DNA from: Janibacter sp. HTCC2649
GTDB taxonomy: Bacteria; Actinomycetota; Actinomycetes; Actinomycetales; Dermatophilaceae
Assembly (NCBI RefSeq): GCF_000152705.1
Contig: NZ_CH672413.1
Span: forward strand, 2,732,139-2,796,138
Direction of reading: 5' to 3'
DNA length: 64,000 bases
Below the pieces are notes generated by a model that was given only the letters and a program-made list of their open reading frames with translations, was not told where the DNA came from and did no database searches. Each line of letters opens with the position of its first letter. Position 1 is the stretch's first letter. A program made the position numbers and the translations under genes. Below, in pieces: positions 1-64,000 of this stretch.

Positions 1-633
1 GGACGGCTCGTGGGTGATGATGACGACGGTGATGCCGAGGCGGTCGCGCAGCTCTCGGAGGAGGGCGAGGATCGAGCCGGTCGTGCTCGCGTCGAGGGCT
101 GACGTGGGCTCGTCACACAGGAGGATCTCGGGTCCGGCGGCGAGGGCGCGGGCGATGCCGACGCGCTGCTGCTGGCCGCCGGAGAGCTGGCCGGGATGGT
201 TCTGGGCGCGGTCGGAGAGACCGACGAGCTCGAGGAGCTCGGCGACGCGGGCATCGCGCTTGGCCTTGTCCCAGCCGGCGATCTCGAGCGGCAGGGCGAC
301 GTTGTCGGCGGCGGTGCGGGAGTCGAGGAGGTTGGCGTGCTGATGGACGACGCCGAACTGGCGGCGGGCCGCGCGCAGCTCCTCGCCGCGCAGGGTCGTG
401 ATGTCCTGACCGGCGACGACGACCTCGCCCGAGGTCGGGCGTTCGAGGCCGGTGAGGCAGCGGATCAGGGTCGACTTGCCGGCGCCGGAACGCCCGACGA
501 TGCCGTGGATCTCACCGCGCGGAACCGCGAGGGAGACTCCGTCGAGGGCCTTGACCGTGGCCCCTCGAGCGTCGAAGACCTTGGTCAGGTCACGGACGGC
601 CAGGGCCAGCTGGTCCGATGAATTGTCAACCAC
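1..633 (-). CDS. metN: MetN-like ABC transporter ATP-binding protein (3' end outside window)
   Basis: ATPase of an ABC importer, most like the methionine importer subunit MetN, which energises uptake at the cytoplasmic face. Read on the minus strand from a GTG at 633-631, the protein shows Walker A (GRSGAGKST), a Q-loop region with HQHANLLDSRT typical of MetN, the signature LSGGQQQRVGIARAL, and Walker B with D-loop (ILLCDEPTSALD). The gene runs off the left edge, so the C-terminal ACT-like domain that MetN usually carries, and the expected metI/metQ partners, cannot be seen. The GTG is chosen because it is the first in-frame start before conserved sequence. Other amino-acid ABC ATPases are the alternative. 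Confidence 0.8.
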   Translation of the reverse strand, partial: MVDNSSDQLALAVRDLTKVFDARGATVKALDGVSLAVPRGEIHGIVGRSGAGKSTLIRCLTGLERPTSGEVVVAGQDITTLRGEELRAARRQFGVVHQHANLLDSRTAADNVALPLEIAGWDKAKRDARVAELLELVGLSDRAQNHPGQLSGGQQQRVGIARALAAGPEILLCDEPTSALDASTTGSILALLRELRDRLGITVVIITHEPS

Positions 634-684
634 ACGACCATAATGTCAAGTTATTCAAGCGATAACCAAATCCACACCACCAAC

Positions 685-750
685 CCGTCTTCGTGCCCCG
701 CACGGACACGCTAGCGCGGGCGCCGCCGTCCGTGCGGGGCACGAAGACGG
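685..750 (-). terminator. Family A hairpin, single copy (A1)
   Basis: A perfect 23-bp inverted repeat (arms 685-707 and 728-750, 20-nt loop) contains CTTCGTGCCCCGCACGGAC and its complement. It lies 22 nt after the stop of the ABC permease gene on the minus strand and before metN, so it may end the upstream operon, though no clear U-run follows. The same arms recur after dnaA and in arrays at 38.3 and 39.6 kb. Confidence 0.6.
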
Positions 751-771
751 AGGTGGGTCCGGGCAGCGTTG

Positions 772-1611
772 TCAGCTGAGGATGTCCTGGCGGCGGAACC
801 GTCGGTAGCCGAGCGCGACGAAGAGCACCGTGTAGAAGATCGACCACAGGGCACCGTGGCGCAGGTCGACCCAGTTGATCGGCCCGTCGACGAGCAGGTC
901 GAGCCACGCCCGTGAGTAGTGCGCGGGTAGCGCCTTGCGCCAGTCGCCCAGGGCATCGATCGAGTCGAGGATGCCCGAGACGATGAGGAGCATCAACGCG
1001 CCACCGACGGCGGCGAGTGGAGTCTGGCTGCGTACGCCCACCCAGAACGAGAAGGCGCCGACGGGCGCGATCGTCACGAGGACGTAGCCCATCGCGATCA
1101 GCATGCGCGGGAGCCACTGGCCCCACGCCATCTCGCCACCGCCGAGGATCGAGAAGGGTTGCGATCCATAGGCGAGCGTGCCCACGAGCAGGGCCCACGC
1201 CGGAAGGACGACCACGAGGGCCGCTGTCGAGAGGAACCCGACGACGAGCTTGCTCGTGAGCAGGCGCGCCCGGCTGACCGGCGCCGTGAGCAGGTAGCGC
1301 AACGATGCCCAGGACGCCTCGGCGGGCACGGGGTCACCGGCGAAGAGCGCGGCGACGATGAAGAGCAGGAGTTCCGCCGACACGACGAGCATGAAGACCG
1401 TGAAGTTCGGGCCACCACTCGTCGCGAGGTCGACGAGCCGGACGGTGGTGTCACCGGGCCGGCCCGGGTCGTCGTCGAGCGAGAACGCCGCGACGAGGAG
1501 GAGGGGCAGGACGGCGACGATCGCGGCGACCCAGAGAGTGCGACGTCGACCGAGCTGGCGCCGAAGCTCAGCGCGCCAGGACAGGGGCCTGCTCGTGACT
1601 GACCCGCTCAT
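772..1611 (-). CDS. ABC-2 type membrane permease
   Basis: Membrane subunit (279 residues) of an ABC-2 exporter. It has about six hydrophobic segments, the first near residues 27-45 (LWVAAIVAVLPLLLVAAF), followed by an extracytoplasmic loop (about 46-70) and further helices to the C-terminus. Its start codon overlaps the stop of the upstream hydrolase-ATPase fusion by four bases, implying translational coupling and that this permease pairs with that ATPase domain. Substrate unknown. Confidence 0.8.
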   Translation of the reverse strand: MSGSVTSRPLSWRAELRRQLGRRRTLWVAAIVAVLPLLLVAAFSLDDDPGRPGDTTVRLVDLATSGGPNFTVFMLVVSAELLLFIVAALFAGDPVPAEASWASLRYLLTAPVSRARLLTSKLVVGFLSTAALVVVLPAWALLVGTLAYGSQPFSILGGGEMAWGQWLPRMLIAMGYVLVTIAPVGAFSFWVGVRSQTPLAAVGGALMLLIVSGILDSIDALGDWRKALPAHYSRAWLDLLVDGPINWVDLRHGALWSIFYTVLFVALGYRRFRRQDILS

Positions 1612-4385
1612 CGCGCTCTCACCTGTCGCAGCCTTTCGATGAGGGAGGCGTCCCCACTTCCGTCCTCGGACGGCGCCTGCGAGGACGCGATGACCCCGAG
1701 GAAGACCTCCTCGAGATGGCGGCGGCTACCCACTCCGACGACGTCGGCGCCCGAGGCGACGAGCTCGCGCACGACCTCTTCGCGAGGTCGGTCGGACACG
1801 ACCGTGAGGGTCGGCTTCGACGGGTCGTCGACCAGTTCAACGGAGCGTATGCCGTCCATTGCCGCGAGCGCGGATCGTGCCGGTTCCAGCGCACCGACCG
1901 AGGCGAACTCGAAAACCGTGGTGTCGTCGCTCGAGAGCAGATCGCTGACCGGCCCAGCCGTGACGACCTTGCCGGCGTGCATGACGACGACATGGCTGCA
2001 GGTCAGCTCCACCTCGGCGAGCAGGTGACTGGAGACGACGACGGTCCGGCCAGACGCGGCATACGACTGCAGGATCGGTCGCATCGCCGCGATCTGGGGC
2101 GGGTCGAGACCGTTCGTCGGCTCGTCGAGGAAGAGGACTTCGGGTCGGCCGAGCATGGCCTGGGCTATGCCGAGGCGCTGCTTCATGCCGTGGCTGTAGG
2201 TCCGGACCGGTCGGTCGAGGGCGCCGCCGAGCGCGGCTACCGAGAGGGCTTCGTCGATCTCGGCCTCTTCGGCGGGGCGTCCGGTGGCAGCCCAGAAGGC
2301 GTCGAGGTTCTCGCGACCGGTGAGGTGGGGGAGGAAGCCGGGACCCTCGACGAGGGCGCCCACGCGGCTGAGGACCTCCGAGCCCGGGTGCACCGGTCGA
2401 CCCAGGACATGCACCGACCCCGAGTCGGGCGTGATGAGGCCGAGCATCATCCGCATCGTCGTGGTCTTCCCGGCACCGTTGGGCCCGAGGAGCCCGACCA
2501 CCTGGCCGCGTTCGGCCCGCCACGACACGTCGTCGACGGCGCGGTGCCCGTCGGCGTAGGTCTTGACGAGGCGGTCGACGACGAGCGGGATGTCGGCGTA
2601 GTCCTCGCGCACCACCTCGCGCTGTCGACGACGGCGCCGCAGCAGTGCCGACCCGGAGATCCCGACAAGCAGAGCGAGTATGCCGCCGGTGAGAGCAAGG
2701 GACTCCGTGTCGCGTTCCGTCGTGGACGGGAGGATCGTGCCGTCCGCCGTGGGCAGCGTGAGGGAGGGCGTGGCCAAGGTGATCCGGTCGGCACGCGCTT
2801 GCCGAGGAACGGTGAAGGCGTTGTCCGTCGACGTGACGAGCACGCGCCACTGGCTGCCCGCCGCCATCGACCAGACCGACGATGGCAGGTTGACCGTGAC
2901 GTCCGTGGCCTTGCCGGGCGTCAGCGCCACCCGGACCGGGGCGGTGAGAGCCCGTTGCTGGACGGCGTCGGTACCTTCCACCCGCCAGAGGGAGACGAAC
3001 AGCGTCGCCTCGGTGCCTGTGGACGTGACCTGGAGCTTGACCGTCGGCGTGCCGACAACGGTCAGCGAGCGCGACAAGGTGGCGGTGTCGAACGCGGCCG
3101 ACATGCCGGGCAGGGCGGCAAGCCGATAGGTCGGCAGCTGAAGGTTGCCCAGGCCGGGGATCGAAGTCATCGAATTCGGTTGTCCCCCAGGTGGTGTGAG
3201 GACGACGGACGGTTCGGTGGGAGTGCGCAACGGGACCTGTTCGATGCCGCCGTGCAGGCCGGGGTAGGTGTCCAGGGTCGCGATCGGTGCGGTGTCGCTG
3301 TTGCGTGGGACGGGCAGTGAGTAGGTGAACGCCGGCACCGGAAGCGGATCGGTCCGCGTGCCCTTGAGATAGGTCCGGATCCAGGTCCGGGCGGCGTCCT
3401 CGTCGAGCGCGGGGTTCGAGGAGACGCTGTCGTGCCCGCCGTCGGTCCAGCGCACGGCGTGACGCGTGCCCTTGGCGGCCAGGCTCGCGGCGTTGGCGTC
3501 GGCCTGGTCGAGCCCGAAGAGGGTGTCCGCCTCGCCCTGGACGAGGAGGGTCGGTGCCGTGACCCCAGCGATCGTGGCGCGAGGACTGTTGCGACGCAGG
3601 GTCGCCGCGAGCGCGGGGCTGGGACCGCCGGACTCTGCCGCCGCCTGCAGCTCACCGCAGAGCGTGAGGTCGAAGCGGCCACACAGGACATCGGAGGGCT
3701 TGGCCGGCGCACTCCCGACGGAGGCGACGCTCGCGGTGAAGAAGCGGGTACCCCACAGCTGCTTGTAGGGGCCGGGTGTCGTGCTGCCCTGCGCCGCCTG
3801 GGGGAAGAGTGCCGTCGACAGGTCGTTCCAGGTGATCGCCGCGACCGTGGCATCGACTCGCTGGTCCGCGCCCGCGAGCATCAGCGCGAACGCGCCTCCG
3901 TAGGACGCGCCGACCACGGCGACGCGAGGGTCCTTGTCGCCGTCCTTGCGCACCTCGGCGCGCGCGGCGAGGAAGGTGAGCAGCGCTGCACCGTCACGGA
4001 CCTCGTAGTCCGGTGAGTTGAGGTGAATCCTGCCGCCGGAGCGACCAAAGCCTCGGGCCGAGAAGGTAAGGACGACATTGCCGTCCGCTGCGAACTCCTT
4101 CGCCTGGGCGACGACACTCTCCTTGCTGCCACCGAAGCCGTGCGCGAGCAGGACCGCCGGATGCGGACCGGTTCCAGCGGGCAGGTAGAGACGAGTGTCC
4201 AGCCGGACGGCGCTGCCATCGGCCTCCGCGCCGACATCGACGAACTGGTCCGTCGTCGTCACGGCCGGTTCAGCAGTCGCAGCCGGTGCGGACACCGCAG
4301 GGCCAGCGAGAGCGACGAGACCTGCCAGTGAGAGAGCAGCAGCGGTCGCGATGAACCGGCGAGGAGGTCGAACGAGCCGCTGCAT
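1608..4385 (-). CDS. Secreted S15-like alpha/beta hydrolase fused through one TM helix to an ABC ATPase
   Basis: 925-residue two-enzyme fusion. Residues 1-38 form a signal sequence (basic start, hydrophobic 11-30, Ala-rich end). Residues about 45-340 are an X-Pro dipeptidyl-peptidase/CocE-type hydrolase with nucleophile Ser161 (GASYGG), Asp287 (GEADTLF) and His318 (GGHDS); 345-545 resemble the jelly-roll C-terminal domain of that family. A single TM helix (about 563-582) and an Arg cluster lead to a cytoplasmic ABC ATPase: Walker A GPNGAGKTT (634-642), signature SHGMKQR (731-737), Walker B VLFLDEPTNGLD. The predicted topology puts the hydrolase outside and the ATPase inside. It is coupled to the ABC-2 permease gene by a 4-bp overlap. 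Peptide or ester substrates are possible; function not established here. Confidence 0.8.
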   Translation of the reverse strand: MQRLVRPPRRFIATAAALSLAGLVALAGPAVSAPAATAEPAVTTTDQFVDVGAEADGSAVRLDTRLYLPAGTGPHPAVLLAHGFGGSKESVVAQAKEFAADGNVVLTFSARGFGRSGGRIHLNSPDYEVRDGAALLTFLAARAEVRKDGDKDPRVAVVGASYGGAFALMLAGADQRVDATVAAITWNDLSTALFPQAAQGSTTPGPYKQLWGTRFFTASVASVGSAPAKPSDVLCGRFDLTLCGELQAAAESGGPSPALAATLRRNSPRATIAGVTAPTLLVQGEADTLFGLDQADANAASLAAKGTRHAVRWTDGGHDSVSSNPALDEDAARTWIRTYLKGTRTDPLPVPAFTYSLPVPRNSDTAPIATLDTYPGLHGGIEQVPLRTPTEPSVVLTPPGGQPNSMTSIPGLGNLQLPTYRLAALPGMSAAFDTATLSRSLTVVGTPTVKLQVTSTGTEATLFVSLWRVEGTDAVQQRALTAPVRVALTPGKATDVTVNLPSSVWSMAAGSQWRVLVTSTDNAFTVPRQARADRITLATPSLTLPTADGTILPSTTERDTESLALTGGILALLVGISGSALLRRRRRQREVVREDYADIPLVVDRLVKTYADGHRAVDDVSWRAERGQVVGLLGPNGAGKTTTMRMMLGLITPDSGSVHVLGRPVHPGSEVLSRVGALVEGPGFLPHLTGRENLDAFWAATGRPAEEAEIDEALSVAALGGALDRPVRTYSHGMKQRLGIAQAMLGRPEVLFLDEPTNGLDPPQIAAMRPILQSYAASGRTVVVSSHLLAEVELTCSHVVVMHAGKVVTAGPVSDLLSSDDTTVFEFASVGALEPARSALAAMDGIRSVELVDDPSKPTLTVVSDRPREEVVRELVASGADVVGVGSRRHLEEVFLGVIASSQAPSEDGSGDASLIERLRQVRAR

Positions 4386-4514
4386 GGCTCATCCTCTCCC
4401 GACGGAGTCCGCTGAGCCGCACTGCGTCATCCGCACAACCGATCGAACGCTTCGGCACCCCGAAGTGGTTCCGCAGCGCGTGCCCGACCCGTGCGACCAC
4501 ACGCGCCAGCCGGG

Positions 4515-5927
4515 TCAGGCCTCGAGGGTCCGGTCGAACAGCTCGCGCACATGGTTCGGCAGGGCCGGCTCCTGGATCGTCAGGTCCAGCGGCGGGAGGT
4601 CGCAGGTCACTCCGTAGCAGAAGCGGTCCGGCTGGGTCCGGCCCCCGGCATACGCCTGAAGTTCCGGCGTGGGACCGGCGAGGAGGCTGCGCCAGGCGGA
4701 CGCGTCCGTCTCGGACAGCTCGTCGAGGGCGACCGTCTTCTCGCGCACGATCCCGGCAAGGCCTCCGGTGCGTCGCACCTGCACCTGGCTCGGCGCACCG
4801 GAGGGCGCAGGGGCAGGGGTCGGAGTGGGCGACGGCACGGGTGTCGGCTTCTCGGCACCCTTCGTGACACCCACTTCGGACCACGCGTTGCGCACGGCGG
4901 CGACCTCCGGGGAGTCCTCGCCGTGGGCGGAGACAGCGGCCTCCTCGGTGAGCGCCGCGAAGGTGGTGAAGTCACAGTCCGCCTTGATGTCACCGGTGAT
5001 CGCGGCATACCAGATGGCGCCGGCGGCGTCCCACGCGTTGCCGCCGAGCGCTGTCGCGACGAGGTGGAACGCGCGGTTGGGGATGCCGGAGTTGATGTGG
5101 ACACCACCGTTGTCGTCGTCGGTGACCACGAAGTCGTCCATGTGCCCGGGCTGGGGGTCCTTGCCCAGGCGCGGGTCGTCGTAGGCGGTGCCGGGCGCCT
5201 TCATCGAGCGCAGGCCCACACCCTTGATGCCCGGGGCGAGCAGCTCGGCACCGATGATCCAGTCGGACTGCTCGGCACTCTGCCCGAGGGCGCGCTGCTT
5301 GACGAGGATGCCGAAGACGTCGGAGACGTGCTCATTGAGGGCACCGGCCTGGTCCTGGTAGTTCAGCCCCGACGTGTACTGCGTGACCCCGTGGGCCAGC
5401 TCGTGCCCGATGACGTCGAGGCTGCGGGTGAACCCGAGGAACACCTCGCCGTCGCCATCACCGAACACCATCTGCGACCCGTCCCAGAACGCGTTGTCGT
5501 AGTTGGAGCTGTAGTGCACGCTCGCAATGAGGCCGAGCCCCTTGTCGTCCAGGGAGTTGCGCGCGTATGCCGCGTGCCACAGTTCCCAGGTCGCGCCGAG
5601 TCCGTCGTACGCCTCGGTGACCGCGACGTCGTCCGTGGCCGGCTCTCCCTCGGCGCGCACCCGGGTGCCGGGCAGGGTCGTCCCGTTCTTGGCGTCGTGG
5701 ATGAGCCGGTTCGGTGCATCGGTCGTCGCCCGGTTGGCGCGCCGACTCGCGGCCGTGCCACTGGCGCGCAGGGCGTGCTCGCGGGCGTGCTGCTCGTAGC
5801 GGAGCTGGTCGATGCGCAGCGTCTCGCGGGCGCGTTCCTCGACCGCCGGGTCGCCCGAGGCCGCCAGGGCCTGGAGCAGATAGGGCGGCACGATCGAGCA
5901 GAGGTGCGAGGCCGGGTTCGTCGTCAT
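4515..5927 (-). CDS. Protealysin-like M4 metalloprotease with C-terminal emfourin-like domain
   Basis: Zinc metalloprotease of the thermolysin family, 470 residues. There is no signal peptide; the N-terminus carries PPYLLQALA (14-22), like the short propeptide of protealysin-type enzymes. HELAH (175-179) gives two zinc ligands, Glu199 (NEHVSD) the third, and His277 (GGVHINSG) matches the catalytic His. After a Pro/Thr linker (361-380) comes a roughly 90-residue module (RRTGGLAGIVREKTV...RFCYGVTC) resembling emfourin, the proteinaceous inhibitor usually encoded by a separate gene next to protealysin-like proteases. That reading is from pattern recognition. The enzyme may act in the cytoplasm or leave by a non-classical route. 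It sits where gyrB is expected beside DUF721. Confidence 0.8.
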   Translation of the reverse strand: MTTNPASHLCSIVPPYLLQALAASGDPAVEERARETLRIDQLRYEQHAREHALRASGTAASRRANRATTDAPNRLIHDAKNGTTLPGTRVRAEGEPATDDVAVTEAYDGLGATWELWHAAYARNSLDDKGLGLIASVHYSSNYDNAFWDGSQMVFGDGDGEVFLGFTRSLDVIGHELAHGVTQYTSGLNYQDQAGALNEHVSDVFGILVKQRALGQSAEQSDWIIGAELLAPGIKGVGLRSMKAPGTAYDDPRLGKDPQPGHMDDFVVTDDDNGGVHINSGIPNRAFHLVATALGGNAWDAAGAIWYAAITGDIKADCDFTTFAALTEEAAVSAHGEDSPEVAAVRNAWSEVGVTKGAEKPTPVPSPTPTPAPAPSGAPSQVQVRRTGGLAGIVREKTVALDELSETDASAWRSLLAGPTPELQAYAGGRTQPDRFCYGVTCDLPPLDLTIQEPALPNHVRELFDRTLEA

Positions 5928-6023
5928 GCGTCCATCTTCACGCGGCCCACCGACACCCGCACCTCCAGGGCCGGAAGAGGAGGCATCGCGCTCTGGCCTG
6001 ACCCTGCTCGCACCTCATGGGGC

Positions 6024-6608
6024 TCAGCCGTAGGTGTCGCGGGGGCCTCGGCCGTCCTGGACGCGCCGCATCCCCTTGGACCACGACGGAGCACTCGGCC
6101 CCACGACCTTGATCTGGGTGACCGTGCCCTCGCCGACCTCGCGCGCCAGGCTCCCCATGAGCGTCGTCGACATGAGGCGCAGGTTCGTCGCCCACGCCGT
6201 CGAGTCGGCCCGCACGGTGAGCACCGAGTCGACGAACTCGACCGGGTGGCAGTGCTGCGCGACCTCTTCGCCGACGATCGTGGCCCACCGACCGATCACG
6301 GCACCCACGGCGACATCGACCTTCCACCCGCGCTCACTCACGAACGAGTCGAGCTCATCACCGAGAAGCATCGGGTCGCGCCCGCTCTTGCGACCACCCA
6401 ACCCGTCCGGCACGTCCTTGAACCGACGCTTCGGCTTGATCCCCGGCCGCAGGCCCCGCGATCGAGCCGCCGCGCGGGCCCGGGACAACGCGTCAGCGGG
6501 TGCGCTGACGAAGTCCTCCGGGGTTTCACGTGAAACGAGCTTCTCGTCCCCTTCACCCGGCGATGACGAATCGCCCTGTCCCACGGGCAGATTCGGATCG
6601 TCACTCAC
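6024..6608 (-). CDS. DUF721 family protein (DciA-like)
   Basis: 194 residues. DUF721 proteins next to recF in actinobacteria are related to DciA, a replicative helicase partner; that role is inferred for this copy. The conserved part is residues about 85-185 ([32 protein letters not shown] and following). The GTG start overlaps the recF stop by eight bases. The N-terminal tail contains VSRET, which is simply the translation of a perfect parS site (6523-6536). Residues 1-60 look disordered. Confidence 0.8.
6523..6536. promoter_or_regulatory. parS site (ParB-binding), inside the DUF721 gene
   Basis: Perfect GTTTCACGTGAAAC palindrome. It is on the dnaN side of the origin, about 9-11 kb from the other perfect sites. 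Confidence 0.9.
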
Positions 6609-7797
6609 GCGCGGTCACCTCGCCCAGCGACACGGCATACGTGCGTCCACGCAGTTCGGACGGCACGTCCGCCTCGACAGCGGCAGTGATGAGGACCTGC
6701 TCGCAGTCGGCGACCATCGCCGCGAGCCGCTCGCGCCGGCCCGCGTCGAGCTCGGCAAAGACGTCGTCGAGGATCAGCACCGGGTCGTCGCCGAGATCGT
6801 GACGGAGCAGGTGGTATGCCGCGAGCTTGAGCCCCAGCGCGAACGACCAGCTCTCGCCATGGCTGGCATAGCCCTTGGCCGGCAGCTCGCCGAGGGTGAG
6901 GACGACGTCGTCGCGGTGCGGACCCACCAACGTCACCCCGCGCTCGATCTCCTGGCCACGCACCTCGGCGAACGATGCCAGCAGCTCGGCATGCAGCTCC
7001 TCGAGCTCCGGCACCTCGCCAGCAGCGATCCGGCCCGCGAACTCCTCACGCAGGGACGCCTTGTAGCTCACCCGCGCATCGGACTGCCCAGCACTGACCT
7101 CGTCATAGGCCTTGCCGAGCAGGGGCGCGAGGTCTCGCAGCAGCCGCAGCCGGGCATAGAGCAGGGGAGCGGCCACCTGGGCGAGCTGTGCGTTCCACAC
7201 ATCGAGCGTGTGCAGCGCGGCCTCCCGCTCCGAGACCGTGTCCACCCCCTCCACCGGCCGACGTTGCTTGCCCCGACCGCGCAGCACCGGCGCCGCTGAC
7301 TTCAGCAGAGCGTTGCGTTGCTTGAGGATGCGGTCGTAGTCGCCGCGTGCCCCAGCCCACCGCGGCTGCCGCGCCACGAGCAGGTCATCCAGGAAACGAC
7401 GCCGCTCCGACGGGTCACCCTTGACGAGCGACAGGTCCTCGGGCGCGAACAGCACGGTCCGGACCTGCCCCAACACGTCGCGGGTGCGGGTCAGCGGCGA
7501 CTTGTTGAGTCGCGCCCGGTTCGCGCGGCCGGGCGTGATCTCGAGCTCGACCAGGGTCTCGCGACCATCACGGACGACGGCGCCGCGGATGATCGCCTGC
7601 GCCGCTCCGAACCGCACGAGCGGCGCATCGTTGGCCACCCGGTGCGAGGACAGTGACGCGAGGTAGCCGATCGCCTCGACGAGGTTGGTCTTGCCCTGTC
7701 CGTTCAGGCCGACGAACGTCGTGATGCCCGGCTCCAGCGGGAGCTCGGCGCTCGGATAGCTCCGGAAGTCGCCGACGGTGAGGTGCCGGACGTACAC
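6601..7797 (-). CDS. recF: DNA replication and repair protein RecF
   Basis: 398-residue SMC-like ATPase that helps load RecA at single-strand gaps with RecO and RecR. It starts [15 protein letters not shown], typical of RecF; Walker A is GLNGQGKTN (about 30-38); the motif [19 protein letters not shown] lies near 125; the C-terminal ATPase half has [15 protein letters not shown] with Walker B. The length is normal for the family. It lies nine bases after gnd and overlaps DUF721, so the three are likely co-transcribed. Confidence 0.95.
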
Positions 7798-7806
7798 CTA
7801 ACTCGC

Positions 7807-8892
7807 TCAGGCCTTCGTGGCGCTCTTGGTGCGCTTCCGCGTCGCGCCGGTCGAACCGGACCCCGACGACGGACCGGCTGCGGCAGCCTTGCGACCCTTG
7901 GCAGCAGCCTTCTTCGCGGTCGGAGCCTTTTCCTTCTTGGCGGTATGGGCGACCGTGGCCTTGGCGGTCTTTGGCCCGGCAGCAGCCTCGGTGCGCAGCT
8001 TCTCGCCCTCGGCCGTGGTCATGACCTGGTGCCCACCGAACTGACCGCGCAGCGCGGCAACGGCCTGCATCGTCGGTGACGAGTCCTGGCGCGACGCGAA
8101 GCGAGCGAAGAGGGACGCGGCGATGACTGGCATGGGCACGGAGTTGGCGATGCCTTCCTCGACGGTCCAGCGACCCTCACCCGAGTCGGCGGTGTAGTCG
8201 GAGACGTCCTCGAGCTGGGGGTTCTCCTCGAGCGCCTTGACCATGAGGTCGAGCAGCCAGGAGCGGACGACCGTGCCCCGGCTCCACGCCTTGAACGAGC
8301 CGGGGACATCCTTGACGATGTCCTTCTTCTCGAGCAGCTCGAAGCCCTCGGCGTAGGCGTGCATCAGGCCGTACTCGATGCCGTTGTGCACCATCTTCAC
8401 GTAGTGACCCGCACCGGTCTCGCCGGCGTGGACGAAGCCCTCGTCGCGCGGACCCTCGGGACGCAGCGCGTCGAAGATCGGCATGGCCTTGGCAACATTG
8501 GCCTTCGTGCCGCCGACCATGAGGCCGTAGCCGTTCTCCAAGCCCCAGATGCCGCCGGAGACACCGCAGTCGAGGTAGCCGATGCCCTTGGCCTTGAGCG
8601 CCTTCTCGTTCTCGATGTCGTCGGTGAAGCGGCTGTTGCCACCATCGATGACGAGGTCGCCCTTGTCGAGCAGCTCGCCGAGCTTGGCCACCGTCTCGCG
8701 GGTCGGGTCGCCGGCCGGCACCATCACCCAGACGACGCGGGGTGCGTCGAGCTTCTTGACGAGCGCCGCGAGGGTCTTGACGTCCGACACCGCGGGGTTG
8801 CGGTCAAAGCCCACGACCTCGTGGCCGGCGCGGCGGATGCGCTCGCGCATGTTGCCGCCCATTTTGCCGAGCCCGATGAGTCCCAGTTGCAT
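7807..8892 (-). CDS. gnd: 6-phosphogluconate dehydrogenase, decarboxylating (short GndA/YqeC type) with Lys/Ala-rich tail
   Basis: Oxidises and decarboxylates 6-phosphogluconate to ribulose 5-phosphate in the pentose phosphate pathway. Residues 1-300 are the short-type enzyme: nucleotide fold LGLIGLGKMGGNM (3-15), VMVPAGDPTRETV, GGNSRFTDDIE, the substrate region GVSGGIWGLENGYGLMVGG, and the catalytic Lys in HYVKMVHNGIEYG. Residues about 306-361 are an added tail rich in Lys, Ala and Ser (AKKAAAKGRKAAAA) that looks like an H1-type DNA-binding tail and is not part of the enzyme fold. Position between dnaN and recF is common in actinobacteria. Confidence 0.92.
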   Translation of the reverse strand: MQLGLIGLGKMGGNMRERIRRAGHEVVGFDRNPAVSDVKTLAALVKKLDAPRVVWVMVPAGDPTRETVAKLGELLDKGDLVIDGGNSRFTDDIENEKALKAKGIGYLDCGVSGGIWGLENGYGLMVGGTKANVAKAMPIFDALRPEGPRDEGFVHAGETGAGHYVKMVHNGIEYGLMHAYAEGFELLEKKDIVKDVPGSFKAWSRGTVVRSWLLDLMVKALEENPQLEDVSDYTADSGEGRWTVEEGIANSVPMPVIAASLFARFASRQDSSPTMQAVAALRGQFGGHQVMTTAEGEKLRTEAAAGPKTAKATVAHTAKKEKAPTAKKAAAKGRKAAAAGPSSGSGSTGATRKRTKSATKA

Positions 8893-8962
8893 TGACTACC
8901 CCTTCACGTGTGCGAGAAACGTTGCCGTGGTGCTGTCGTTCGCCCTGCTGTTGAAGAATCGC

Positions 8963-9000
8963 AGGTATGCCGGGTGCTCACCTGCGTGAGCGGCATACCT
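8963..9000 (-). terminator. Hairpin built from two inverted copies of the GTATGCCG octamer, after dnaN
   Basis: AGGTATGCCG at 8963-8972 and CGGCATACCT at 8991-9000 form a perfect 10-bp inverted repeat. The loop contains a second inverted repeat (GCTCAC/GTGAGC around CTGC). It lies 43 nt after the dnaN stop codon and 70 nt before gnd, so it may terminate or attenuate dnaN transcription. Confidence 0.7.
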
Positions 9001-9042
9001 TGTCGTTTCCTGACGCACGACTGCCTCGTCAGGCTACGCCGG

Positions 9043-10176
9043 TCAGCTCGCGAATCGCACCGGCATGATGACGTAGCGATAGCTGGTGTCGGCCTCGCCG
9101 TCAGCCTCGGCCTGACCGCTGAGGACGGCCGGACGCGACGGCTGGGTGAACGAGAGCCTGCTGAACTCGGTGCCGACGGCGCCGAGGCCATCGAGCAGGA
9201 AGCCGGGGTTGAACGCGACCTCGACATCGGGGCCGGTCAGGGTGGCCTCGACGGCCTCGCTGGCCTGGGCGTCCTCGCCGGTGCCGGCCTCGATCGCGAC
9301 CTGGCCCTCGGTGAAGCGCAGCCGGACGGGGGTGTTGCGCTCGGCGACGAGGGCCACACGCTTGACGGCCTCGACGAGCTCGGCGGTGTTGACGACCGAC
9401 TCCGTCTCGGAGGTCGTCGGGAAGATCGAGCTGACCTTGGGGTACTCACCGTCGAGCAGGCGAGTGGTCGTGCGGCGGGAGCCGGCCTCGAAGCCGACGA
9501 GACCGTCGCCACCCGCAGCGGAACCGAGCGCGACGTCGATCGAGCCGGAGGCGCCGAGCGAGCGGGCCGTGTCGGCGAGGGTGCGGGCCGGGACGAGAAC
9601 GATGTGGCTCGCGGCGCTGTCGGTGGGGTTCCACGTGAGCTCACGCATGGCCAGGCGGTAGCGGTCGGTCGCGAGGAGCGTCATCTTGTCGCCCTCGATC
9701 TCGACACGGACGCCGGTGAGGATCGGCAGGGTGTCGCCGCGGTCGGCCGCGATCGAGACCTGGTTGACGGCCTGGGTGAACAGCTGGCCATCGATGGAAC
9801 CACTCGGCTCCGGCGACGACGGCAGCGTCGGGTAGTCGTCGGAGGGCATCTGCAGCAGGCTGAAGCGGCTCGAGCCACACACGACCTGGACCTTGGAGCC
9901 CTGCACCTCGACGTCGACTGGCTTGTTGGGCAGGTTGCGGGAGATGTCAGCGAGCAGACGGCCGAGCACGAGCACGGTTCCGGACTCGGAGACCTCGGCG
10001 GGCACGGTCAGACGAGCGGACACCTCGTAGTCGAAGGCCGAGAGGGTCACGGTGCCTTCGTCGTTCGCCTCGATGAGGATGCCGGCAAGGACGGGCACGG
10101 GAGGGCGCGCAGGAAGTCCGCGGGCGACCCAGGTGACCGCCTCGGCCAGGACTTCACGCTCGACGCGGAACTTCAC
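9043..10176 (-). CDS. dnaN: DNA polymerase III subunit beta (sliding clamp)
   Basis: 377-residue clamp that tethers polymerase III to DNA. It has the usual three-domain beta fold length and begins VKFRVEREVLAEAVTWVARGLPARPPVPVL, a typical clamp N-terminus; the C-terminus ends YRYVIMPVRFAS, the conserved MPVR motif. The GTG at 10176-10174 is chosen because it begins the conserved KFRV sequence; the longer open frame upstream crosses the origin. It stands next to oriC, co-directional with dnaA. Confidence 0.95.
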   Translation of the reverse strand: MKFRVEREVLAEAVTWVARGLPARPPVPVLAGILIEANDEGTVTLSAFDYEVSARLTVPAEVSESGTVLVLGRLLADISRNLPNKPVDVEVQGSKVQVVCGSSRFSLLQMPSDDYPTLPSSPEPSGSIDGQLFTQAVNQVSIAADRGDTLPILTGVRVEIEGDKMTLLATDRYRLAMRELTWNPTDSAASHIVLVPARTLADTARSLGASGSIDVALGSAAGGDGLVGFEAGSRRTTTRLLDGEYPKVSSIFPTTSETESVVNTAELVEAVKRVALVAERNTPVRLRFTEGQVAIEAGTGEDAQASEAVEATLTGPDVEVAFNPGFLLDGLGAVGTEFSRLSFTQPSRPAVLSGQAEADGEADTSYRYVIMPVRFAS

Positions 10177-10888
10177 GGCATACCGACCTAACTGTGTTTT
10201 GGGCTGCAACAGGCACAACAACGTTTGAGGACCGCGAAGCGCCGGGCGCCAGGAGGCGCAGGCAAGCGGGAAAGATGACATTAGTGCACGGAAGTGAGCG
10301 GGGACACCCGAGTCGGATGTTGTCATTCGCCGGGCTCCTGGGCGGCATTCCACAAGCAGGTCCTCGGGGCAGAACAATTGATAGGGGGATCTCGTCAGAG
10401 TTGTAGGAGGTGTGGATCCTGTGGACAACTCACTGTTTGTGCAGGTCAGCGACCCATCGGGGCGGTGGACGAGACGTGGACGGCGTGTGGAGGAATGACA
10501 CCCGCCTGTTGACGGCCACGTGGCCTTTCTGACTCGTCCACGGCGAGGACACCTCTCGTCCACCCCTCTGGGGCGGTTGTCCACAGTTGTCCACAGGGAT
10601 TGGGGACAACCGGCCAATTCTCTTGATCCCCAGGTTGTCCACAGAGGAAGTTGTCCACAGAGTTCTCCACACACCGTGGACGAGGGCGTCCCGGAGCCGT
10701 GCGGCTGCACCAAGGTGACGAACGGGTGACGAGGTGCCCACAGCTGTGGATCAACCTGTGGACAATCTTCTTGGTAACCGCACTTCGTCCCCCGGACGGA
10801 CAAACGAAAGTTCGTCTTCGTGCCCTGCACGGACCTGCTCGCTGCCCTCGCACGTCCGTGCGGGGCACGAAGACGGAGGACCAGGTTG
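10177..10888. other. oriC: Chromosomal replication origin oriC (dnaA-dnaN intergenic region)
   Basis: Gene-free 712-bp interval rich in DnaA boxes. Perfect TTGTCCACA or its complement occurs at 10420-10428, 10577-10585, 10587-10595, 10635-10643, 10651-10659 and 10757-10765. One-mismatch boxes are at 10602-10610 (TGGGGACAA) and 10663-10671 (TTCTCCACA). Two looser half-matches, TGTGGATCC (10411-10419) and TGTGGATCA (10745-10753), lie beside perfect boxes. A relatively AT-rich stretch near 10367-10386 could be the unwinding site. The dnaN promoter must also lie here. Confidence 0.93.
10813..10875 (-). terminator. Family A hairpin, single copy (A2), after dnaA
   Basis: Arms 10813-10834 and 10854-10875 (22 bp, one mismatch) carry CTTCGTGCCCTGCACGGAC and GTCCGTGCGGGGCACGAAG. 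It starts 13 nt after the dnaA stop on the minus strand and is the same family as the hairpin at 685-750. Confidence 0.65.
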
Positions 10889-12455
10889 TCAGCGTGACTG
10901 TTGCTTGATCCGGTTCGTCAGCTCGGTGACCTGGTTGTAGATCGCGCGCCGCTCGGCCATCAACTGGCGGATCTTCTTGTCGGCGTGCATGACCGTCGTG
11001 TGGTCTCGGCCGCCGAACTGCTGCCCGATCTTGGGCAGGGACAGGTCGGTGAGCTCGCGGCACAGGTACATCGCGATCTGACGGGCCGTGACGAGCACCC
11101 GGGAACGCGACTGCCCCTGGAGGTCCTCGAGGGTGAGACCGAAGTAGGCCGCGGTCTGCGCCATGATCGTCGCGCTCGTGATCTGGTTCGCGGAGTCGTG
11201 CGGGATGAGGTCCTTGAGCACGATCTCGGCGAGCGAGATGTCGACCGGCTGGCGGTTGAGGCTGGCGAAGGCGGTGACGCGGATGAGGGCGCCCTCGAGC
11301 TCGCGGATGTTCGTGCTGATCCGCGAGGCGATGAACTCGAGGACGTCGTCCGGGACGCTCAGCTTCTCCTGGGCGGCCTTCTTGCGCAGGATCGCGATCC
11401 GGGTCTCGAGGTCGGGTGGCTGTACGTCGGTCATGAGGCCCCACTCGAACCGACTGCGCATCCGCTCCTCGAAGCCGCTCAGCAGCTTGGGCGGTAGGTC
11501 GCTGGTGATGACGACCTGCTTGTTGGCGTTGTGCAGCGTGTTGAACGTGTGGAAGAACTCTTCCTGCGTCTGCACCTTGCCCTGCAGGAACTGGATGTCA
11601 TCGATGAGGAGCACGTCGACGTCGCGGTAGCGACGCTGGAAGTTCGCCGCCTTGTCGTCGCGGATGCTGTTGATGAAGTCGTTGGTGAACTCCTCGGAGT
11701 TCACGTAGCGCACCTTGACGTGGGGATAGAGGTTGCGCGCGTAGTGCCCGATCGCGTGCAACAGGTGGGTCTTGCCCAGTCCTGACTCGCCATAGATGAA
11801 GAGCGGGTTGTAGGCCTTGGCCGGCGTCTCGGCGACGGCGAGGGCGGCGGCGTTGGCGAAGCGGTTGCTGGCACCGATGACGAAGGTGTCGAACGTGTAC
11901 TTCGGGTTGAGCCGGGTCAGCTCGACCTGCTCCGGAACCGTGGCTCCGGGGCGGGGGCGAAGGGCTCCGGGCGACCGCGTGCGTCCGATGGCACCGTTGT
12001 TGCGGCTGTCATCCTCACCCTCGTCGTCCTCGACCAGGGCGATCCCGTCGAGTTCGGCCCGTCTCTTGGCGCGGCGCCCGTCGGCATCCGCGGGACCTGG
12101 CTCGAGCCCGATGGTCGTGGCGGTGCGGGGAACCTGGTCGGCTCCGGCGCCGTCAACGGTGGTGGTGTCAGCCGGAATGGTGACGGGGACGTCGGCCAGC
12201 GAATGGTCGACCGTGACCGCAAGGCGCACGTCGTGACCGAGCTGGCTGCTCAAGGTTTCGGTGACCCGGTCACGCAGACGGGTCTCGACGATGTCCTTGG
12301 TGAAGTCGTTCGGAACGGCGATGAGAGCAGTCTCATCGAGCAGCCCCACGAGCTTGGCGAGGGAGAGAAAGGCGCGCTGCTGGACAGGGATTCCGTCAGA
12401 GTCGAGCGCGTCGAGGGTGGTGCGCCAGATCTGGTCCATCCCGACATCCGGCACC
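10889..12455 (-). CDS. dnaA: Chromosomal replication initiator DnaA
   Basis: AAA+ initiator that binds DnaA boxes and melts oriC. Domain I begins [25 protein letters not shown]; a variable acidic linker follows (residues about 95-185); domain III has Walker [16 protein letters not shown], Walker [14 protein letters not shown] and the sensor region; domain IV ends with the box-binding [21 protein letters not shown] at 12455 with an AAGG-containing leader is proposed as start; the ATG at 12439 (516 residues) is an equally possible start. Terminator-like A2 hairpin follows. Confidence 0.94.
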
Positions 12456-12840
12456 TGATCACCCGTACCTTCCGTGTCATTCGTGCGTGAAACCGAGGAT
12501 GTCCACAGAGTTGTCCACAGACTGTGGGTATGCGCAGTGACGCTAACAAGGGGGTGAGCCCGCGGCAAGCCGAAACAGTCTGCGGAGCCGTCACCTGCCT
12601 GTGCGCCCCGCGTGTCGTGCCAGATCCTGACACCGTGAGGTGAGAGCATAGGCGGTTCTTCGCTGCACGCGGGCTTTCTCCGGCGAGTTTGACCCGGTAT
12701 GCCGCCCTCACGTACCTTTGACACGCCTGTTGTGGCGGCCGTTGACGCCTGCCCACAGCCTCTGAACCAGCACGACCCAACACGCCCCACACCATCCGGT
12801 TTTTGTCCGTATGGGTCCGTCCCGTGAGAAGAGATTCACC
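12456..12840. promoter_or_regulatory. Divergent dnaA/rpmH promoter region with DnaA boxes
   Basis: Gene-free 385 bp. A perfect TTGTCCACA (12511-12519) and a one-mismatch box ATGTCCACA (12499-12507) lie 44-64 nt upstream of the proposed dnaA start, consistent with DnaA autoregulation or a second part of the origin. TTTGACACG at about 12717-12725 could be a -35 for rpmH, but I see no convincing -10. One GTATGCCG octamer lies near 12695. Confidence 0.6.
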
Positions 12841-12978
12841 GTGAGCAAGCGTACGTTCCAGCCCAACACCCGTCGTCGGTCCAAGACCCACGGCTTCCGT
12901 CTCCGCATGCGTACCCGTGCGGGTCGCGCCATCCTCGGTGCCCGTCGCCGCAAGGGCCGCTCCGAACTCTCCGCCTGA
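12841..12978 (+). CDS. rpmH: 50S ribosomal protein L34
   Basis: 45-residue basic ribosomal protein, too short for a simple ORF length cut-off. The sequence [18 protein letters not shown] followed by [21 protein letters not shown] is the canonical L34. It starts with GTG preceded by GTGAGAAGAGA. It is divergent from dnaA and followed seven bases later by rnpA, the classical origin-proximal order. Confidence 0.97.
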
Positions 12979-12985
12979 GGCTTCG

Positions 12986-13351
12986 GTGCTGCCGGCGCCG
13001 AACCGACTGCGTGAGCGGTCGGATTTCGCGTCGGCGATCCGTTCCCCTGGTGCGATGCGAGCGGGATCGAGAATCCTTGTGGTGCACGCCAACGTGACCG
13101 ACTCTCGTGCGGGTTTTCCGCCGCGGGTCGGTTTCGTCGTGTCCAAGGCCGTCGGCAACGCGGTCGTTCGCAACCGGACCAAGCGCCGACTGCGCGCCGC
13201 GATCGCGACCGAGCTGACCGGCATACCCACGGGTCTTGACGTCGTGGTCCGAGCGCAGCCGGCAGCTGCCAGCGCGACGTTCGCAGAGCTGTCTGAATCG
13301 CTGAAACCGTTGTTGCACAAGGTTATTCGCCGTTTTGAGGTCGCCTCATGA
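12986..13351 (+). CDS. rnpA: Ribonuclease P protein component
   Basis: 121-residue protein cofactor of the RNase P ribozyme for tRNA 5' maturation. It starts at GTG (VLPAPNRLRERSDF), the typical N-terminus; the family RNR signature is VGFVVSKAVGNAVVRNRTKRRLR. The stop overlaps the yidD start by four bases (ATGA). GGCATACCC inside the gene uses the rare Ile codon ATA and is part of the octamer family described in the findings. Confidence 0.95.
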   Translation: MLPAPNRLRERSDFASAIRSPGAMRAGSRILVVHANVTDSRAGFPPRVGFVVSKAVGNAVVRNRTKRRLRAAIATELTGIPTGLDVVVRAQPAAASATFAELSESLKPLLHKVIRRFEVAS

Positions 13352-13641
13352 CGATCGGTCAGGTTGCTGCCAAGCCCCTCGTGTGGCTCGTGCGCGCCTA
13401 CCAGCTGGTCGTGTCACCCATGCGCCCGGCGACCTGCCGCTACTTCCCCTCCTGCTCTGCGTATGCCGTGACCGCCCTGGGTCGGTACGGCGTGTTCAAG
13501 GGAACCTGGCTCACGCTCCGGCGGTTGGGCAGGTGTCACCCTTGGGCGGCCGGCGGGGTCGACCACGTTCCACCTCTGCCCGGGGAACTGGATGATGGCG
13601 AGCTCATCGCTCGGCACATCCCCCACGAGACCACCACCTGA
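13348..13641 (+). CDS. yidD: Membrane protein insertion efficiency factor YidD
   Basis: 97 residues with the conserved motif PATCRYFPSCSAYAVTAL and the Gly/Arg-rich end RRLGRCHPW near residue 65. YidD-family proteins associate with the inner membrane and assist YidC. Coupled to rnpA by a 4-bp overlap and followed by yidC. Confidence 0.93.
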   Translation: MTIGQVAAKPLVWLVRAYQLVVSPMRPATCRYFPSCSAYAVTALGRYGVFKGTWLTLRRLGRCHPWAAGGVDHVPPLPGELDDGELIARHIPHETTT

Positions 13642-13708
13642 ACCACACTCCTAGAACCACGGTGTGGGCCCACCCCGGCAGAGACGCCGGAACTACTTAA
13701 AGGACAGC

Positions 13709-14716
13709 ATGGGCGACTTCTTCAACAGCCTGCTCTACCCGATCGAGCTTCTCGTCGCGTGGATCATGTACGGCTTCCACCAGGCCTTCACCTGGATCGG
13801 GCTCGACCCGGCGTCGGGTGCCGCGTGGGCACTGTCGATCATCGGGCTCGTCCTGGTCATGCGTGCCGCCATGATTCCGCTGTTCGTCAAGCAGATCAAC
13901 GCCTCCCGCAAGATGCAGATGATCCAGCCCGAACTGCAGAAGATCCAGAAGAAGTACAAGGGCAAGAGCGACCCTGAGTCCCGCCAGGCGATGACCCAGG
14001 AGACGATGGCGCTCTACAAGTCGGAGGGCACCAACCCGTTCTCCTCGTGCCTGCCGATCCTCGTGCAGTCACCGTTCTTCTTCGGTCTCTTCCGCGTGCT
14101 CAACGGCCTCAAAGGCATCTCCGAAGGAACCAAGGACCCGATCGGTCCGATCACACGGACCGTGGCGAAGCAGGCGGAGTCGGCCACGCTCTTCGGTGCA
14201 CAGCTCTCCGACAAGTTCATCGGCGCCGAGACGACGACGACCAAGGTCGTGACGATCCTCTTGATCGTGCTCATGTCGGCAACAACGTTCACGACGCAGC
14301 GTCAGCTGATGACGAAGAACATGCCGGCGTCCGCGCTCGACAACCCGTTCGCCAAGCAGCAGAAGCTGATCATGTACGTCATGCCGGTCGTCTTCGCGGT
14401 CTCCGGTATCAACTTCCCCATCGGTGTTCTTCTCTACTGGTTCACCACCAACGTGTGGTCGATGACCCAGCAGTTCTACGTGATCCGCAAGATGCCCGCC
14501 CCCGGCTCTGCTGCTGAGAGGGCGCTGCATGAACGTCTCGCCAAGCGCGGCAAGCCGATCCCCGGCGAGGCCGAGCGCAAGGCTGCTGAGGCAGCCGAAG
14601 CCGAGGCTGCTGCCGAGCGTTCCCGCCAGCGCGTGCAGCCCAAGGGCAAGAAGCGCGCCAAGAAGAAGGCGTCCTCGGGGCCCGTCGCCGAGAAGAAGCC
14701 CCAGACCGACAACTGA
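13709..14716 (+). CDS. yidC: Membrane protein insertase YidC/Oxa1
   Basis: 335-residue insertase for membrane proteins. It starts MGDFFNSLLYPIELLVAW after an AAAGGA ribosome-binding site; TM segments lie near 10-27, 33-65, 120-140, 190-207 and 225-250. The Oxa1 region includes MQMIQPELQKIQKKYKGK and NPFSSCLPILVQSPFFFGLF. The last 70 residues are a Lys/Ala/Glu-rich cytoplasmic tail, common in Gram-positive YidC. It lacks the large periplasmic domain of proteobacterial YidC. Confidence 0.95.
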   Translation: MGDFFNSLLYPIELLVAWIMYGFHQAFTWIGLDPASGAAWALSIIGLVLVMRAAMIPLFVKQINASRKMQMIQPELQKIQKKYKGKSDPESRQAMTQETMALYKSEGTNPFSSCLPILVQSPFFFGLFRVLNGLKGISEGTKDPIGPITRTVAKQAESATLFGAQLSDKFIGAETTTTKVVTILLIVLMSATTFTTQRQLMTKNMPASALDNPFAKQQKLIMYVMPVVFAVSGINFPIGVLLYWFTTNVWSMTQQFYVIRKMPAPGSAAERALHERLAKRGKPIPGEAERKAAEAAEAEAAAERSRQRVQPKGKKRAKKKASSGPVAEKKPQTDN

Positions 14717-14808
14717 GACCACAACTGCCGTATCAGGGCTCTGACCTGCGACGATACGGCGCCGGACCGACTGACGAAGGTGTCAGCCGCCACGAGAGGA
14801 ACCACCAG

Positions 14809-15465
14809 ATGAGTGAACTGACCGACCAGGAGACCGCAGAAACCACTGCGGTTGACGAGGACACCACGACCGTCGCGGCATCGGACACCACCGAGACCGC
14901 TGACGTCGAGCAGTCGAACCAGAACCCCGAGGCGGAGGAGTCGGACACAGAGTCCGCCATCGAGGACAAGCGCGACACCGCTGCACCCAAGGACGCGCCA
15001 GCCGACCTCGAGAAGGAAGGCGAGGTGGCGGCCGACTTCCTTGAGAACCTGCTCGACATCTGCGACCTCGACGGTGACATCGACGTCGACATCGACGGTG
15101 ACCGCGCTGCTGTCGCGATCGTCGACTCCGAAGAGGGCCGTGTCCCGCGTCGCCTCGTCGGTGACAACGCCAAGGTGCTTGATGCTCTTCAGGAGCTCAC
15201 CCGCCTGGCAGTGCAGGCCGCCACCGGTCACCGCAGCCGCCTCATGCTCGACGTCGCCGGCCACCGCGCCGGTCGTCGCGCCGAACTGGTGGAGGTCGCC
15301 AAGGTCGCCATCGCGTCCGTCAAGGAGTCCGGCGAGAAGACCGCCCTCGACCCGATGACGGCGTTCGAGCGCAAGGTCGTCCACGACGAGGTTCTGGCCG
15401 CCGGCCTGTCCTCCGAGTCCGAGGGTGTCGAGCCCCGTCGTCACGTCGTGGTTCTCCCCGCGTGA
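14809..15465 (+). CDS. jag: Jag/KhpB-like RNA-binding protein (KH + R3H)
   Basis: 218 residues. Residues 1-65 are an acidic low-complexity tail; 70-140 form a KH-like domain (FLENLLDICDLDGDIDVDI); the end is an R3H-type domain with RAELVEVAKVAIASVKESGE and KVVHDEVLAAGLSSESEGVEPRRHVVV. Jag/KhpB binds RNA in Gram-positives. Good GAGAGGA ribosome-binding site; the stop overlaps rsmG by four bases. Confidence 0.92.
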   Translation: MSELTDQETAETTAVDEDTTTVAASDTTETADVEQSNQNPEAEESDTESAIEDKRDTAAPKDAPADLEKEGEVAADFLENLLDICDLDGDIDVDIDGDRAAVAIVDSEEGRVPRRLVGDNAKVLDALQELTRLAVQAATGHRSRLMLDVAGHRAGRRAELVEVAKVAIASVKESGEKTALDPMTAFERKVVHDEVLAAGLSSESEGVEPRRHVVVLPA

Positions 15466-16178
15466 GCGATGTTTCACGTGAAACGGTGACCCAGGCTGAG
15501 GCCGACGCCACCGGTGCTCTTTCCACGGCCGCACCTTCGGGTGCGGCCGTGGTCTTTCGTGACCGTATGCCGGCAGCAACCCGTTTCGTTGAGATCCTCG
15601 CTGACACCGGCGTGACACACGGGTTGATCGGGCCGCGCGAGGTCCCCCGTCTGTGGGAGCGCCACGTTCTCAACTGCGCCGTCATCGAGGACGCTTTTCC
15701 TGAGAGTGCCATGCTCATCGACGTCGGCTCGGGCGCAGGCCTGCCCGGCGTCGCCCTCGCCATCGCTCGCCCCGACCTCGACATCCACCTCGTCGAGCCC
15801 ATGCAGCGCCGCACCGACTGGCTCACCACCACAGTCACCGATCTCGGCCTGGACAACGTCACGGTTCACCGCGGCCGCGCCGAGGAGTTCATCGGTGTCC
15901 TGTCAGCCCCCTGGGTCACCGCCCGGGCCGTTGCCCGCATCGCCAAGCTGGCGCGTTGGTGCGTCCCCCTCCTTGATGGCCGCGGAACCGTCGTCGCCAT
16001 GAAGGGGCGCTCCGCCCAGGAAGAACTCGACGCCGACCGCCGTGAGCTCAACAAGCTCGGCCTCGTCGCCGACGCGATCACGTCCCACGGCTCCACCGTC
16101 CTCGACGAACCCACCCTGACCCTTGACCTGACGTTCCAGCCCAAAACCCGCGTCACCAAGGGCAAGAAGAAGCGCTAA
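15462..16178 (+). CDS. rsmG: 16S rRNA (guanine-N7)-methyltransferase RsmG
   Basis: SAM-dependent methyltransferase, 238 residues, modifying G527 of 16S rRNA. The SAM pocket is MLIDVGSGAGLPGVALAIARPD, followed by HLVEPMQRRTDWL and GRAEEF. The extra N-terminus begins MSDVSRETVTQAEA, where VSRET is the translation of a parS site (15471-15484) immediately after the GTG start. Confidence 0.95.
   Translation: MSDVSRETVTQAEADATGALSTAAPSGAAVVFRDRMPAATRFVEILADTGVTHGLIGPREVPRLWERHVLNCAVIEDAFPESAMLIDVGSGAGLPGVALAIARPDLDIHLVEPMQRRTDWLTTTVTDLGLDNVTVHRGRAEEFIGVLSAPWVTARAVARIAKLARWCVPLLDGRGTVVAMKGRSAQEELDADRRELNKLGLVADAITSHGSTVLDEPTLTLDLTFQPKTRVTKGKKKR
15471..15484. promoter_or_regulatory. parS site at the rsmG start
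   Basis: Perfect GTTTCACGTGAAAC overlapping codons 4-8 of rsmG. Confidence 0.92.
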
Positions 16179-16191
16179 CCCTCACTCATGC

Positions 16192-16226
16192 AAGTGGCCC
16201 CGGTTCTCCTCGAACCGGGGCCACTT
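16192..16226 (+). terminator. Intrinsic terminator after rsmG
   Basis: Perfect 15-bp stem (16192-16206 with 16212-16226, loop TCCTC), 13 nt after the rsmG stop codon, followed by CCATTT. It is nearly symmetric and could act on both strands. Confidence 0.85.
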
Positions 16227-16245
16227 CCATTTGCCTTCTGGGGTC

Positions 16246-16348
16246 GTACCGAACTACCCGTTCGCCGCAATCCCACCCGACGCTCGCGCGCTGAGCGCAC
16301 TCACGTCTCCCGCCAGACCCAGCCAGCGGCGAACGGGCAGTTCGGTAC
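16246..16348. repeat. Family B element, copy 1, in the 909-bp rsmG-parA intergenic region
   Basis: A conserved core (about 16261-16334) is bounded by TTCGCCGC and GCGGCGAA and contains CGCTCGCGCGCTGAGCGC and CCCGCCAGACCCAGCCAG. The outer arms GTACCGAACTACCCG and its complement extend the inverted repeat to 23 bp with one mismatch. Copies 2 and 3 share the core but have different arms. The surrounding interval 16179-17087 contains no convincing gene: it holds the rsmG terminator, this element, a tandem 17-mer, three parS sites and element copy 2; 16349-16537 shows nothing further. Confidence 0.75.
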
Positions 16349-16537
16349 TCCCGTACGGCACCTACCAGCGTGGGCCGGTTCGCGGAGCTGGTCCGCCTGT
16401 TTCGGGTCGGGTACCGCTTCTTCTTGCTCGCCTTTGGCTCCCAGCCCTCACTGTGGTCACCTGAGGAAGTCACGGTCACCTTGGGTGGCTTGTCTCGTCC
16501 TCCTGCAGGCTTAAGGCCCCCTTCCTCGACTCCTTAA

Positions 16538-16573
16538 ATACAGAGGGGCGGTGGATATACAGAGGGGCGGTGG
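16538..16573 (+). repeat. Tandem 17-bp repeat
   Basis: ATACAGAGGGGCGGTGG occurs twice with a 19-bp period (16538-16554, 16557-16573), just upstream of the parS cluster. Function unknown. Confidence 0.7.
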
Positions 16574-16624
16574 GCGGGATCGCGGCCGGTGGACGTCGAG
16601 GCGTGGGCGCGGTTGGGTCGCGAT

Positions 16625-16638
16625 GTTTCACGTGAAAC
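16625..16638. promoter_or_regulatory. parS site
   Basis: Perfect GTTTCACGTGAAAC, first of three intergenic sites upstream of parA. Confidence 0.93.
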
Positions 16639-16781
16639 GCACGAGTGGCGACGAGCCTTGATGGAGCGGCCTCGCCCGCCCGTCATGGCCCGAGGCGAGC
16701 TGTGGTGGCGGCCAGCAGGTCGCGGGGAGACTTGCGGCAAGCCCCATGAGGCGGTGATCCCTGGTGACGCAGAAGCGGAAC

Positions 16782-16795
16782 GTTTCACGTGAAAC
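16782..16795. promoter_or_regulatory. parS site
   Basis: Perfect GTTTCACGTGAAAC, 157 bp after the previous site. Confidence 0.93.
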
Positions 16796-16833
16796 GGGAC
16801 CACAGCGGCAGGCGGCCTTTTGAAGGAGTGGGG

Positions 16834-16923
16834 AACCTTGGAATCGCCGCTGGCTGGGTCTGGCGGGAGCGCGGAGTGCGGTCTACGCGCGCAGCGCGGA
16901 TGGGATGGCGGCGATTCAAGGTT
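16834..16923. repeat. Family B element, copy 2 (reverse orientation)
   Basis: Reverse-complement copy of the core (GCCGCTGGCTGGGTCTGGCG at 16846-16865), bounded here by ATCGCCGC and GCGGCGAT. Outer arms AACCTTGGA and TCAAGGTT are complementary but unlike those of copies 1 and 3. It lies between two parS sites. Confidence 0.72.
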
Positions 16924-16960
16924 CGCCGCGACGGCTACGAAAGGTGCGGTGGGCACACTC

Positions 16961-16974
16961 GTTTCACGTGAAAC
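16961..16974. promoter_or_regulatory. parS site
   Basis: Perfect GTTTCACGTGAAAC, about 115 bp upstream of the parA start. Confidence 0.93.
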
Positions 16975-17087
16975 GTTGTGCTGTGAGCGGAACTGGGGGG
17001 TTGGCGCGTCGTGGGGTTTGGCGTGTCGGGGGTGGTTGGGTTTGGATTGGGTGTCCCTGACCGACGACCGTGAGGTGGTTCCCGACG

Positions 17088-18395
17088 ATGGCAGTCGAGG
17101 CCGAACGCCGCGTGACCCCTGGGCTGGGATTTCCTGCCCTTCCTGGCTCTGAGAGTGCTCCTTTGGGGTGGCCCGGGCCGGACGGAGTGGTTCACCTCTC
17201 CGACGTTTCACGTGAAACGCCCACGCCGGCGGCATCGACGGGAGAAGCGTCCGAGGCGACCCCCGAGGGTGTGGCTGAGGCCGTCATACTGGATCCGGCT
17301 GATGAGTCGGGGCCAGAGGCCGGGTCGGTGATCGGCACTGACGGTGCCGTGGGGGAGACTGAGGTCGTGTCAGTCCAGGACGAAGTTGACGATGTTTCAC
17401 GTGAAACGCAGCTGAGCGAGTCGGAGAAGGCAGCCGACGCCTTGGCGCGGGTTTCGCGTGAGGCGAGCGGCGACGTGGCGGACATTCCCGAGGCCGGTGC
17501 GGACACGCCACTGGCCCAGGCGGTGGCCGCGGACACGCGTAAGCGGATGACCCTGGTGGGGCGCGAGCTTCCTCGTCCGGCCCACACGCGCGTACTCACC
17601 GTGGCGAACCAGAAGGGTGGTGTCGGCAAGACGACGACCACCGTGAACGTGGCCGCCGCGCTGGCTCAGGCCGGGGCGACCGTGTTGGTCATCGACCTCG
17701 ACCCGCAGGGGAACGCAAGTACGGCGCTCGGCATCGAGCACCACGCTGAGGTCCCGAGCATCTACGACGTCCTCGTCGACGGGGATCCGCTGAGCAAGGT
17801 CGTCCAGCCCTGCCCCGACGTGCCCGGTCTGTTCTGTGCGCCGGCGACGATCGACCTGGCTGGCGCCGAGATCGAGCTCGTCTCGTTGGTGGCGCGAGAG
17901 ACGCGGCTCCATAAGGCCGTCTCGAAGTACGTCGCCGAACTGGGCGAGCAGGGTCAGGCGTTGGACTACGTGTTCATCGACTGCCCGCCGAGCCTGGGGC
18001 TGCTCACGGTCAATGCGTTCGTGGCTGGCAGTGAGGTGTTCATCCCGATCCAGTGCGAGTACTACGCGCTCGAAGGGCTGTCGCAGCTGCTCAAGAACAT
18101 CGAGCTCATCCGCGACCACCTCAACCCGAACCTGCACGTGTCGACCATCCTGCTCACGATGTTCGACGGTCGCACCCGGCTCTCGGCCCAGGTTGCCGAC
18201 GAGGTGCGCAGCCACTTCCCGGACCAGACCCTCAAGGCGTCCGTGCCGCGCTCGGTCCGCATCTCCGAGGCGCCCAGCCACGGCCAGACCGTCATGACCT
18301 ACGACCCCAACAGCAGCGGCGCCCTCTCCTACCTCGAGGCCGCCTCCGAGATGGCAGCGCAGAACGCCGCCGAGAACAGTGAGGATCGCTCATGA
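17088..18395 (+). CDS. parA: Chromosome-partitioning ATPase ParA with long parS-bearing N-terminal extension
   Basis: Deviant Walker ATPase that moves ParB-parS complexes for origin segregation. The conserved ParA part starts near residue 168 ([21 protein letters not shown]-loop about 176-184) and continues with [28 protein letters not shown] and [13 protein letters not shown]. The preceding residues are acidic and disordered and contain two VSRET peptides encoded by perfect parS sites. The ATG at 17088 with GAGGTGG upstream is chosen; a GTG at 17070 is possible and internal starts cannot be excluded. It overlaps parB by four bases. Confidence 0.92.
17205..17218. promoter_or_regulatory. parS site within parA
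   Basis: Perfect GTTTCACGTGAAAC in the N-terminal extension of parA, read as VSRET. Confidence 0.93.
17394..17407. promoter_or_regulatory. parS site within parA
   Basis: Perfect GTTTCACGTGAAAC, read as VSRET, 189 bp after the previous site. A degraded relative (GTTTCGCGTGAGGC) follows at 17451-17464. Confidence 0.93.
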
Positions 18396-19522
18396 GCGAC
18401 AAGCGACGTGCCCTGGGCCGCGGACTCGGTGCCCTCATCCCGCCGGGAGCTGGTGGCACGGGTGCCAACCGACCGACCGACGTGTTCTTCAAGGAGCGCC
18501 CGGCGGAGCAGGCAACCTCCGGCTCGGTCGACACCGCAGAGCGCCCAGCTCCGGGTGCCACAGAATCAGCCGAGCAGGCTCCCGCTGACGGGGGCCAGAA
18601 CGGCACATCGTCGCAGGTCAGCGGCCAGAACGGTTCCGACGGCCGGGCCGCGAACACGTCCGCTGACTCGCCCTCCGACGGGCCCGAACTCATCGCTGTT
18701 CCCGGCGCGCAGTTCGCCGAGCTCCCGCTCGACTCGATCCGACCCAACCCCCGTCAGCCGCGCACCGTCTTCGACGAGGACGACCTCGCTGAACTCGTGC
18801 ACAGCATTCGCGAGATCGGCGTCCTCCAGCCGATCGTCGTGCGCCCCGTCCCCGCCGATGCCACGGACGTTCCCGAGGGCGTCCAGTACGAACTCATCAT
18901 GGGCGAGCGTCGCTGGCGCGCCAGCCGCGAGGCCGGCAACGACAGCGTCCCGGCCATCATCAAGGCCACCGAGGATGACGACCTCCTGCGCGACGCGCTC
19001 CTCGAGAACCTTCACCGCAGCAACCTCAACGCCCTCGAGGAAGCCGCGGCCTACCAGCAGCTCCTCGACGACTTCGCCTGCACCCAGGAAGAGCTCGCCA
19101 CCCGCATCGGCCGCTCGCGCCCCCAGATCAGCAACACCCTGCGCCTGCTGAAGCTCCCCCCGATCGTGGCCCGCCGCGTCGCGGCCGGTGTCCTGTCTGC
19201 CGGACACGCTCGCGCCCTCCTCGGCGTCTCCGACAACGCCGCCATGGAACGCCTCGCCCAGCGGATCGTGGCCGAGGGCCTCTCGGTCCGCTCGGTCGAG
19301 GAGATCGTCTCCATGGGTGTCGAGGACGAGAAGCCCCCGAAGCGTCGTCCCCGCGCCGGCGGTCGTCATCCTCAGCTAGACGACCTCGCGGCCAGTCTCT
19401 CGGACCGCCTCGAGACCCGCGTGGGCATCGCCCTGGGCAAGTCCAAGGGCAAGGTCACCATCGATTTCGCCTCGGTCGAGGACCTCAACCGCATCCTCGA
19501 CGCCATGCACCTGAGGGCCTAG
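18392..19522 (+). CDS. parB: Chromosome-partitioning protein ParB
   Basis: 376-residue CTP-dependent DNA clamp that loads at parS and interacts with ParA. It begins [13 protein letters not shown], the usual ParA-contact end; residues 20-100 are low complexity; the CTP-binding ParB/Srx domain includes [36 protein letters not shown] and [14 protein letters not shown]; the HTH follows ([22 protein letters not shown]); the C-terminal dimer domain is about 325-376. Last gene before a strong terminator. Confidence 0.95.
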
Positions 19523-19576
19523 GTCTGACGCTGTGCAGGCAACGAAAACCGTTGCAGCACAGCGGAATTCGCGAGA

Positions 19577-19615
19577 ACGACGAAGCCCCCGGCCACAGGC
19601 CGGGGGCTTCGTCGT
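19577..19615. terminator. Bidirectional terminator between convergent parB and trxA
   Basis: An 18-bp perfect stem (19577-19594 with 19598-19615, loop ACA) containing GCCCCCGGCC. It sits 55 nt after parB and 14 nt after the trxA stop on the other strand. Confidence 0.88.
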
Positions 19616-19628
19616 ACACGGAGGTCTG

Positions 19629-19964
19629 TCAGGCGAGGAAGGGCTCGAGCTCGCGGAGGAGCTTGGGCTTGGGCATCGCGCCGACGATGGTCTTGACGAT
19701 CTCGCCGTCCTTGTAGACGTGGAGCGTCGGGATGGACGTGATGCCGAGCTTGCCCGTGACGGCCGGGTTCTCGTCGGTGTTGAGCTTCACGACGTCGAGG
19801 ATGTCGGCGTGGTCGCGCGCGATCTCCTCGAGGACGGGGGCGATCGCCTTGCACGGGCCACACCAAGGCGCCCAGAAGTCGACGAGCGTGACCTTGCTGT
19901 TCTTGAGGACGTCAGCGTCGAACGAGACGTCGTCAGTGGTGCGGGTGAACGTGGTGGTGTCCAT
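19629..19964 (-). CDS. trxA: Thioredoxin
   Basis: 111-residue cytoplasmic disulfide reductase. Active site WCGPC (Cys35, Cys38), cis-Pro loop GITSIPTLHVYKDGE. Follows trxB by 32 nt, so the two are an operon. In mycobacteria cwlM lies between trxC and parB; here trxA is adjacent to parB with only a terminator between them. Confidence 0.95.
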   Translation of the reverse strand: MDTTTFTRTTDDVSFDADVLKNSKVTLVDFWAPWCGPCKAIAPVLEEIARDHADILDVVKLNTDENPAVTGKLGITSIPTLHVYKDGEIVKTIVGAMPKPKLLRELEPFLA

Positions 19965-19996
19965 GGTGGGTCCTTCCGGGGTGGGGCTGAGGGCGG

Positions 19997-21007
19997 TCAG
20001 TGGGAGATGAGAGCGGCGTCGGGGGCGGGTGCGCCCGCGTGCTCGGCGTCAGCGAGGAAGCGCTCGGCGTCGAGAGCGGCCGCGCAACCGGAACCGGCAG
20101 CCGTGATGGCCTGACGGTAGGTGTGGTCGACGAGGTCGCCACAGGCGAAGACGCCGGGGAGGTTGGTGAGCGTGGAACGGCCCTGAACGAGGACGTAGCC
20201 CTCATCATCCAGATCCACAACGCCCTTGATGAGCTCGTTGCGGGGGTCGTGGCCGATGGCGATGAACAGGCCGGTGACCGCAAGCTCGCTGGTCTCGCCG
20301 GTGACGGTGTCGCGCAAGGTGACGCCGGTCAGCTTGTCGCCACCGTTGACCGCGTCGACCCCGCTGTTCCAAGCGAACTTGATCTTGCTGTTGGCGAAGG
20401 CGCGCTCGGCCATGATCTTGGACGCGCGCAGCTCGTCACGACGGTGGATGAGCGTGACCGACTTGGCGAACTTCGTGAGGAAGGTGGCCTCCTCGATCGC
20501 GGAGTCGCCACCGCCGACGACGGCGATGTCCTGGTCACGGAAGAAGAACCCGTCGCAGGTCGCACACCACGAGACGCCGTGCCCGGAGAGGCGCTTCTCG
20601 TCGGGGAGGCCCAGCTCGCGGTAGGCCGAACCCATGGCGAGGATGATCGAGCGAGCACGCCAGGTGCGGCCCTCGCCGTCGACGACGGACTTGATATCAC
20701 CGTCGAGCGAGACGGACTCGATGTCATCGGTGACCAGCTCGGCGCCGAAGCGCTCGGCCTGGGCGCGCATCTCGTCCATGAGGGCCGGCCCCATGATGCC
20801 GTCGCGGAAGCCGGGGAAGTTCTCGACCTCGGTCGTGTTCATCAGGGCGCCACCAGCGGTGACGGCCCCTTCGAACAGGACGGGCTGGAGGTTGGCGCGG
20901 GCGGCATACACGGCAGCGGTGTAGCCGGCAGGGCCGGAACCGATGATGATGACGTTTCTCACGACATTGACGTCCTGGCCGCTTGGTGCGTCGGCGGAGG
21001 AGCTCAC
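19997..21007 (-). CDS. trxB: Thioredoxin reductase
   Basis: NADPH-dependent flavoenzyme that reduces thioredoxin. FAD fold [19 protein letters not shown] (19-37), redox pair CATC (Cys148, Cys151), NADPH-binding [13 protein letters not shown] and C-terminal [23 protein letters not shown]. The GTG at 21007 is chosen because AAGGGA stands about nine bases upstream; a GTG two codons earlier is too close to it. A small inverted repeat (ACCACCG/CGGTGGT, 21038-21058) lies just upstream. Confidence 0.94.
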
Positions 21008-21114
21008 GAACACCGTCCCTTGTGGCAGTAATGGGGAACCACCGCTACATACGGTGGTCACAATGCAACTGATCCTAGGCGCTCAGTGTTCCCGACCCGT
21101 GGCCCGACCCGCGG

Positions 21115-21906
21115 TCAGGGGAGGGTCACCGGTCCGGTGAGCACCGAGGGGTTGCCGGTGGTGCAGTCCCGACCGACGGCGTATGCCGTCCGCATGCCTT
21201 CCACAGTCACGATGAGGACCGCTGCAGGCGCCTTCTCGAACGTGGAGAGGTCGACGTTGGCAGCGCTGGCGCGGGGCAGACCCAGCGCCTCGAGGCACGA
21301 TCGCACTCCGATCTCCGTGCCGATCGGCCCGATTCCGGGTGCCTCGGCGGCAAGGGGAGTGATGGTGGGACCGCTTTGTGGACCGCCCAGTTCGCCGCTC
21401 GACTGGGCCGCGAGGCCGGTGGCGGAGTAGTCACGACCCGAGTGGCGAACGACGATGGCGCCGAGAGTGACCTGGGCGCCGCTACTGCTTTCGGCCGAGA
21501 AGCTCTTGGAGGTGTCGGAGTCGCTGGTCGTCCGTGACTGGGTCTCTGGCTGGGCGCCGGCAGCGGTGTCGGAGGACGCTGTGCTGGAGTCATCGCTCGA
21601 TCCCAGTGAGCCGAGCTGACCCGTGGCAGCGGCACCACCACCGATGAGGACCACTGCCGCGATGGCGGCCTTGCTCCCGTGCCGGATCCACCATGGAGAT
21701 CGGCTCGCGCTGGTGGTTCCACGTGAAACATCGGCGGCCACGTCATCGCCGAGTTCCGCACCGGCCTCCAGTGGGGGAAGGTCAGCCAGCGATGCGTGGA
21801 TCCGGTCGACGAGGTCGTCGGGCATAGGCCCCGGGTCCGGGAGCCCGCGCAGCAGCGCACGCATCCCGGTCGGGTCCGTGTTCGTGTCGTCGTCGTACGT
21901 GTTCAC
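21115..21906 (-). CDS. Membrane-anchored anti-sigma-like protein
   Basis: 263 residues, downstream of the sigma gene in the position of the mycobacterial SigM anti-sigma factor RsmA. A cytoplasmic part (1-75, with RALLRGLPDPGPMPDDLVDRIHASL), one TM helix (KAAIAAVVLIGGGAAATGQL, about 84-103) and an extracytoplasmic domain ending in AVLIVTVEGMRTAYAVGRDC. I see no zinc-binding HxxxCxxC motif. The GTG at 21906 has GAGGAG six bases upstream. A near-parS site (21716-21729) lies inside. Confidence 0.72.
   Translation of the reverse strand: MNTYDDDTNTDPTGMRALLRGLPDPGPMPDDLVDRIHASLADLPPLEAGAELGDDVAADVSRGTTSASRSPWWIRHGSKAAIAAVVLIGGGAAATGQLGSLGSSDDSSTASSDTAAGAQPETQSRTTSDSDTSKSFSAESSSGAQVTLGAIVVRHSGRDYSATGLAAQSSGELGGPQSGPTITPLAAEAPGIGPIGTEIGVRSCLEALGLPRASAANVDLSTFEKAPAAVLIVTVEGMRTAYAVGRDCTTGNPSVLTGPVTLP
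21716..21729. promoter_or_regulatory. Near-consensus parS site
   Basis: GTTCCACGTGAAAC, one base from the window consensus, inside the anti-sigma-like gene and about 4.3 kb beyond the last perfect site. Confidence 0.5.
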
Positions 21907-21991
21907 CACCAGCTCCTCGGACCAGATGTCGTGTCCCTGCCCGGGACGTCGCAACGCGAGCCCGGGGAGGTGTGGTCCTCTGAGTAGGACG

Positions 21992-22570
21992 TCATGAGGT
22001 CGCCTCAGGTTCCCGTTCGACGCCAGAGCGTGCTTCGCGCAGGAGTTCCGCGAGGGCGAGGCGGCCTCGCGCGCAGCGCGATTTCACCGTGCCCACCGCG
22101 ACACCGAGCGTCTCTGCTGCCTCGGCGACCGGCATACCGTGCATGTCCACGAGCACGAGCACGACGCGTTGGTGCTCGGGAAGTCGAGCGAGAGCCGCGC
22201 GCACGTCGAGTCCGGTCTCGGACTCAGCGTGCCGGTCATGGCTGTCGATGATGTCGATGTCGGCGGCGTCACCCGCACGGCGCAGGACGTCGCGCTCGCG
22301 TCGCATCCGGTCGAGGCACGCATTGACGACGATGCGGTGCAGCCAGGTCGAGACCGCTGCTTCGCCGCGATAGGAGCCGGCTCCCCGAAAGGCCTTGATG
22401 AAGCCCTCCTGGACGCAGTCGGCAGCCAGTTCGCGATCACCGATCGTGCGCACCGCGACCGCCCACAGCCGGTCGCGGTGGCGTCGGAAGAGCTCACCGA
22501 ACGCCTCCGCGTCGCCAGCGACGTGTCGAGCCATGAGGGAGCGATCGTCGGCGCCCTCAAGGTCGGCCAT
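21992..22570 (-). CDS. sigM: ECF RNA polymerase sigma factor, SigM-like
   Basis: 192 residues with sigma region 2 (AFGELFRRHRDRLWAVAVRTIGDRELAADCVQEGFIKAFRG) and region 4 (LARLPEHQRVVLVLVDMHGMPVAEAAETLGVAVGTVKSRCARGR). The neighbours (pseudokinase upstream, anti-sigma-like gene and trxB-trxA downstream) match the mycobacterial sigM locus. One base separates its ATG from the pseudokinase stop, so they are co-transcribed. Target promoters are not identifiable from this window. Confidence 0.9.
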   Translation of the reverse strand: MADLEGADDRSLMARHVAGDAEAFGELFRRHRDRLWAVAVRTIGDRELAADCVQEGFIKAFRGAGSYRGEAAVSTWLHRIVVNACLDRMRRERDVLRRAGDAADIDIIDSHDRHAESETGLDVRAALARLPEHQRVVLVLVDMHGMPVAEAAETLGVAVGTVKSRCARGRLALAELLREARSGVEREPEATS

Positions 22571-22571
22571 G

Positions 22572-24800
22572 TCAGTTCTTGACCCCGACCTCGCCCAGGA
22601 TGGCGCGGTACCGGCCCTTGTCATCGGTGGTGAGGCGGGTGAACCAGACGATGACGTACTGCCCCGTCACTCCGGCCTTGACCGGGAAGGTCACGGTGCC
22701 GTTGGCGTCGGCCTTCTCGCCCACCTTGGTGGCTCCCGAGAGGGTGCGGTCGCCGTTGACGTAGACCTCGACGTCGGCGGCGTTGCCCAGCGTGAGGCTG
22801 ATCTCGCGGGCTGCGACGTTGGGGCCGAGGTCGACACTGACGCCGACACCCTTCTTGAGACCGCCGAACGCCGCGGACGAGTAGCCCTCGGACTGCCAGA
22901 ACGTGGCGGTCTTGTCGTCGAAGACACGAGGTGCCAAGGTGCCGTTCTCGCGTCCGTCGCCCTGGGGGTCGAACCCGTCGGCACCCAGGATCTGCAGGGC
23001 TTGACCGGTCGTGGCACTGGCGCTGGGTGCCGTGCCGGTTGCCGAGCTGCTGGTGCTGGGTGCGGCAGTCGCCGATCGGGGCGGGATACCGCCGAAGTCG
23101 ATGTTGGTGTTGGAGCCGATTCGGGAGACGCCCCAGATGCCGATGATCAGTGCCAGGACGAGGAAGCCCGCGACGATCCCCAGGGCCATCTTGGACTCGT
23201 CCCGGGTGAGCGGCTGGGCCGGAACGAGCGGGGCCGGAGCCTCGAGGAACGCGTCCGTGCCCGTGCCCGGGCGAAGGCGCTCGCCGTCGGGCGTGAGGCC
23301 GGGTGCGTTGGGAGCGGTGATCCGCTCGTGGAAACCTCGGCGCTCGGCGGCCTTCTCGGAGGCACGGTCGCTCACCTGTCGGCTGAGGGAGCCGACGCGC
23401 GAACCCACACGGCCCACGGCACCGGCCACGGCGGACCCTGCGCCGGCCATGGCAGCACCGGCCGCTGATGCCGCCGCAGCGGCACTGGCTGCCGCGTTGG
23501 CCGCGGCACTTGCCGCTGCGGCGCCGGAACCCTCCGCGCTCGAGCTGGCAGCGTGGGCGGGGCTGTGGCTGGCGCGGCCACCGCCATCGCTGTCGTGCGT
23601 CTCGGTGGTGTCCTCGACGTCGTGGCGGAGGGTCTGAGTCTCAGGAGTCTCGGAGACGGGAACGGCCTCAGGGATCTCGATGGCTTCGGTGACGGGGAAC
23701 GTCGCGGAGACCGGGATGGCCTCGGTGACCGGGCTGCCCGTGGACACCTCCGCTACCTCGGGGACATCGGGCACGTCGGGGACCTCGGGGACATCCGCCG
23801 TTGGGCGGTCCATGACGCGGGTCGGAGCCTCGTCCACGAACACCTCGACCGAGTCACCCTCGTCGGGACGGGCGAGGGCTGCCGGCTTGAGGGCCGCGGG
23901 CGCGGTGGCGATGGGCGCAGGCCGGGGCGATGGGGCCGGCTCGGCGGGTGTGACTGGCGCCGACGGCGGGGGTGAGGTCGACAACCCGGCCGGTACGCGG
24001 GGATCGATGGAGCCAGTCGTCGCAATCGTCGATCGTCCGGCCACCTGACGCGAGGGCCACGGTGCGATCTGCCGAGCGAAGTCGCCGGGCGACGTCGGGC
24101 CCTGGTCCTCGCCCAGCGTCAGGCGGCACAGGGCATCGAGGTCGCGCGGGACACCGGCTGCGATCTCGGACGGAGCAGCAACGCCACCGAGGACGCGCGG
24201 AGCGGACCCGAGCGACGTCTGTCCGGGACCCGGCCACAGACCGGTGAGACCGGCATACGCCAGGGAAACGACGCCGATGGCGTCGCGGCGGGAGGCATCG
24301 TCGGACTCGAGGTCGTCGAGCTCGACGAGCGCAGCACTCGTGGCGACGCCGCGCACGCGGACCTCGCCGTTGAGGGTGCGCAGGACGTCCTCCGGTCGGA
24401 GGTCGAGGTGGTGGAGGCCACGCTGGCGGGAGGACTCGAGAGCAGTCGCGACCTCACCGACGATGCGGCGGACCTCGTCGGCGGGGAGCCCGCCCTCGTG
24501 GACGAGCTGGGCCAGGGAACGGGCGCCGGCGTTGTCGGGCTCGACGACCCAGGCGACACCGTTTTCACGGCCGACGTCGAGGACGCGGTGGAGTGTGGTT
24601 GCCTCGAGACCTGCGGCGCGGCGAGCAGCGTCGAGCAGGGCACTGGAGCGGTGGTCGCTCTCGGGGAGGCAGAGCACCACGACGGAGCGCCCGAGGGTCG
24701 TGTCGTCAGCGGTCCAGCGTTCGCCTCCGTGGCGTTGCTCGATCCTGCGCTGCGTGGTGTACCGCCCATCGAGGGTGGTTCCCGGTCCGACGCCCTCCAA
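22572..24800 (-). CDS. MviN-type pseudokinase with TM helix and extracellular discoidin-like domain
   Basis: 742 residues. Residues about 10-260 have a protein-kinase fold lacking catalytic residues: the Lys of the VAIK position is missing (SVVVLCLPES), HRD reads HLDLRPEDVL, and no DFG is present. A long Pro/Glu/Val and Ala-rich region follows (about 265-530), then a TM helix (MALGIVAGFLVLALIIGIWG) and a C-terminal beta-rich domain (ILGADGFDPQGDGRENGTLA...) like the extracellular part of mycobacterial MviN (Rv3910). In Rv3910 these parts are fused to the MurJ lipid II flippase; here no flippase sequence is present. TTG start with AAGGGG six bases upstream. Confidence 0.82.
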   Translation of the reverse strand: MEGVGPGTTLDGRYTTQRRIEQRHGGERWTADDTTLGRSVVVLCLPESDHRSSALLDAARRAAGLEATTLHRVLDVGRENGVAWVVEPDNAGARSLAQLVHEGGLPADEVRRIVGEVATALESSRQRGLHHLDLRPEDVLRTLNGEVRVRGVATSAALVELDDLESDDASRRDAIGVVSLAYAGLTGLWPGPGQTSLGSAPRVLGGVAAPSEIAAGVPRDLDALCRLTLGEDQGPTSPGDFARQIAPWPSRQVAGRSTIATTGSIDPRVPAGLSTSPPPSAPVTPAEPAPSPRPAPIATAPAALKPAALARPDEGDSVEVFVDEAPTRVMDRPTADVPEVPDVPDVPEVAEVSTGSPVTEAIPVSATFPVTEAIEIPEAVPVSETPETQTLRHDVEDTTETHDSDGGGRASHSPAHAASSSAEGSGAAAASAAANAAASAAAAASAAGAAMAGAGSAVAGAVGRVGSRVGSLSRQVSDRASEKAAERRGFHERITAPNAPGLTPDGERLRPGTGTDAFLEAPAPLVPAQPLTRDESKMALGIVAGFLVLALIIGIWGVSRIGSNTNIDFGGIPPRSATAAPSTSSSATGTAPSASATTGQALQILGADGFDPQGDGRENGTLAPRVFDDKTATFWQSEGYSSAAFGGLKKGVGVSVDLGPNVAAREISLTLGNAADVEVYVNGDRTLSGATKVGEKADANGTVTFPVKAGVTGQYVIVWFTRLTTDDKGRYRAILGEVGVKN

Positions 24801-24860
24801 CGGGTGCCCCTTCCGCTCGTGTGGCGCCCATCCTAGGCGTCAGGGTGCGGAGGCGGCTGC

Positions 24861-25343
24861 TCACTCTCCGGCGAGGCGCTGCCAGGCGATGCGGGCGATG
24901 CGGCGCTCGTTGGGGAAGGTCAGGTGGCGGTGGGCGTCGCGCAGGGCGAACCAGGCGACGTCGATGGCCTCGTGGTCGGGGTCGTTCTCGATGGTGAGCA
25001 CGCCACCGACGGCCTCGAGGAGGTAGTGATGGACGTACTTGTGGATCCGCCGGTCGCCGACCGCGAACCAGTAGTCGATCGTGCCCAGCTCGATGAGGAC
25101 CTTGCCCTGTATCCCGGTCTCTTCCGCGACCTCGCGGGCGGCGGTCTGCGGGAGGGTCTCGGCACCTTCGATGTGTCCCTTGGGCAGGCACCACTCGACG
25201 CGACCGGCGCGATTGCGGCGCGCTATGACGGCGATCCGTGCCTCACCGTCGTGCACGTCGACGACCACGCCACCGGCGGATCGTTCCTCGACCGCAGGGA
25301 GCCGCCGGGTGACCCGGGGTGGTTCCGCTGCGGCATGGCTCAT
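24861..25343 (-). CDS. Nudix hydrolase (MutT4-like)
   Basis: 160 residues with a complete Nudix box, G56(x5)E62(x7)RE71V(x)EE75TG77I, reading GHIEGAETLPQTAAREVAEETGI in two overlapping halves. It corresponds in position to Rv3908 (mutT4), whose neighbours in mycobacteria are Rv3909 and mviN. Substrate undetermined. Only 60 nt separate it from the pseudokinase gene. Confidence 0.88.
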   Translation of the reverse strand: MSHAAAEPPRVTRRLPAVEERSAGGVVVDVHDGEARIAVIARRNRAGRVEWCLPKGHIEGAETLPQTAAREVAEETGIQGKVLIELGTIDYWFAVGDRRIHKYVHHYLLEAVGGVLTIENDPDHEAIDVAWFALRDAHRHLTFPNERRIARIAWQRLAGE

Positions 25344-25435
25344 CTAGTCACTCTAACCACGACGGCACCAGGCCCACCTCTCATGCTGGGCCACGTGTCG
25401 GGATCGGCGACGGGTGCCGACCGTATGCTCGCCGC

Positions 25436-26572
25436 GTGCCCCTCGACATCGACGGCAACCTGTTCGACCTCGCCACGTCGCTGGCCGGACTGCTCGGCGC
25501 GCCGGTCACGATCGAGGACCACGACACCATCGTCATCGCCTTCTCCGGTGGGAACCAGGACGTCGACGACGCGCGAATCGGCACGATCCTCGGCAGGCAG
25601 GTGCCGCTGCGCTATCGCGACGCGATCGCCGCGACCGGTGTCTTCGAGCACCTGAAGGTGTCCGACGACGTGTTCATCGTCGACCTGCCCGAGGAACAGA
25701 TGGTGCCCCGAGCCGTGGTCGCCGTGCGCGACCAGGGCCAGCTGGTCGGGTCGATCTGGGCGGCGATCCCCCAGGGTCCGAGTTCGGCGCAGGTGGTCAG
25801 CCTCGTCGCGGCCGCGCCACAGGTGGCGAAGCTGCTGCGGGCCGAGCGGGACATGGCAGACCGAGGGCGCCGGGAGCGGACCAACCTCGTCACCACCCTC
25901 CTGGCTGGCGGCGTCGGTGCGGAGCAGATCGCCACCGACCACGCGTTGTCCGGGCAGTGGGTCGCGGTGTCCGTGCGTGGCCTCGCGGCGGAGGCAGCCC
26001 GGGCAGGGCTCGGACCACTGACCCTGCACCTGTCGGCCGTTGCTCCGTCGGCCCTGTGCGCGGCCCACGACCGCGGCATCCTCGGCATTCTGTCCGCGGG
26101 GTCGGCTCGTCGCATCCTCGACGACTTCCTGCGTCGCTTCAGCGGGCGCGACCAGCTGGTGATCGGCATCGGCACCCCTGCCGAGGCGCGTGACCTGGCC
26201 GAGTCACGTGCGGTGGCCGACCAGGTGGCCGACGCGATGCTGCGCCGTGGACGAACGGGTGCCGTCGCCACGCTCGAGGACGTCTTCGCGGACGTGCTGG
26301 TCGACCGGCTCGACGGATTCCTGAACCGGCATGGCGAGTCCAGCCCCTTGGCGAGACTGCGCGAGCACGACCGTCGCTTCGAGAGCGGTCTCGTCGACGC
26401 GGTGCGCGCGCTCCTCGACACGGGTGAGGTCAGCGCGGCCGCCGAGGTCCTGGTGGTGCACCCCAACACGGTGCGCAACCGCCTGCGCAAGGCGCGTGAG
26501 CTGTGCGGCGTCGACCTCACCGACCCTGCCACCCGTCTCGCACTGATGGTCGACCTGCGCTCGGTGAGGTGA
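25436..26572 (+). CDS. PucR-type transcriptional regulator
   Basis: 378 residues. The N-terminal part (LAGLLGAPVTIEDHDTIVIAFSG) resembles a GAF-like sensory domain; the central GGDEF-like region is about 150-290; the C-terminal HTH is ALLDTGEVSAAAEVLVVHPNTVRNRLRKARELCGVDL, the PucR/CdaR type. The GTG start lies 92 bp from the divergent Nudix gene. The oxidoreductase gene downstream is a plausible target. Confidence 0.82.
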   Translation: MPLDIDGNLFDLATSLAGLLGAPVTIEDHDTIVIAFSGGNQDVDDARIGTILGRQVPLRYRDAIAATGVFEHLKVSDDVFIVDLPEEQMVPRAVVAVRDQGQLVGSIWAAIPQGPSSAQVVSLVAAAPQVAKLLRAERDMADRGRRERTNLVTTLLAGGVGAEQIATDHALSGQWVAVSVRGLAAEAARAGLGPLTLHLSAVAPSALCAAHDRGILGILSAGSARRILDDFLRRFSGRDQLVIGIGTPAEARDLAESRAVADQVADAMLRRGRTGAVATLEDVFADVLVDRLDGFLNRHGESSPLARLREHDRRFESGLVDAVRALLDTGEVSAAAEVLVVHPNTVRNRLRKARELCGVDLTDPATRLALMVDLRSVR

Positions 26573-26593
26573 CAGCGCGGGTGAGGTGACAGC

Positions 26594-26632
26594 GTCCGGC
26601 AACTCGGCGGCATACCCGCCGATGTGCCGGAC
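26594..26632 (+). terminator. Two-tier hairpin after the PucR gene
   Basis: GTCCGGCA/TGCCGGAC outer stem encloses CGGCGG/CCGCCG around CATAC. It lies 22 nt after the stop. A 15-bp direct repeat GGTGAGGTGACAGCG (26563-26577, 26580-26594) overlaps the stop codon. Confidence 0.65.
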
Positions 26633-26727
26633 GGCACGAGCACGTTGGCCGATCGCACAACCGTCGGCGCGGAAGTGTGGCCCAACGGGCATCGCCCGGC
26701 CACGCGCTCGCGACCAGACTTGAAGGC

Positions 26728-28008
26728 ATGGCACAGCAACCCGAGCACGTGGTCATCGTCGGCGCAGGCATGGTCGGTCTGTCGACCGCGTGGTACCTCC
26801 AGGAAGCAGGCGTCAGTGTCACCGTGCTCGACCGTGACGGGGTGGCTGCCGGCTCGTCGTGGGGCAACGCGGGATGGCTCGCACCAGCCCTGACCCTGCC
26901 CCTTCCCGAGCCCGCCATGCTCAGGACCGGGATCCTCGCGACGCTGAAGCCCGACTCGCCCGTCTACGTGCCGCTGCGGGCCAACCCGCGCCTCGCACAG
27001 TTCCTCGCCGGCTTCGCACGGCACTGCACCGCCGACCACTGGAACAAGGCCATCGAGGTCTTCAACGTGGCCAATGCCGGTGCGCTCGCGGCCTACGACG
27101 AGCTCACCGAGCACGAGGGCCTCGGCCGGGTCGACGAGCCGACCCTCGACGCCGAACCCTTCCTCGCCGGCTTCGTCTCCGAGGCCGACCGGTCGGTGCT
27201 CGTCGAGGAGTTCCGTCACGTCGCGCAGACCGGGGGACTCACGAGCTTCGAGCTGCTCGACGGCGACGACCTGCACACCCTGGCGCCGTCGCTCGGGGAG
27301 GCGGTCACGCACGGTGTCCGCCTGCACCGCCAGCGCTACCTCAACCCGGGTCGCTTCGTGCACGCCCTCGCCGAGGCGGTGACGGCGCGGGGAGGCGAGA
27401 TCGTTTCGGGTCACCGCGTCACCAACGTCAGCCAGCGCGACGAGCGTGTCCTCGTCGAGGTCCGCGGTGGGGAGTCGATCGTCGCGGACGCCGCCGTCCT
27501 GGCCAACGGAAGCTGGATCGGCGATCTGGCCCGGCCGCACGGTGTTCGCAAGGTGGTTCAGGCCGGCCGCGGCTACAGCTTCACCGTGCATCCCGACCAG
27601 GTCCCCACCGGCCCGGTGTACTTCCCGACGCAACGCGTCGCCTGCACGCCGCTCGGCAAGCCCGACGAGGGCCTGCGCATCGCCGGGATGATGGAGTTCC
27701 GCAACCCCGACGACGCCCTGGACCCCAGGCGTGTCAAGGCCATCGTCGACGCGGCCACCCCGATGTTCACCGGCATCGACTGGTCGCAGCGTGAGGACGA
27801 GTGGGTCGGTTCACGACCGTGCACCACCGACGGCCTGCCCCTCGTCGGTGCCAGCCGCTCCGACCGGGTCTTCGTCGCCGGCGGCCACGGCATGTGGGGT
27901 GTCGCCCTCGGGCCACTGACGGGCAAGCTCCTGGCCGCCCAGATGACCGGTACGGCAACCTCGGGCGACCGGGACCTCCTCACGGCGTTCGACCCGCTGC
28001 GGAAGTAG
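26728..28008 (+). CDS. FAD-dependent oxidoreductase, D-amino acid dehydrogenase (DadA) type
   Basis: 426 residues of the DAO family. FAD-binding GAGMVGLSTAWYLQEAGVSV near residue 11, then SSWGNAGWLAPALTLPLPEP as in DadA, and the C-terminal FAD motif VFVAGGHGMWGVALGPLTGKLLA. Likely deaminates D-amino acids with electrons going to the respiratory chain; glycine oxidase or related substrates are alternatives. The ATG at 26728 has GAAGG upstream. Confidence 0.82.
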   Translation: MAQQPEHVVIVGAGMVGLSTAWYLQEAGVSVTVLDRDGVAAGSSWGNAGWLAPALTLPLPEPAMLRTGILATLKPDSPVYVPLRANPRLAQFLAGFARHCTADHWNKAIEVFNVANAGALAAYDELTEHEGLGRVDEPTLDAEPFLAGFVSEADRSVLVEEFRHVAQTGGLTSFELLDGDDLHTLAPSLGEAVTHGVRLHRQRYLNPGRFVHALAEAVTARGGEIVSGHRVTNVSQRDERVLVEVRGGESIVADAAVLANGSWIGDLARPHGVRKVVQAGRGYSFTVHPDQVPTGPVYFPTQRVACTPLGKPDEGLRIAGMMEFRNPDDALDPRRVKAIVDAATPMFTGIDWSQREDEWVGSRPCTTDGLPLVGASRSDRVFVAGGHGMWGVALGPLTGKLLAAQMTGTATSGDRDLLTAFDPLRK

Positions 28009-28097
28009 GGCAGCGGCAGCGACCCTCCCTCTGCGCGGGCCCGGCTCCGACTCTGGCTGGCCGAGGGGGAGGGACCGGACACCTAGTCTTGTCACTC

Positions 28098-29579
28098 GTG
28101 TCACCCAATACTCCTTCCGCCCCGCTCATGAAGCAGGCCGTCGCCCGTCTCGCGCCGGTGCTGCCGCTGCTCACCGAGCTCGGCGCGCTCTTCACCCAGG
28201 CGGGTCACGAGCTCGCTCTCGTGGGTGGTCCGGTGCGCGATGCGTTCCTCGACCGCACGCCCCCGGACCTCGACTTCACGACGAGCGCGTCGCCCGAAGA
28301 GACCGAGGCGATCCTGCGCGCGTGGGGGACGGCGACGTGGGACATGGGCCGCGAGTTCGGGACGATCGGCGCCCGTCGGCGCGTCGGTGGCGTCGAGACG
28401 ACGGTCGAGATCACGACCTACCGCGCGGACGCCTATGACGGTGTGACCCGCAAGCCCGTCGTCGCGTTCGGTGAGTCGCTCGAGGAGGACCTCGTCCGGC
28501 GCGACTTCACGGTCAACGCGATGGCGCTGCGGTTGCCGTCGCTCGAGTTCATCGACCCGTATGGCGGGCTGGCCGACCTGCAGGCTGGCTGGCTGCGGAC
28601 GCCCGCCGCCCCCGAGGTGAGTTTCGGGGACGACCCGCTCCGGATGATGCGGGCCGTGCGCTTCGTCGCGCAGCTCGGTCTCGACCCCGCTCCGGAGGTG
28701 TATGCCGCGATGCAGGCCATGGCGGCCAGTCTCGAGATCGTCTCTGCCGAACGCATCCGCGACGAGCTCGTCAAGCTGTTGCTCGCCCCCCGGCCCCGAG
28801 CGGGACTGGAGCTGCTCACGGTCACGGGACTCGCGGCACACGTGCTGCCCGAACTTCCCGCCCTGCAGCTCGAGGTGGACGAGCACCACCGGCACAAGGA
28901 CGTCTACGACCACTCGCTCATCGTCCTCGAGCAGGCGATCGACCTGGAGGGCCCGGCAGACGGGCCTGTCGAGTCCGTGCCGGGGCCGGACCTCGTCCTG
29001 CGGTTGGCGGCGCTGCTCCACGACATCGGCAAGCCGGCGACCCGGCGCTTCGAACCGGCCGGGGGCGTGAGCTTCCACCACCACGAGGTCGTCGGCGCGA
29101 AGCTGACGGCGAAGCGGCTCAAGGCGTTGCGGTTCGACAAGGAGACGATCAAGGCGGTCTCGCGGCTCGTCGAGCTGCACCTGCGCTTCCACGGCTACGG
29201 CGACGGGGCGTGGACCGACTCGGCGGTGCGGCGCTACATCACCGACGCCGGACCGCTGCTCCCGCGCCTGCACCGACTGACCCGTGCCGACTGCACGACG
29301 CGCAATGTCCGCAAGGCACAACGGCTTTCACGGACCTACGACGAGCTCGAACGCCGCATCGGACTGCTCCTGGAGCAGGAGTCCCTGGCGGCAGTGCGAC
29401 CCGAGCTCGACGGCAACGAGATCGCCGAGCTCCTGGGGATCAAACCCGGGCCCGTGCTGGGTCGCGCCTACAAGTACCTGCTGTCCGTGCGACTCGACGA
29501 GGGCCCCATCGGACCCGAGGCCGCCGCCGATCGGCTGCGGACCTGGTGGGCCGAGCAGCCCGAGTCCATCCAGGACTGA
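28098..29579 (+). CDS. CCA tRNA nucleotidyltransferase (PcnA-like)
   Basis: 493 residues; adds or repairs the 3' CCA of tRNA. Nucleotidyltransferase motif LALVGGPVRDAFLDRTPPDLDF (about 40-60) with the DxD pair, then RRDFTVNAMALRLPS, RMMRAVRFVAQLGLDP, and a C-terminal HD domain with LAALLHDIGKPATR. It corresponds to Rv3907c (pcnA), divergent from mutT4 in mycobacteria; here a regulator and an oxidoreductase lie between. GTG start; an ATG eleven codons later (28129) is possible. Confidence 0.9.
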   Translation: MSPNTPSAPLMKQAVARLAPVLPLLTELGALFTQAGHELALVGGPVRDAFLDRTPPDLDFTTSASPEETEAILRAWGTATWDMGREFGTIGARRRVGGVETTVEITTYRADAYDGVTRKPVVAFGESLEEDLVRRDFTVNAMALRLPSLEFIDPYGGLADLQAGWLRTPAAPEVSFGDDPLRMMRAVRFVAQLGLDPAPEVYAAMQAMAASLEIVSAERIRDELVKLLLAPRPRAGLELLTVTGLAAHVLPELPALQLEVDEHHRHKDVYDHSLIVLEQAIDLEGPADGPVESVPGPDLVLRLAALLHDIGKPATRRFEPAGGVSFHHHEVVGAKLTAKRLKALRFDKETIKAVSRLVELHLRFHGYGDGAWTDSAVRRYITDAGPLLPRLHRLTRADCTTRNVRKAQRLSRTYDELERRIGLLLEQESLAAVRPELDGNEIAELLGIKPGPVLGRAYKYLLSVRLDEGPIGPEAAADRLRTWWAEQPESIQD

Positions 29580-29661
29580 GTCGCCGCGGCGGGACTTGTG
29601 TCCAGCCACAGGCGGGGTAGGGCACGCGTCCGACAGGACACAACGACGAGTCCCATCAGCG

Positions 29662-29683
29662 ATGGGGAGTTCTCCCCATCGTG
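29662..29683. promoter_or_regulatory. 22-bp palindrome before the PP2C-kinase operon
   Basis: CGATGGGGAGTTCTCCCCATCG region: a 9-bp stem on each side of GTTC. Its 16-bp core is identical to the one at 51359-51374. TAGGCT at 29703-29708 could be a -10 element, placing the palindrome over the -35 position. A terminator role for the CCA-adding gene is the alternative, but no U-run follows. Confidence 0.55.
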
Positions 29684-29772
29684 CGCATCCCGGGTGCACG
29701 ACTAGGCTGGTTCGGATCATGCACGGCGCCCGGTGAGGGCGCTGCCCCCGACCGCCCATGGAGGTGGCCCCG

Positions 29773-30255
29773 ATGCCCACGGTGGGCCACCCGAGCGCGC
29801 TCAGTCCGCAGCTCCCGACGATCGAGCTGACCCTGCCCGAGGGCTGGGTCGCCGAACCCGGCGGCGACGCCCTCTTCCGCGTCACGCACGGCAGGGGAGG
29901 GGACCTCGCACCCCAGCTGGCGGCATACATCCACACGTCGCACGAGGCGACCACCGCCGATCTGGTCGACGACCTCGTGATCGAGGCGGAGGCCCACGAC
30001 GAAGGTGAGTCGGACCCGACGTTCGACGTCGACCTCGACGGTCGCGAGTGGACCGGCCTCAACGTCTCGTGGATCCAGGACGGCGAACCCGTCTACCTCG
30101 TGCACCTCCTCACGGCCGTCGCCGCCGGTGAGGTCACCCAACTCGTCCGCCTCACGGGTCGCATCGCCGGTCCCGACTCCGAGCGCGACTACGACGAGGT
30201 CCAGGACGTCCTGGAGACCGCGCGGGTGACACCTGCGCGTGGAGACGACGCGTGA
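29773..30255 (+). CDS. Small LpqN-like protein, first gene of the signalling operon
   Basis: 160 residues without signal peptide or TM. LPTIELTLPEGWVAEPGGDALFRVTH and the later WTGLNVSWIQDGEPVYLVHLL pattern resemble the LpqN/LpqT fold (mycobacterial surface lipoproteins), but no lipobox is present, so this copy would be cytoplasmic unless exported otherwise. The ATG at 29773 is chosen since GGAGGTGG lies just upstream; another ATG at 29758 overlaps that site. The stop overlaps the phosphatase gene by four bases. Confidence 0.6.
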   Translation: MPTVGHPSALSPQLPTIELTLPEGWVAEPGGDALFRVTHGRGGDLAPQLAAYIHTSHEATTADLVDDLVIEAEAHDEGESDPTFDVDLDGREWTGLNVSWIQDGEPVYLVHLLTAVAAGEVTQLVRLTGRIAGPDSERDYDEVQDVLETARVTPARGDDA

Positions 30256-31067
30256 GCGCGGGGCACTACTCGGCGCTCACCGGGCCCGACGTGCGCATCC
30301 GCTCCGGGGCCGCGACCCACGTCGGCCGGGTCCGCGACCACAACGAGGACAACCTCATTGCCGAGGGACGCGTCTACGCGATCGCCGACGGCATGGGTGG
30401 TCACGCCGCGGGTGAGGTCGCGAGCAAGATCGCGGTCCAGTGCCTCGGTGAGCTCAACACGCGCGAGCACGTGCGCTCCGAGGACGTCGTTGCCCTGCTC
30501 CGTCGCACCAACCGCGAGATCCTCGAGTCGGCCGCCCGCCACCCCGAACAGACCGGCATGGGCACGACGGTGGCGGGCCTCACCGTCGTCGACGCTGGCG
30601 GTGCCGACCACTGGATCGTCTTCAACGTCGGCGACTCCCGCGTCTACCGCTTCCTCGGCAACCGGATGAGCATGGTCACGCAGGACCACTCCGAGGTGCG
30701 CGAGATGGTCGACGCCGGACTCATCACCGCCGAAGAGGCCCAGCGGCACCCGCTCCGCAACATCATCACCCGCTCGCTCGGCACCGAACCGGGCCCCAAC
30801 GCCGACGTCTGGGTCTTCCCGCCCCACCCCGGCGAACGCTTCGTCCTGTGCAGCGACGGACTCTCCAACGAGATCGACGACCGCACGATCATGGTGACCC
30901 TCCAGAAGTACGACGACCCCCAGGCCGCTGCGGATGCACTGTGCATCGCCGCCGTCGAGGCAGGAGGTCGTGACAACATCAGTGTTGTCGTCGTCGCTTT
31001 CGACGCTGACGAAGATGACAATGACGAGGCCGACACGGCTCCCCGTCACACCCTGATGCCGACCTGA
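30252..31067 (+). CDS. PP2C-family protein phosphatase (PstP-like)
   Basis: 271-residue metal-dependent Ser/Thr phosphatase. Motifs VGRVRDHNEDN, YAIADGMGGHAAGE, GMGTTVAGL, VFNVGDSRVYRF, LCSDGLSNEIDD and GGRDNISVVVV supply the metal-binding aspartates. No TM helix, so it is cytoplasmic, unlike mycobacterial PstP. It presumably opposes the kinase two genes downstream. Confidence 0.93.
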   Translation: MSAGHYSALTGPDVRIRSGAATHVGRVRDHNEDNLIAEGRVYAIADGMGGHAAGEVASKIAVQCLGELNTREHVRSEDVVALLRRTNREILESAARHPEQTGMGTTVAGLTVVDAGGADHWIVFNVGDSRVYRFLGNRMSMVTQDHSEVREMVDAGLITAEEAQRHPLRNIITRSLGTEPGPNADVWVFPPHPGERFVLCSDGLSNEIDDRTIMVTLQKYDDPQAAADALCIAAVEAGGRDNISVVVVAFDADEDDNDEADTAPRHTLMPT

Positions 31068-31077
31068 GGAACACACC

Positions 31078-32672
<1,595 letters not shown>

Positions 32673-32676
<4 letters not shown>

Positions 32677-34160
32677 CCCGAGCAGCACCCGGTTCCGCCC
32701 CGGAGATCCCCGGACTCGTCTACCGCCAACCCTTGGGTTCCGGCGGGTATGCCGACGTCTTCCTCTACGAGCAGCAGCAGCCACGCATGCCCGTGGCGGT
32801 CAAGGTCCTCAAGCGCGAGGGCCTCAACTCGACGATCCTGCGGCAGTTCGTCGACGAGGCCAACACCATGGCCCAGCTCGCCGACCACCCCTACATCGTC
32901 CAGGTCTTCCGCAGCGAGACACTTCCCGACGGTGGCGCCTACCTCGTCATGAAGTACTACCCGCCGCCCAACCTCGCGACCCGGGCCAAGCGGGAAAGGC
33001 TCACCGTCGAAGAGGTGCTGCGGACCGGCATACAACTGGCCAGTGCGGTCGAGACCGCGCACCGCGCGGGCATCATCCACCGCGACATCAAGCCGGCCAA
33101 CGTCCTCATCAGCCAGTACGGCGCCCCCGGCCTCACCGACTTCGGCATCGCCGGGCGCGGCGGCCAGGAGGAGCACGACGAGGACGTCGGCGTCTCGGTT
33201 CCGTGGTCTCCGCCCGAGGTGCTGTACGGCCAGAGCAACGGTGACGCCCGCAGCGACGTCTACTCCCTGGCCGCAACGCTGTGGCACCTCCTCGTCGGGC
33301 GCTCGCCGTTCGAGCAGCCCGGTGGCGACAACTCGGCCTACTCCCTCATGCCGCGCATCCGCGCGACACCCGTTCCACAGACCGGTCGCGCCGACGTCCC
33401 CGTCAGCCTCGAACGACTCCTCGGCCACGCCATGGCCAAGAAGCCGGACGCCCGCCCGCAGAGCGCGCTCGATCTCGCCCGCGCCCTGCAGGCCATCGAG
33501 CAGGAGCAGCGGTTCGCCCGCACTCCCATCGTCGTCCTCGACGAGTCGGGTCACACGACCGTCGCCGACAGCCGGGGGCAGGCCGCGCCCGAGCACACCG
33601 ACCCCGACCGCACCAGCGTGCGAGCGCCCATGGTCTCGTCGCCGCAGGCCTACACGCCGACGCCCGCAACGAAGCCGGCTGCGACAGCGGCAGACGCCGA
33701 CGAGGGACCGCAACCGACGACGATCAGCGGCGGTGCCCTGCTCGCCGGAGTCGGCGTCCTCATGCTCGTGCTCGTCGGCGCCCTCGTCTGGGCGGTCGGC
33801 TTCCGCGGCGACGGCAAACCGACCGACGAGGCGACCGACGCCCCCACGGCCTCGGTGACGACCGGACCCGGCGGACCCGCTGTCGACATCCCCGAGCCCC
33901 CGAACATGGACGGCCGCGCCGTCACCGGCGGTGTCGCCTTCACCTGGGAGTACGCCGGCGTCCGCAAGGGCGACTTCTACCCGATCAAGATTGCGGCCAG
34001 TGAGGCCGAGGTACCCAAGGCCCAGGTGGTGACCGCGCGCAAGATGCCCTACACGGTTCCTGCCAAGCCCGGCCAGACCGTCTGTGCCCAGGTGGCCGTC
34101 TCTCGAGCCACCGGCAACGCTTCGTCCTACTCGCCCATCAAATGCGTGACCGGAGGCTGA
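32673..34160 (+). CDS. Transmembrane Ser/Thr protein kinase with extracellular domain
   Basis: 495 residues. Kinase domain about 14-275: glycine loop GSGGYADVF, Lys44 (VAVKVLKRE), HRDIKPAN with Asp138, DFG at 156-158, activation end VPWSPPEVL. All catalytic residues are present. A linker leads to one TM helix (ALLAGVGVLMLVLVGALVWAV, about 355-375) and an extracellular FN3-like domain of about 90 residues with two Cys. It is not a PASTA kinase. GTG start overlapping the FHA gene by four bases. Confidence 0.92.
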
Positions 34161-34164
34161 CCCG

Positions 34165-34857
34165 ATGGCAGTGATCGTGGAGTTCTGCGGCGAGGAATTC
34201 CGGGCACCCGACGATGCCCCGCTGACGATCGGGCGCGTCGCCGACGTCGAGATCGACGACAATCCCTACCTGCACCGTATCTTCCTGCAGGTCCACCGTG
34301 AGCACGACCTGTGGTGGCTCTCCAACGTCGGCTCGACCCTCACCGCGACCGTCGGCGACCGCAAGGGCCTCTTCCAGGCGTGGCTCTCACCCGGCGCCCG
34401 CATCCCGCTCGCCCTCGAGGCGTTCACGGTCTGGTTCACCGCCGGCCCGACGACCTACGACTTCGACATCACCGTCGACGACGCGACCTTCACCTCGATC
34501 GTCACCGAGCCAGAACTCGAACCCGAGGACTCCCCGGGCGAGACCACGGTCGGCCGCGTCTCCATGACCCCCGACCAGAAGCTCCTCATCGTCGCGCTCT
34601 GTGAGAGCTTCGTACGCACGACGTATGCCGGCCAGGGCCAGATCCCCTCCTCCGCCCAGGCCGCTGCCCGGCTCGGCTGGACCACGACGAAGTTCAACCG
34701 CAAGCTCGACAACGTGTGTCAGAAGCTCGCCGACGCGGGTACTCGTGGACTCCACGGCGGACCCGGCAAGCTCGCCAGCAACCGCAAGTCCCGCCTCGTC
34801 GAGCACGCGCTGTCGACCCGCATGGTCACGGAAGCGGATCTCGTCCTCCTCGACTGA
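34165..34857 (+). CDS. Divergent FHA-like protein with C-terminal helix-turn-helix
   Basis: 230 residues. The N-terminal half (FRAPDDAPLTIGRVADVEIDDNPYLHRIFLQV...LWWLSNVGS) looks like a divergent FHA fold. The C-terminal half (MTPDQKLLIVALCESFVR...SSAQAAARLGWTTTKFNRKLDNVCQKL) is an HTH typical of DNA-binding regulators. It could couple kinase activity to transcription. It starts four bases after the kinase stop and ends the operon. Confidence 0.75.
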   Translation: MAVIVEFCGEEFRAPDDAPLTIGRVADVEIDDNPYLHRIFLQVHREHDLWWLSNVGSTLTATVGDRKGLFQAWLSPGARIPLALEAFTVWFTAGPTTYDFDITVDDATFTSIVTEPELEPEDSPGETTVGRVSMTPDQKLLIVALCESFVRTTYAGQGQIPSSAQAAARLGWTTTKFNRKLDNVCQKLADAGTRGLHGGPGKLASNRKSRLVEHALSTRMVTEADLVLLD

Positions 34858-34901
34858 ATTCCGCGGAGCGCGTTCAATCGCGTATGCCGTTCGGCTCCCG
34901 T

Positions 34902-35000
34902 GCGCGTATGCCGGTTCGCCGCCATCCCATCCGCCGCTCGCGCGCTGAGCGCACTCCCGGCTCCCGCCAGACCCAGCCAGCGGCGAACCGACATACGCGC
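34902..35000. repeat. Family B element, copy 3, in the 451-bp gap before the M6 protease
   Basis: Same core as copy 1 (TTCGCCGCCATCCCATCCGC at 34915-34934, and CCCGCCAGACCCAGCCAG). Outer arms GCGCGTATGCCGG and CCGACATACGCGC give a 21-bp inverted repeat with one mismatch. It starts 45 nt after the end of the kinase operon. Two GTATGCCG octamers lie in and beside it. The remaining interval 35001-35308 holds another octamer near 35102 and the protease ribosome-binding site; no gene is evident. Confidence 0.75.
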
Positions 35001-35308
35001 TGGTCGCTGGGCACCCGCGTGCCCCGCAGGACAAAGTCGTGCACAGCGGGATCCTGGCTGGGCGCGAAGGCTTGGGTGCGGCTCGGGTCGAAAGTGGGGG
35101 CACGGCATACGCGGCTGGTTGGTGAGGGGACCACCGCGGAAGTCCAGGTGAGGGGCTTGGGCCCCTGCTGGTTGGTGAAATTTGCGCGAGGGGTGACCGT
35201 TCACCGCGAAAGGCTTCCGCGATCGGTGCGGGAACGGCAGGATGCACAGAAGTCCGTGCAATTGGAGTGCGGGCTCCCGGGCTGAGGTCCGGTTCCTGGA
35301 GGAGAAAC

Positions 35309-38185
35309 ATGACAGCTCGCAGATCCACGCGCGCGCGTTGGCGTTACCTCGCCATCGCGCCCGCGGTTGCACTGGCCGCGACGGGACTGACCCTGGGGTC
35401 GGGCTCGGTGGCGGCAGCACCCAAGACAGGTCCGGTCGGTTCCGGCGTCGATGCAGCCGTGGGAGCGGGCTACATCAACTACGTCGCACCCCGGATGGAG
35501 AGCGCGTTCTCGACCGACAAGGCCGCGAAGATCAAGGGCAAGGCCGTCAGCAAGACCTCGGCGAAGACCCAGCAGGATGCGCTCGCGAAGGCCAAGGTGG
35601 TTGACCGCAAGCACAGCCAGGGCAACCCGGTCGCGGCACGACAGCTCGCCAAGATCGAGGCCAAGGCGATCAAGACGGGGCAGAGCCCCAAGGCGCTCAA
35701 GGCCGAGACGGCCCGAAAGTACAGCAGGTACAAGTCGGCGCCCACGATGCAGCAGGCCAAGCTGCTGACGATCCTCGTGGAGTTCAACGAGAACGCCAAC
35801 GACGACTTCAGTGGCGCGATGGTCCCCGACGGCTTCGGTGCGGAGGGCTGTGTGGCCGGCAACGTCCAGAACGGACCGACCCACAACCAGATCCCCAACC
35901 CGGCGACCAGCGACCTCAAGGACAACAACTCCATGTGGTTGTCGGACTTCTCGTCCGAGCACTACAACAAGATGCTCTACACCAAGAGCGGCATCACCGA
36001 GCGCGTCCGCACCGACCTCACGGGTCCTGACGGCAAGCCCGGCATCGACATCTCCGGTTACACCATGAAGAACATGTACGAAGAGATGTCCAAGGGGGCC
36101 TACACCGTGGGTGGTGCGGCCACCCCGTGGATCACCGTCCCGCACTCGGAGGCCTACTACGGCGCGACCGTGTGCCACAAGGACGAGAACGGCAAGTGGG
36201 TCTACGGCGCGATGCAGGACATGCAGGGCCACCCGAGCAACGCCAAGGGTCCCGGCCAGCTGCCCATCGATGCCGTCGCCTCGCTCGCGAAGGCACAGCC
36301 CAACTTCCCGTGGGCCGACTACGACCTCGAGGACCAGGGCGACGTGGACGGTGACGGCAACGTCCTCGAGCCCGACGGCGTCATCGACCACGTCGTGCTC
36401 GTCCACGCCGGTGAGGACAAGTCCGGTGGTGGCGGCGCCGAAGGCCCCTACGCCATCTGGGCGCACTCCTCGGCGGTGGCTGGCGGCGCTCCGGTGCCCG
36501 GCACCAACCTTCGCCTCTCGAACTACATCGTCCAGCCCGAGGACTCGGGTGTCGGCGTGTTCGCTCACGAGTACGGCCACGACCTCGGTCTGCCGGACCT
36601 CTACGACACCGCGAGCGGCGGTGACTCCGACGTCGACTTCTGGGACCTCATGAGCTCCGGGTCGCACTCGGGCCCGATCTTCCAGTCGATGCCGACGCAC
36701 ATGGGCATCTGGGACAAGTGGGTGCTCGGCTGGGCCGACCCGCTTCAGATGAACCCCGGTGACGCGGCCAAGTCCATCAAGGTCGGTCAGACCAGCCGGA
36801 CCCCCAAGGGCTCGGCCGACGGCGTGAAGATCAACCTCCCCAACAAGGTCGTCACGCGGGCCACCCCGCACAGTGGCACCAAGATGTGGTGGGGCAGCAA
36901 CGACCAGAACTGGGCGATGAACTCGTTGACCCGGTCGGTCACGGTGCCAGCGAACGCCGACGCGAAGTTCTGGATGTGGAACAACTACGTCATCGAGAAG
37001 GACTGGGACTTCGGTTTCGTCGAGGTCTCCACCGACGGTGGCACGACGTGGACCCCACAGAAGGTCTACAACGAGGCCGGTGCCGAGGTCTCGACCCCGG
37101 ACGCCTACGCCGACCCCAACGGCAACCTCGCCACGTTCGGCAACCGCAAGTACGGCCTGACGGGCACGAGCGACGGATGGCGTCATGACTACATCAACCT
37201 CGGAGCGTGGGCAGGCCAGAGTGTCAAGGTCCGCCTGATGCAGTCGACTGACGCTGCCTTCACCGAGCGCGGCTGGTTCGCGGACGACTTCTCGGTCACC
37301 GGTGGCGGGGCCACCACGTTCAGCGACAACGTCGAGGGCGGCGCCAACGGTTGGACTGCCACCACCGGTACGTGGGTGGGTGGCGAGGCGCTGGGTGCAG
37401 GTTGGATCATCGACTCCGGCACCTCGTCGGCGGCGCAGTACTACCTGGTCGAGTGGCGCAACTTCGACGGGTTCGACAAGGGCCTGCAGTACGCCTACGA
37501 CACCACCTACCAGAAGCTTGGTGGTGAGGGTGCGTGGAAGGTCGAGAAGATCAAGTACAACGCTCCGGGTGCGCTCGTCTGGTACCGGGACACGTCGTAC
37601 GGCGACGCCAACCACGTGCTCAACAACCTGACGACCCTCCCCAGTGAGGGCGCCAAGGGCGGTTTGCTCATCGTCGACAGCCACTTCGACCCGCTGCGCC
37701 GGACAGGGGCGAACGCCGCCCTTGACCCGTCGACCCTGAAGAACCTGCCGTCGCGTCCGCAGTCGTCCAACGCCGCGTTCAACGTGTTCGGGAGCTACCC
37801 GTTCAAGGAGTGCTCGACAAAGGCCGACTTCACCGGCGAGGCGTGCAACACCTTCGGGGCCCAGTCCGCGGTCAAGTCGTTCACGGACAACAAGGGTTGG
37901 TACCCCGGATTCGAGATCCGTGGCGAGGACATCTTCTACCGCGATGCCGACGCCTCGACCGTGGTCCCGTCCGTGGGCAACGCTCCGTACAGCGTGCGGG
38001 TCGTGGATGCGGCCGGCAACCCTCTGCCGCAGTACTACGGCGTCAACATCGGCGCCGTGACTCCTCTCGGAACGGGTAACCCGTCCGATGCGGGAGTGGG
38101 CTACGGAACCGGCGTGACCGTCACCAAGGCGTTCGTCGGGAACCAGTCCGCGCTGTTGCAGATCACTCCGCCCAAGGCCAAGTAG
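35309..38185 (+). CDS. Secreted M6 (immune inhibitor A-like) metalloprotease
   Basis: 958 residues. Signal peptide 1-36 (YLAIAPAVALAATGLTLG core, Ala-x-Ala end near AAAPK). A propeptide rich in Lys and Ala runs to about 150. Catalytic domain with HEYGHDLGLPDLYD (His420, Glu421, His424), the extended zinc motif of M6 peptidases, then a Met-turn-like FWDLMSSGSHSG. The C-terminal half has beta-sandwich and carbohydrate-binding-like features (WMWNNYVIEKDWDFGFVEVS). Strong GGAGGAG ribosome-binding site. Single transcription unit between the family B element and a strong terminator. Confidence 0.92.
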   Translation: MTARRSTRARWRYLAIAPAVALAATGLTLGSGSVAAAPKTGPVGSGVDAAVGAGYINYVAPRMESAFSTDKAAKIKGKAVSKTSAKTQQDALAKAKVVDRKHSQGNPVAARQLAKIEAKAIKTGQSPKALKAETARKYSRYKSAPTMQQAKLLTILVEFNENANDDFSGAMVPDGFGAEGCVAGNVQNGPTHNQIPNPATSDLKDNNSMWLSDFSSEHYNKMLYTKSGITERVRTDLTGPDGKPGIDISGYTMKNMYEEMSKGAYTVGGAATPWITVPHSEAYYGATVCHKDENGKWVYGAMQDMQGHPSNAKGPGQLPIDAVASLAKAQPNFPWADYDLEDQGDVDGDGNVLEPDGVIDHVVLVHAGEDKSGGGGAEGPYAIWAHSSAVAGGAPVPGTNLRLSNYIVQPEDSGVGVFAHEYGHDLGLPDLYDTASGGDSDVDFWDLMSSGSHSGPIFQSMPTHMGIWDKWVLGWADPLQMNPGDAAKSIKVGQTSRTPKGSADGVKINLPNKVVTRATPHSGTKMWWGSNDQNWAMNSLTRSVTVPANADAKFWMWNNYVIEKDWDFGFVEVSTDGGTTWTPQKVYNEAGAEVSTPDAYADPNGNLATFGNRKYGLTGTSDGWRHDYINLGAWAGQSVKVRLMQSTDAAFTERGWFADDFSVTGGGATTFSDNVEGGANGWTATTGTWVGGEALGAGWIIDSGTSSAAQYYLVEWRNFDGFDKGLQYAYDTTYQKLGGEGAWKVEKIKYNAPGALVWYRDTSYGDANHVLNNLTTLPSEGAKGGLLIVDSHFDPLRRTGANAALDPSTLKNLPSRPQSSNAAFNVFGSYPFKECSTKADFTGEACNTFGAQSAVKSFTDNKGWYPGFEIRGEDIFYRDADASTVVPSVGNAPYSVRVVDAAGNPLPQYYGVNIGAVTPLGTGNPSDAGVGYGTGVTVTKAFVGNQSALLQITPPKAK

Positions 38186-38203
38186 CCAGAGGCGGACCAC
38201 CTG

Positions 38204-38239
38204 TCGGGCCCGTATCCCTTTCGGGGGATGCGGGCCCGA
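38204..38239 (+). terminator. Terminator after the M6 protease
   Basis: 15-bp stem with one G-U pair (38204-38218 with 38225-38239), TCGGGCCCGTATCCC on the left arm, 19 nt after the stop codon. Confidence 0.82.
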
Positions 38240-38258
38240 TCCCGTATGCCGCCGACGC

Positions 38259-38418
38259 CTTCGTGCCCCACACGGACACGACCAAACCCCACTTCGTGCC
38301 CCGCACGGTCAGTGCCGGGCCCGGCTTTGTGCCCCGCACGGACAGAGCCGAGTCCGGCTTCGTGCCCCGCACGGTCAGTGCCGAGGCCGGCTTCGTGCCC
38401 CGCACGGACAGAGCCAGG
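38259..38418 (+). repeat. Tandem array of five 33-bp family A units (forward orientation)
   Basis: Units begin at 38259, 38292, 38325, 38358 and 38391, each starting CTTCGTGCCCC or a close variant. Odd units continue GGACAGAGCC-like and even units GGTCAGTGCC, giving a 66-bp higher order. The 33-bp period keeps frames open on both strands (FVPRT or SVRGTK peptides), which I do not count as genes. The 325-bp gap 38186-38510 holds this array, the terminator and two DnaA boxes. Confidence 0.88.
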
Positions 38419-38420
38419 TG

Positions 38421-38459
38421 TTGTCCACAGGCACAGTCCACGGTCGCAGGTTGTCCACA
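38421..38459 (+). promoter_or_regulatory. Two DnaA boxes 30 bp apart, 26-28 kb from oriC
   Basis: Perfect TTGTCCACA at 38421-38429 and 38451-38459, with CAGTCCACG between them, immediately upstream of the DUF559-like gene. Confidence 0.6.
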
Positions 38460-38510
38460 GACGACCGATCGGAGCTGCCCCGCGGCTGTCCGACCGTGAA
38501 GCGTTGGCGC

Positions 38511-39566
38511 ATGAATACCTTCGCCTCTCTACCCCAGCCCTTCGCGCATCCCGATGTCATCGCTGCTGAGCTGTCTCCGCGCCAGGTCCTTCGTGCCACC
38601 GCGGCCGGCAGCGTCAGCCTGGTCGGAAAGCGCCTGTATGCCGTTCGCTCGCTTTGGGAGGCAACGCCGGTTTGGGAGCAACACCGCCTACTCTCCGAGG
38701 CGGCTGTGCGACTGACGAAGGACGCGATCGTCAGTCATGCGAGCGACGCCGCACTGCTTGGCCTGCCTCACCCGACCCATCCACCGGCCAGGGTGTCGAT
38801 GACGCTCATGGATGACTTCCGCACGTTGCGGCCCGACAGTTGGCGCCGCTACTTGCGGGGTGCCATTCCGTACGAGCATGTGGAGATCCGCGCCGGAGTG
38901 CCGCGACTGGTTCCTGCCCGAACCGTCATCGACTGTGCGCGTCAGCTCCATCCTCGCGATGCGCTCGCCATTGCCGACGGAGCCCTGCGCGCCGGTCTGG
39001 TGACGCATGCGAGCCTGCGAGAGATGCGGCGGTTCCAGCGCGGCTGGCCGGGGGTGACCCGGTCCAACGACATCCTGATGCTCGCCGATGGGCGTCGGGA
39101 GAACTGGCTCGAGTCTGCGTCCGCGTGGTCGATGCACCGATGGGGCCTACCGATCGGGATTCCCCAGGTGAACATCGTGGACCTCGACGGTCGACTGGTT
39201 GGTCGGTGCGATGCGCTTTGGCCGCAGGAGGGCGTTGTCGGCGAGGCTGATGGCGTCGAGAAGTACCTCCTCGACGGTGCCACGTCCGAGGCTGTCCTGG
39301 GTCGGCTCGACGATGAGCGGGATCGCGAGCAGGGTTTCGTCGCGCTCGGACTTGGGGTGGTGCGCTGGACCCCCCGAGAGGCCATCGACGGGGCGGAGCT
39401 CCATGCGCGGTTCCGGGCGGCGGCCCGGGTTGACGGCTCGGTGGGGGTCGGGGCCGAGTTCTCCTGCAGTTGCTGCGAGCGGCCCCTGTCGGACTGTGCA
39501 GTGGAGGAGAGTCTGAGGCTGTGGCGCCAGTTGCTGACGGAGGAGTTCGCCCCCAAGGTGTGGTGA
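38511..39566 (+). CDS. DUF559-like protein (putative nuclease fold, AbiEi-like N-terminus)
   Basis: 351 residues of a family abundant in actinobacteria. The N-terminal 170 residues (SPRQVLRATAAGSVSLVGKRLYAV... and ARTVIDCARQLHPRDALAIADGAL) resemble the AbiEi-type antitoxin/regulator fold; the C-terminal part has GRLVGRCDALWPQEGVVGEADGVEKY, compatible with the D-E-x-K pattern of Vsr/DUF559 nucleases. Activity is unproven. ATG at 38511 chosen; GTG at 38496 possible; neither has a clear ribosome-binding site. It is bracketed by inverted family A arrays and interrupts two envelope operons. Confidence 0.65.
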   Translation: MNTFASLPQPFAHPDVIAAELSPRQVLRATAAGSVSLVGKRLYAVRSLWEATPVWEQHRLLSEAAVRLTKDAIVSHASDAALLGLPHPTHPPARVSMTLMDDFRTLRPDSWRRYLRGAIPYEHVEIRAGVPRLVPARTVIDCARQLHPRDALAIADGALRAGLVTHASLREMRRFQRGWPGVTRSNDILMLADGRRENWLESASAWSMHRWGLPIGIPQVNIVDLDGRLVGRCDALWPQEGVVGEADGVEKYLLDGATSEAVLGRLDDERDREQGFVALGLGVVRWTPREAIDGAELHARFRAAARVDGSVGVGAEFSCSCCERPLSDCAVEESLRLWRQLLTEEFAPKVW

Positions 39567-39581
39567 CCACACTCGCCGATG

Positions 39582-39775
39582 TCCGTGCGGGGCACGAAGT
39601 CGGGTTGGGCCGTGTCCGGGTGGGGCACGAAGTCGGGTTGGGCCGTGCCCGTGTGGGGCACGAAGTCGTGACGGGACGTGGGCACGCACTGGTGCGGGCG
39701 GCATACCCCCGATGTCCGTGCGGGGCACGAAGTCGGGTTGGACCGTGTCCGTGTGGGGCACGAAGTGGGTATGGA
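39582..39775 (+). repeat. Array of five 33-bp family A units (inverted relative to the 38.3 kb array)
   Basis: Units at 39582, 39615, 39648, then a 34-bp spacer containing one octamer, then 39715 and 39748; each carries GGGGCACGAAG. It begins 15 nt after the DUF559-like stop. The gap 39567-39963 holds this array and then about 190 bp with no gene; TAGCAT at 39806-39811 is a possible -10 for moxR. Confidence 0.85.
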
Positions 39776-39963
39776 CACCCATAGGGAACGGGGGGTTGCG
39801 CCGGGTAGCATTCGTGAGGCATACGTGTGACTTCTTGACGTGACGAGGGGTCCGCAGGTGTGTGAGCACCCACGGGGGGTGGCACATCGGGTTGTGGGGG
39901 TCTGCATCAGGGCTCCGAACTCGACAGTGTCGCCCCACCACTGCGATGAGAGGACCCTGACCC

Positions 39964-40932
39964 ATGACGGTCACCCATGACCAGGCCGCGTGGTTCACCA
40001 AGACCTTCGAGGCAATGGTGAGCAACGTCGACAAGGCCGTGCTCGGCAAGGAGCACGTCATTCGACTGGCGCTCACCTGCATGCTCTCCGAGGGGCACCT
40101 CCTCCTCGAGGACTTCCCCGGGACCGGCAAGACGCAGCTCGCGCGCGCACTGTCGAGCACGGTGCACGGCACCAACAGCCGCATCCAGTTCACGCCGGAC
40201 CTGCTGCCGAGCGACGTGACCGGTGTGACGATCTATGACCCCAACACCAAGGTCTTCGAGTTCCACAAGGGACCGATCTTCGCGACGATCGTCCTCGCCG
40301 ACGAGATCAACCGCGCGTCACCCAAGACGCAGTCGGCGCTCCTCGAGGTCATGGAGGAGGGCAAGGTCACCGTCGACGGCACCCGTCACGAGGTCGGCGA
40401 GCCGTTCATGGTCGTCGCCACCCAGAACCCCATCGAGCAGGCCGGTACCTATCGCCTGCCCGAGGCCCAGCTCGACCGCTTCCTCATGAAGACGACGCTC
40501 GGCTACCCCGACCACGAGGCGACCGTGCGCGTGCTGCGCGACGCCAAGACGCGTGACCGCACCAAGGCCCTCGAGCCGGTCGTCACCTCGCAGGTCATCC
40601 TCGACATGGCCGAGCTCGCGGACGAGGTCCACGTCGACGACGCGATCCTCGACTACGTCTCGCGCCTCGCCGAGGAGACCCGTCGCCACGTCAGCGTCCG
40701 TCTCGGCCTGTCCGTTCGTGGATGCCTTGCGTTCATCCGGTGCGCCAAGACCTGGGCCATCGGCCAGGGCCGCACCCACGTCATCCCCGACGACATCAAG
40801 ATGCTGGCCCACCCGGTCCTCAACCACCGTCTGCTCGTGACGGCCGAGGCCCAGTTCGCCGGCATCACCGTCGACCAGGTCATCAACCAGATCCTGGGCG
40901 AGGTCGCGCCTCCGACTGAGCGAGTCGCCTGA
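39964..40932 (+). CDS. MoxR-family AAA ATPase
   Basis: 322 residues. Walker [19 protein letters not shown] (about 46-63), Walker [26 protein letters not shown], sensor 1 [24 protein letters not shown], and the C-terminal lid. MoxR ATPases act as chaperones for maturing or assembling partner proteins, usually encoded with DUF58/VWA proteins as here. First gene of the giant-protein operon. Confidence 0.95.
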
Positions 40933-40934
40933 CG

Positions 40935-42584
40935 ATGTCCGATCCGTTCGGGCCCGACGAGGAGTCGGCCACGATTCGACGCTCCGACCTGCGGGCCGGG
41001 AAGTCGGACTCCGACGCGACCGCCGCGCGCGGCAAACGGTCGAAGGCGACCGCCCCGGCGGCCGCGCCCGTCGACGGTGAAGAGTCGACCGTCTCCCGCT
41101 CCTCGCTCAAGGTCCGTCCGGCCCAGAAGCAGCCCAGTCGGCAGCGCTCGTCCGGGGCCACGGCCACGGGTGGGTCCCGTTGGCGTTCGATCCTCGGCCT
41201 GCGCCAGCCCGAGGTCGACACCCAGGCCGTGCACCGCAACGATGCCCCGATCGGTGGCGCCGCACCCCACAGCCGCTCCACCCGTCGACGCCCCGAGCTG
41301 CCGACGATCACCCTGCCCCGTGTTCAGATCCCCTCGGCCATCACCCAGACCGGCGCTCGCATCCTCGACCTCACCGGCGACCGCATCAAGCCGCTCGCCG
41401 AGAAGACCGCGCCGGTGTGGCGACCGGTGTCCCGCGCCCTGGCCTGGGTGTCACCGCTCGGCTGGACCGTCTTTGCTCTCGGTGTCATCGCCTGGTTCTT
41501 CGCGAGCCGCTACGAGTGGACCGAGCTCGCCATGATCGCCGTCGCCTGCCTCGTGCTCTTCCTGGCCTGTGTCGCGCTGGCCATCGGTCACGCCAAGGTC
41601 GAGATCCGCACCGACGTCGATCCGACCCGCGTCACCGTCGGCGACCCCGCCACCGGCCGCATCGAGGTGCGCAACCTCTCGGGTCGCGGCATGCTCCCGT
41701 TGCTCGTCGAGCTGCCCGTGGGTCGGTCCGCGGCCCGCTTCACCCTTCCTTCACTCGGCTCAGGCAAGTCGCACGAAGAGCTCTTCGTCGTCCCCACCGA
41801 GCGTCGCGGCGTCATCCAGGTCGGCCCCGCGACCACCGTGCACGGTGACCCACTCGGACTCGTCCGCCGCACCATGGAGTGGACCGAGCAGAGCGAGCTC
41901 TTCGTCCACCCCCTCACCACTTCGCTCGAGTCGCTCGGCGCCGGTCTGCTGCGCGACCTCGAGGGTGAGGTCACGCCCGACCTGTCGATGTCCGACCTCG
42001 CCTTCCACGCACTGCGCGAGTACCAGCCCGGTGACGACCGCCGCTACATCCACTGGCGCTCGAGTGCCAAACACGGCCGGCTCCTCGTGCGTCAGTTCCT
42101 CGACACCCGCCGTTCGCACCTCGCCGTCGTCGTCGACACGTCCCCGGACGTCTACACCGGTGAGGACGCGGCCGTGGAGCTGGGCATCTCGTGCGCGGCC
42201 TCGCTCGCGGTGCGCTCGATCATGGACGAGCAGGACACGACGATCGTCTGCAATGACCAGCGCATCTCGCGCTCCACGGCGCCCCTGACGCTCGACACGT
42301 TCGCGCGGGCCAGCGTCGGCCCCATGGACATCTTCGCGTCGACCGGTGACGCCGCGGCCCTGGCGCCCGATGCCAGCATCGCGATCCTCGTCACCGGTTC
42401 TCACCGCCCCTTCATCCAGGTCCAGCGCGCGCTCGCGCAGTTCGAGGTCGAAGTCATCAAGGTCGCGCTCGTCATCGATCCTGACGCGCAGGTCGGTGTC
42501 CGTCGTGGCGCGGGTCTGACGATCCTCACCGTCCGTGAACTCAGCGATGTCCGCCGCGTCCTCTTCAGTGGAGTGCTCGCATGA
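40935..42584 (+). CDS. DUF58 domain membrane protein
   Basis: 549 residues. An N-terminal cytoplasmic low-complexity part (1-160), two TM helices (about 170-215, [17 protein letters not shown] and [19 protein letters not shown]), then the DUF58 region with [20 protein letters not shown] (about 361-380) leading into a VWA-like fold. DUF58 proteins are standard partners of MoxR. It begins two bases after moxR and overlaps the next gene by four. Confidence 0.92.
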
Positions 42585-44992
42585 GTGTCGACGCCACGGC
42601 CAGTCGCCGGTCCCTCGCCCAGGGGCGTCGCTCCCGTCCAGCGTCCGATCGGCCTTCCCTGCTGGGTATGCCGTCCCGCGACGCGCTCGTCGACCTCGCC
42701 TTTGCGCTCGTGCTCGTCACGATCGCACTGGTCGGCTTCCGCACCGGCTTCATCGGCTGGGAGTGGATGCTCGCGGCGGCAGTCGGCGTCGTCCTCGGCA
42801 CGCTCGTCGCCCACGTCGCCCTCATCCGGTCCTGGCCCCTGATCGTCACGGCGCTCGTCCTCGTCGCGATCCACTTCGTCCTCGGTGGGCCCGTGGCCGT
42901 GCGCGGCGACCTGCTCGGGGGAGTGGTGCCGACGCTCCAGACCTTCCGCGACCTTGCCGTGGCACCGGTGACCGGGTGGAAGGAATGGCTCACCCTGCTC
43001 CCGCCGGTCGACGCCCGCGGCCCTCTCGTGGCGCTGCCCTGGCTCACCGGTCTGCTCGGGTCGGCCATCACCTACGGCGTCGCCCGCCGGTTCGCGAGCG
43101 TCGGTGCCGCGGCCGTGGCTCCGGTCGTCCTGCTCATCGGCAGCATCGCCCTCGGCACGCAGCAACCCGCAGCCAAGCTCGTCCAGGGCGTGCTCTTCGC
43201 GCTGGTCCTCATCCTCTGGCTCGTCGCCCGGGCGGCGCGCACCCGCGCGGCCATGCAGAACGGCGCCGGCCGCCAGGCCCGCACCATCACCGGCGTCGTC
43301 CTGCTCACCGTCGCGGCCCTCGCGGGTTCGTTGCTCGGACAGTTCCTGCCCGGCACCGACGAAGGGTCCGCGCGCGCCGTCGTGCGCAACGAGCTGACCC
43401 CTCCCTACGACGTCGCGCAGTTCACGAGCCCGCTCTCGGGTTTCCGCCAGTACACCGAGCCCAACTCCTCGAAGCTCTTCGACACCGAGATCCTCAAGGT
43501 CACGGGCCTTCCTGCTGGCGCGCCCGTGCGGTTCGCCACCCTGGACAACTACGACGGCCTCGTCTGGGGTGCCGCCGACCGCGCGATGGACGGCACGCCG
43601 TTCCAGCAGGTCGGGTCCCGCATCGCAGCGCGTTCCACCGGCGAGAAGGTGACGGCGACGGTGACCGTCCCGGAGGGCGGGTATGCCGGTGCGTGGCTTC
43701 CCGTGGCCGGCTCCACCACCGGGGTGCGTTTCACCGGGGCCCGCGGCGACGACCTCGCCGACGCCCTCTGGCTCAACACCGCCACCGAGACCGCGGTCGT
43801 CCCGGCGCTCGTGCAGCCCGGCGACAGCTACACCTTCGACGCGATCCTCGACCCCAAGAACTGGTCGACCAAGCTCCCCGCCGAGCTCGACGTCGCCGGC
43901 GGCGGCCAGATCAGCGAGGACACGACGTTCCTCGACGCCAAGCTCGACGCGTGGACCGGTCAGGCCAGCGGTTCGTGGGAGAAGTTCGTGGCGGTTGCCA
44001 AGACCATGACGCAGGACGGCGCCTACACCGACGGTGGCACGCCGAACTCCTACGAGAAGGTCTACCTCCCCGGCCACGGCCTCGGCCGCCTCGGCCGGTT
44101 CGTGGGCTCGACGCAGCTCGCGGGCAACGACGAGCAGTACGCCTCCACCCTGGCCCTCGTCGGCAACCGCCTCGGCATCCCGAGCCGCGTCGTCATGGGC
44201 GCCATCCCCGAAGCCGGGGGCACGATCAAGGGCAAGGACGTCCACGCCTGGGTCGAGGTCCAGGAGAGCAACGGCACGTGGCACGCGCTGCTGCCGACGA
44301 CGTTCCTCCCCGACCGCAACAAGAAGCCCAATGAGCAGCAGCTCAAGTCCGAGGAGCAGAAGGTTGGCGCCCAGGTTCCTCCTCCGGCAGGCGTGAACCC
44401 GCCGTCCGTGCTCCAGGGGCCGGACCAGGCCCAGAACGCCACGGACATCAAGAAGAAGAAGCGCAACCCGCTCGACTTCGGGGCGTGGCCGCTCTGGCTC
44501 AAGATCCTCGTGCTCGCACTGGTGCTGCCGATCCTCCTGGCGCTCGCGGCATACACCGTCATTCGCTGGCTCAAGGCCCGTCGCCGTCGCAAGCACGCGA
44601 CGACCGGACCGACTCCCTCGCGGGTGGCATGGGTGTGGCGTGACCTCGTCACCGACGCGCGGAGCCTGGGCATCGCGGTGCCCAAGGGTGCGACCCGCCT
44701 CGAGCAGGCGACCACCTTCCCCGAGAACGTCGCTGCCGAGCCCATTGCGACCGGTGCCAACCTCGCGGTCTTCGGACCGGGCGACCCTGAGCCCGAGATG
44801 GCGACGAACCTCCTCGACGACGCCGACAGCGTGCGCAAGGAGCTGCGCGGGTCGGTGTCGACGTGGCGCCGACTGCGTTCCGACATCAGCATCCGACCGC
44901 TCCTCGAGCGGGACGGCTCGCCCCGCCCCAAGCGAGGTCTCCCCAGCCTGCCGACGCTGCGCCGTGCCCGCGGAGCCGAAGGGGCGTTGTGA
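42581..44992 (+). CDS. TgpA-like multi-TM transglutaminase-fold protein with degenerate active site
   Basis: 803 residues. Six or seven TM helices in 1-265, an extracytoplasmic region 270-635, one more TM (WLKILVLALVLPILLALAAYTV, about 640-665) and a cytoplasmic tail. The transglutaminase-like core is ASTLALVGNRLGIPSRVVMGA to HAWVEVQ. The catalytic Cys of the usual GxCxxYA motif is replaced: GNDEQYA has Asp517 at that place; His565 is kept; the Asp of the DPT motif is Leu571 (LLPTTF). It is therefore probably not an active Cys protease/transglutaminase. Coupled by 4-bp overlaps on both sides. Confidence 0.87.
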   Translation: MSVDATASRRSLAQGRRSRPASDRPSLLGMPSRDALVDLAFALVLVTIALVGFRTGFIGWEWMLAAAVGVVLGTLVAHVALIRSWPLIVTALVLVAIHFVLGGPVAVRGDLLGGVVPTLQTFRDLAVAPVTGWKEWLTLLPPVDARGPLVALPWLTGLLGSAITYGVARRFASVGAAAVAPVVLLIGSIALGTQQPAAKLVQGVLFALVLILWLVARAARTRAAMQNGAGRQARTITGVVLLTVAALAGSLLGQFLPGTDEGSARAVVRNELTPPYDVAQFTSPLSGFRQYTEPNSSKLFDTEILKVTGLPAGAPVRFATLDNYDGLVWGAADRAMDGTPFQQVGSRIAARSTGEKVTATVTVPEGGYAGAWLPVAGSTTGVRFTGARGDDLADALWLNTATETAVVPALVQPGDSYTFDAILDPKNWSTKLPAELDVAGGGQISEDTTFLDAKLDAWTGQASGSWEKFVAVAKTMTQDGAYTDGGTPNSYEKVYLPGHGLGRLGRFVGSTQLAGNDEQYASTLALVGNRLGIPSRVVMGAIPEAGGTIKGKDVHAWVEVQESNGTWHALLPTTFLPDRNKKPNEQQLKSEEQKVGAQVPPPAGVNPPSVLQGPDQAQNATDIKKKKRNPLDFGAWPLWLKILVLALVLPILLALAAYTVIRWLKARRRRKHATTGPTPSRVAWVWRDLVTDARSLGIAVPKGATRLEQATTFPENVAAEPIATGANLAVFGPGDPEPEMATNLLDDADSVRKELRGSVSTWRRLRSDISIRPLLERDGSPRPKRGLPSLPTLRRARGAEGAL

Positions 44993-47900
44993 GTCTGTTC
45001 CGCCGCTCTTCCCGCAGCACCCCGGCGACGCGATCCTCACGTCGGGAGCGCAGCCGTGCGCGCATCGCGTCGACCGCGGTGGTCGTCATCGCCGCGTCGA
45101 CGATGGGCTACGCCGCTGTGACGTCGCAGGGCGCGACGGTGCACGAGGCTGATGTCGGTGACGGTGGGGTGTGGATCACCTCGGACGTGCAGGCGAAGTT
45201 CGGTCGGCTCAACAAGGCCGCAGCCCAGCTCGACGCGGGGGTCGCTGCCGATGTGGCGCCCGGTTCGGGCCTTGACGTGTTGCAGGACGGGTCGGCGGTC
45301 ATCGCGTGGTCCAAGGCCACGGCGCAGCTGCAGCCGATCGACGTGCGGACGGCGCAGTTCCGCGAGGAGGTGGCGACGGCTCCGGCTTCCCCGCCGCGCG
45401 AACCAGGGCGCATCTCGCCCACGCTCGTGGACCTGCGTGGGGGCACGATCGCGGCTGTCGACCCAAAGTCCGGCAAGGTCTGGGCGCAGCGCCTCGACGC
45501 CCGCAAGGGCGTGGAGAACCTCTCTGGTCTGGGCACAGGTGCCAAGCCGTTGGCCACCGTAGGGGCCAACGCCGTCCTGGCCGTCGGTGAGGACGGCGCG
45601 ATCCATGTTGCGTCCGGTGCCAAGGGGACGGTCACGACGATCCGCCCGTCGGGCCGGGCCTTCGCCAAACCCGTTACCGAGCCCAGTGGAGCCAAGGGGA
45701 ACCTGCTGCAGGTCACGGCCCTCGGATCCACGTGGGCGGTCTATGACCCCGGGCACGACGCCGTCCACAGCAGCGGTCACACCGACGGTGTCGCTGCCGG
45801 GATCGCTTCTGCCGAGGGCGAATCGGCGTATGCCGCAGTGCAACTTCCCGGGCCGAAAGCCAGTGCCGTGGCCGTCTCGGGTGGCAACGGCCTGAGGATG
45901 GTGCCTCTCGGTGGTGGCAACGGCACCGGTGGCATCGAGGTTTCCGAGCAGATGAACCGCAGTGGCACCGTGCCGCTGCCAGCGCACCCGGTGGTGCTGG
46001 CTGGCTGTGTCCACGGTGCGTGGTCCGAGCCCGGCAAGGTCTTCTACGGCGCCAACTGTGGTCGTGAGCTGCCGGTGCCCACGGGCACCATCGGCAATGT
46101 CAGCGAGACACCCCTGCGCGACGGTGTGGCGTTCCGCGTCAACCGCGGCGTGATCGTCCTCAACGACCTCGACAACGGCTCGGCCTGGGATGTCCAGAGC
46201 GACAAGCAGAAGATCGACAACTGGGACGCCCTCATCCCGCCGCCGCAGCGCGACGAGGACAACAAGAAGAAGGACAAGAACCTTGTCGACGACGCGGTGG
46301 CCCAGCAGCCGCCGACGGCCAAGCCCGACAACCTCACGGTCCGGGCAGGGCGCACGAGCAAGCTGCACGTCCTCGACAACGACACCGACGCCGCTGGATC
46401 CGTGCTGGCAATAGATCCCCGCGATGTCAGCGCCACCTCGAACCCCGACATCCGCCCCTCCGTCTCCGCCGACGGGCAGAGCATCGATGTCACGGTGCCG
46501 GCAGGCACCGACACGCCGTTCCAGTTCACCTATCTCGTGGGCAACGGCAAGGTGAAGGCCAAGGCGCGCGCGGCCGTCAAGGTGAGCATCGCCCCCGAGA
46601 CGACGAACAATGCGCCCTTCGTGCGCGAGGGGCAGGCCAAGCTGGCGAAGACGGCATACCCCGTCCTGGCCGGCAAACGTCTGGCGGTTCCGGTGATCGC
46701 CGACTGGCGTGACCCCGAGTCCGATCCGGTCATCGCGACCGTCGAGGGTGACTCGTTGAGCATCGATGGGCAGGGGCGCCTCGCGTACCTCGCTCCGCCC
46801 ACCCCCGGCAAGGCCCAGATCGCCTACGTTGCCGAGGACGGTCGTGGCGGTCGCACCAAGGGCGCCGTGTCGGTCGACGTCATCGCCCTCACCGAGACCC
46901 GGGCCCGACCGCCGGTGACCCAGCCCGACGTGATCCGCGGCGTCGTGGGGAAGTCACTGCAGATCGAGCCGCTCGGCAACGACATCGCCGGCGCCGACCC
47001 GGGCGACCCGGACGACAAGATGCACCTGGCCGGTGAGGTTCGGGCGGCTGGCGCACTCACCGTCGACACCAACCTCGACACCAACGTCGTCACGGTCACT
47101 CCTTCCGGTGCGGGCACCTTTGAGCTCTCGTATGCCGCCCAGGTCGGCGGCGGTGTCACTCCCGGTCGCATCCGCGTCGACGTCATCGAAGCGGCCGACC
47201 CTGAGGCGCCACCAGTCGCGGTGGGAGACACGGCGACCCTGCGCGACCAGTCGCCGACGCTCGTTGACCCGCTCGCCAACGACTACAGCCCTCGCGCGGA
47301 CGTCCTCGTGACGCAGGGCGCCACGGCCGCGACGAGCGACGACTCGTGGCTGCAGGCCTCCATCTACCAGGGACGCTGGATCCGTGTCGTCGCGCTGGAG
47401 CCGGCCGGATCGGCGCCCGACGCCATCCGGCGCGGGACCATTCGCTACACCGTGAGCGACGGGTCGAAGTCGGCGACCGGTGAACTCACCGTCACCCAGA
47501 AGCCTTCTCTCGACCTCAATCCCGTGGTGGAGGACGACACGGCCATCGTGCGTGAAGGGGACACCGTCGCCGTCTCCGTCCTCGACAACGACACGATGGC
47601 CGACGGCATCCCCCTGAAGATCGACCCCAACAGCGTCAAGGTCCTCGGCAAGGGCGTCCAGCAGACGGCGTTCGCGTCGGGCAACGTCGTCCGGTTCGTG
47701 CCGTGGGCCACCAAGCTCACGGCCGAACAACCCGTCACGGTTGAATATGCGGCCTATCCCGAGGGTATGCCGGAGCGGGCCCAGACCGGTCGGGTCGCCA
47801 TCCGCGTCCGACCGCTCCCGACCAGGGGGAACCCCAACCAGGTGCCGGTCGCGCGCAGCTTCTCGTCCTCGGTGACTGCCGGTGACCCGCTCACCATCAC

Positions 47901-50900
47901 CGTGCCGACCTCAGGGGTCGACCCCGACGGTGACACGGTCGGCGTGACCGGTGTGGTCGGCACGAACGGCGGCCCGGTCAACCTCACCCTTGGTCGGGTG
48001 GTGTCGACCGGCCCGTCGACGATCCGCTACGAGTCCTTCCCGACCGCGTCGGGCACGGAGGTCATCAACTATGAGGTCATCGACCGGTTCGGCGGCGTAA
48101 GCCGCGCGTTCGTGCGTATCGGCGTCGTGGCGCCTGGCGACGCCCAGCCGCCCGTGGCCATCGACGACACGGTGACGGCCGCGCCCGGCAAGACCGTCAC
48201 GGTCCCGATCACTGCCAACGACCTCATCGCCCGCGGCGACTCGGTCGAGCTCGAGTACGACAAGCTCAACCCCAGCTCCGAGAAGGGCCAGTGGAAGGTC
48301 GACCCTGACGACCAGACCGTGGCCACGAAGGTCCCGGACGAAGGCGCGCCGGTCCATGACTTCATCTACGGCATCACCAACGGTCTGTTCGACCCCTCGC
48401 GGGCCAGCCTGCTCGTGCGTGGGCAGAAGGACTACCTCAACCCCCCGACCGCCATCGATGATGTCGCCAAGCCCAAGCCGGGCGAGGCCTCCACGGTGGT
48501 GGACGTGTTGGCGAACGACACCGACGTCGACTCCGACCCCACGACCCTCAAGGTCGTCGAGGTGCTGTCGCCGAACGCGAAGATCGTCGGCTCCAAGGTT
48601 CAGGTGTCGATCCTCGACCACCCCTACACCGCGCCCTACGTCATCGAGGACGAGGACGGCGCGAGAGCCATGGCCGTCATCCATGTTCCACGTGGAACGG
48701 GTGGCACGCCCTTCGTCGTCGAGGGTGCCCTCATCGAGATGGACAAGGACGCGACCAGGACGGTCCAGCTCGGTGACTACGTGAAGTCACCTCAGTCACG
48801 CACCTTGGGCATCACCTCCGCGAGCACCATCTCCGCCGCTCCGGGCAAGAACCTCCGCCTGACCGCTGACTCCGACGGCACGCTGAACCTCACGTCGTCG
48901 GGTGGCTACGTCGGCCCCGCCTCGGTGATGTTCGAGGTGACCGACCAGATGAGTGATGACCAGAAGGACGTCCACACGGCATACGTCTCGGTTCCGGTCC
49001 AGATCGGACCGAAGGTTCCGCTCCTGCGCTGCCCGACCACGGCCGTGACCGTGCTGGCCGGCGGACTTCCTCGCGCTCTCGACATTCCCACCCTGTGTCG
49101 GGCCTGGCTCCCCGTCGGGATGACGATGGATGACATCGTCTTCACCTCCGACTGGGAACGCGAGCCGGCCGATGTCGAGCTCAAGCGCAGTGGTGACGGC
49201 GAACGCGTCGTCACGGTGAGTGCGGGGTCGGGTGCGCGCTCAGGCAAGGGCGTCCTGCGGGTGGGCGTCCGAGGGTCCGACGTGACTGCCGTCGTCAATG
49301 TGACCGTCCTCGGCAACAGCGAGCAGGCCAACGCCACGGATCCCTACGCCAACCAGCCTCCCCCTCGACTGCGACCGATCACGATCAACGGTCTCCAGGA
49401 AGGTGAGAGCCAGCAGGTCGACCTCCGCTCCTACCTCGACTCGCCCCTCAAGGACGCGAAGTGTTCGGTGGACGCGGCCTCGGTGACGAGCGGCCGGAGC
49501 CTCACGGTCACCCGCAGCGGATGCTCGATCACCGTGTCGGCCGGACCCAAGCCGAGTCCCACGGGTCGCGTGGCGATCAGTGTGAGCGATGCTCCGGGAC
49601 GCATGGCCAATGGCGCGGTCAGCGTGACGATGCTCGGTCGCCCCGATCCTCCGACTTCTGTTGCGGCACAGGCGGATCGTGATGCTGGTGGCCGCGCGCG
49701 GGTGAGCTGGTCTGCCCCGGCCTACGACGGTGGCGCCCCGATCCGGAAGTACACCGTGAAGTGGGCTGGCGGGTCCCTCGACTGCACGGCTTCGCCCTGC
49801 ACCGTTGATGGCCTGACGAACGGCAAGGACTACTTCTTCACCGTCACCGCGACCAACGTCGTCGGTGAAGGGGACCCCGGTGGCCCGAGCACCGCCGCCC
49901 GGCCTGACACCAAGCCGGGACCCGTCAACGGGGTGACGATGGCCAGCCGCGGCGACGGTTCGTTGACGATCACCTGGACCCCACCCGAGAACAAGGGCTC
50001 GGCCGTGTCCAAGTACGTCCTCCGGCTGGTGCCCACCGGCGGTGGCACGCCTCGCACGGCCGAGGTCGCTGCGCCGGGGACGTCGACGACGGTGACCGGG
50101 CTCAACAACATGAGCGAGTACTCCGTGGCAGCCCAGGCCTACAACGAGGCCGGCCCCGGTCCGTTCGGCACGGCGACGACGATGCAGTCGGCGGGCACCC
50201 CACCCGCGCCGGCGGGGTTCAAGGCCACACCTGATGGACCCGGTGCCAACAAGGACCTCGCGGCGATCTCGTTGACCTGGAACACGACCAGCCCCAACGG
50301 TCCGCCGCTGAAGAACTACACGGTCAAGCGCCGCGTCAACGGTGGCGCGTGGGCCCTGCTCAAGACGGTGCCGGCCTCGTCGACCCAGGCCACCGACCAG
50401 GTCCAGTACGACGGCCGGGTCTACGACTACGTCGTCACGGCCACCAACGGCGCCGACCTCGAGTCGCCCAACAGCGCCGTGCAGTCGTTCACCTCGATCG
50501 GCATCCCATCCAACCCTTCGGTGACGGCATCGACCCCTTCGAACAACGAGAAGGTCCGCCTCGTCGTCAACCTCGGCCAGCCTCGAGCTGGAGGTTTCAC
50601 GGCAGTTCGATGGCAGTCCTCTGACGGCCCATCGGGCACGTTCTCCTGCGGCAGCTGCCCCGCTGGCGGACAGGTCACCATCACGACGAGTGTCCTGCGG
50701 ACCGTGGACCAGTCGTTCACCGTGACGACCGACAACGGGACGCACTCGTCCAACCCGGCGCGCAGCAACTCGGTCCAGCCCTACGGCGCCACGCCCCGAC
50801 CCAACCCCAACGGCGGGTCGACGTCGGGAAAGAACGTCACCTTCAACTGGACGCTTCCCACGAATGGCCGACCCATCACCCGGGTCAGGGTCACCGGCGC

Positions 50901-51342
50901 GGCATCGCACGACGGCGGGCCCATCACCTCCATCTCGGCGAGCGGCAACTACTCGCAGAACCTCACCATCTCCATCACCGCCTGGTCGGAAGGTGGCCAG
51001 TCCCCGACGCTGGACATGACCAGAACGACCGACAACCCGCCGCAGCCCCAGGTGACGAACCTTCGCTATGGCACGAACTATGTCGATCCCGGTGGTACGG
51101 GATCGTGCCGCTACTCCCCGGGTTGTCCGCGGGTCAGATTCGACTACTCCCAGTTCCCGTCGGGCTCAGGCTCCTACACCTGTGAGGACCAACAGGGTTC
51201 CATCGGCCCGTACTCGTTCACGAGCACGGGCAGCGGGACGGTCGAGGGATGGTGCATCTACGCCAGGAACAGCAACAACCGGATCCGGATCGTCGCGACC
51301 GTGAATGGCCAGACCGGCGCGTCAGATTGGGTGAACTGGTAG
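44989..51342 (+). CDS. Giant membrane-anchored Ig-like/FN3 surface protein 1
   Basis: 2,117 residues. A short basic N-terminus, a TM signal anchor (about 26-46), then the motif TVHEADVGDGGVW and a beta-propeller-like region (about 60-400, e.g. LRGGTIAAVDPKSGKVWAQRLD). A Lys/Asp-rich linker (near 420) leads to many bacterial Ig/cadherin-like repeats from about 440 to 1340 marked by NDTDAAGS, LANDYSPRADV, LDNDTMADGIPL and ANDTDVDSDP. A conserved PLLRCPTT segment (about 1342), three FN3 domains (about 1550-1840) and a C-terminal Cys-containing module follow. The GTG start overlaps the upstream stop (GTGA), so its synthesis is coupled to the membrane partner. Role unknown; a surface fibre or adhesin is an inference. 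Confidence 0.9.
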   Translation: MSLFRRSSRSTPATRSSRRERSRARIASTAVVVIAASTMGYAAVTSQGATVHEADVGDGGVWITSDVQAKFGRLNKAAAQLDAGVAADVAPGSGLDVLQDGSAVIAWSKATAQLQPIDVRTAQFREEVATAPASPPREPGRISPTLVDLRGGTIAAVDPKSGKVWAQRLDARKGVENLSGLGTGAKPLATVGANAVLAVGEDGAIHVASGAKGTVTTIRPSGRAFAKPVTEPSGAKGNLLQVTALGSTWAVYDPGHDAVHSSGHTDGVAAGIASAEGESAYAAVQLPGPKASAVAVSGGNGLRMVPLGGGNGTGGIEVSEQMNRSGTVPLPAHPVVLAGCVHGAWSEPGKVFYGANCGRELPVPTGTIGNVSETPLRDGVAFRVNRGVIVLNDLDNGSAWDVQSDKQKIDNWDALIPPPQRDEDNKKKDKNLVDDAVAQQPPTAKPDNLTVRAGRTSKLHVLDNDTDAAGSVLAIDPRDVSATSNPDIRPSVSADGQSIDVTVPAGTDTPFQFTYLVGNGKVKAKARAAVKVSIAPETTNNAPFVREGQAKLAKTAYPVLAGKRLAVPVIADWRDPESDPVIATVEGDSLSIDGQGRLAYLAPPTPGKAQIAYVAEDGRGGRTKGAVSVDVIALTETRARPPVTQPDVIRGVVGKSLQIEPLGNDIAGADPGDPDDKMHLAGEVRAAGALTVDTNLDTNVVTVTPSGAGTFELSYAAQVGGGVTPGRIRVDVIEAADPEAPPVAVGDTATLRDQSPTLVDPLANDYSPRADVLVTQGATAATSDDSWLQASIYQGRWIRVVALEPAGSAPDAIRRGTIRYTVSDGSKSATGELTVTQKPSLDLNPVVEDDTAIVREGDTVAVSVLDNDTMADGIPLKIDPNSVKVLGKGVQQTAFASGNVVRFVPWATKLTAEQPVTVEYAAYPEGMPERAQTGRVAIRVRPLPTRGNPNQVPVARSFSSSVTAGDPLTITVPTSGVDPDGDTVGVTGVVGTNGGPVNLTLGRVVSTGPSTIRYESFPTASGTEVINYEVIDRFGGVSRAFVRIGVVAPGDAQPPVAIDDTVTAAPGKTVTVPITANDLIARGDSVELEYDKLNPSSEKGQWKVDPDDQTVATKVPDEGAPVHDFIYGITNGLFDPSRASLLVRGQKDYLNPPTAIDDVAKPKPGEASTVVDVLANDTDVDSDPTTLKVVEVLSPNAKIVGSKVQVSILDHPYTAPYVIEDEDGARAMAVIHVPRGTGGTPFVVEGALIEMDKDATRTVQLGDYVKSPQSRTLGITSASTISAAPGKNLRLTADSDGTLNLTSSGGYVGPASVMFEVTDQMSDDQKDVHTAYVSVPVQIGPKVPLLRCPTTAVTVLAGGLPRALDIPTLCRAWLPVGMTMDDIVFTSDWEREPADVELKRSGDGERVVTVSAGSGARSGKGVLRVGVRGSDVTAVVNVTVLGNSEQANATDPYANQPPPRLRPITINGLQEGESQQVDLRSYLDSPLKDAKCSVDAASVTSGRSLTVTRSGCSITVSAGPKPSPTGRVAISVSDAPGRMANGAVSVTMLGRPDPPTSVAAQADRDAGGRARVSWSAPAYDGGAPIRKYTVKWAGGSLDCTASPCTVDGLTNGKDYFFTVTATNVVGEGDPGGPSTAARPDTKPGPVNGVTMASRGDGSLTITWTPPENKGSAVSKYVLRLVPTGGGTPRTAEVAAPGTSTTVTGLNNMSEYSVAAQAYNEAGPGPFGTATTMQSAGTPPAPAGFKATPDGPGANKDLAAISLTWNTTSPNGPPLKNYTVKRRVNGGAWALLKTVPASSTQATDQVQYDGRVYDYVVTATNGADLESPNSAVQSFTSIGIPSNPSVTASTPSNNEKVRLVVNLGQPRAGGFTAVRWQSSDGPSGTFSCGSCPAGGQVTITTSVLRTVDQSFTVTTDNGTHSSNPARSNSVQPYGATPRPNPNGGSTSGKNVTFNWTLPTNGRPITRVRVTGAASHDGGPITSISASGNYSQNLTISITAWSEGGQSPTLDMTRTTDNPPQPQVTNLRYGTNYVDPGGTGSCRYSPGCPRVRFDYSQFPSGSGSYTCEDQQGSIGPYSFTSTGSGTVEGWCIYARNSNNRIRIVATVNGQTGASDWVNW
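48685..48698. promoter_or_regulatory. parS-like palindrome
   Basis: GTTCCACGTGGAAC, a symmetric double variant of the window parS consensus, inside giant gene 1; the paralogous position in giant gene 2 lacks it. Confidence 0.25.
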
Positions 51343-51358
51343 CCATGGCTGGATTCGC

Positions 51359-51374
51359 GGGGAGTTCTCCCCAT
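51359..51374. promoter_or_regulatory. Palindrome before giant gene 2, identical to the core at 29666-29681
   Basis: GGGGAGTTCTCCCCAT, 17 nt after giant gene 1 and 80 nt before giant gene 2. GATGCT at 51397-51402 could be a weak -10, at nearly the same distance from the palindrome centre (about 31 nt) as TAGGCT in the upstream operon. No U-run follows. Confidence 0.5.
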
Positions 51375-51453
51375 GCCCAGACGGTGGAGCTCGTGGGATG
51401 CTTCACTGGATCAGAAGGGGATGCTCACCCGCGCGGGTGAGTGAGGTCAGCAC

Positions 51454-54400
51454 ATGAAACGCACTTCACGTCGGGTGGCGGGGTCGCCGCGGGGGCGCCG
51501 GGGGATTGCTTCCATCGGTGTCGTCGCCGTGGCGGCGTCGATGCTCACGTATGCCGCCGTGACCAGCCAGGGCTCGACCGTTCACGAGGCCGACGTGGGC
51601 GATGGCGGAGTGTGGGTCTCCTCGTCGGCGCAGGCGAAGTTCGCGCGACTGAACACCCAGGCCCGTCAGCTCGACGCCGGCGTCTCGACCGCTCTCGCGG
51701 ACGGCTCCAAGGTCGACATCCTCCAGGACGGTGCCGCCGTCGTCGGCGTCGCAACCGGCAACACCTTGCTGCCGATCGACGTCCGGACGGCCACCTCCGG
51801 AGAGTCCGGTGCGTCGGCCCCCGTGCGGCCCTCGAGTGACGCGCCGACGTTCTCCCCGCCGACCGTGGACCTGCGGGGCGGCACGATCGCCACGGTTGAC
51901 CCCAAGACCGGCAAGGTGTGGGCCCAGCGCGTCGACACCAAGGACGGCATCGAGTCGCTGCAGGACATCACGACGACGGCCAAGCCCTTGGCCACCATCG
52001 GCGGCAACGCCTCGGTCGCGGTCGACCTGTCCGGCAACGTCATTGCGGCATCGGGCAAGACCGGTCGCGTCGTGACGATCGCACCGCGCGGCAAGGCCAT
52101 GGCCAAGCCCGTGACCGTGACCACGAGCGTGCGGGCCCCCCTTCTCGACATCACTGCGGTCGGCGACACGTGGGTCCTCTACGACCCCACCAAGGACGAG
52201 CTCCACGTCGAAGGACGTGACGAGCCGATCAGTGCCGGTGCAGCGCTCGGTGCGGGTGCGGCATACGCGGCACTCCAGCAACCCGGCCCGGAATCCGACT
52301 CGGTGATCATCGCCAACATCGCCGCTGCCCGCCCCGTCAAGCTCAGTGGCGGCGCCGGAGTCGGTGGCGTCGAGGTCCAGGAGCAGGGCAACCGTTCGGT
52401 CGACCCGCCCCTCGTGACGCGTCCTGTCGTCCTACGCGGGTGCGTTCATGCTGCGTGGGCCGAAACGGGCAACGTCTTCTATGGCGCGAACTGCGGCCGC
52501 AGCACCCCCGTCGCGGCGGGCACCCTCGCCGGTGGCGGAAAGGGCGTCGTCCGTGACGGCGTCGCGCTCCGCGTCAACCGCGGCAACATCGTCCTCAACC
52601 ACCTCGACACGGGTGACGTGTGGGACCTCGACTCGACGAAGCAGAAGATTGACAACTGGGATGCGCTGATCCCGCCGACCAAGAAGGACGACGACAACGA
52701 CAAGAAGGACGAGAACGTCGTTGACGACCAACAGGTGAGTCAGCCGCCCAAGGCCATCGACGACCCGCTGCGGGTCCGCCCCGGTCGCACGAGCAAGATC
52801 CACCCGCTCGACAACGACACCGACGCCAAGGGTTCCATCCTGGCGATCGACCCCAAGGACCTCACCGCGCCGAGCGCGACGGATGTCACGGCCACGGTGT
52901 CGAGCGACGGCCAGACCGTCGACGTCAATGTGCCGCCCAACCCGTCGGCGTCGACGATCACGCTCTCCTACAAGGTGAGCAACGGCAAGGCCAAGGAGAA
53001 GTCCGGCGCCAAGATCATCCTCACCGTCGTCGGCGACGACATCAACACTCCGCCGAAGCTGCGTGAGGGCCAGGCCGAGCTCGCCAAGACGACCTATCCG
53101 GTGGTCTCCGGTGGACGTGTCGCAGCGTCCGTCCTCGGCGACTGGCGGGACGGGGAGAACGATCCGCTCACCGTCGACGGCATCGACCCCAAGACGGTCA
53201 TCGACGGGCAGAACCGGGTCGGGATCACCGCGCCCAACGAGGCCGGCCCGGCGAGCGTCGAGTACGCCATCAACGACGGACGCCAGAGCACCAAGGGCAA
53301 GGTCGACCTCACCGTCCTCGACCTCTCGGACCCCAAGGCGGTGCCGCCCAAGACCCAGCCCGACGTCGTGCGCGCCGTCCTGGGCAAGCCGGTCCAGCTC
53401 GAGCCCCTCGGCAACGACATCCCCGGTGCCGACCCCGGCGATCCCGACGCGCGCCTGCGGCTCGCCGGCGAGGTCGCACCGTCCGGCCCTCTCGACGTCG
53501 ACACCAACCTCACCACCGGCGTGGTCACGATCACCCCGAACGGGCTCGGGACAACCGAACTGGCGTATGCCGCCCAGTCCGGCGGGACGGTGGCTCCCGG
53601 TCGCATTCGGATCGACACCGTCGAGCCCGCGGACCCCGAAGCCCCGCCCGTGGCCGTTCCCGACGGTGCGACGCTGCGTGACCAGTCGCCGACGATGGTC
53701 GACGTCCTCGCCAACGACTACAGCCCGCGCGCGGACGTCGTCGTCACCCAGAGCGCCACGGTCAGCGGCGACAACACCTGGCTGCGACCGACGATCTATC
53801 AGGGTCGATGGGTGCGCATCGAGGCCCTCGAGCCGTCGCCCATCAGCGGCGAGGGAAGTCGCCAGGGCACGGTCGAGTACACGATCAGCGACGGCAGCAA
53901 GCGCACGACAGGACGGATCAACGTCGTCCAGCGTCCACCGCTTCCGGGCGCGTCCCCGACCGTCGAGGACGACCGTGCCAACGTGCGTGAGGGCGACAGC
54001 GTCTCGGTCGGCGTTCTCGACAACGACACCATGGCCGACGGCATCCCCCTGGTCCTCGACCCGGGCAGCGTCAAGGTCATCGGCGGTGGCGAGGCGCGGG
54101 CGTTCGCGTCGGGCAACCTCATCCGCTACGTGCCGGAGTTCAAGGCCCTGGTTGCGCCCAAGGACGTCGTCATCGAATACGCGGCGTATGCCGAGGGCTC
54201 ACCCGAGCGCGCGAAGACCGGCCGGTTGACGGTCACCGTCAACCCCCTCCCGACCAAGGCGACGCCCAACCAGGCGCCGATCGCCCGCAGCTTCTCAGGG
54301 TCCGTGACCGCCGGCGAATCCGTCACCCTGACCATCCCGTCGACAGGGGTCGACCCCGACGGTGACACGGTGACGATGCGCGGCATCGTCGGCAAGGACG

Positions 54401-57400
54401 CCGACGCTCTCGACCTCAAGTTCGGTCGCGTCGTCTCGATCGGTCCGTCGACCATTCGCTACGAGGGTTATCCGAACGCTGCCGGGACCGAGCTCATCCG
54501 CTACGAGGTGCAGGACCGCTTCGGCGCCACGAGCCAGGCGTTCGTGCGGGTGGGTGTGGTGCGCCCCGGCGACCCGCAGCCGCCGGTCGCCGTCGAGGAC
54601 GAGGTCGTCGCGGCACCGGGCAAGAAGGTCACCGCCCACGTCCTGCGCAACGACCTCATCGCCCGCGGCGACGCCGTGCGCATGGAATACAAGGACCTCA
54701 ACCCCAGCGACGTCCAGCGGCAGTGGACCGTCAACGAGGACGAGGACTCGATCTCGACGATCGCGCCCGAGCCGACCGCACCGACGCACGAGTTCGTCTA
54801 CGGCATCGACAACGGCATCTTCGACCCGTCGCGCACGACCGTCCTCGTGCGTGGGGTCAAGGGCTACATCAACCCGCCCATCGCGCAGGACGACGTCGCC
54901 AAGGCCACGCCGGGCGAGACGACCTCGCTCGTCGACGTCCTCGCCAACGACACGGACATCGACTCCGACCCGGCCACCCTCAAGATCGTCGAGGTCCTCT
55001 CACCCCAGGGCAAGATCGAGAACGGCAAGGTCCGCGTCACCCTGCTCGACCACCCGCAGACCGTTCCCTACGTCATCGAGGACGACGACGAGGCCCGCGC
55101 CCTGGCCCTCATCTACGTGCCCGCGGGCGACAACGGTGTCCCGTTCGTCGTCGAGGGCACGCTCATCGAGATGGACAAGGACTCGACCACGTCGGTCAAG
55201 CTCGCCGACCACGTGAAGTCCCCGCGTGGCAAGGCCATCAGCATCACTGCCGCGGCCACGGTGTCGGCGTCGCCCGGCGAGTCCGTGTCCGCCCAGGCCA
55301 ATGGTCGCGCCGAGGTCACCCTGACGTCCCGCGGCGGCTACATCGGCCCCGGCGCCCTGATGCTCGAGGTCAGCGACGCGGAGAACGCGAACGACAAGGA
55401 CGCGCGGACGGCATACGTGTCGATTCCGATCCAGGTGGGACCCAAGGTCCCGCTCCTGCGGTGCCCCGACGCGGCCCTCGTCCTCGCCGCCGGTGGACGT
55501 GCGCGCGAAGTCGACATCCCCACCTACTGCCGTGCCTGGCTGCCCGTCGGCATGAACCTCGACGAGGTGAAGTTCGAGGCGAAGTGGGACCCGCAGGCCA
55601 AGGGTGCCAACCTCGAGCAGGCCGAGACCGGTGGTCGACTCGTCAGCCTCAGCGCCGGTGAGCGCGCCCCGAGCGGCACCGGTTCGGTGACCGTGACGTC
55701 GAAGGGTATGCCGCCCGTCAAGTTCGCCGTTCGTGTCCTGGGCCGTGAGTCGGACGCTGACGCAGCGGCAGCTGCTGCGGCCGCCGGCAAGGATGCGGCC
55801 GCCGCCGCTCTGGGCCCGCCGCGCCTGCGACCCATCAAGGTCGACGGCCTCAACGAGGGCGAGTCGGAGTCGGTGGACGTGAGTCGCTACCTCGACTCTC
55901 CGCTCGAGAAGCCGTCCTGCTCCATCATGGCCGCCGCGCTCGAGAGCGGCACCGGCATCGAGGTCTCGCGCAGTGGGTGCACCCTGACGTTGAAGGCGAC
56001 GAAGCAGCCGAGCCCCACCGCCACGATCTCGCTGCTCGTGTCCGACGGTCCGGGTCGCCAGGCCGCGGGTCGCGTCACCGTGACGATGCGCGGCATACCC
56101 ACCGCGCCAACCAACGTGAGTGCCGTGGCCGACCGCATCGCCGGCGGCCAGGCTCGCGTGTCCTGGGTTGCGCCGAACTATGACGGTGGCGTCACCATCT
56201 CCAACTACAAGATCAGGTGGAGCGGTGGCAGCACCGGGACCCTCGACTGTTCCGCCTCTCCGTGCACCGTGACGGGCCTGAAGAACGGTCTGGACTACAC
56301 GTTCACCGTCATCGCGACCAACGCGGTCGGCGACAGCCCCCCGAGCGCGGGGAGCAACACGGTCCGGCCCGACACCAAGCCCGAAGCCACCTCTGGTGTG
56401 CGGATGGTGTCTCGCGGTGACGGGACGCTCAACATCGCCTGGTCGCCCGCCCCCAACAAGGGCTCGCCGATCACCAAGTACATCGTTCGCCTCATCCCGA
56501 CGAGCTCGGGTTCTGCGCCACGCACTGTTCAGGCAGCCGGTGGGGCGACGAACACCACGGCCAGCGGACTCACGAACAACACGCCCTACTCCGTCGCGGT
56601 CCAGGCGTGGAACGGCGCGGGTGCCGGACCCTTCGGGCCCGCGGTGGAGATGCAGTCCGCGGGCATCCCGCCGGCGGTCACCGGCGTCAACGGTGCGACC
56701 CGAGGACCGGGAGCGGGCTACGACTCCGAGTCGGTCACGGTCTCCTGGAACCAGCAGACCAACCCCAACGGTCCGCCGCTGAAGGGCTACACGATCTATC
56801 GCAACGGGGCCCGGATCGGCAACGTCGGTGCCCAGACGCGCACCTTCGCCGACACCATCCCCTACGACGGCAACCGTTACAGCTACACCGTCACGGCCAC
56901 GAATGGCGCCGACCTCGAGTCGCCCCAGGGCAACCCCTGGACCTACACGTCCATCGGAGTGCCGAGCAACCCGTCGGTGAGTGCCGAGACGCCGGATGCG
57001 GACAAGTCGGTCGTCATCCACGTCGCCGTCGGCCAGCCGCGCGCGGGTGCCTTCCAGTCCATTCAATGGCGCGGTGGCGGCAGATCAGGGACGCACGCGT
57101 GTGGCTGCACCCCGGGGACCACGGTGACGTTCAAGGTGGCGAACATGGGCATCGACCCCCTGACGATCAAGGCCAAGACCGTCAACACCGGCGGTCGCGA
57201 GTCCGCCGAGGGTGAGAGTGGCAGTGTCACCCCCTATGGCGACACCCTCACCCCGACGGGCCTCAGCGCTTCGGTGAGCGGACGGACCATCACGTGGCGC
57301 TGGGACCTCCGGACCAACGGACGCCCCATCGACGACGTGCAGGTCAGCATCGATGGCGGTGGGTGGCGCGCCCCCGACAACCGGCAGAGTCACGCCCAGA

Positions 57401-57786
57401 CCTTCGACTGGTCCGAGTCCCACCAGCTCAGGGTTCGCGCACACGCCACACCCACCGGATGGAGCGACCCGGTCGGCCCGCGCGCCGCGACGACCGAGGA
57501 CCAGCCACGCAAGCTCACCAACGTGCACACCAAGGCTGGGTGCTCGGGACCGAGCGGTCAGCCCTGTGTCGCCTTCTCGGTGACCGGGTTCACTCCCGGC
57601 TCCTACACGGTGACGTTCAACCACAGTTCGGTGGGCGGAAACTTCACCAGCGCGACGCCACTCAACGTGGGCGGCGGGGGGAACGGCTCGTGGAACGGCG
57701 AGTACTACGTGAACAAGTACGGCACGGACCTTGCCATCACCTTCAACGGACCAGGAGCCGCGTTCACTCTCCACACGAAGTGGTAG
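51454..57786 (+). CDS. Giant membrane-anchored Ig-like/FN3 surface protein 2 (paralogue of protein 1)
   Basis: 2,110 residues with the same order of parts as the preceding gene: TM anchor (about 18-36), STVHEADVGDGGVW, propeller-like region with LRGGTIATVDPKTGKVWAQRVD, Lys/Asp linker near 410, Ig-like repeats (about 438-1330) with LDNDTDAKGS, LANDYSPRADV and LDNDTMADGIPL, the PLLRCPDA segment (about 1333), FN3 domains (about 1545-1840) and a Cys-containing C-terminus. It differs by an Ala-rich insert near 1432-1454. Many stretches are identical, so this is a tandem duplication. It has its own upstream region with a palindrome. Confidence 0.9.
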   Translation: MKRTSRRVAGSPRGRRGIASIGVVAVAASMLTYAAVTSQGSTVHEADVGDGGVWVSSSAQAKFARLNTQARQLDAGVSTALADGSKVDILQDGAAVVGVATGNTLLPIDVRTATSGESGASAPVRPSSDAPTFSPPTVDLRGGTIATVDPKTGKVWAQRVDTKDGIESLQDITTTAKPLATIGGNASVAVDLSGNVIAASGKTGRVVTIAPRGKAMAKPVTVTTSVRAPLLDITAVGDTWVLYDPTKDELHVEGRDEPISAGAALGAGAAYAALQQPGPESDSVIIANIAAARPVKLSGGAGVGGVEVQEQGNRSVDPPLVTRPVVLRGCVHAAWAETGNVFYGANCGRSTPVAAGTLAGGGKGVVRDGVALRVNRGNIVLNHLDTGDVWDLDSTKQKIDNWDALIPPTKKDDDNDKKDENVVDDQQVSQPPKAIDDPLRVRPGRTSKIHPLDNDTDAKGSILAIDPKDLTAPSATDVTATVSSDGQTVDVNVPPNPSASTITLSYKVSNGKAKEKSGAKIILTVVGDDINTPPKLREGQAELAKTTYPVVSGGRVAASVLGDWRDGENDPLTVDGIDPKTVIDGQNRVGITAPNEAGPASVEYAINDGRQSTKGKVDLTVLDLSDPKAVPPKTQPDVVRAVLGKPVQLEPLGNDIPGADPGDPDARLRLAGEVAPSGPLDVDTNLTTGVVTITPNGLGTTELAYAAQSGGTVAPGRIRIDTVEPADPEAPPVAVPDGATLRDQSPTMVDVLANDYSPRADVVVTQSATVSGDNTWLRPTIYQGRWVRIEALEPSPISGEGSRQGTVEYTISDGSKRTTGRINVVQRPPLPGASPTVEDDRANVREGDSVSVGVLDNDTMADGIPLVLDPGSVKVIGGGEARAFASGNLIRYVPEFKALVAPKDVVIEYAAYAEGSPERAKTGRLTVTVNPLPTKATPNQAPIARSFSGSVTAGESVTLTIPSTGVDPDGDTVTMRGIVGKDADALDLKFGRVVSIGPSTIRYEGYPNAAGTELIRYEVQDRFGATSQAFVRVGVVRPGDPQPPVAVEDEVVAAPGKKVTAHVLRNDLIARGDAVRMEYKDLNPSDVQRQWTVNEDEDSISTIAPEPTAPTHEFVYGIDNGIFDPSRTTVLVRGVKGYINPPIAQDDVAKATPGETTSLVDVLANDTDIDSDPATLKIVEVLSPQGKIENGKVRVTLLDHPQTVPYVIEDDDEARALALIYVPAGDNGVPFVVEGTLIEMDKDSTTSVKLADHVKSPRGKAISITAAATVSASPGESVSAQANGRAEVTLTSRGGYIGPGALMLEVSDAENANDKDARTAYVSIPIQVGPKVPLLRCPDAALVLAAGGRAREVDIPTYCRAWLPVGMNLDEVKFEAKWDPQAKGANLEQAETGGRLVSLSAGERAPSGTGSVTVTSKGMPPVKFAVRVLGRESDADAAAAAAAAGKDAAAAALGPPRLRPIKVDGLNEGESESVDVSRYLDSPLEKPSCSIMAAALESGTGIEVSRSGCTLTLKATKQPSPTATISLLVSDGPGRQAAGRVTVTMRGIPTAPTNVSAVADRIAGGQARVSWVAPNYDGGVTISNYKIRWSGGSTGTLDCSASPCTVTGLKNGLDYTFTVIATNAVGDSPPSAGSNTVRPDTKPEATSGVRMVSRGDGTLNIAWSPAPNKGSPITKYIVRLIPTSSGSAPRTVQAAGGATNTTASGLTNNTPYSVAVQAWNGAGAGPFGPAVEMQSAGIPPAVTGVNGATRGPGAGYDSESVTVSWNQQTNPNGPPLKGYTIYRNGARIGNVGAQTRTFADTIPYDGNRYSYTVTATNGADLESPQGNPWTYTSIGVPSNPSVSAETPDADKSVVIHVAVGQPRAGAFQSIQWRGGGRSGTHACGCTPGTTVTFKVANMGIDPLTIKAKTVNTGGRESAEGESGSVTPYGDTLTPTGLSASVSGRTITWRWDLRTNGRPIDDVQVSIDGGGWRAPDNRQSHAQTFDWSESHQLRVRAHATPTGWSDPVGPRAATTEDQPRKLTNVHTKAGCSGPSGQPCVAFSVTGFTPGSYTVTFNHSSVGGNFTSATPLNVGGGGNGSWNGEYYVNKYGTDLAITFNGPGAAFTLHTKW

Positions 57787-57810
57787 CGGCCGCGTCGGGC
57801 CCGAGGCGGG

Positions 57811-58044
57811 TCACTCGATGATGGCGAGGATGTCGCCCTCCTGGACGACATCACCGACCTCGACCTTGACCTCGGTGACGGTTCCTGCCTGCTCGGTGAG
57901 GACGGGGATCTCCATCTTCATCGACTCGAGGAGCGCGATCTCGGCGCCCACCTCGACGGTGTCGCCCGCGTGGACGGCGATGGTGAGGACATTGGCGACG
58001 AGGTCTGAGACGACGTGGTGCGGCATACCCGCGACCGTATCCAT
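57811..58044 (-). CDS. Biotin/lipoyl attachment carrier protein (BCCP-like)
   Basis: 77 residues made of a single biotinyl domain; the acceptor Lys lies in LLESMKMEIPVL. It closely resembles the free-standing mycobacterial protein Rv3221c. It would be a mobile carrier for an acyl-CoA or other carboxylase encoded elsewhere. Convergent with giant gene 2, 24 nt apart. ATG at 58044 or 58026 (MPHHVV) could be the start; neither has a strong ribosome-binding site. Confidence 0.88.
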   Translation of the reverse strand: MDTVAGMPHHVVSDLVANVLTIAVHAGDTVEVGAEIALLESMKMEIPVLTEQAGTVTEVKVEVGDVVQEGDILAIIE

Positions 58045-58231
58045 TACGCGCCAGTAACCCCGCCTTGGCGCATCCCAGCCCACGAGCGAACCTCGTGGAG
58101 GTGGTGGGCGCCCGTTAGTGTTGAAGGCCGGAGCGTCCCAGAAAGTTCTTCGACCCCCCAACGCATCGTTGCTTTCCGGGCTCGCTCTGAACGGGCACCG
58201 CAAGGTGCCACCCCTGCCTGAAGGACACGCC

Positions 58232-59086
58232 ATGCATTGCCGCTCCTGCGGAGTCGACCTGCCTCGCGACGCCGTCTACTGCCTGCGGTGTGGCGCGCGC
58301 GTCGAGCTCGGATCCGTCCTCGGCGTCGGCACTGACCTGCCCCCCGTGCCCCCGCGCAACCAGCCTGCACCCGCCCCGGAACCCGTCGACGAGCCACTCG
58401 CCGATCCGGTCACCGAGTCACGGTCCGCGCCGGCACGAGCTCACGAACCAACGCCCCCGGAAGACCTCACCAAGACCGCGGAGCTGCCGCGACCCCAGGC
58501 GCCGCCGGTTGCGCCGCCACCAGCACCATCAGCGCAGTCGTCCCCGCCGCAGGCCCCACCCGCTCAGCCGGCGACCGGCACCACCACCGGTGGATCCGGA
58601 CACTCACGCACCAGCATCATGGCGATGGTGGCGACCTTCGTCCTGTTGACCATCATCGGGACCTTCGCGCTGACCCGCATCTTCGGCTCCGACGACCCCG
58701 AGCCCACCGCCGTGGCTCCCCCGGTCACCAGCGAAGAGGGTGACCCCTCGCCGTCGGCCTCGGCCGCTGAGCCCAGTGCCTCGACCACGCCAGAGGCACC
58801 GCCGAGCCCGAAGACGAGCGCTGCCTCCATCCCCGCCGGCGCACGCCAGTGCTCCACGAGCGGAAGCGACTCCGTCGCCACGGCGTATGCCGCGACCGAA
58901 CGGACGTCCTGCGAGTTCGCCGCCGCTGTGCGTGAGGCCTACCGCAAGGCCGGCACCCCCGACGGTGCGACGACGTTGCGCGCCTTCAGCCCGGTGACGA
59001 AGAAGTGGTACTCGCTGTCCTGCGACGGCGGGGCGCCGGTGCGTTGCACCTCGACGACGAACGCCGTCGTCCTCCTTGCCCCCTGA
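58232..59086 (+). CDS. Zinc-ribbon membrane protein 1
   Basis: 284 residues. An N-terminal zinc ribbon (MHCRSCGVDLPRDAVYCLRCG; Cys 3, 6, 17, 20), then LGVGTDLPPVP, a Pro-rich cytoplasmic linker, one TM helix (about 127-150, IMAMVATFVLLTIIGTFALT), a Ser/Pro/Glu stalk and an extracellular module with four Cys (ARQCSTS, RTSCEF, YSLSCDGGAPVRC). AAGGA ribosome-binding site. Paralogue of the next gene. Function unknown; a sensor or assembly factor is possible. Confidence 0.8.
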   Translation: MHCRSCGVDLPRDAVYCLRCGARVELGSVLGVGTDLPPVPPRNQPAPAPEPVDEPLADPVTESRSAPARAHEPTPPEDLTKTAELPRPQAPPVAPPPAPSAQSSPPQAPPAQPATGTTTGGSGHSRTSIMAMVATFVLLTIIGTFALTRIFGSDDPEPTAVAPPVTSEEGDPSPSASAAEPSASTTPEAPPSPKTSAASIPAGARQCSTSGSDSVATAYAATERTSCEFAAAVREAYRKAGTPDGATTLRAFSPVTKKWYSLSCDGGAPVRCTSTTNAVVLLAP

Positions 59087-59103
59087 TTCAGGAGAACGCA
59101 GAC

Positions 59104-59814
59104 ATGCACTGCGGATCGTGTGGAGCCGATCTGATCCCGGACGCGCGCTTCTGCACGCGCTGCGGCGCCAGGGTCGAGCTCGGCTCGCTCCTCGGTGTCG
59201 GCACGGACCTTCCGCCGGTGCCCGCCCAACCTCCCGTGGCGACTGAGCCCCAGCCGGTCGCGCCGACCGAGGGCCACCACGGTCCCGGCGGCAACTTCAC
59301 GCCGGGTCGCATCGCCGCCATGGTCGCGACCTTCGTCGTGCTCACCATCCTCGGAACGTTCGTCCTGAGTCAGCTCTTCGGCTCCGACGTGGCTGACGCA
59401 CCGAACTCTGCCGCCACCTCCGCGAGCACCAGCGCGGGCCCGGACACCGCGAGCCCGTCAGGTGAGCCGTCGCCCGAGCCGAGCCCTTCGGAGTCGAGCA
59501 CGCCAGAGCCGAGCACCCCAGAGCCGAGCGCGTCACCCACCTCGACCACGGCGTTACCCGCGGGTGCCCGGCGATGTTCCCAGGGCGGCAACGATCCGGT
59601 CGCGACGGCATACTCCGGCAACAAGGACACGTCCTGCGCGTTCAGCAACGCGGTCCGCAAGGCCTACCGCGAGGCGGGCGCGGCGACCGACCCCAAGCCG
59701 TTCCGCACCTACAGCACCGTGACCAAGCGCTGGTACGACGTCACCTGTGACACGGCCAGCCCGGTCCGGTGCCAGAGCGCCGACGGTGCCGCCGTGGTGT
59801 TTCTTGGTCCCTAG
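59104..59814 (+). CDS. Zinc-ribbon membrane protein 2
   Basis: 236 residues with the same design: zinc ribbon (MHCGSCGADLIPDARFCTRCG), LGVGTDLPPVP, a shorter linker, TM helix (about 69-90), Ser/Pro/Glu stalk, and the four-Cys extracellular module (ARRCSQGG, DTSCAF, YDVTCDTASPVRC). It begins 17 nt after its paralogue, so they are an operon ended by the terminator that follows. Confidence 0.8.
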   Translation: MHCGSCGADLIPDARFCTRCGARVELGSLLGVGTDLPPVPAQPPVATEPQPVAPTEGHHGPGGNFTPGRIAAMVATFVVLTILGTFVLSQLFGSDVADAPNSAATSASTSAGPDTASPSGEPSPEPSPSESSTPEPSTPEPSASPTSTTALPAGARRCSQGGNDPVATAYSGNKDTSCAFSNAVRKAYREAGAATDPKPFRTYSTVTKRWYDVTCDTASPVRCQSADGAAVVFLGP

Positions 59815-59833
59815 ATCGGGTCAAGACCCATGA

Positions 59834-59869
59834 AGAGACCCCCCGGAAGTTCCCTTCCAGGGGGTCTCT
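59834..59869. terminator. Terminator between convergent zinc-ribbon gene 2 and ino1
   Basis: AGAGACCCCC/GGGGGTCTCT stem with GGAAG/CTTCC on top and a TTCC loop, followed by CGTTGT; it can serve both strands. Confidence 0.88.
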
Positions 59870-59928
59870 CGTTGTGATCAAAGCACAAGCGCGCTGCGTC
59901 TAGTGTGAGCGCTTCCTCGCTTCGCTCG

Positions 59929-61020
59929 TCACCGCTCTTCGGTACCAGCGATGAACGCCTCGAGCTTCTCGCGACCGAGGTCGTCGGGACGCTGCTCCGG
60001 CGGGGACTTCATCAGGTAGGACGAGGCGGACAGCAGGGCGCCACCGACGCCGCGGTCCTTGGCGATCTTCGCCGCACGGATGGCGTCGATGATGATGCCG
60101 GCCGAGTTGGGGGAGTCCCAGACCTCGAGCTTGTACTCCAGGTTCAACGGCACGTCACCGAAGGCGCGACCCTCGAGGCGGACGTAGGCCCACTTGCGGT
60201 CATCGAGCCACGCGACGTAGTCCGACGGGCCGATGTGCACGTTGCGGCTGTCGGTCAGACCCGCGAGCGAACCGGTGAGGTTCGACGTGACTGCCTGCGT
60301 CTTGGAGACCTTCTTGGACTCGAGGCGCTCGCGCTCGAGCATGTTCTTGAAGTCCATGTTGCCGCCGACGTTGAGCTGGTACGTGCGGTCGAGCGTGACA
60401 CCACGGTCTTCGAACAGCTTGGCCATGACGCGGTGCGTGATGGTCGCGCCGACCTGGCTCTTGATGTCGTCACCGATGACGGGGACGCCGGCGTCCTCGA
60501 ACTTCTTGGCCCACACGGGGTCGGAGGCGATGAAGACGGGGAGGGCGTTGACGAAGGCGACCTTCGCGTCGATGGCGCACTGGGCGTAGAACTTGTCGGC
60601 CTGCTCCGAACCCACCGGGAGGTAGGAGACGAGCACGTCGACCTTGGCGTCCTTGAGGGCCTGGACGACGTCGACCGGCTCGGCGCCCGAGAGCTCGATG
60701 GTCTGGGCGTAGTACTTGCCGATGCCATCGAGGGTGTGACCGCGCTGGACCTCGACACCCGTGGTGGGGACGTCCGCGATCTTGATCGTGTTGTTCTCCG
60801 AGGCGTTGATCGCCTCGGACAGGTCCTTGCCGACCTTCTTGTCGTCGACGTCGAACGCTGCGACGAACTCGACGTCGTTGACGTGGTAGTCGCCGAACGT
60901 GACGTGCATGAGGCCGGGCACCGACGCGGTGGCGTCAGCATCCTTGTAGTACTCGACTCCCTGGACGAGCGAGCTCGCACAGTTGCCGACGCCAACGATG
61001 GCGACGCGAATCGAACCCAT
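59929..61020 (-). CDS. ino1: Inositol-3-phosphate synthase
   Basis: 363 residues; converts glucose 6-phosphate to inositol 3-phosphate, feeding phosphatidylinositol and mycothiol synthesis. NAD fold [20 protein letters not shown] (2-21), [35 protein letters not shown], and the conserved [21 protein letters not shown]. Actinobacterial short form. The strong ribosome-binding site AAGAAGGAG fixes the ATG at 61020; the open frame continues upstream but out of register with padR. Likely co-transcribed with padR, 88 nt upstream. Confidence 0.96.
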
Positions 61021-61108
61021 GATGGTGTTCTCCTTCTTCTTGTGTGTGCCGTCAATCGGCGTATGCCGTGTGGCTCGGTTGGTCTTGCGGGGCAGGTCCG
61101 TCAGCCGG

Positions 61109-61687
61109 TCAGGGTTGCGGGCCGGGGTCTGTGGGGTGGCGCCGCTCGGCGTCGATGAGCTCGGTGAGCCACCGGACCTCGCGTTCGGTGCTCTCCTCGC
61201 CGTGGCGCTGGAGGGCGGCGGTCCAGGAGTCCAGGCGCTCGCGGCTGCGGCTGGAGTTGGCGCGGACCGTCTCGAGCTGCTCCTCGACGCGGGAGCGGCG
61301 GCCTTCGAGGATGCGGAGCCGGACGTCGGCCTCGGTGCGGCCGAAGAAGGCCAGGCGCACGCCGAACCCGTCGTCCTCGTAGGCCGCGGTGTCGATCCGG
61401 CGGGCGGCGTCCTCGAAGGTCTCCTTGCCGGCGGCCGTGATCTCGTAGACGATCCGGTTGCGACCGGCCGACTTGGCGGCCGACACGGGCTTGCCGGTCG
61501 AGGTCGACTGGGCGATGAGGCCGCGGTCGAGGAGTCCGGACAGCGCCGGGTAGAGCGTCCCGTAGGACAACGCCCGGAAAGCGCCCAGTGCTTCATTGAG
61601 GCGGCTGCGCAGCTGGTAGCCGTGCGCCGGACCCTCGTGGAGCAGCCCGAGGAGAGCGAAGTCGAGCAGCTCGGAACGCTTGCTCAT
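61109..61687 (-). CDS. PadR-family transcriptional regulator
   Basis: 192 residues. N-terminal winged helix ([52 protein letters not shown]) and a C-terminal coiled coil ([27 protein letters not shown]) for dimerisation. It stands upstream of ino1 as in mycobacteria (Rv0047c-Rv0046c) and probably controls its own operon. Confidence 0.92.
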
Positions 61688-61760
61688 ATCTCCACCTCCT
61701 GCTGCTGCCGCCTCCCCTCAGCGGAACCAGGGGTGACAAACTCGGACCTTGTCAGCAGGA

Positions 61761-61789
61761 CTGTACCCGACAGTTATATCGGCGCGATA
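61761..61789 (-). promoter_or_regulatory. Putative padR-ino1 promoter/operator
   Basis: TATAAC on the minus strand (61774-61779) is a possible -10. Overlapping palindromes are TATCG-GCG-CGATA (61777-61789) and CTGT-ACCCG-ACAG (61761-61773). They fit a PadR operator but no binding data are visible here. Confidence 0.4.
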
Positions 61790-61812
61790 CATCGTGGGGA
61801 CGCGGCGCCCAC

Positions 61813-61882
61813 CACAATCGTCCAATAGGGCACGAATGGCGGCAGGAGCCAGAACCATTCGTGCCCTATTGGACGATTTGTG
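61813..61882. repeat. 27-bp near-perfect inverted repeat
   Basis: Arms 61813-61839 and 61855-61882 match over 27 bp with one extra T, containing CCAATAGGGCACGAATGG and its complement, with a 15-nt loop. It is 34 nt after the alpha/beta hydrolase stop on the minus strand. TTCGTGCCC plus GGAC resemble family A, but the middle differs. Confidence 0.75.
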
Positions 61883-61915
61883 TCGGGGGGAGGGGCGGGT
61901 CGGGCAGGGGTGGGG

Positions 61916-62605
61916 TCAGGTGGTGGTGGGGGCTGCTGCAGCCAGGAGCTGGGCGAGCGCTGCGGGCTGGGTGAACATCGGCCAGTGGCCGGAGTCGATG
62001 TCGACCAGCTCCAGCTTCTCGAGCTTCGCGAGCTCCGGGGTGTCACCGCCGTCGATCCACTCCTTTGCCTGCGCCGGCGAGAACTCCGGGCAGATCAGCA
62101 CCCCCGGAACGGTGAATCGCCGCTCGTCCTGCAGGTGCACGACCCCTCGGGTCACGCCCACCGGCACGGGAACCATGTCATCGGCGATGGAGGCCTTGAG
62201 CTCGTCGTCGATGTCGTCCGAGTCCGGTCCTGCGAACTTCTCCCACCCCGGGAACCCCATGAGTCCGTCGACCGGCTCGAAGAAGTCGGCATGGGTCGCG
62301 CCGTCCTCCTCGGGGAACCCACCGATGAACACGACCGATGCGACCTTGTCGGGCCGGGCGTCGGCGGCGAGCCAGGCAAGGCTGCAGGCGGCCGAATGGC
62401 CGACGACGACGGCAGGCTCGGGAGCTGCGTCGACCGCGGCGAGCACCGCTGCCACCTGGTCCTCGAGCGTCGCGCTCGCGTCGCCATCGCCCTGACCGGG
62501 CAGTGACACGGGCACCGCGGTGTGGCCCAGCGCGGTGAGTTCCGGCGCGACGGCGTCCCACGCCGATGAGGTGAGCCAGAGTCCGCCGATGAGGACGATG
62601 TGCAT
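61916..62605 (-). CDS. Alpha/beta hydrolase
   Basis: 229 residues. Nucleophile elbow VVVGHSAACSLAWLA with Ser71, His in IDSGHWPMF near the C-terminus, N-terminal IVLIGGLWLTSSAWDAVAPEL. A soluble esterase-like protein of unknown substrate. ATG at 62605 with GGAGA upstream; the long open frame beyond it is a shadow of the divergent gene. Confidence 0.85.
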   Translation of the reverse strand: MHIVLIGGLWLTSSAWDAVAPELTALGHTAVPVSLPGQGDGDASATLEDQVAAVLAAVDAAPEPAVVVGHSAACSLAWLAADARPDKVASVVFIGGFPEEDGATHADFFEPVDGLMGFPGWEKFAGPDSDDIDDELKASIADDMVPVPVGVTRGVVHLQDERRFTVPGVLICPEFSPAQAKEWIDGGDTPELAKLEKLELVDIDSGHWPMFTQPAALAQLLAAAAPTTT

Positions 62606-62629
62606 GGTCAGGTCTCCTTGGGTCGGGGA

Positions 62630-62682
62630 AGTGTCGTGCTCGGTCCGACCACCGTAGGTCGCGTTGCGGACGAAACACTTCC
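62630..62682. promoter_or_regulatory. Divergent promoter region with inverted repeat
   Basis: GGAAGTGT (62630-62637) and ACACTTCC (62675-62682) are perfect 8-bp arms 37 bp apart, between the hydrolase and WYL genes. A candidate operator for the WYL regulator. Confidence 0.4.
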
Positions 62683-62713
62683 GGTATGCCGTCCGGCGTG
62701 CCATCGTTTCGTC

Positions 62714-63712
62714 GTGCCCTTCGATTCCGCCACGTCCGCAGAGTTGAGCCCCACCGCCCGCGCCCTGCTCACCCTCGAGGTGCTGCAGAACCGGCCCGGG
62801 GTCACGGCCGGCGAGCTGGCTCGCCGGTTGGGGGTGACCGAACGCGCGACGCGACGACACATCGCGATCCTGCGTGAGGCCGGCATACCCGTCGAGTCGA
62901 TGCGCGGACCGCACGGCGGCTACACGTTGGGTCGCGGCGCGGCCCTCGCCCCCGTCGTCTTCACCGAGACCGAAGCGCTCAGCCTCGTCATGGCCGTCAT
63001 CGACAGCCACCCCAGTGCCGCGAGCGCGACCGGCGCCGACGGTGAGGCCGACGCGGTGGGCTCCGCGCTCGACAAAGTCGTCCGGGCCCTGCCCCGGGCC
63101 GCCGGTCGAGAAGCCGCCGCCTTGCGCGAGCACGCCTGCGCCACACCGGATCGCTACCCGAGGCGGCCGGACCCGGCCACGACGAGCGCCCTCGTGGCCG
63201 CGAGCGCCGACCGCCACCAGGTGCGCATCACCTACGGCAGCGAGTCCGGCAAGACCTGGGAGGACGTCACCGATCCGTGGGCGGTCGTCGTCCGGCACAC
63301 CCGCTGGTACCTCCTGTGTCGCTCGCACCGGGCCGACGCCGTGCGCACCTATCGGATCGACCGGATCCGCGAGGTCGTCGACCTCGACGAGAGCTTCACG
63401 CCGCCGGCCGACCTCGACCCCGTCAGCTCCCTCGAGGAGCACCTCGGGATCGGCTGGGAGTTCGAGACGCGGGTCGTGTTCGACGTGTCTCTCACGGAGG
63501 CACAGCGGTGGGTGCACCCGGCCATGGGAGTCCTCGAACGGCATACCGACGGCTGTGTTCTCGTGGGCAGCACGAGCAACCCGACGATGTACGCCAGGGA
63601 GTGGCTGGCCCGCATTCCGCTGCCCCTGCGGGTCGAGGGCGGGCCGGAACTGGTCGACGCCATGAGGTTGGTTGCCGCGCAGTTGCAGGCCGCTGTGGCC
63701 CCCACCACCTGA
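62714..63712 (+). CDS. YafY-type HTH and WYL-domain transcriptional regulator
   Basis: 332 residues. HTH_11-type winged helix (LLTLEVLQNRPGVTAGELARRLGVTERATRRHIAILREAGIPVES), then the WYL core (VRITYGSESGKTWEDVTDPWAVVVRHTRWYLLCRSH...RTYRIDRIREVVDLDESF) and a C-terminal WCX extension. It probably controls the divergent hydrolase. The GTG at 62714 opens the conserved sequence. Longer starts lie in the promoter of the divergent gene. Confidence 0.88.
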   Translation: MPFDSATSAELSPTARALLTLEVLQNRPGVTAGELARRLGVTERATRRHIAILREAGIPVESMRGPHGGYTLGRGAALAPVVFTETEALSLVMAVIDSHPSAASATGADGEADAVGSALDKVVRALPRAAGREAAALREHACATPDRYPRRPDPATTSALVAASADRHQVRITYGSESGKTWEDVTDPWAVVVRHTRWYLLCRSHRADAVRTYRIDRIREVVDLDESFTPPADLDPVSSLEEHLGIGWEFETRVVFDVSLTEAQRWVHPAMGVLERHTDGCVLVGSTSNPTMYAREWLARIPLPLRVEGGPELVDAMRLVAAQLQAAVAPTT

Positions 63713-63722
63713 GCGTGGGGGC
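63698..63722 (+). terminator. Hairpin overlapping the WYL gene stop
   Basis: GCCCCCAC (63698-63705) and GTGGGGGC (63715-63722); the loop contains the TGA stop. Confidence 0.5.
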
Positions 63723-63833
63723 GCGACTTCCTGAATGTGGCACTCAGGTTCGGGGCGTCATACTGGATCAGGCGCCCCCTGCCCAGTGGGTGGTGTGCGC
63801 CCTTGTCCGCATCGTCTGCCCCGAAAGTTCTTC

Positions 63834-64000
63834 ATGAGCAACGCACCCCGCTCGCGCGCCGAGGCCCGCCGTCTCAATGAGGCCTCCCCACGCCGGTCGA
63901 GCAAGGGCGCCCGCAGGGCGTGGCCGCGCCGGATCCTCTACACGCTGATCGGCCTGTTCGTCCTCGGTGTCGCCGGTGTCGGGGTCGCCTACACCCTGAC
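63834..64000 (+). CDS. N-terminus of a probable class A penicillin-binding protein (truncated by window)
   Basis: Only 55 codons are visible: MSNAPRSRAEARRLNEAS, a basic stretch and a TM helix (ILYTLIGLFVLGVAGVGVAYTL). A basic cytoplasmic tail then one TM helix near the ino1-padR locus matches ponA-type peptidoglycan synthases of actinobacteria, but no catalytic sequence is in view, so any bitopic membrane protein is possible. Confidence 0.55.
   Translation, partial: MSNAPRSRAEARRLNEASPRRSSKGARRAWPRRILYTLIGLFVLGVAGVGVAYTL

Follow-up and report, generated by a model that had tools for sequence, protein, structure and literature searches.

An abundant octamer of Janibacter and related Actinomycetota as a candidate DNA uptake sequence

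The genome of Janibacter sp. HTCC2649 carries a single non-palindromic octamer, GTATGCCG (reverse complement CGGCATAC), in great excess, as seen in a stretch of 64,000 nucleotides (hereafter the window) and in the whole genome. The best reading of the comparisons below, to which we assign a probability of roughly 0.8, is that the octamer belongs to a DNA uptake sequence (DUS) system of Actinomycetota that relies on a Flp/Tad competence apparatus. The original prediction had drawn the parallel to DNA uptake sequences, which is supported in that every point of it that could be tested held, and its remark that none has been described in this lineage agrees with a literature search covering open-licence PMC papers. 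So far, uptake sequences, the tags by which some bacteria tell DNA of their own kind before importing it, have been a textbook trait of two Gram-negative families. If experiments confirm it, the tag would be new for the Actinomycetota branch and would constitute a third case, in which high-GC Gram-positives re-evolved the recognition of self-DNA on different, Tad-type machinery. It would also make many dialects available for comparison, render testable the Flp question of Micrococcus luteus (the DNA-contacting subunit and its specificity), and predict which genera among many are naturally transformable while providing a practical tag for transforming them.

Abundance and genomic distribution

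The window contains 54 exact copies (29 GTATGCCG and 25 CGGCATAC), where base composition predicts 2.3 and an order-2 Markov model 1.2. The original prediction of about 54 copies against roughly 2 from composition is borne out, and the excess is larger than it had noted; its 29 GTATGCCG stand, whereas its 26 CGGCATAC included one 7-bp variant, and the copy positions it named are correct within 2 bases. Apart from the copies at gene edges and outside called genes given further below, the forward-strand copies lie at 1847-1854, 2678-2685, 5565-5572, 6814-6821, 21181-21188, 28700-28707, 31358-31365, 32747-32754, 34623-34630, 43681-43688, 45828-45835, 47130-47137, 47765-47772, 51549-51556, 53565-53572, 54186-54193, 55706-55713, 58885-58892 and 62684-62691, and the reverse-strand copies at 2057-2064, 4646-4653, 5003-5010, 6633-6640, 20902-20909, 22130-22137, 24251-24258, 29921-29928, 33026-33033, 44547-44554, 46652-46659, 48977-48984, 52259-52266, 55409-55416, 56091-56098, 58021-58028, 59606-59613 and 62881-62888.

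Genome-wide the octamer occurs 2982 times (1486 + 1496 by strand) in 4,235,068 bases, or 0.70 per kb, compared with 35 + 24 = 59 occurrences of the reversed word used as a control. A 504-kb sample of the same genome, made up of the window and 22 stretches of 20 kb each, had 333 perfect copies where 13.4 were expected (order 3), while the 24 single-mismatch words taken together showed no excess (318 against 328.6 expected). The consensus is sharp: the surplus is confined to perfect copies. Under the order-6 Markov model, which the original prediction had called for, the octamer is not among the 12 top-ranked 8-mers of the window. Note that under this model the octamer inflates its own inner words, so that a fairer test is given by lower orders, by the reversed-word control and by a codon shuffle.

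Shuffling synonymous codons within 428 genes, which preserves both the proteins and the codon usage, gives an expectation of 22.6 ± 4.5 octamers, compared with 259 observed. We used this shuffle instead of a full dicodon model because the latter would absorb the octamer itself. In the same genes 28 of the 53 ATA (Ile) codons, a rare codon, and 111 of the 448 TAT codons fall within an octamer. Many strong k-mers are typical of high-GC genomes, which would suit a codon or compositional artefact; the shuffle, the reversed-word control and the share of rare ATA codons all speak against it, as does the fact that in Cellulomonas the same shuffle leaves GTACGCCG without an excess (11 against 10.6). 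The probability left to an artefact is vanishingly small, and as regards GTATGCCG in the Janibacter genome it is refuted.

Neither strand is preferred. Relative to the genes 137 copies are sense and 122 antisense, and relative to replication 168 are leading and 165 lagging (binomial p = 0.91). Codon usage does not account for the excess, nor does strand, whether of replication or of the genes, in line with what had been proposed from the window. A signal for chromosome handling, read like Chi by RecBCD, AddAB or AdnAB or like KOPS by FtsK, could explain a high-copy octamer kept at conserved places, but a strand bias is characteristic of known Chi and KOPS sites, and head-to-head hairpins past gene ends would not be expected of them. 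As the original prediction had argued, such a role is very unlikely.

The 333 sampled copies comprise 259 inside called genes, 67 outside and 7 across an edge, so that the octamer is enriched outside genes (0.99 per kb, against 0.59 per kb inside), although these and all other intergenic counts depend on our own gene finder. By the same gene finder 37 of the 54 window copies lie entirely within genes and 17 do not. Specifically, copies outside called genes are found on the forward strand at 12697-12704, 13461-13468, 34882-34889 with a tandem copy at 34906-34913, 38244-38251, 38636-38643 and 61061-61068, and on the reverse strand at 13219-13226, 26608-26615, 35103-35110, 39699-39706 and 63539-63546. 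Forward-strand copies at 15565-15572 and 42666-42673 sit at the starts of the called genes 15567-16178 and 42668-44992, and a reverse-strand copy at 10176-10183 overlaps by one base the start of gene 9043-10176.

The higher density outside genes would also suit a binding site for an abundant nucleoid or regulatory protein, and a bent protein-DNA complex would match the extended flank described below, with its spaced T positions. Most copies, however, are inside genes, and regulatory sites have a relaxed consensus according to the excerpted text of PMC1626085, which is at odds with the lack of excess among single-mismatch words. This explanation also leaves the association with tad-1 unaccounted for, and we consider it quite improbable.

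One-letter dialects among relatives

The octamer GTATGCCG is found in many genera of its own family (Intrasporangiaceae/Dermatophilaceae), while other genera of the family use the one-letter variants GGATGCCG, GTACGCCG, GTATGACG, GAATGCCG or GTATGCGG, or have none that we found; the check in relatives suggested by the original prediction thus shows presence in some and absence in others. Each change of dialect is of one letter, at four positions of the octamer. These assignments are based on whole-genome counts for GTATGCCG, GTACGCCG and GGATGCCG and on samples of 14-60 kb for the others. As a rule a species has one main dialect, with two mixed in genomes G051, G020 and G034. GGATGCCG occurs in two separate lineages of the tree, and an excess of GTACGCCG is seen in Nocardioides, Actinopolymorpha, Motilibacter and others as well.

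The codon shuffle supports most dialects as a true excess, that of G031 being weak (9 against 4.1). G009 is a weak case of GGATGCCG, at 4.3 times the control when several genomes not so classed reach 4-6.6 times, and its class rests on a 60-kb sample and the shuffle (33 against 7.3, and 38 against 14.1). Catellatospora has GTACGCCG at 4.7 times the control, yet its best TadA match is only 40% identical.

Many Janibacter sites are retained where the word is shared. Across 12 genomes with the same word, 81 of 130 Janibacter sites were kept, compared with an identity of 0.10-0.30 for flanking 8-mers, and in G009, which has another dialect, 0 of 19 were kept. Among genomes sharing another dialect, retention was low for GGATGCCG sites (3/14 and 3/10 for G024/G033, 0/4 and 0/6 for G009/G051) and for GTACGCCG sites (0/7 to 3/8).

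Flanking motif, inverted pairs and a depleted island

A degenerate flank surrounds GTATGCCG from about -12 to +45, judged against codon-phase-matched controls, and is marked by T at +18 and A at -9/-8. In the genus of the window (n = 427) T at +18 is present in 37% of sites compared with 12% of controls and A at -9 in 24% compared with 10%, while A at +8 is depleted to 1% from 17%. T at +18 is also raised in the other GTATGCCG genera (n = 396; 21% against 10%), and around a different frequent octamer of the Janibacter genus (n = 143) no flank position exceeded the threshold. For the smaller GGATGCCG and Nocardioides-type sets the GTATGCCG-type flank is weak or below threshold, and A at +8 exceeds its control frequency in each of the two GTACGCCG sets, the opposite of the GTATGCCG flank.

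Close pairs (gap of at most 30) among 855 GTATGCCG sites comprise 13 head-to-head (11 intergenic), 6 tail-to-tail (2 intergenic) and 6 tandem. All seven close head-to-head pairs of the Janibacter genome sit 21-68 bases past a gene end. For example, the window copies at 8965-8972 (forward) and 8991-8998 (reverse) form the arms of a potential, terminator-like hairpin (8965-8998), 44 bases beyond the stop of 9043-10176, a reverse-strand gene that we read as DnaN-like. Two intergenic GGATGCCG hairpins were found in GGATGCCG genomes; no such pairs were seen among 46 GTATGACG, 16 GTATGCGG and 19 GAATGCCG sites, and among 263 GTACGCCG sites there was one genic pair and no intergenic one.

One island of about 71 kb, the only one compared and picked after its gap was noticed, is nearly free of the octamer, with 5 copies where about 49 are expected. 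It encodes a TraG/TraD-type coupling protein and a TrwC relaxase, and is apparently conjugative.

These features bear on a repeat like the cyanobacterial HIP1, the other parallel drawn in the original prediction, kept abundant by an orphan methyltransferase or a linked repair bias. HIP1 is likewise an abundant octamer found in and between genes, and the coming and going of the motif between genera would suit such a repeat. But HIP1 is a palindrome, GCGATCGC, whereas GTATGCCG is not, and we know of no methyltransferase that recognises eight contiguous non-palindromic bases. The flank of GTATGCCG, one-sided and some 45 bases long, does not fit such a repeat either, and we regard this explanation as unlikely. 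An uptake sequence is favoured over it because of the one-letter dialects, the extended flank, the hairpins at gene ends and the island gap.

Competence genes and a possible mechanism

The Janibacter genome has a competence set like that of M. luteus, namely comEA, comEC and two tad loci, tad-1-like and tad-2-like as assigned by gene order and printed N-termini. Each of the 17 named genomes with the octamer at 7 times the control or more has a match to the tad-1 motor TadA, at full length in 12 and at least partial in the rest; in several genomes the gene is split by inserts. By genus the match is present in 36 of 37 motif-positive and 8 of 15 motif-negative cases (Fisher p = 3e-4, with hand-made labels and shared descent ignored). 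No tad-1 TadA match was obtained in motif-positive G054 or in G004 of the Janibacter genus, nor a ComEC match in motif-rich G041. Many motif-poor genera also have ComEC, ComEA and tad genes, so the machinery alone does not predict the octamer.

In an uptake system of this kind, a DNA-binding subunit of the Flp/Tad apparatus would grip extracellular double-stranded DNA, making contact with both the octamer and its flank. This receptor may be a minor pilin, from tad-1 or tad-2, or some other protein of the cell surface; a by-eye alignment of minor pilins gave no dialect-linked residue that we would claim. The pilus would then draw the DNA in, ComEA receive it and ComEC pass one strand. Homologous recombination may favour octamer-bearing alleles, so that copies build up and persist where coding permits. 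If the receptor's preference shifted by one base, most old copies would decay and new ones arise mostly elsewhere, creating dialects, and if uptake were lost the octamer would sink to background.

A broader version, for which the odds are slightly unfavourable, is that GTAYGCCG is an old self-code of Actinomycetes that spans orders (Intrasporangiaceae/Dermatophilaceae, Nocardioides, Actinopolymorpha, Motilibacter). It would be read by a Flp/Tad rather than a type IVa pilus with a new kind of receptor, change by one-base dialects through transitions like that in G051, and be opposed by mobile elements entering the P-loop codons of the motor gene.

Comparison with known systems

As described in the excerpted text of PMC3630211, the DUS of Neisseriaceae is likewise a short abundant word whose dialects in related species are set apart by one or a few letters; one genome can carry two dialects (S. 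muelleri in that family, G051 and G020 in ours), and inverted pairs are tied to terminators. Here, however, the host is a Gram-positive actinomycete, the candidate word is unrelated, and of 60 family genomes only 2 had a match to PilM_2, a type IVa pilus marker. The excerpted PMC1626085 gives the Neisseria DUS no flanking motif, in contrast to the degenerate flank found here. The same text describes the uptake signal sequence (USS) of Pasteurellaceae, which resembles our octamer in several ways: its core is strong, perfect copies exceed chance expectation more than those with a single mismatch do, neither orientation is preferred, 3'-side flanking motifs are present, and the type varies by subclade. 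The Pasteurellaceae USS differs in organism, word and machinery, and its flank has two AT-rich blocks where ours has spaced T, A and C positions.

The genes resemble those described for M. luteus in parts of PMC4322843 and PMC6370729: tad-1 (tadA-B-C, then tadE, tadF, tadG), tad-2 (with flp) and comEA-comEC. The excerpted text of PMC4322843 nowhere uses the phrase "uptake sequence", and in contrast to that work the genome studied here has thousands of candidate uptake-sequence copies.

Abundance and sharpness of the octamer

The octamer GTATGCCG is greatly over-represented on both strands, as the original prediction held: the window contains 29 copies of GTATGCCG and 25 of the same word on the other strand, CGGCATAC, against 2.3 expected from base composition or 1.2 under an order-2 model. 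The whole HTCC2649 assembly (4,235,068 bases, of which the biggest contig makes up 4,221,782) holds 1,486 + 1,496 copies, against 35 + 24 for a control, the word read backwards. The consensus is sharp: in 504 kb of HTCC2649, consisting of the window and 22 further stretches, the perfect word occurs 333 times against 13.4 expected, and the 24 single-mismatch words together 318 times against 328.6 expected. A sharp consensus is described in PMC1626085 as an unusual attribute common to uptake sequences.

Codon usage does not account for the excess, and here too the first reading of the sequence holds. Shuffling synonymous codons in 428 HTCC2649 genes, with proteins and codon usage held fixed, gives 22.6 ± 4.5 copies against the 259 observed. 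The octamer imposes rare codons, with 28 of 53 ATA and 111 of 448 TAT codons in these 428 genes lying within copies, and copies are denser outside called genes (0.99/kb) than inside them (0.59/kb). The absence of a strand preference around oriC was likewise borne out, with 168 leading and 165 lagging copies when oriC is placed by its sequence motifs between dnaA- and dnaN-like genes near 10.5 kb of the window and the terminus is taken as opposite; within genes, 137 copies are sense and 122 antisense. The position of copies within genes depends weakly on their orientation (Mann-Whitney p = 0.04), an effect on which we do not rely. Even spacing was considered and rejected: since the coefficient of variation of the spacing is 0.98, close to random, we make no such claim. 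One fetched locus, L052, overlaps L024 and was therefore excluded from the HTCC2649 codon-shuffle, strand, spacing, pair, flank, intragenic-position and mismatch counts; it was included in the 60-kb top-8-mer samples and in the multi-genome codon shuffle.

The sequence hallmarks of the DNA uptake sequences of Neisseriaceae (DUS) and Pasteurellaceae (USS) that were tested are found in GTATGCCG genomes and are patchier in genomes using related words. The octamer system probably works like DUS, on Tad machinery in Gram-positive bacteria. We found no report of it in the titles and abstract beginnings of the open-licence PMC papers that our searches listed, and the phrase 'uptake sequence' is absent from two Micrococcus luteus papers (PMC4322843, PMC12849477).

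Flanks, hairpins and an octamer-poor island

Each flank position was set against sites of matching codon phase within the gene concerned, or against neighbouring non-coding sites. Around 427 copies from six genomes of the same genus, A is avoided at +8 (1% vs 17% in controls), T is favoured at +18 (37% vs 12%, chi-squared 268) and +36 (26% vs 12%), and A is enriched at -9 (24% vs 10%) and -8 (31% vs 18%); further preferences are for C (+14, +16, +33) and for T (+24, +42). Non-coding copies (n = 84) show the same tendency, although this set has no matched control and some of its members derive from hairpins. Another frequent octamer of the genus (n = 143) shows no flank position above threshold. 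In other genera using GTATGCCG (n = 396), T at +18 reaches 21% vs 10%, and C (+14) and A (-8) are favoured too. The flank is weaker in family genomes using the one-letter variant GTACGCCG (n = 153; T at +18 16% vs 10%), and T at +18 stays below threshold in GGATGCCG genomes (21% vs 13%, n = 80; 15% vs 11%, n = 54) and in the Nocardioides-type set (15% vs 12%, n = 110). In both GTACGCCG sets A at +8 is commoner than in controls (31% vs 19% and 28% vs 16%). The one-sided flank resembles that of the Haemophilus USS. The preferred T positions +18, +24, +36 and +42 are spaced by multiples of six, and in the most frequent reading frames each of them is the third base of a codon; helix phasing and codon freedom are both candidate causes.

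Among 855 GTATGCCG sites, close pairs (gap up to 30) are head-to-head in 13 cases, 11 of them intergenic, tail-to-tail in 6, 2 of them intergenic, and tandem in 6. All 7 head-to-head pairs of HTCC2649, including that at 8965-8998 of the window, are intergenic, lie 21 to 68 bases beyond a gene end and form perfect stems 8 to 18 pairs long. At 144 sites of GGATGCCG genomes there are 3 head-to-head pairs, 2 of them intergenic, with hairpin stems (16 pairs in G024, 13 in G033) built from the word of those genomes. Inverted DUS pairs at terminators are reported for Neisseriaceae in PMC3630211.

The HTCC2649 chromosome from about 148.6 to 220 kb (L012-L015) holds 5 copies against about 49 expected (Poisson 1e-15, for a region picked once the gap had been seen). 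This octamer-poor island carries conjugation genes, for a coupling protein of the TraG/TraD type and a TrwC relaxase, as well as a transposase gene; some of its ORFs resemble metal transporters by eye. Neisseriaceae ICEs have been detected via their DUS profile (PMC7371117).

Dialects within the family

We counted GTATGCCG in HTCC2649 and 116 relatives; G060-G070 were counted for this word alone, as were G071-G116 except five redrawn in the phylum survey. All 8 same-genus genomes are rich in it (1,971 to 3,277 copies), the 62 other genomes of the family (Intrasporangiaceae/Dermatophilaceae) range from background up to 4,724, and the 46 genomes from other families of the order have at most 167. 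The family was assigned by DnaA, whose best named matches among the records compared, a set from which nearer ones may be missing, are a Tetrasphaera sp. MAG (80%), Janibacter (74-75%) and Knoellia koreensis (74%).

One-letter variants, or dialects, are abundant in several genera. GTACGCCG reaches 2,216 copies in G030 (reversed control 143), 1,359 in G031 (167), 3,903 in G047 (310) and 2,618 in G055 (161); GGATGCCG reaches 3,816 in G024 (392), 3,949 in G033 (289), 2,195 in G051 (207) and, more weakly, 1,336 in G009 (310). Because GGATGCCG also stands at 4 to 6.6 times control in genomes not so classed (e.g. 827/126 in G019), the assignment of G009 rests on a 60-kb sample, in which GGATGCCG is the top 8-mer (33 vs 7.3), and on the codon shuffle (38 vs 14.1). 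In samples of 20-60 kb, GTATGACG leads in G034 and is common in G011 and G012, GAATGCCG occurs in G020 and G058, and GTATGCGG in G027. The codon shuffle backs the dialects of G030, G047, G055, G024 and G033, and on small numbers those of G051, G034, G027 and G020; it is weak for G031 (9 vs 4.1). G026, with GTACGCCG at 4.6 times control, was labelled motif-negative; its shuffle covered one gene and is uninformative. In a tree of 52 genomes, from which G022 and G026 are absent for too little shared sequence, the genomes using GGATGCCG form two distinct groups apart from each other, both with full support.

Across 12 GTATGCCG-using genomes, some with a second word, HTCC2649 sites are retained in 81 of 130 cases, from 2/10 (G020) to 6/7 (G002), against an identity of 0.10 to 0.30 for the flanking 8-mers. 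In G009 none of 19 HTCC2649 sites is retained and 1 is now GGATGCCG. Retention is low between G024 and G033 (3/14 and 3/10), 0/4 and 0/6 between G009 and G051, and 0/7 to 3/8 among GTACGCCG genomes; quicker turnover and larger distance are both candidate causes of such low retention within the other dialects. A change of letter in place was rejected as the main origin of dialects, being occasional only: it was seen at 2/9 sites from G046 to G024, and 2/16 of the G024 sites are GTATGCCG in G046. G051 holds two dialects (1,217 copies of GTATGCCG and 2,195 of GGATGCCG) with different site ages, as seen at L127 and L226: its GTATGCCG sites are common to HTCC2649 in 5 of 7 cases, and at the positions of its GGATGCCG sites HTCC2649 has GGATGCCG in 0/9 and GTATGCCG in 1/9. 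It looks as if this genome were caught in transition between dialects.

Beyond the family

Among 38 named genomes counted for GTACGCCG (16 were counted for GTATGCCG), all 7 Nocardioides are strongly enriched (1,516 to 4,237 vs controls of 147 to 192), as are Actinopolymorpha rutila (3,828 vs 282), Motilibacter deserti (2,137 vs 268), a Frankiales MAG (2,058 vs 243) and a Propionibacteriales MAG (3,036 vs 298). A Nocardioidaceae MAG (713 vs 115) and Catellatospora paridis (G157; 2,667 vs 567) are less enriched, and Cellulomonas, Arthrobacter and others are lower. Outside the family the GTACGCCG codon shuffle covered three groups: an excess is seen in Nocardioides (64 vs 15.8 ± 3.6 over 7 loci) and also in the fetched loci of the Propionibacteriales MAG (13 vs 1.9), and none in Cellulomonas (11 vs 10.6).

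In a draw of 396 genomes across the phylum, the degenerate form GTAYGCCG reaches 9-12 times control only in family f23, one genus of f24 and 3 of 5 own-family genomes. It stands at about 4-6 times control in some genomes of f5, f2, f21, f69 and f74 and mostly at 1-3 times in the remainder, values that may include codon effects. Catellatospora paridis, which has no tad-1 match, and f21 carry GTACGCCG or GTAYGCCG at about 2 to 5 times control; this excess could stem from codon usage or be a faint relic.

Competence machinery

HTCC2649 has three Tad-type loci alongside ComEC and ComEA, the latter with SLBB and helix-hairpin-helix domains. Two of the Tad-type loci look like tad-1 and tad-2 of M. 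luteus, judged without alignment from the order of the genes and from the TadE/TadF starts given in PMC6370729. Transformation of M. luteus needs the tad-1/tad-2 genes, tadB excepted, according to PMC4322843.

Three other candidates were set aside. ComEC, matched in 57 of 60 genomes of the family and absent from three fragmented assemblies (G036, G040, G041), fails to distinguish genera rich in the motif from those poor in it. The type IVa pilus system was dropped because its marker PilM_2 matched in 2 of 60 genomes. A class-A Tad motor (L051) as reader of the word has no class-A-level match in motif-rich G002 and G003.

A match to the tad-1 motor TadA is absent from 9 of 60 genomes, namely seven motif-poor ones, motif-rich G054 and own-genus G004; by genus, it is found in 36/37 motif-rich vs 8/15 motif-poor (Fisher p = 3e-4, uncorrected for descent and with labels assigned by hand). 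In a search of 43 named genomes, all 17 in which a counted word reaches at least 7 times control match tad-1 TadA (at least 56% identity; 5 split or partial), and the 9 without a match all lie below 7 times for the words counted. Since many tad-1-bearing genomes lack the word, tad-1 looks necessary for it and not sufficient. TadE, TadF and TadG of tad-1 were found in 44 of 51 loci and Flp in 46; among the sequences listed, no simple dialect-linked pilin difference was apparent by eye.

The tad-1 tadA is split in G006 (L211), G015 (L212), G035 (L213/L214) and Nocardioides furvisabuli G154, with parts 10 to 35 kb apart; a single part was found in G008 (L215), and in G028 the parts lie on two contigs (L216/L217). 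The break falls inside the P-loop codons (residues about 200-206) in G015, G035 and G008, and serine recombinase genes (Pfam Resolvase + Recombinase) lie at the breaks of G015 and G028. The split tadA resembles the competence-gene insertion elements described in PMC4774983. The operon is interrupted after tadC in G055 (L061), G057 (L234), G033 (L253) and G027 (L239), the inserts carrying phage terminase and capsid genes (G055), a recombinase-like ORF by eye (G057) or other genes (G033, G027); in G034 (L246) the interruption lies within flp, with foreign sequence to the contig end. In motif-poor G056 the ComEC family match is in two pieces about 28 kb apart, and comEC may be broken.

Near the tad-1 locus of G033, L082 3597-4658 is an ORF of many 13-residue repeats (PDWQRQLFQKPLV). 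In the window, the adjoining ORFs at 45079-51342 and 51541-57786 (2,087 and 2,081 aa) have near-identical starts and may represent a very large protein duplicated in tandem.
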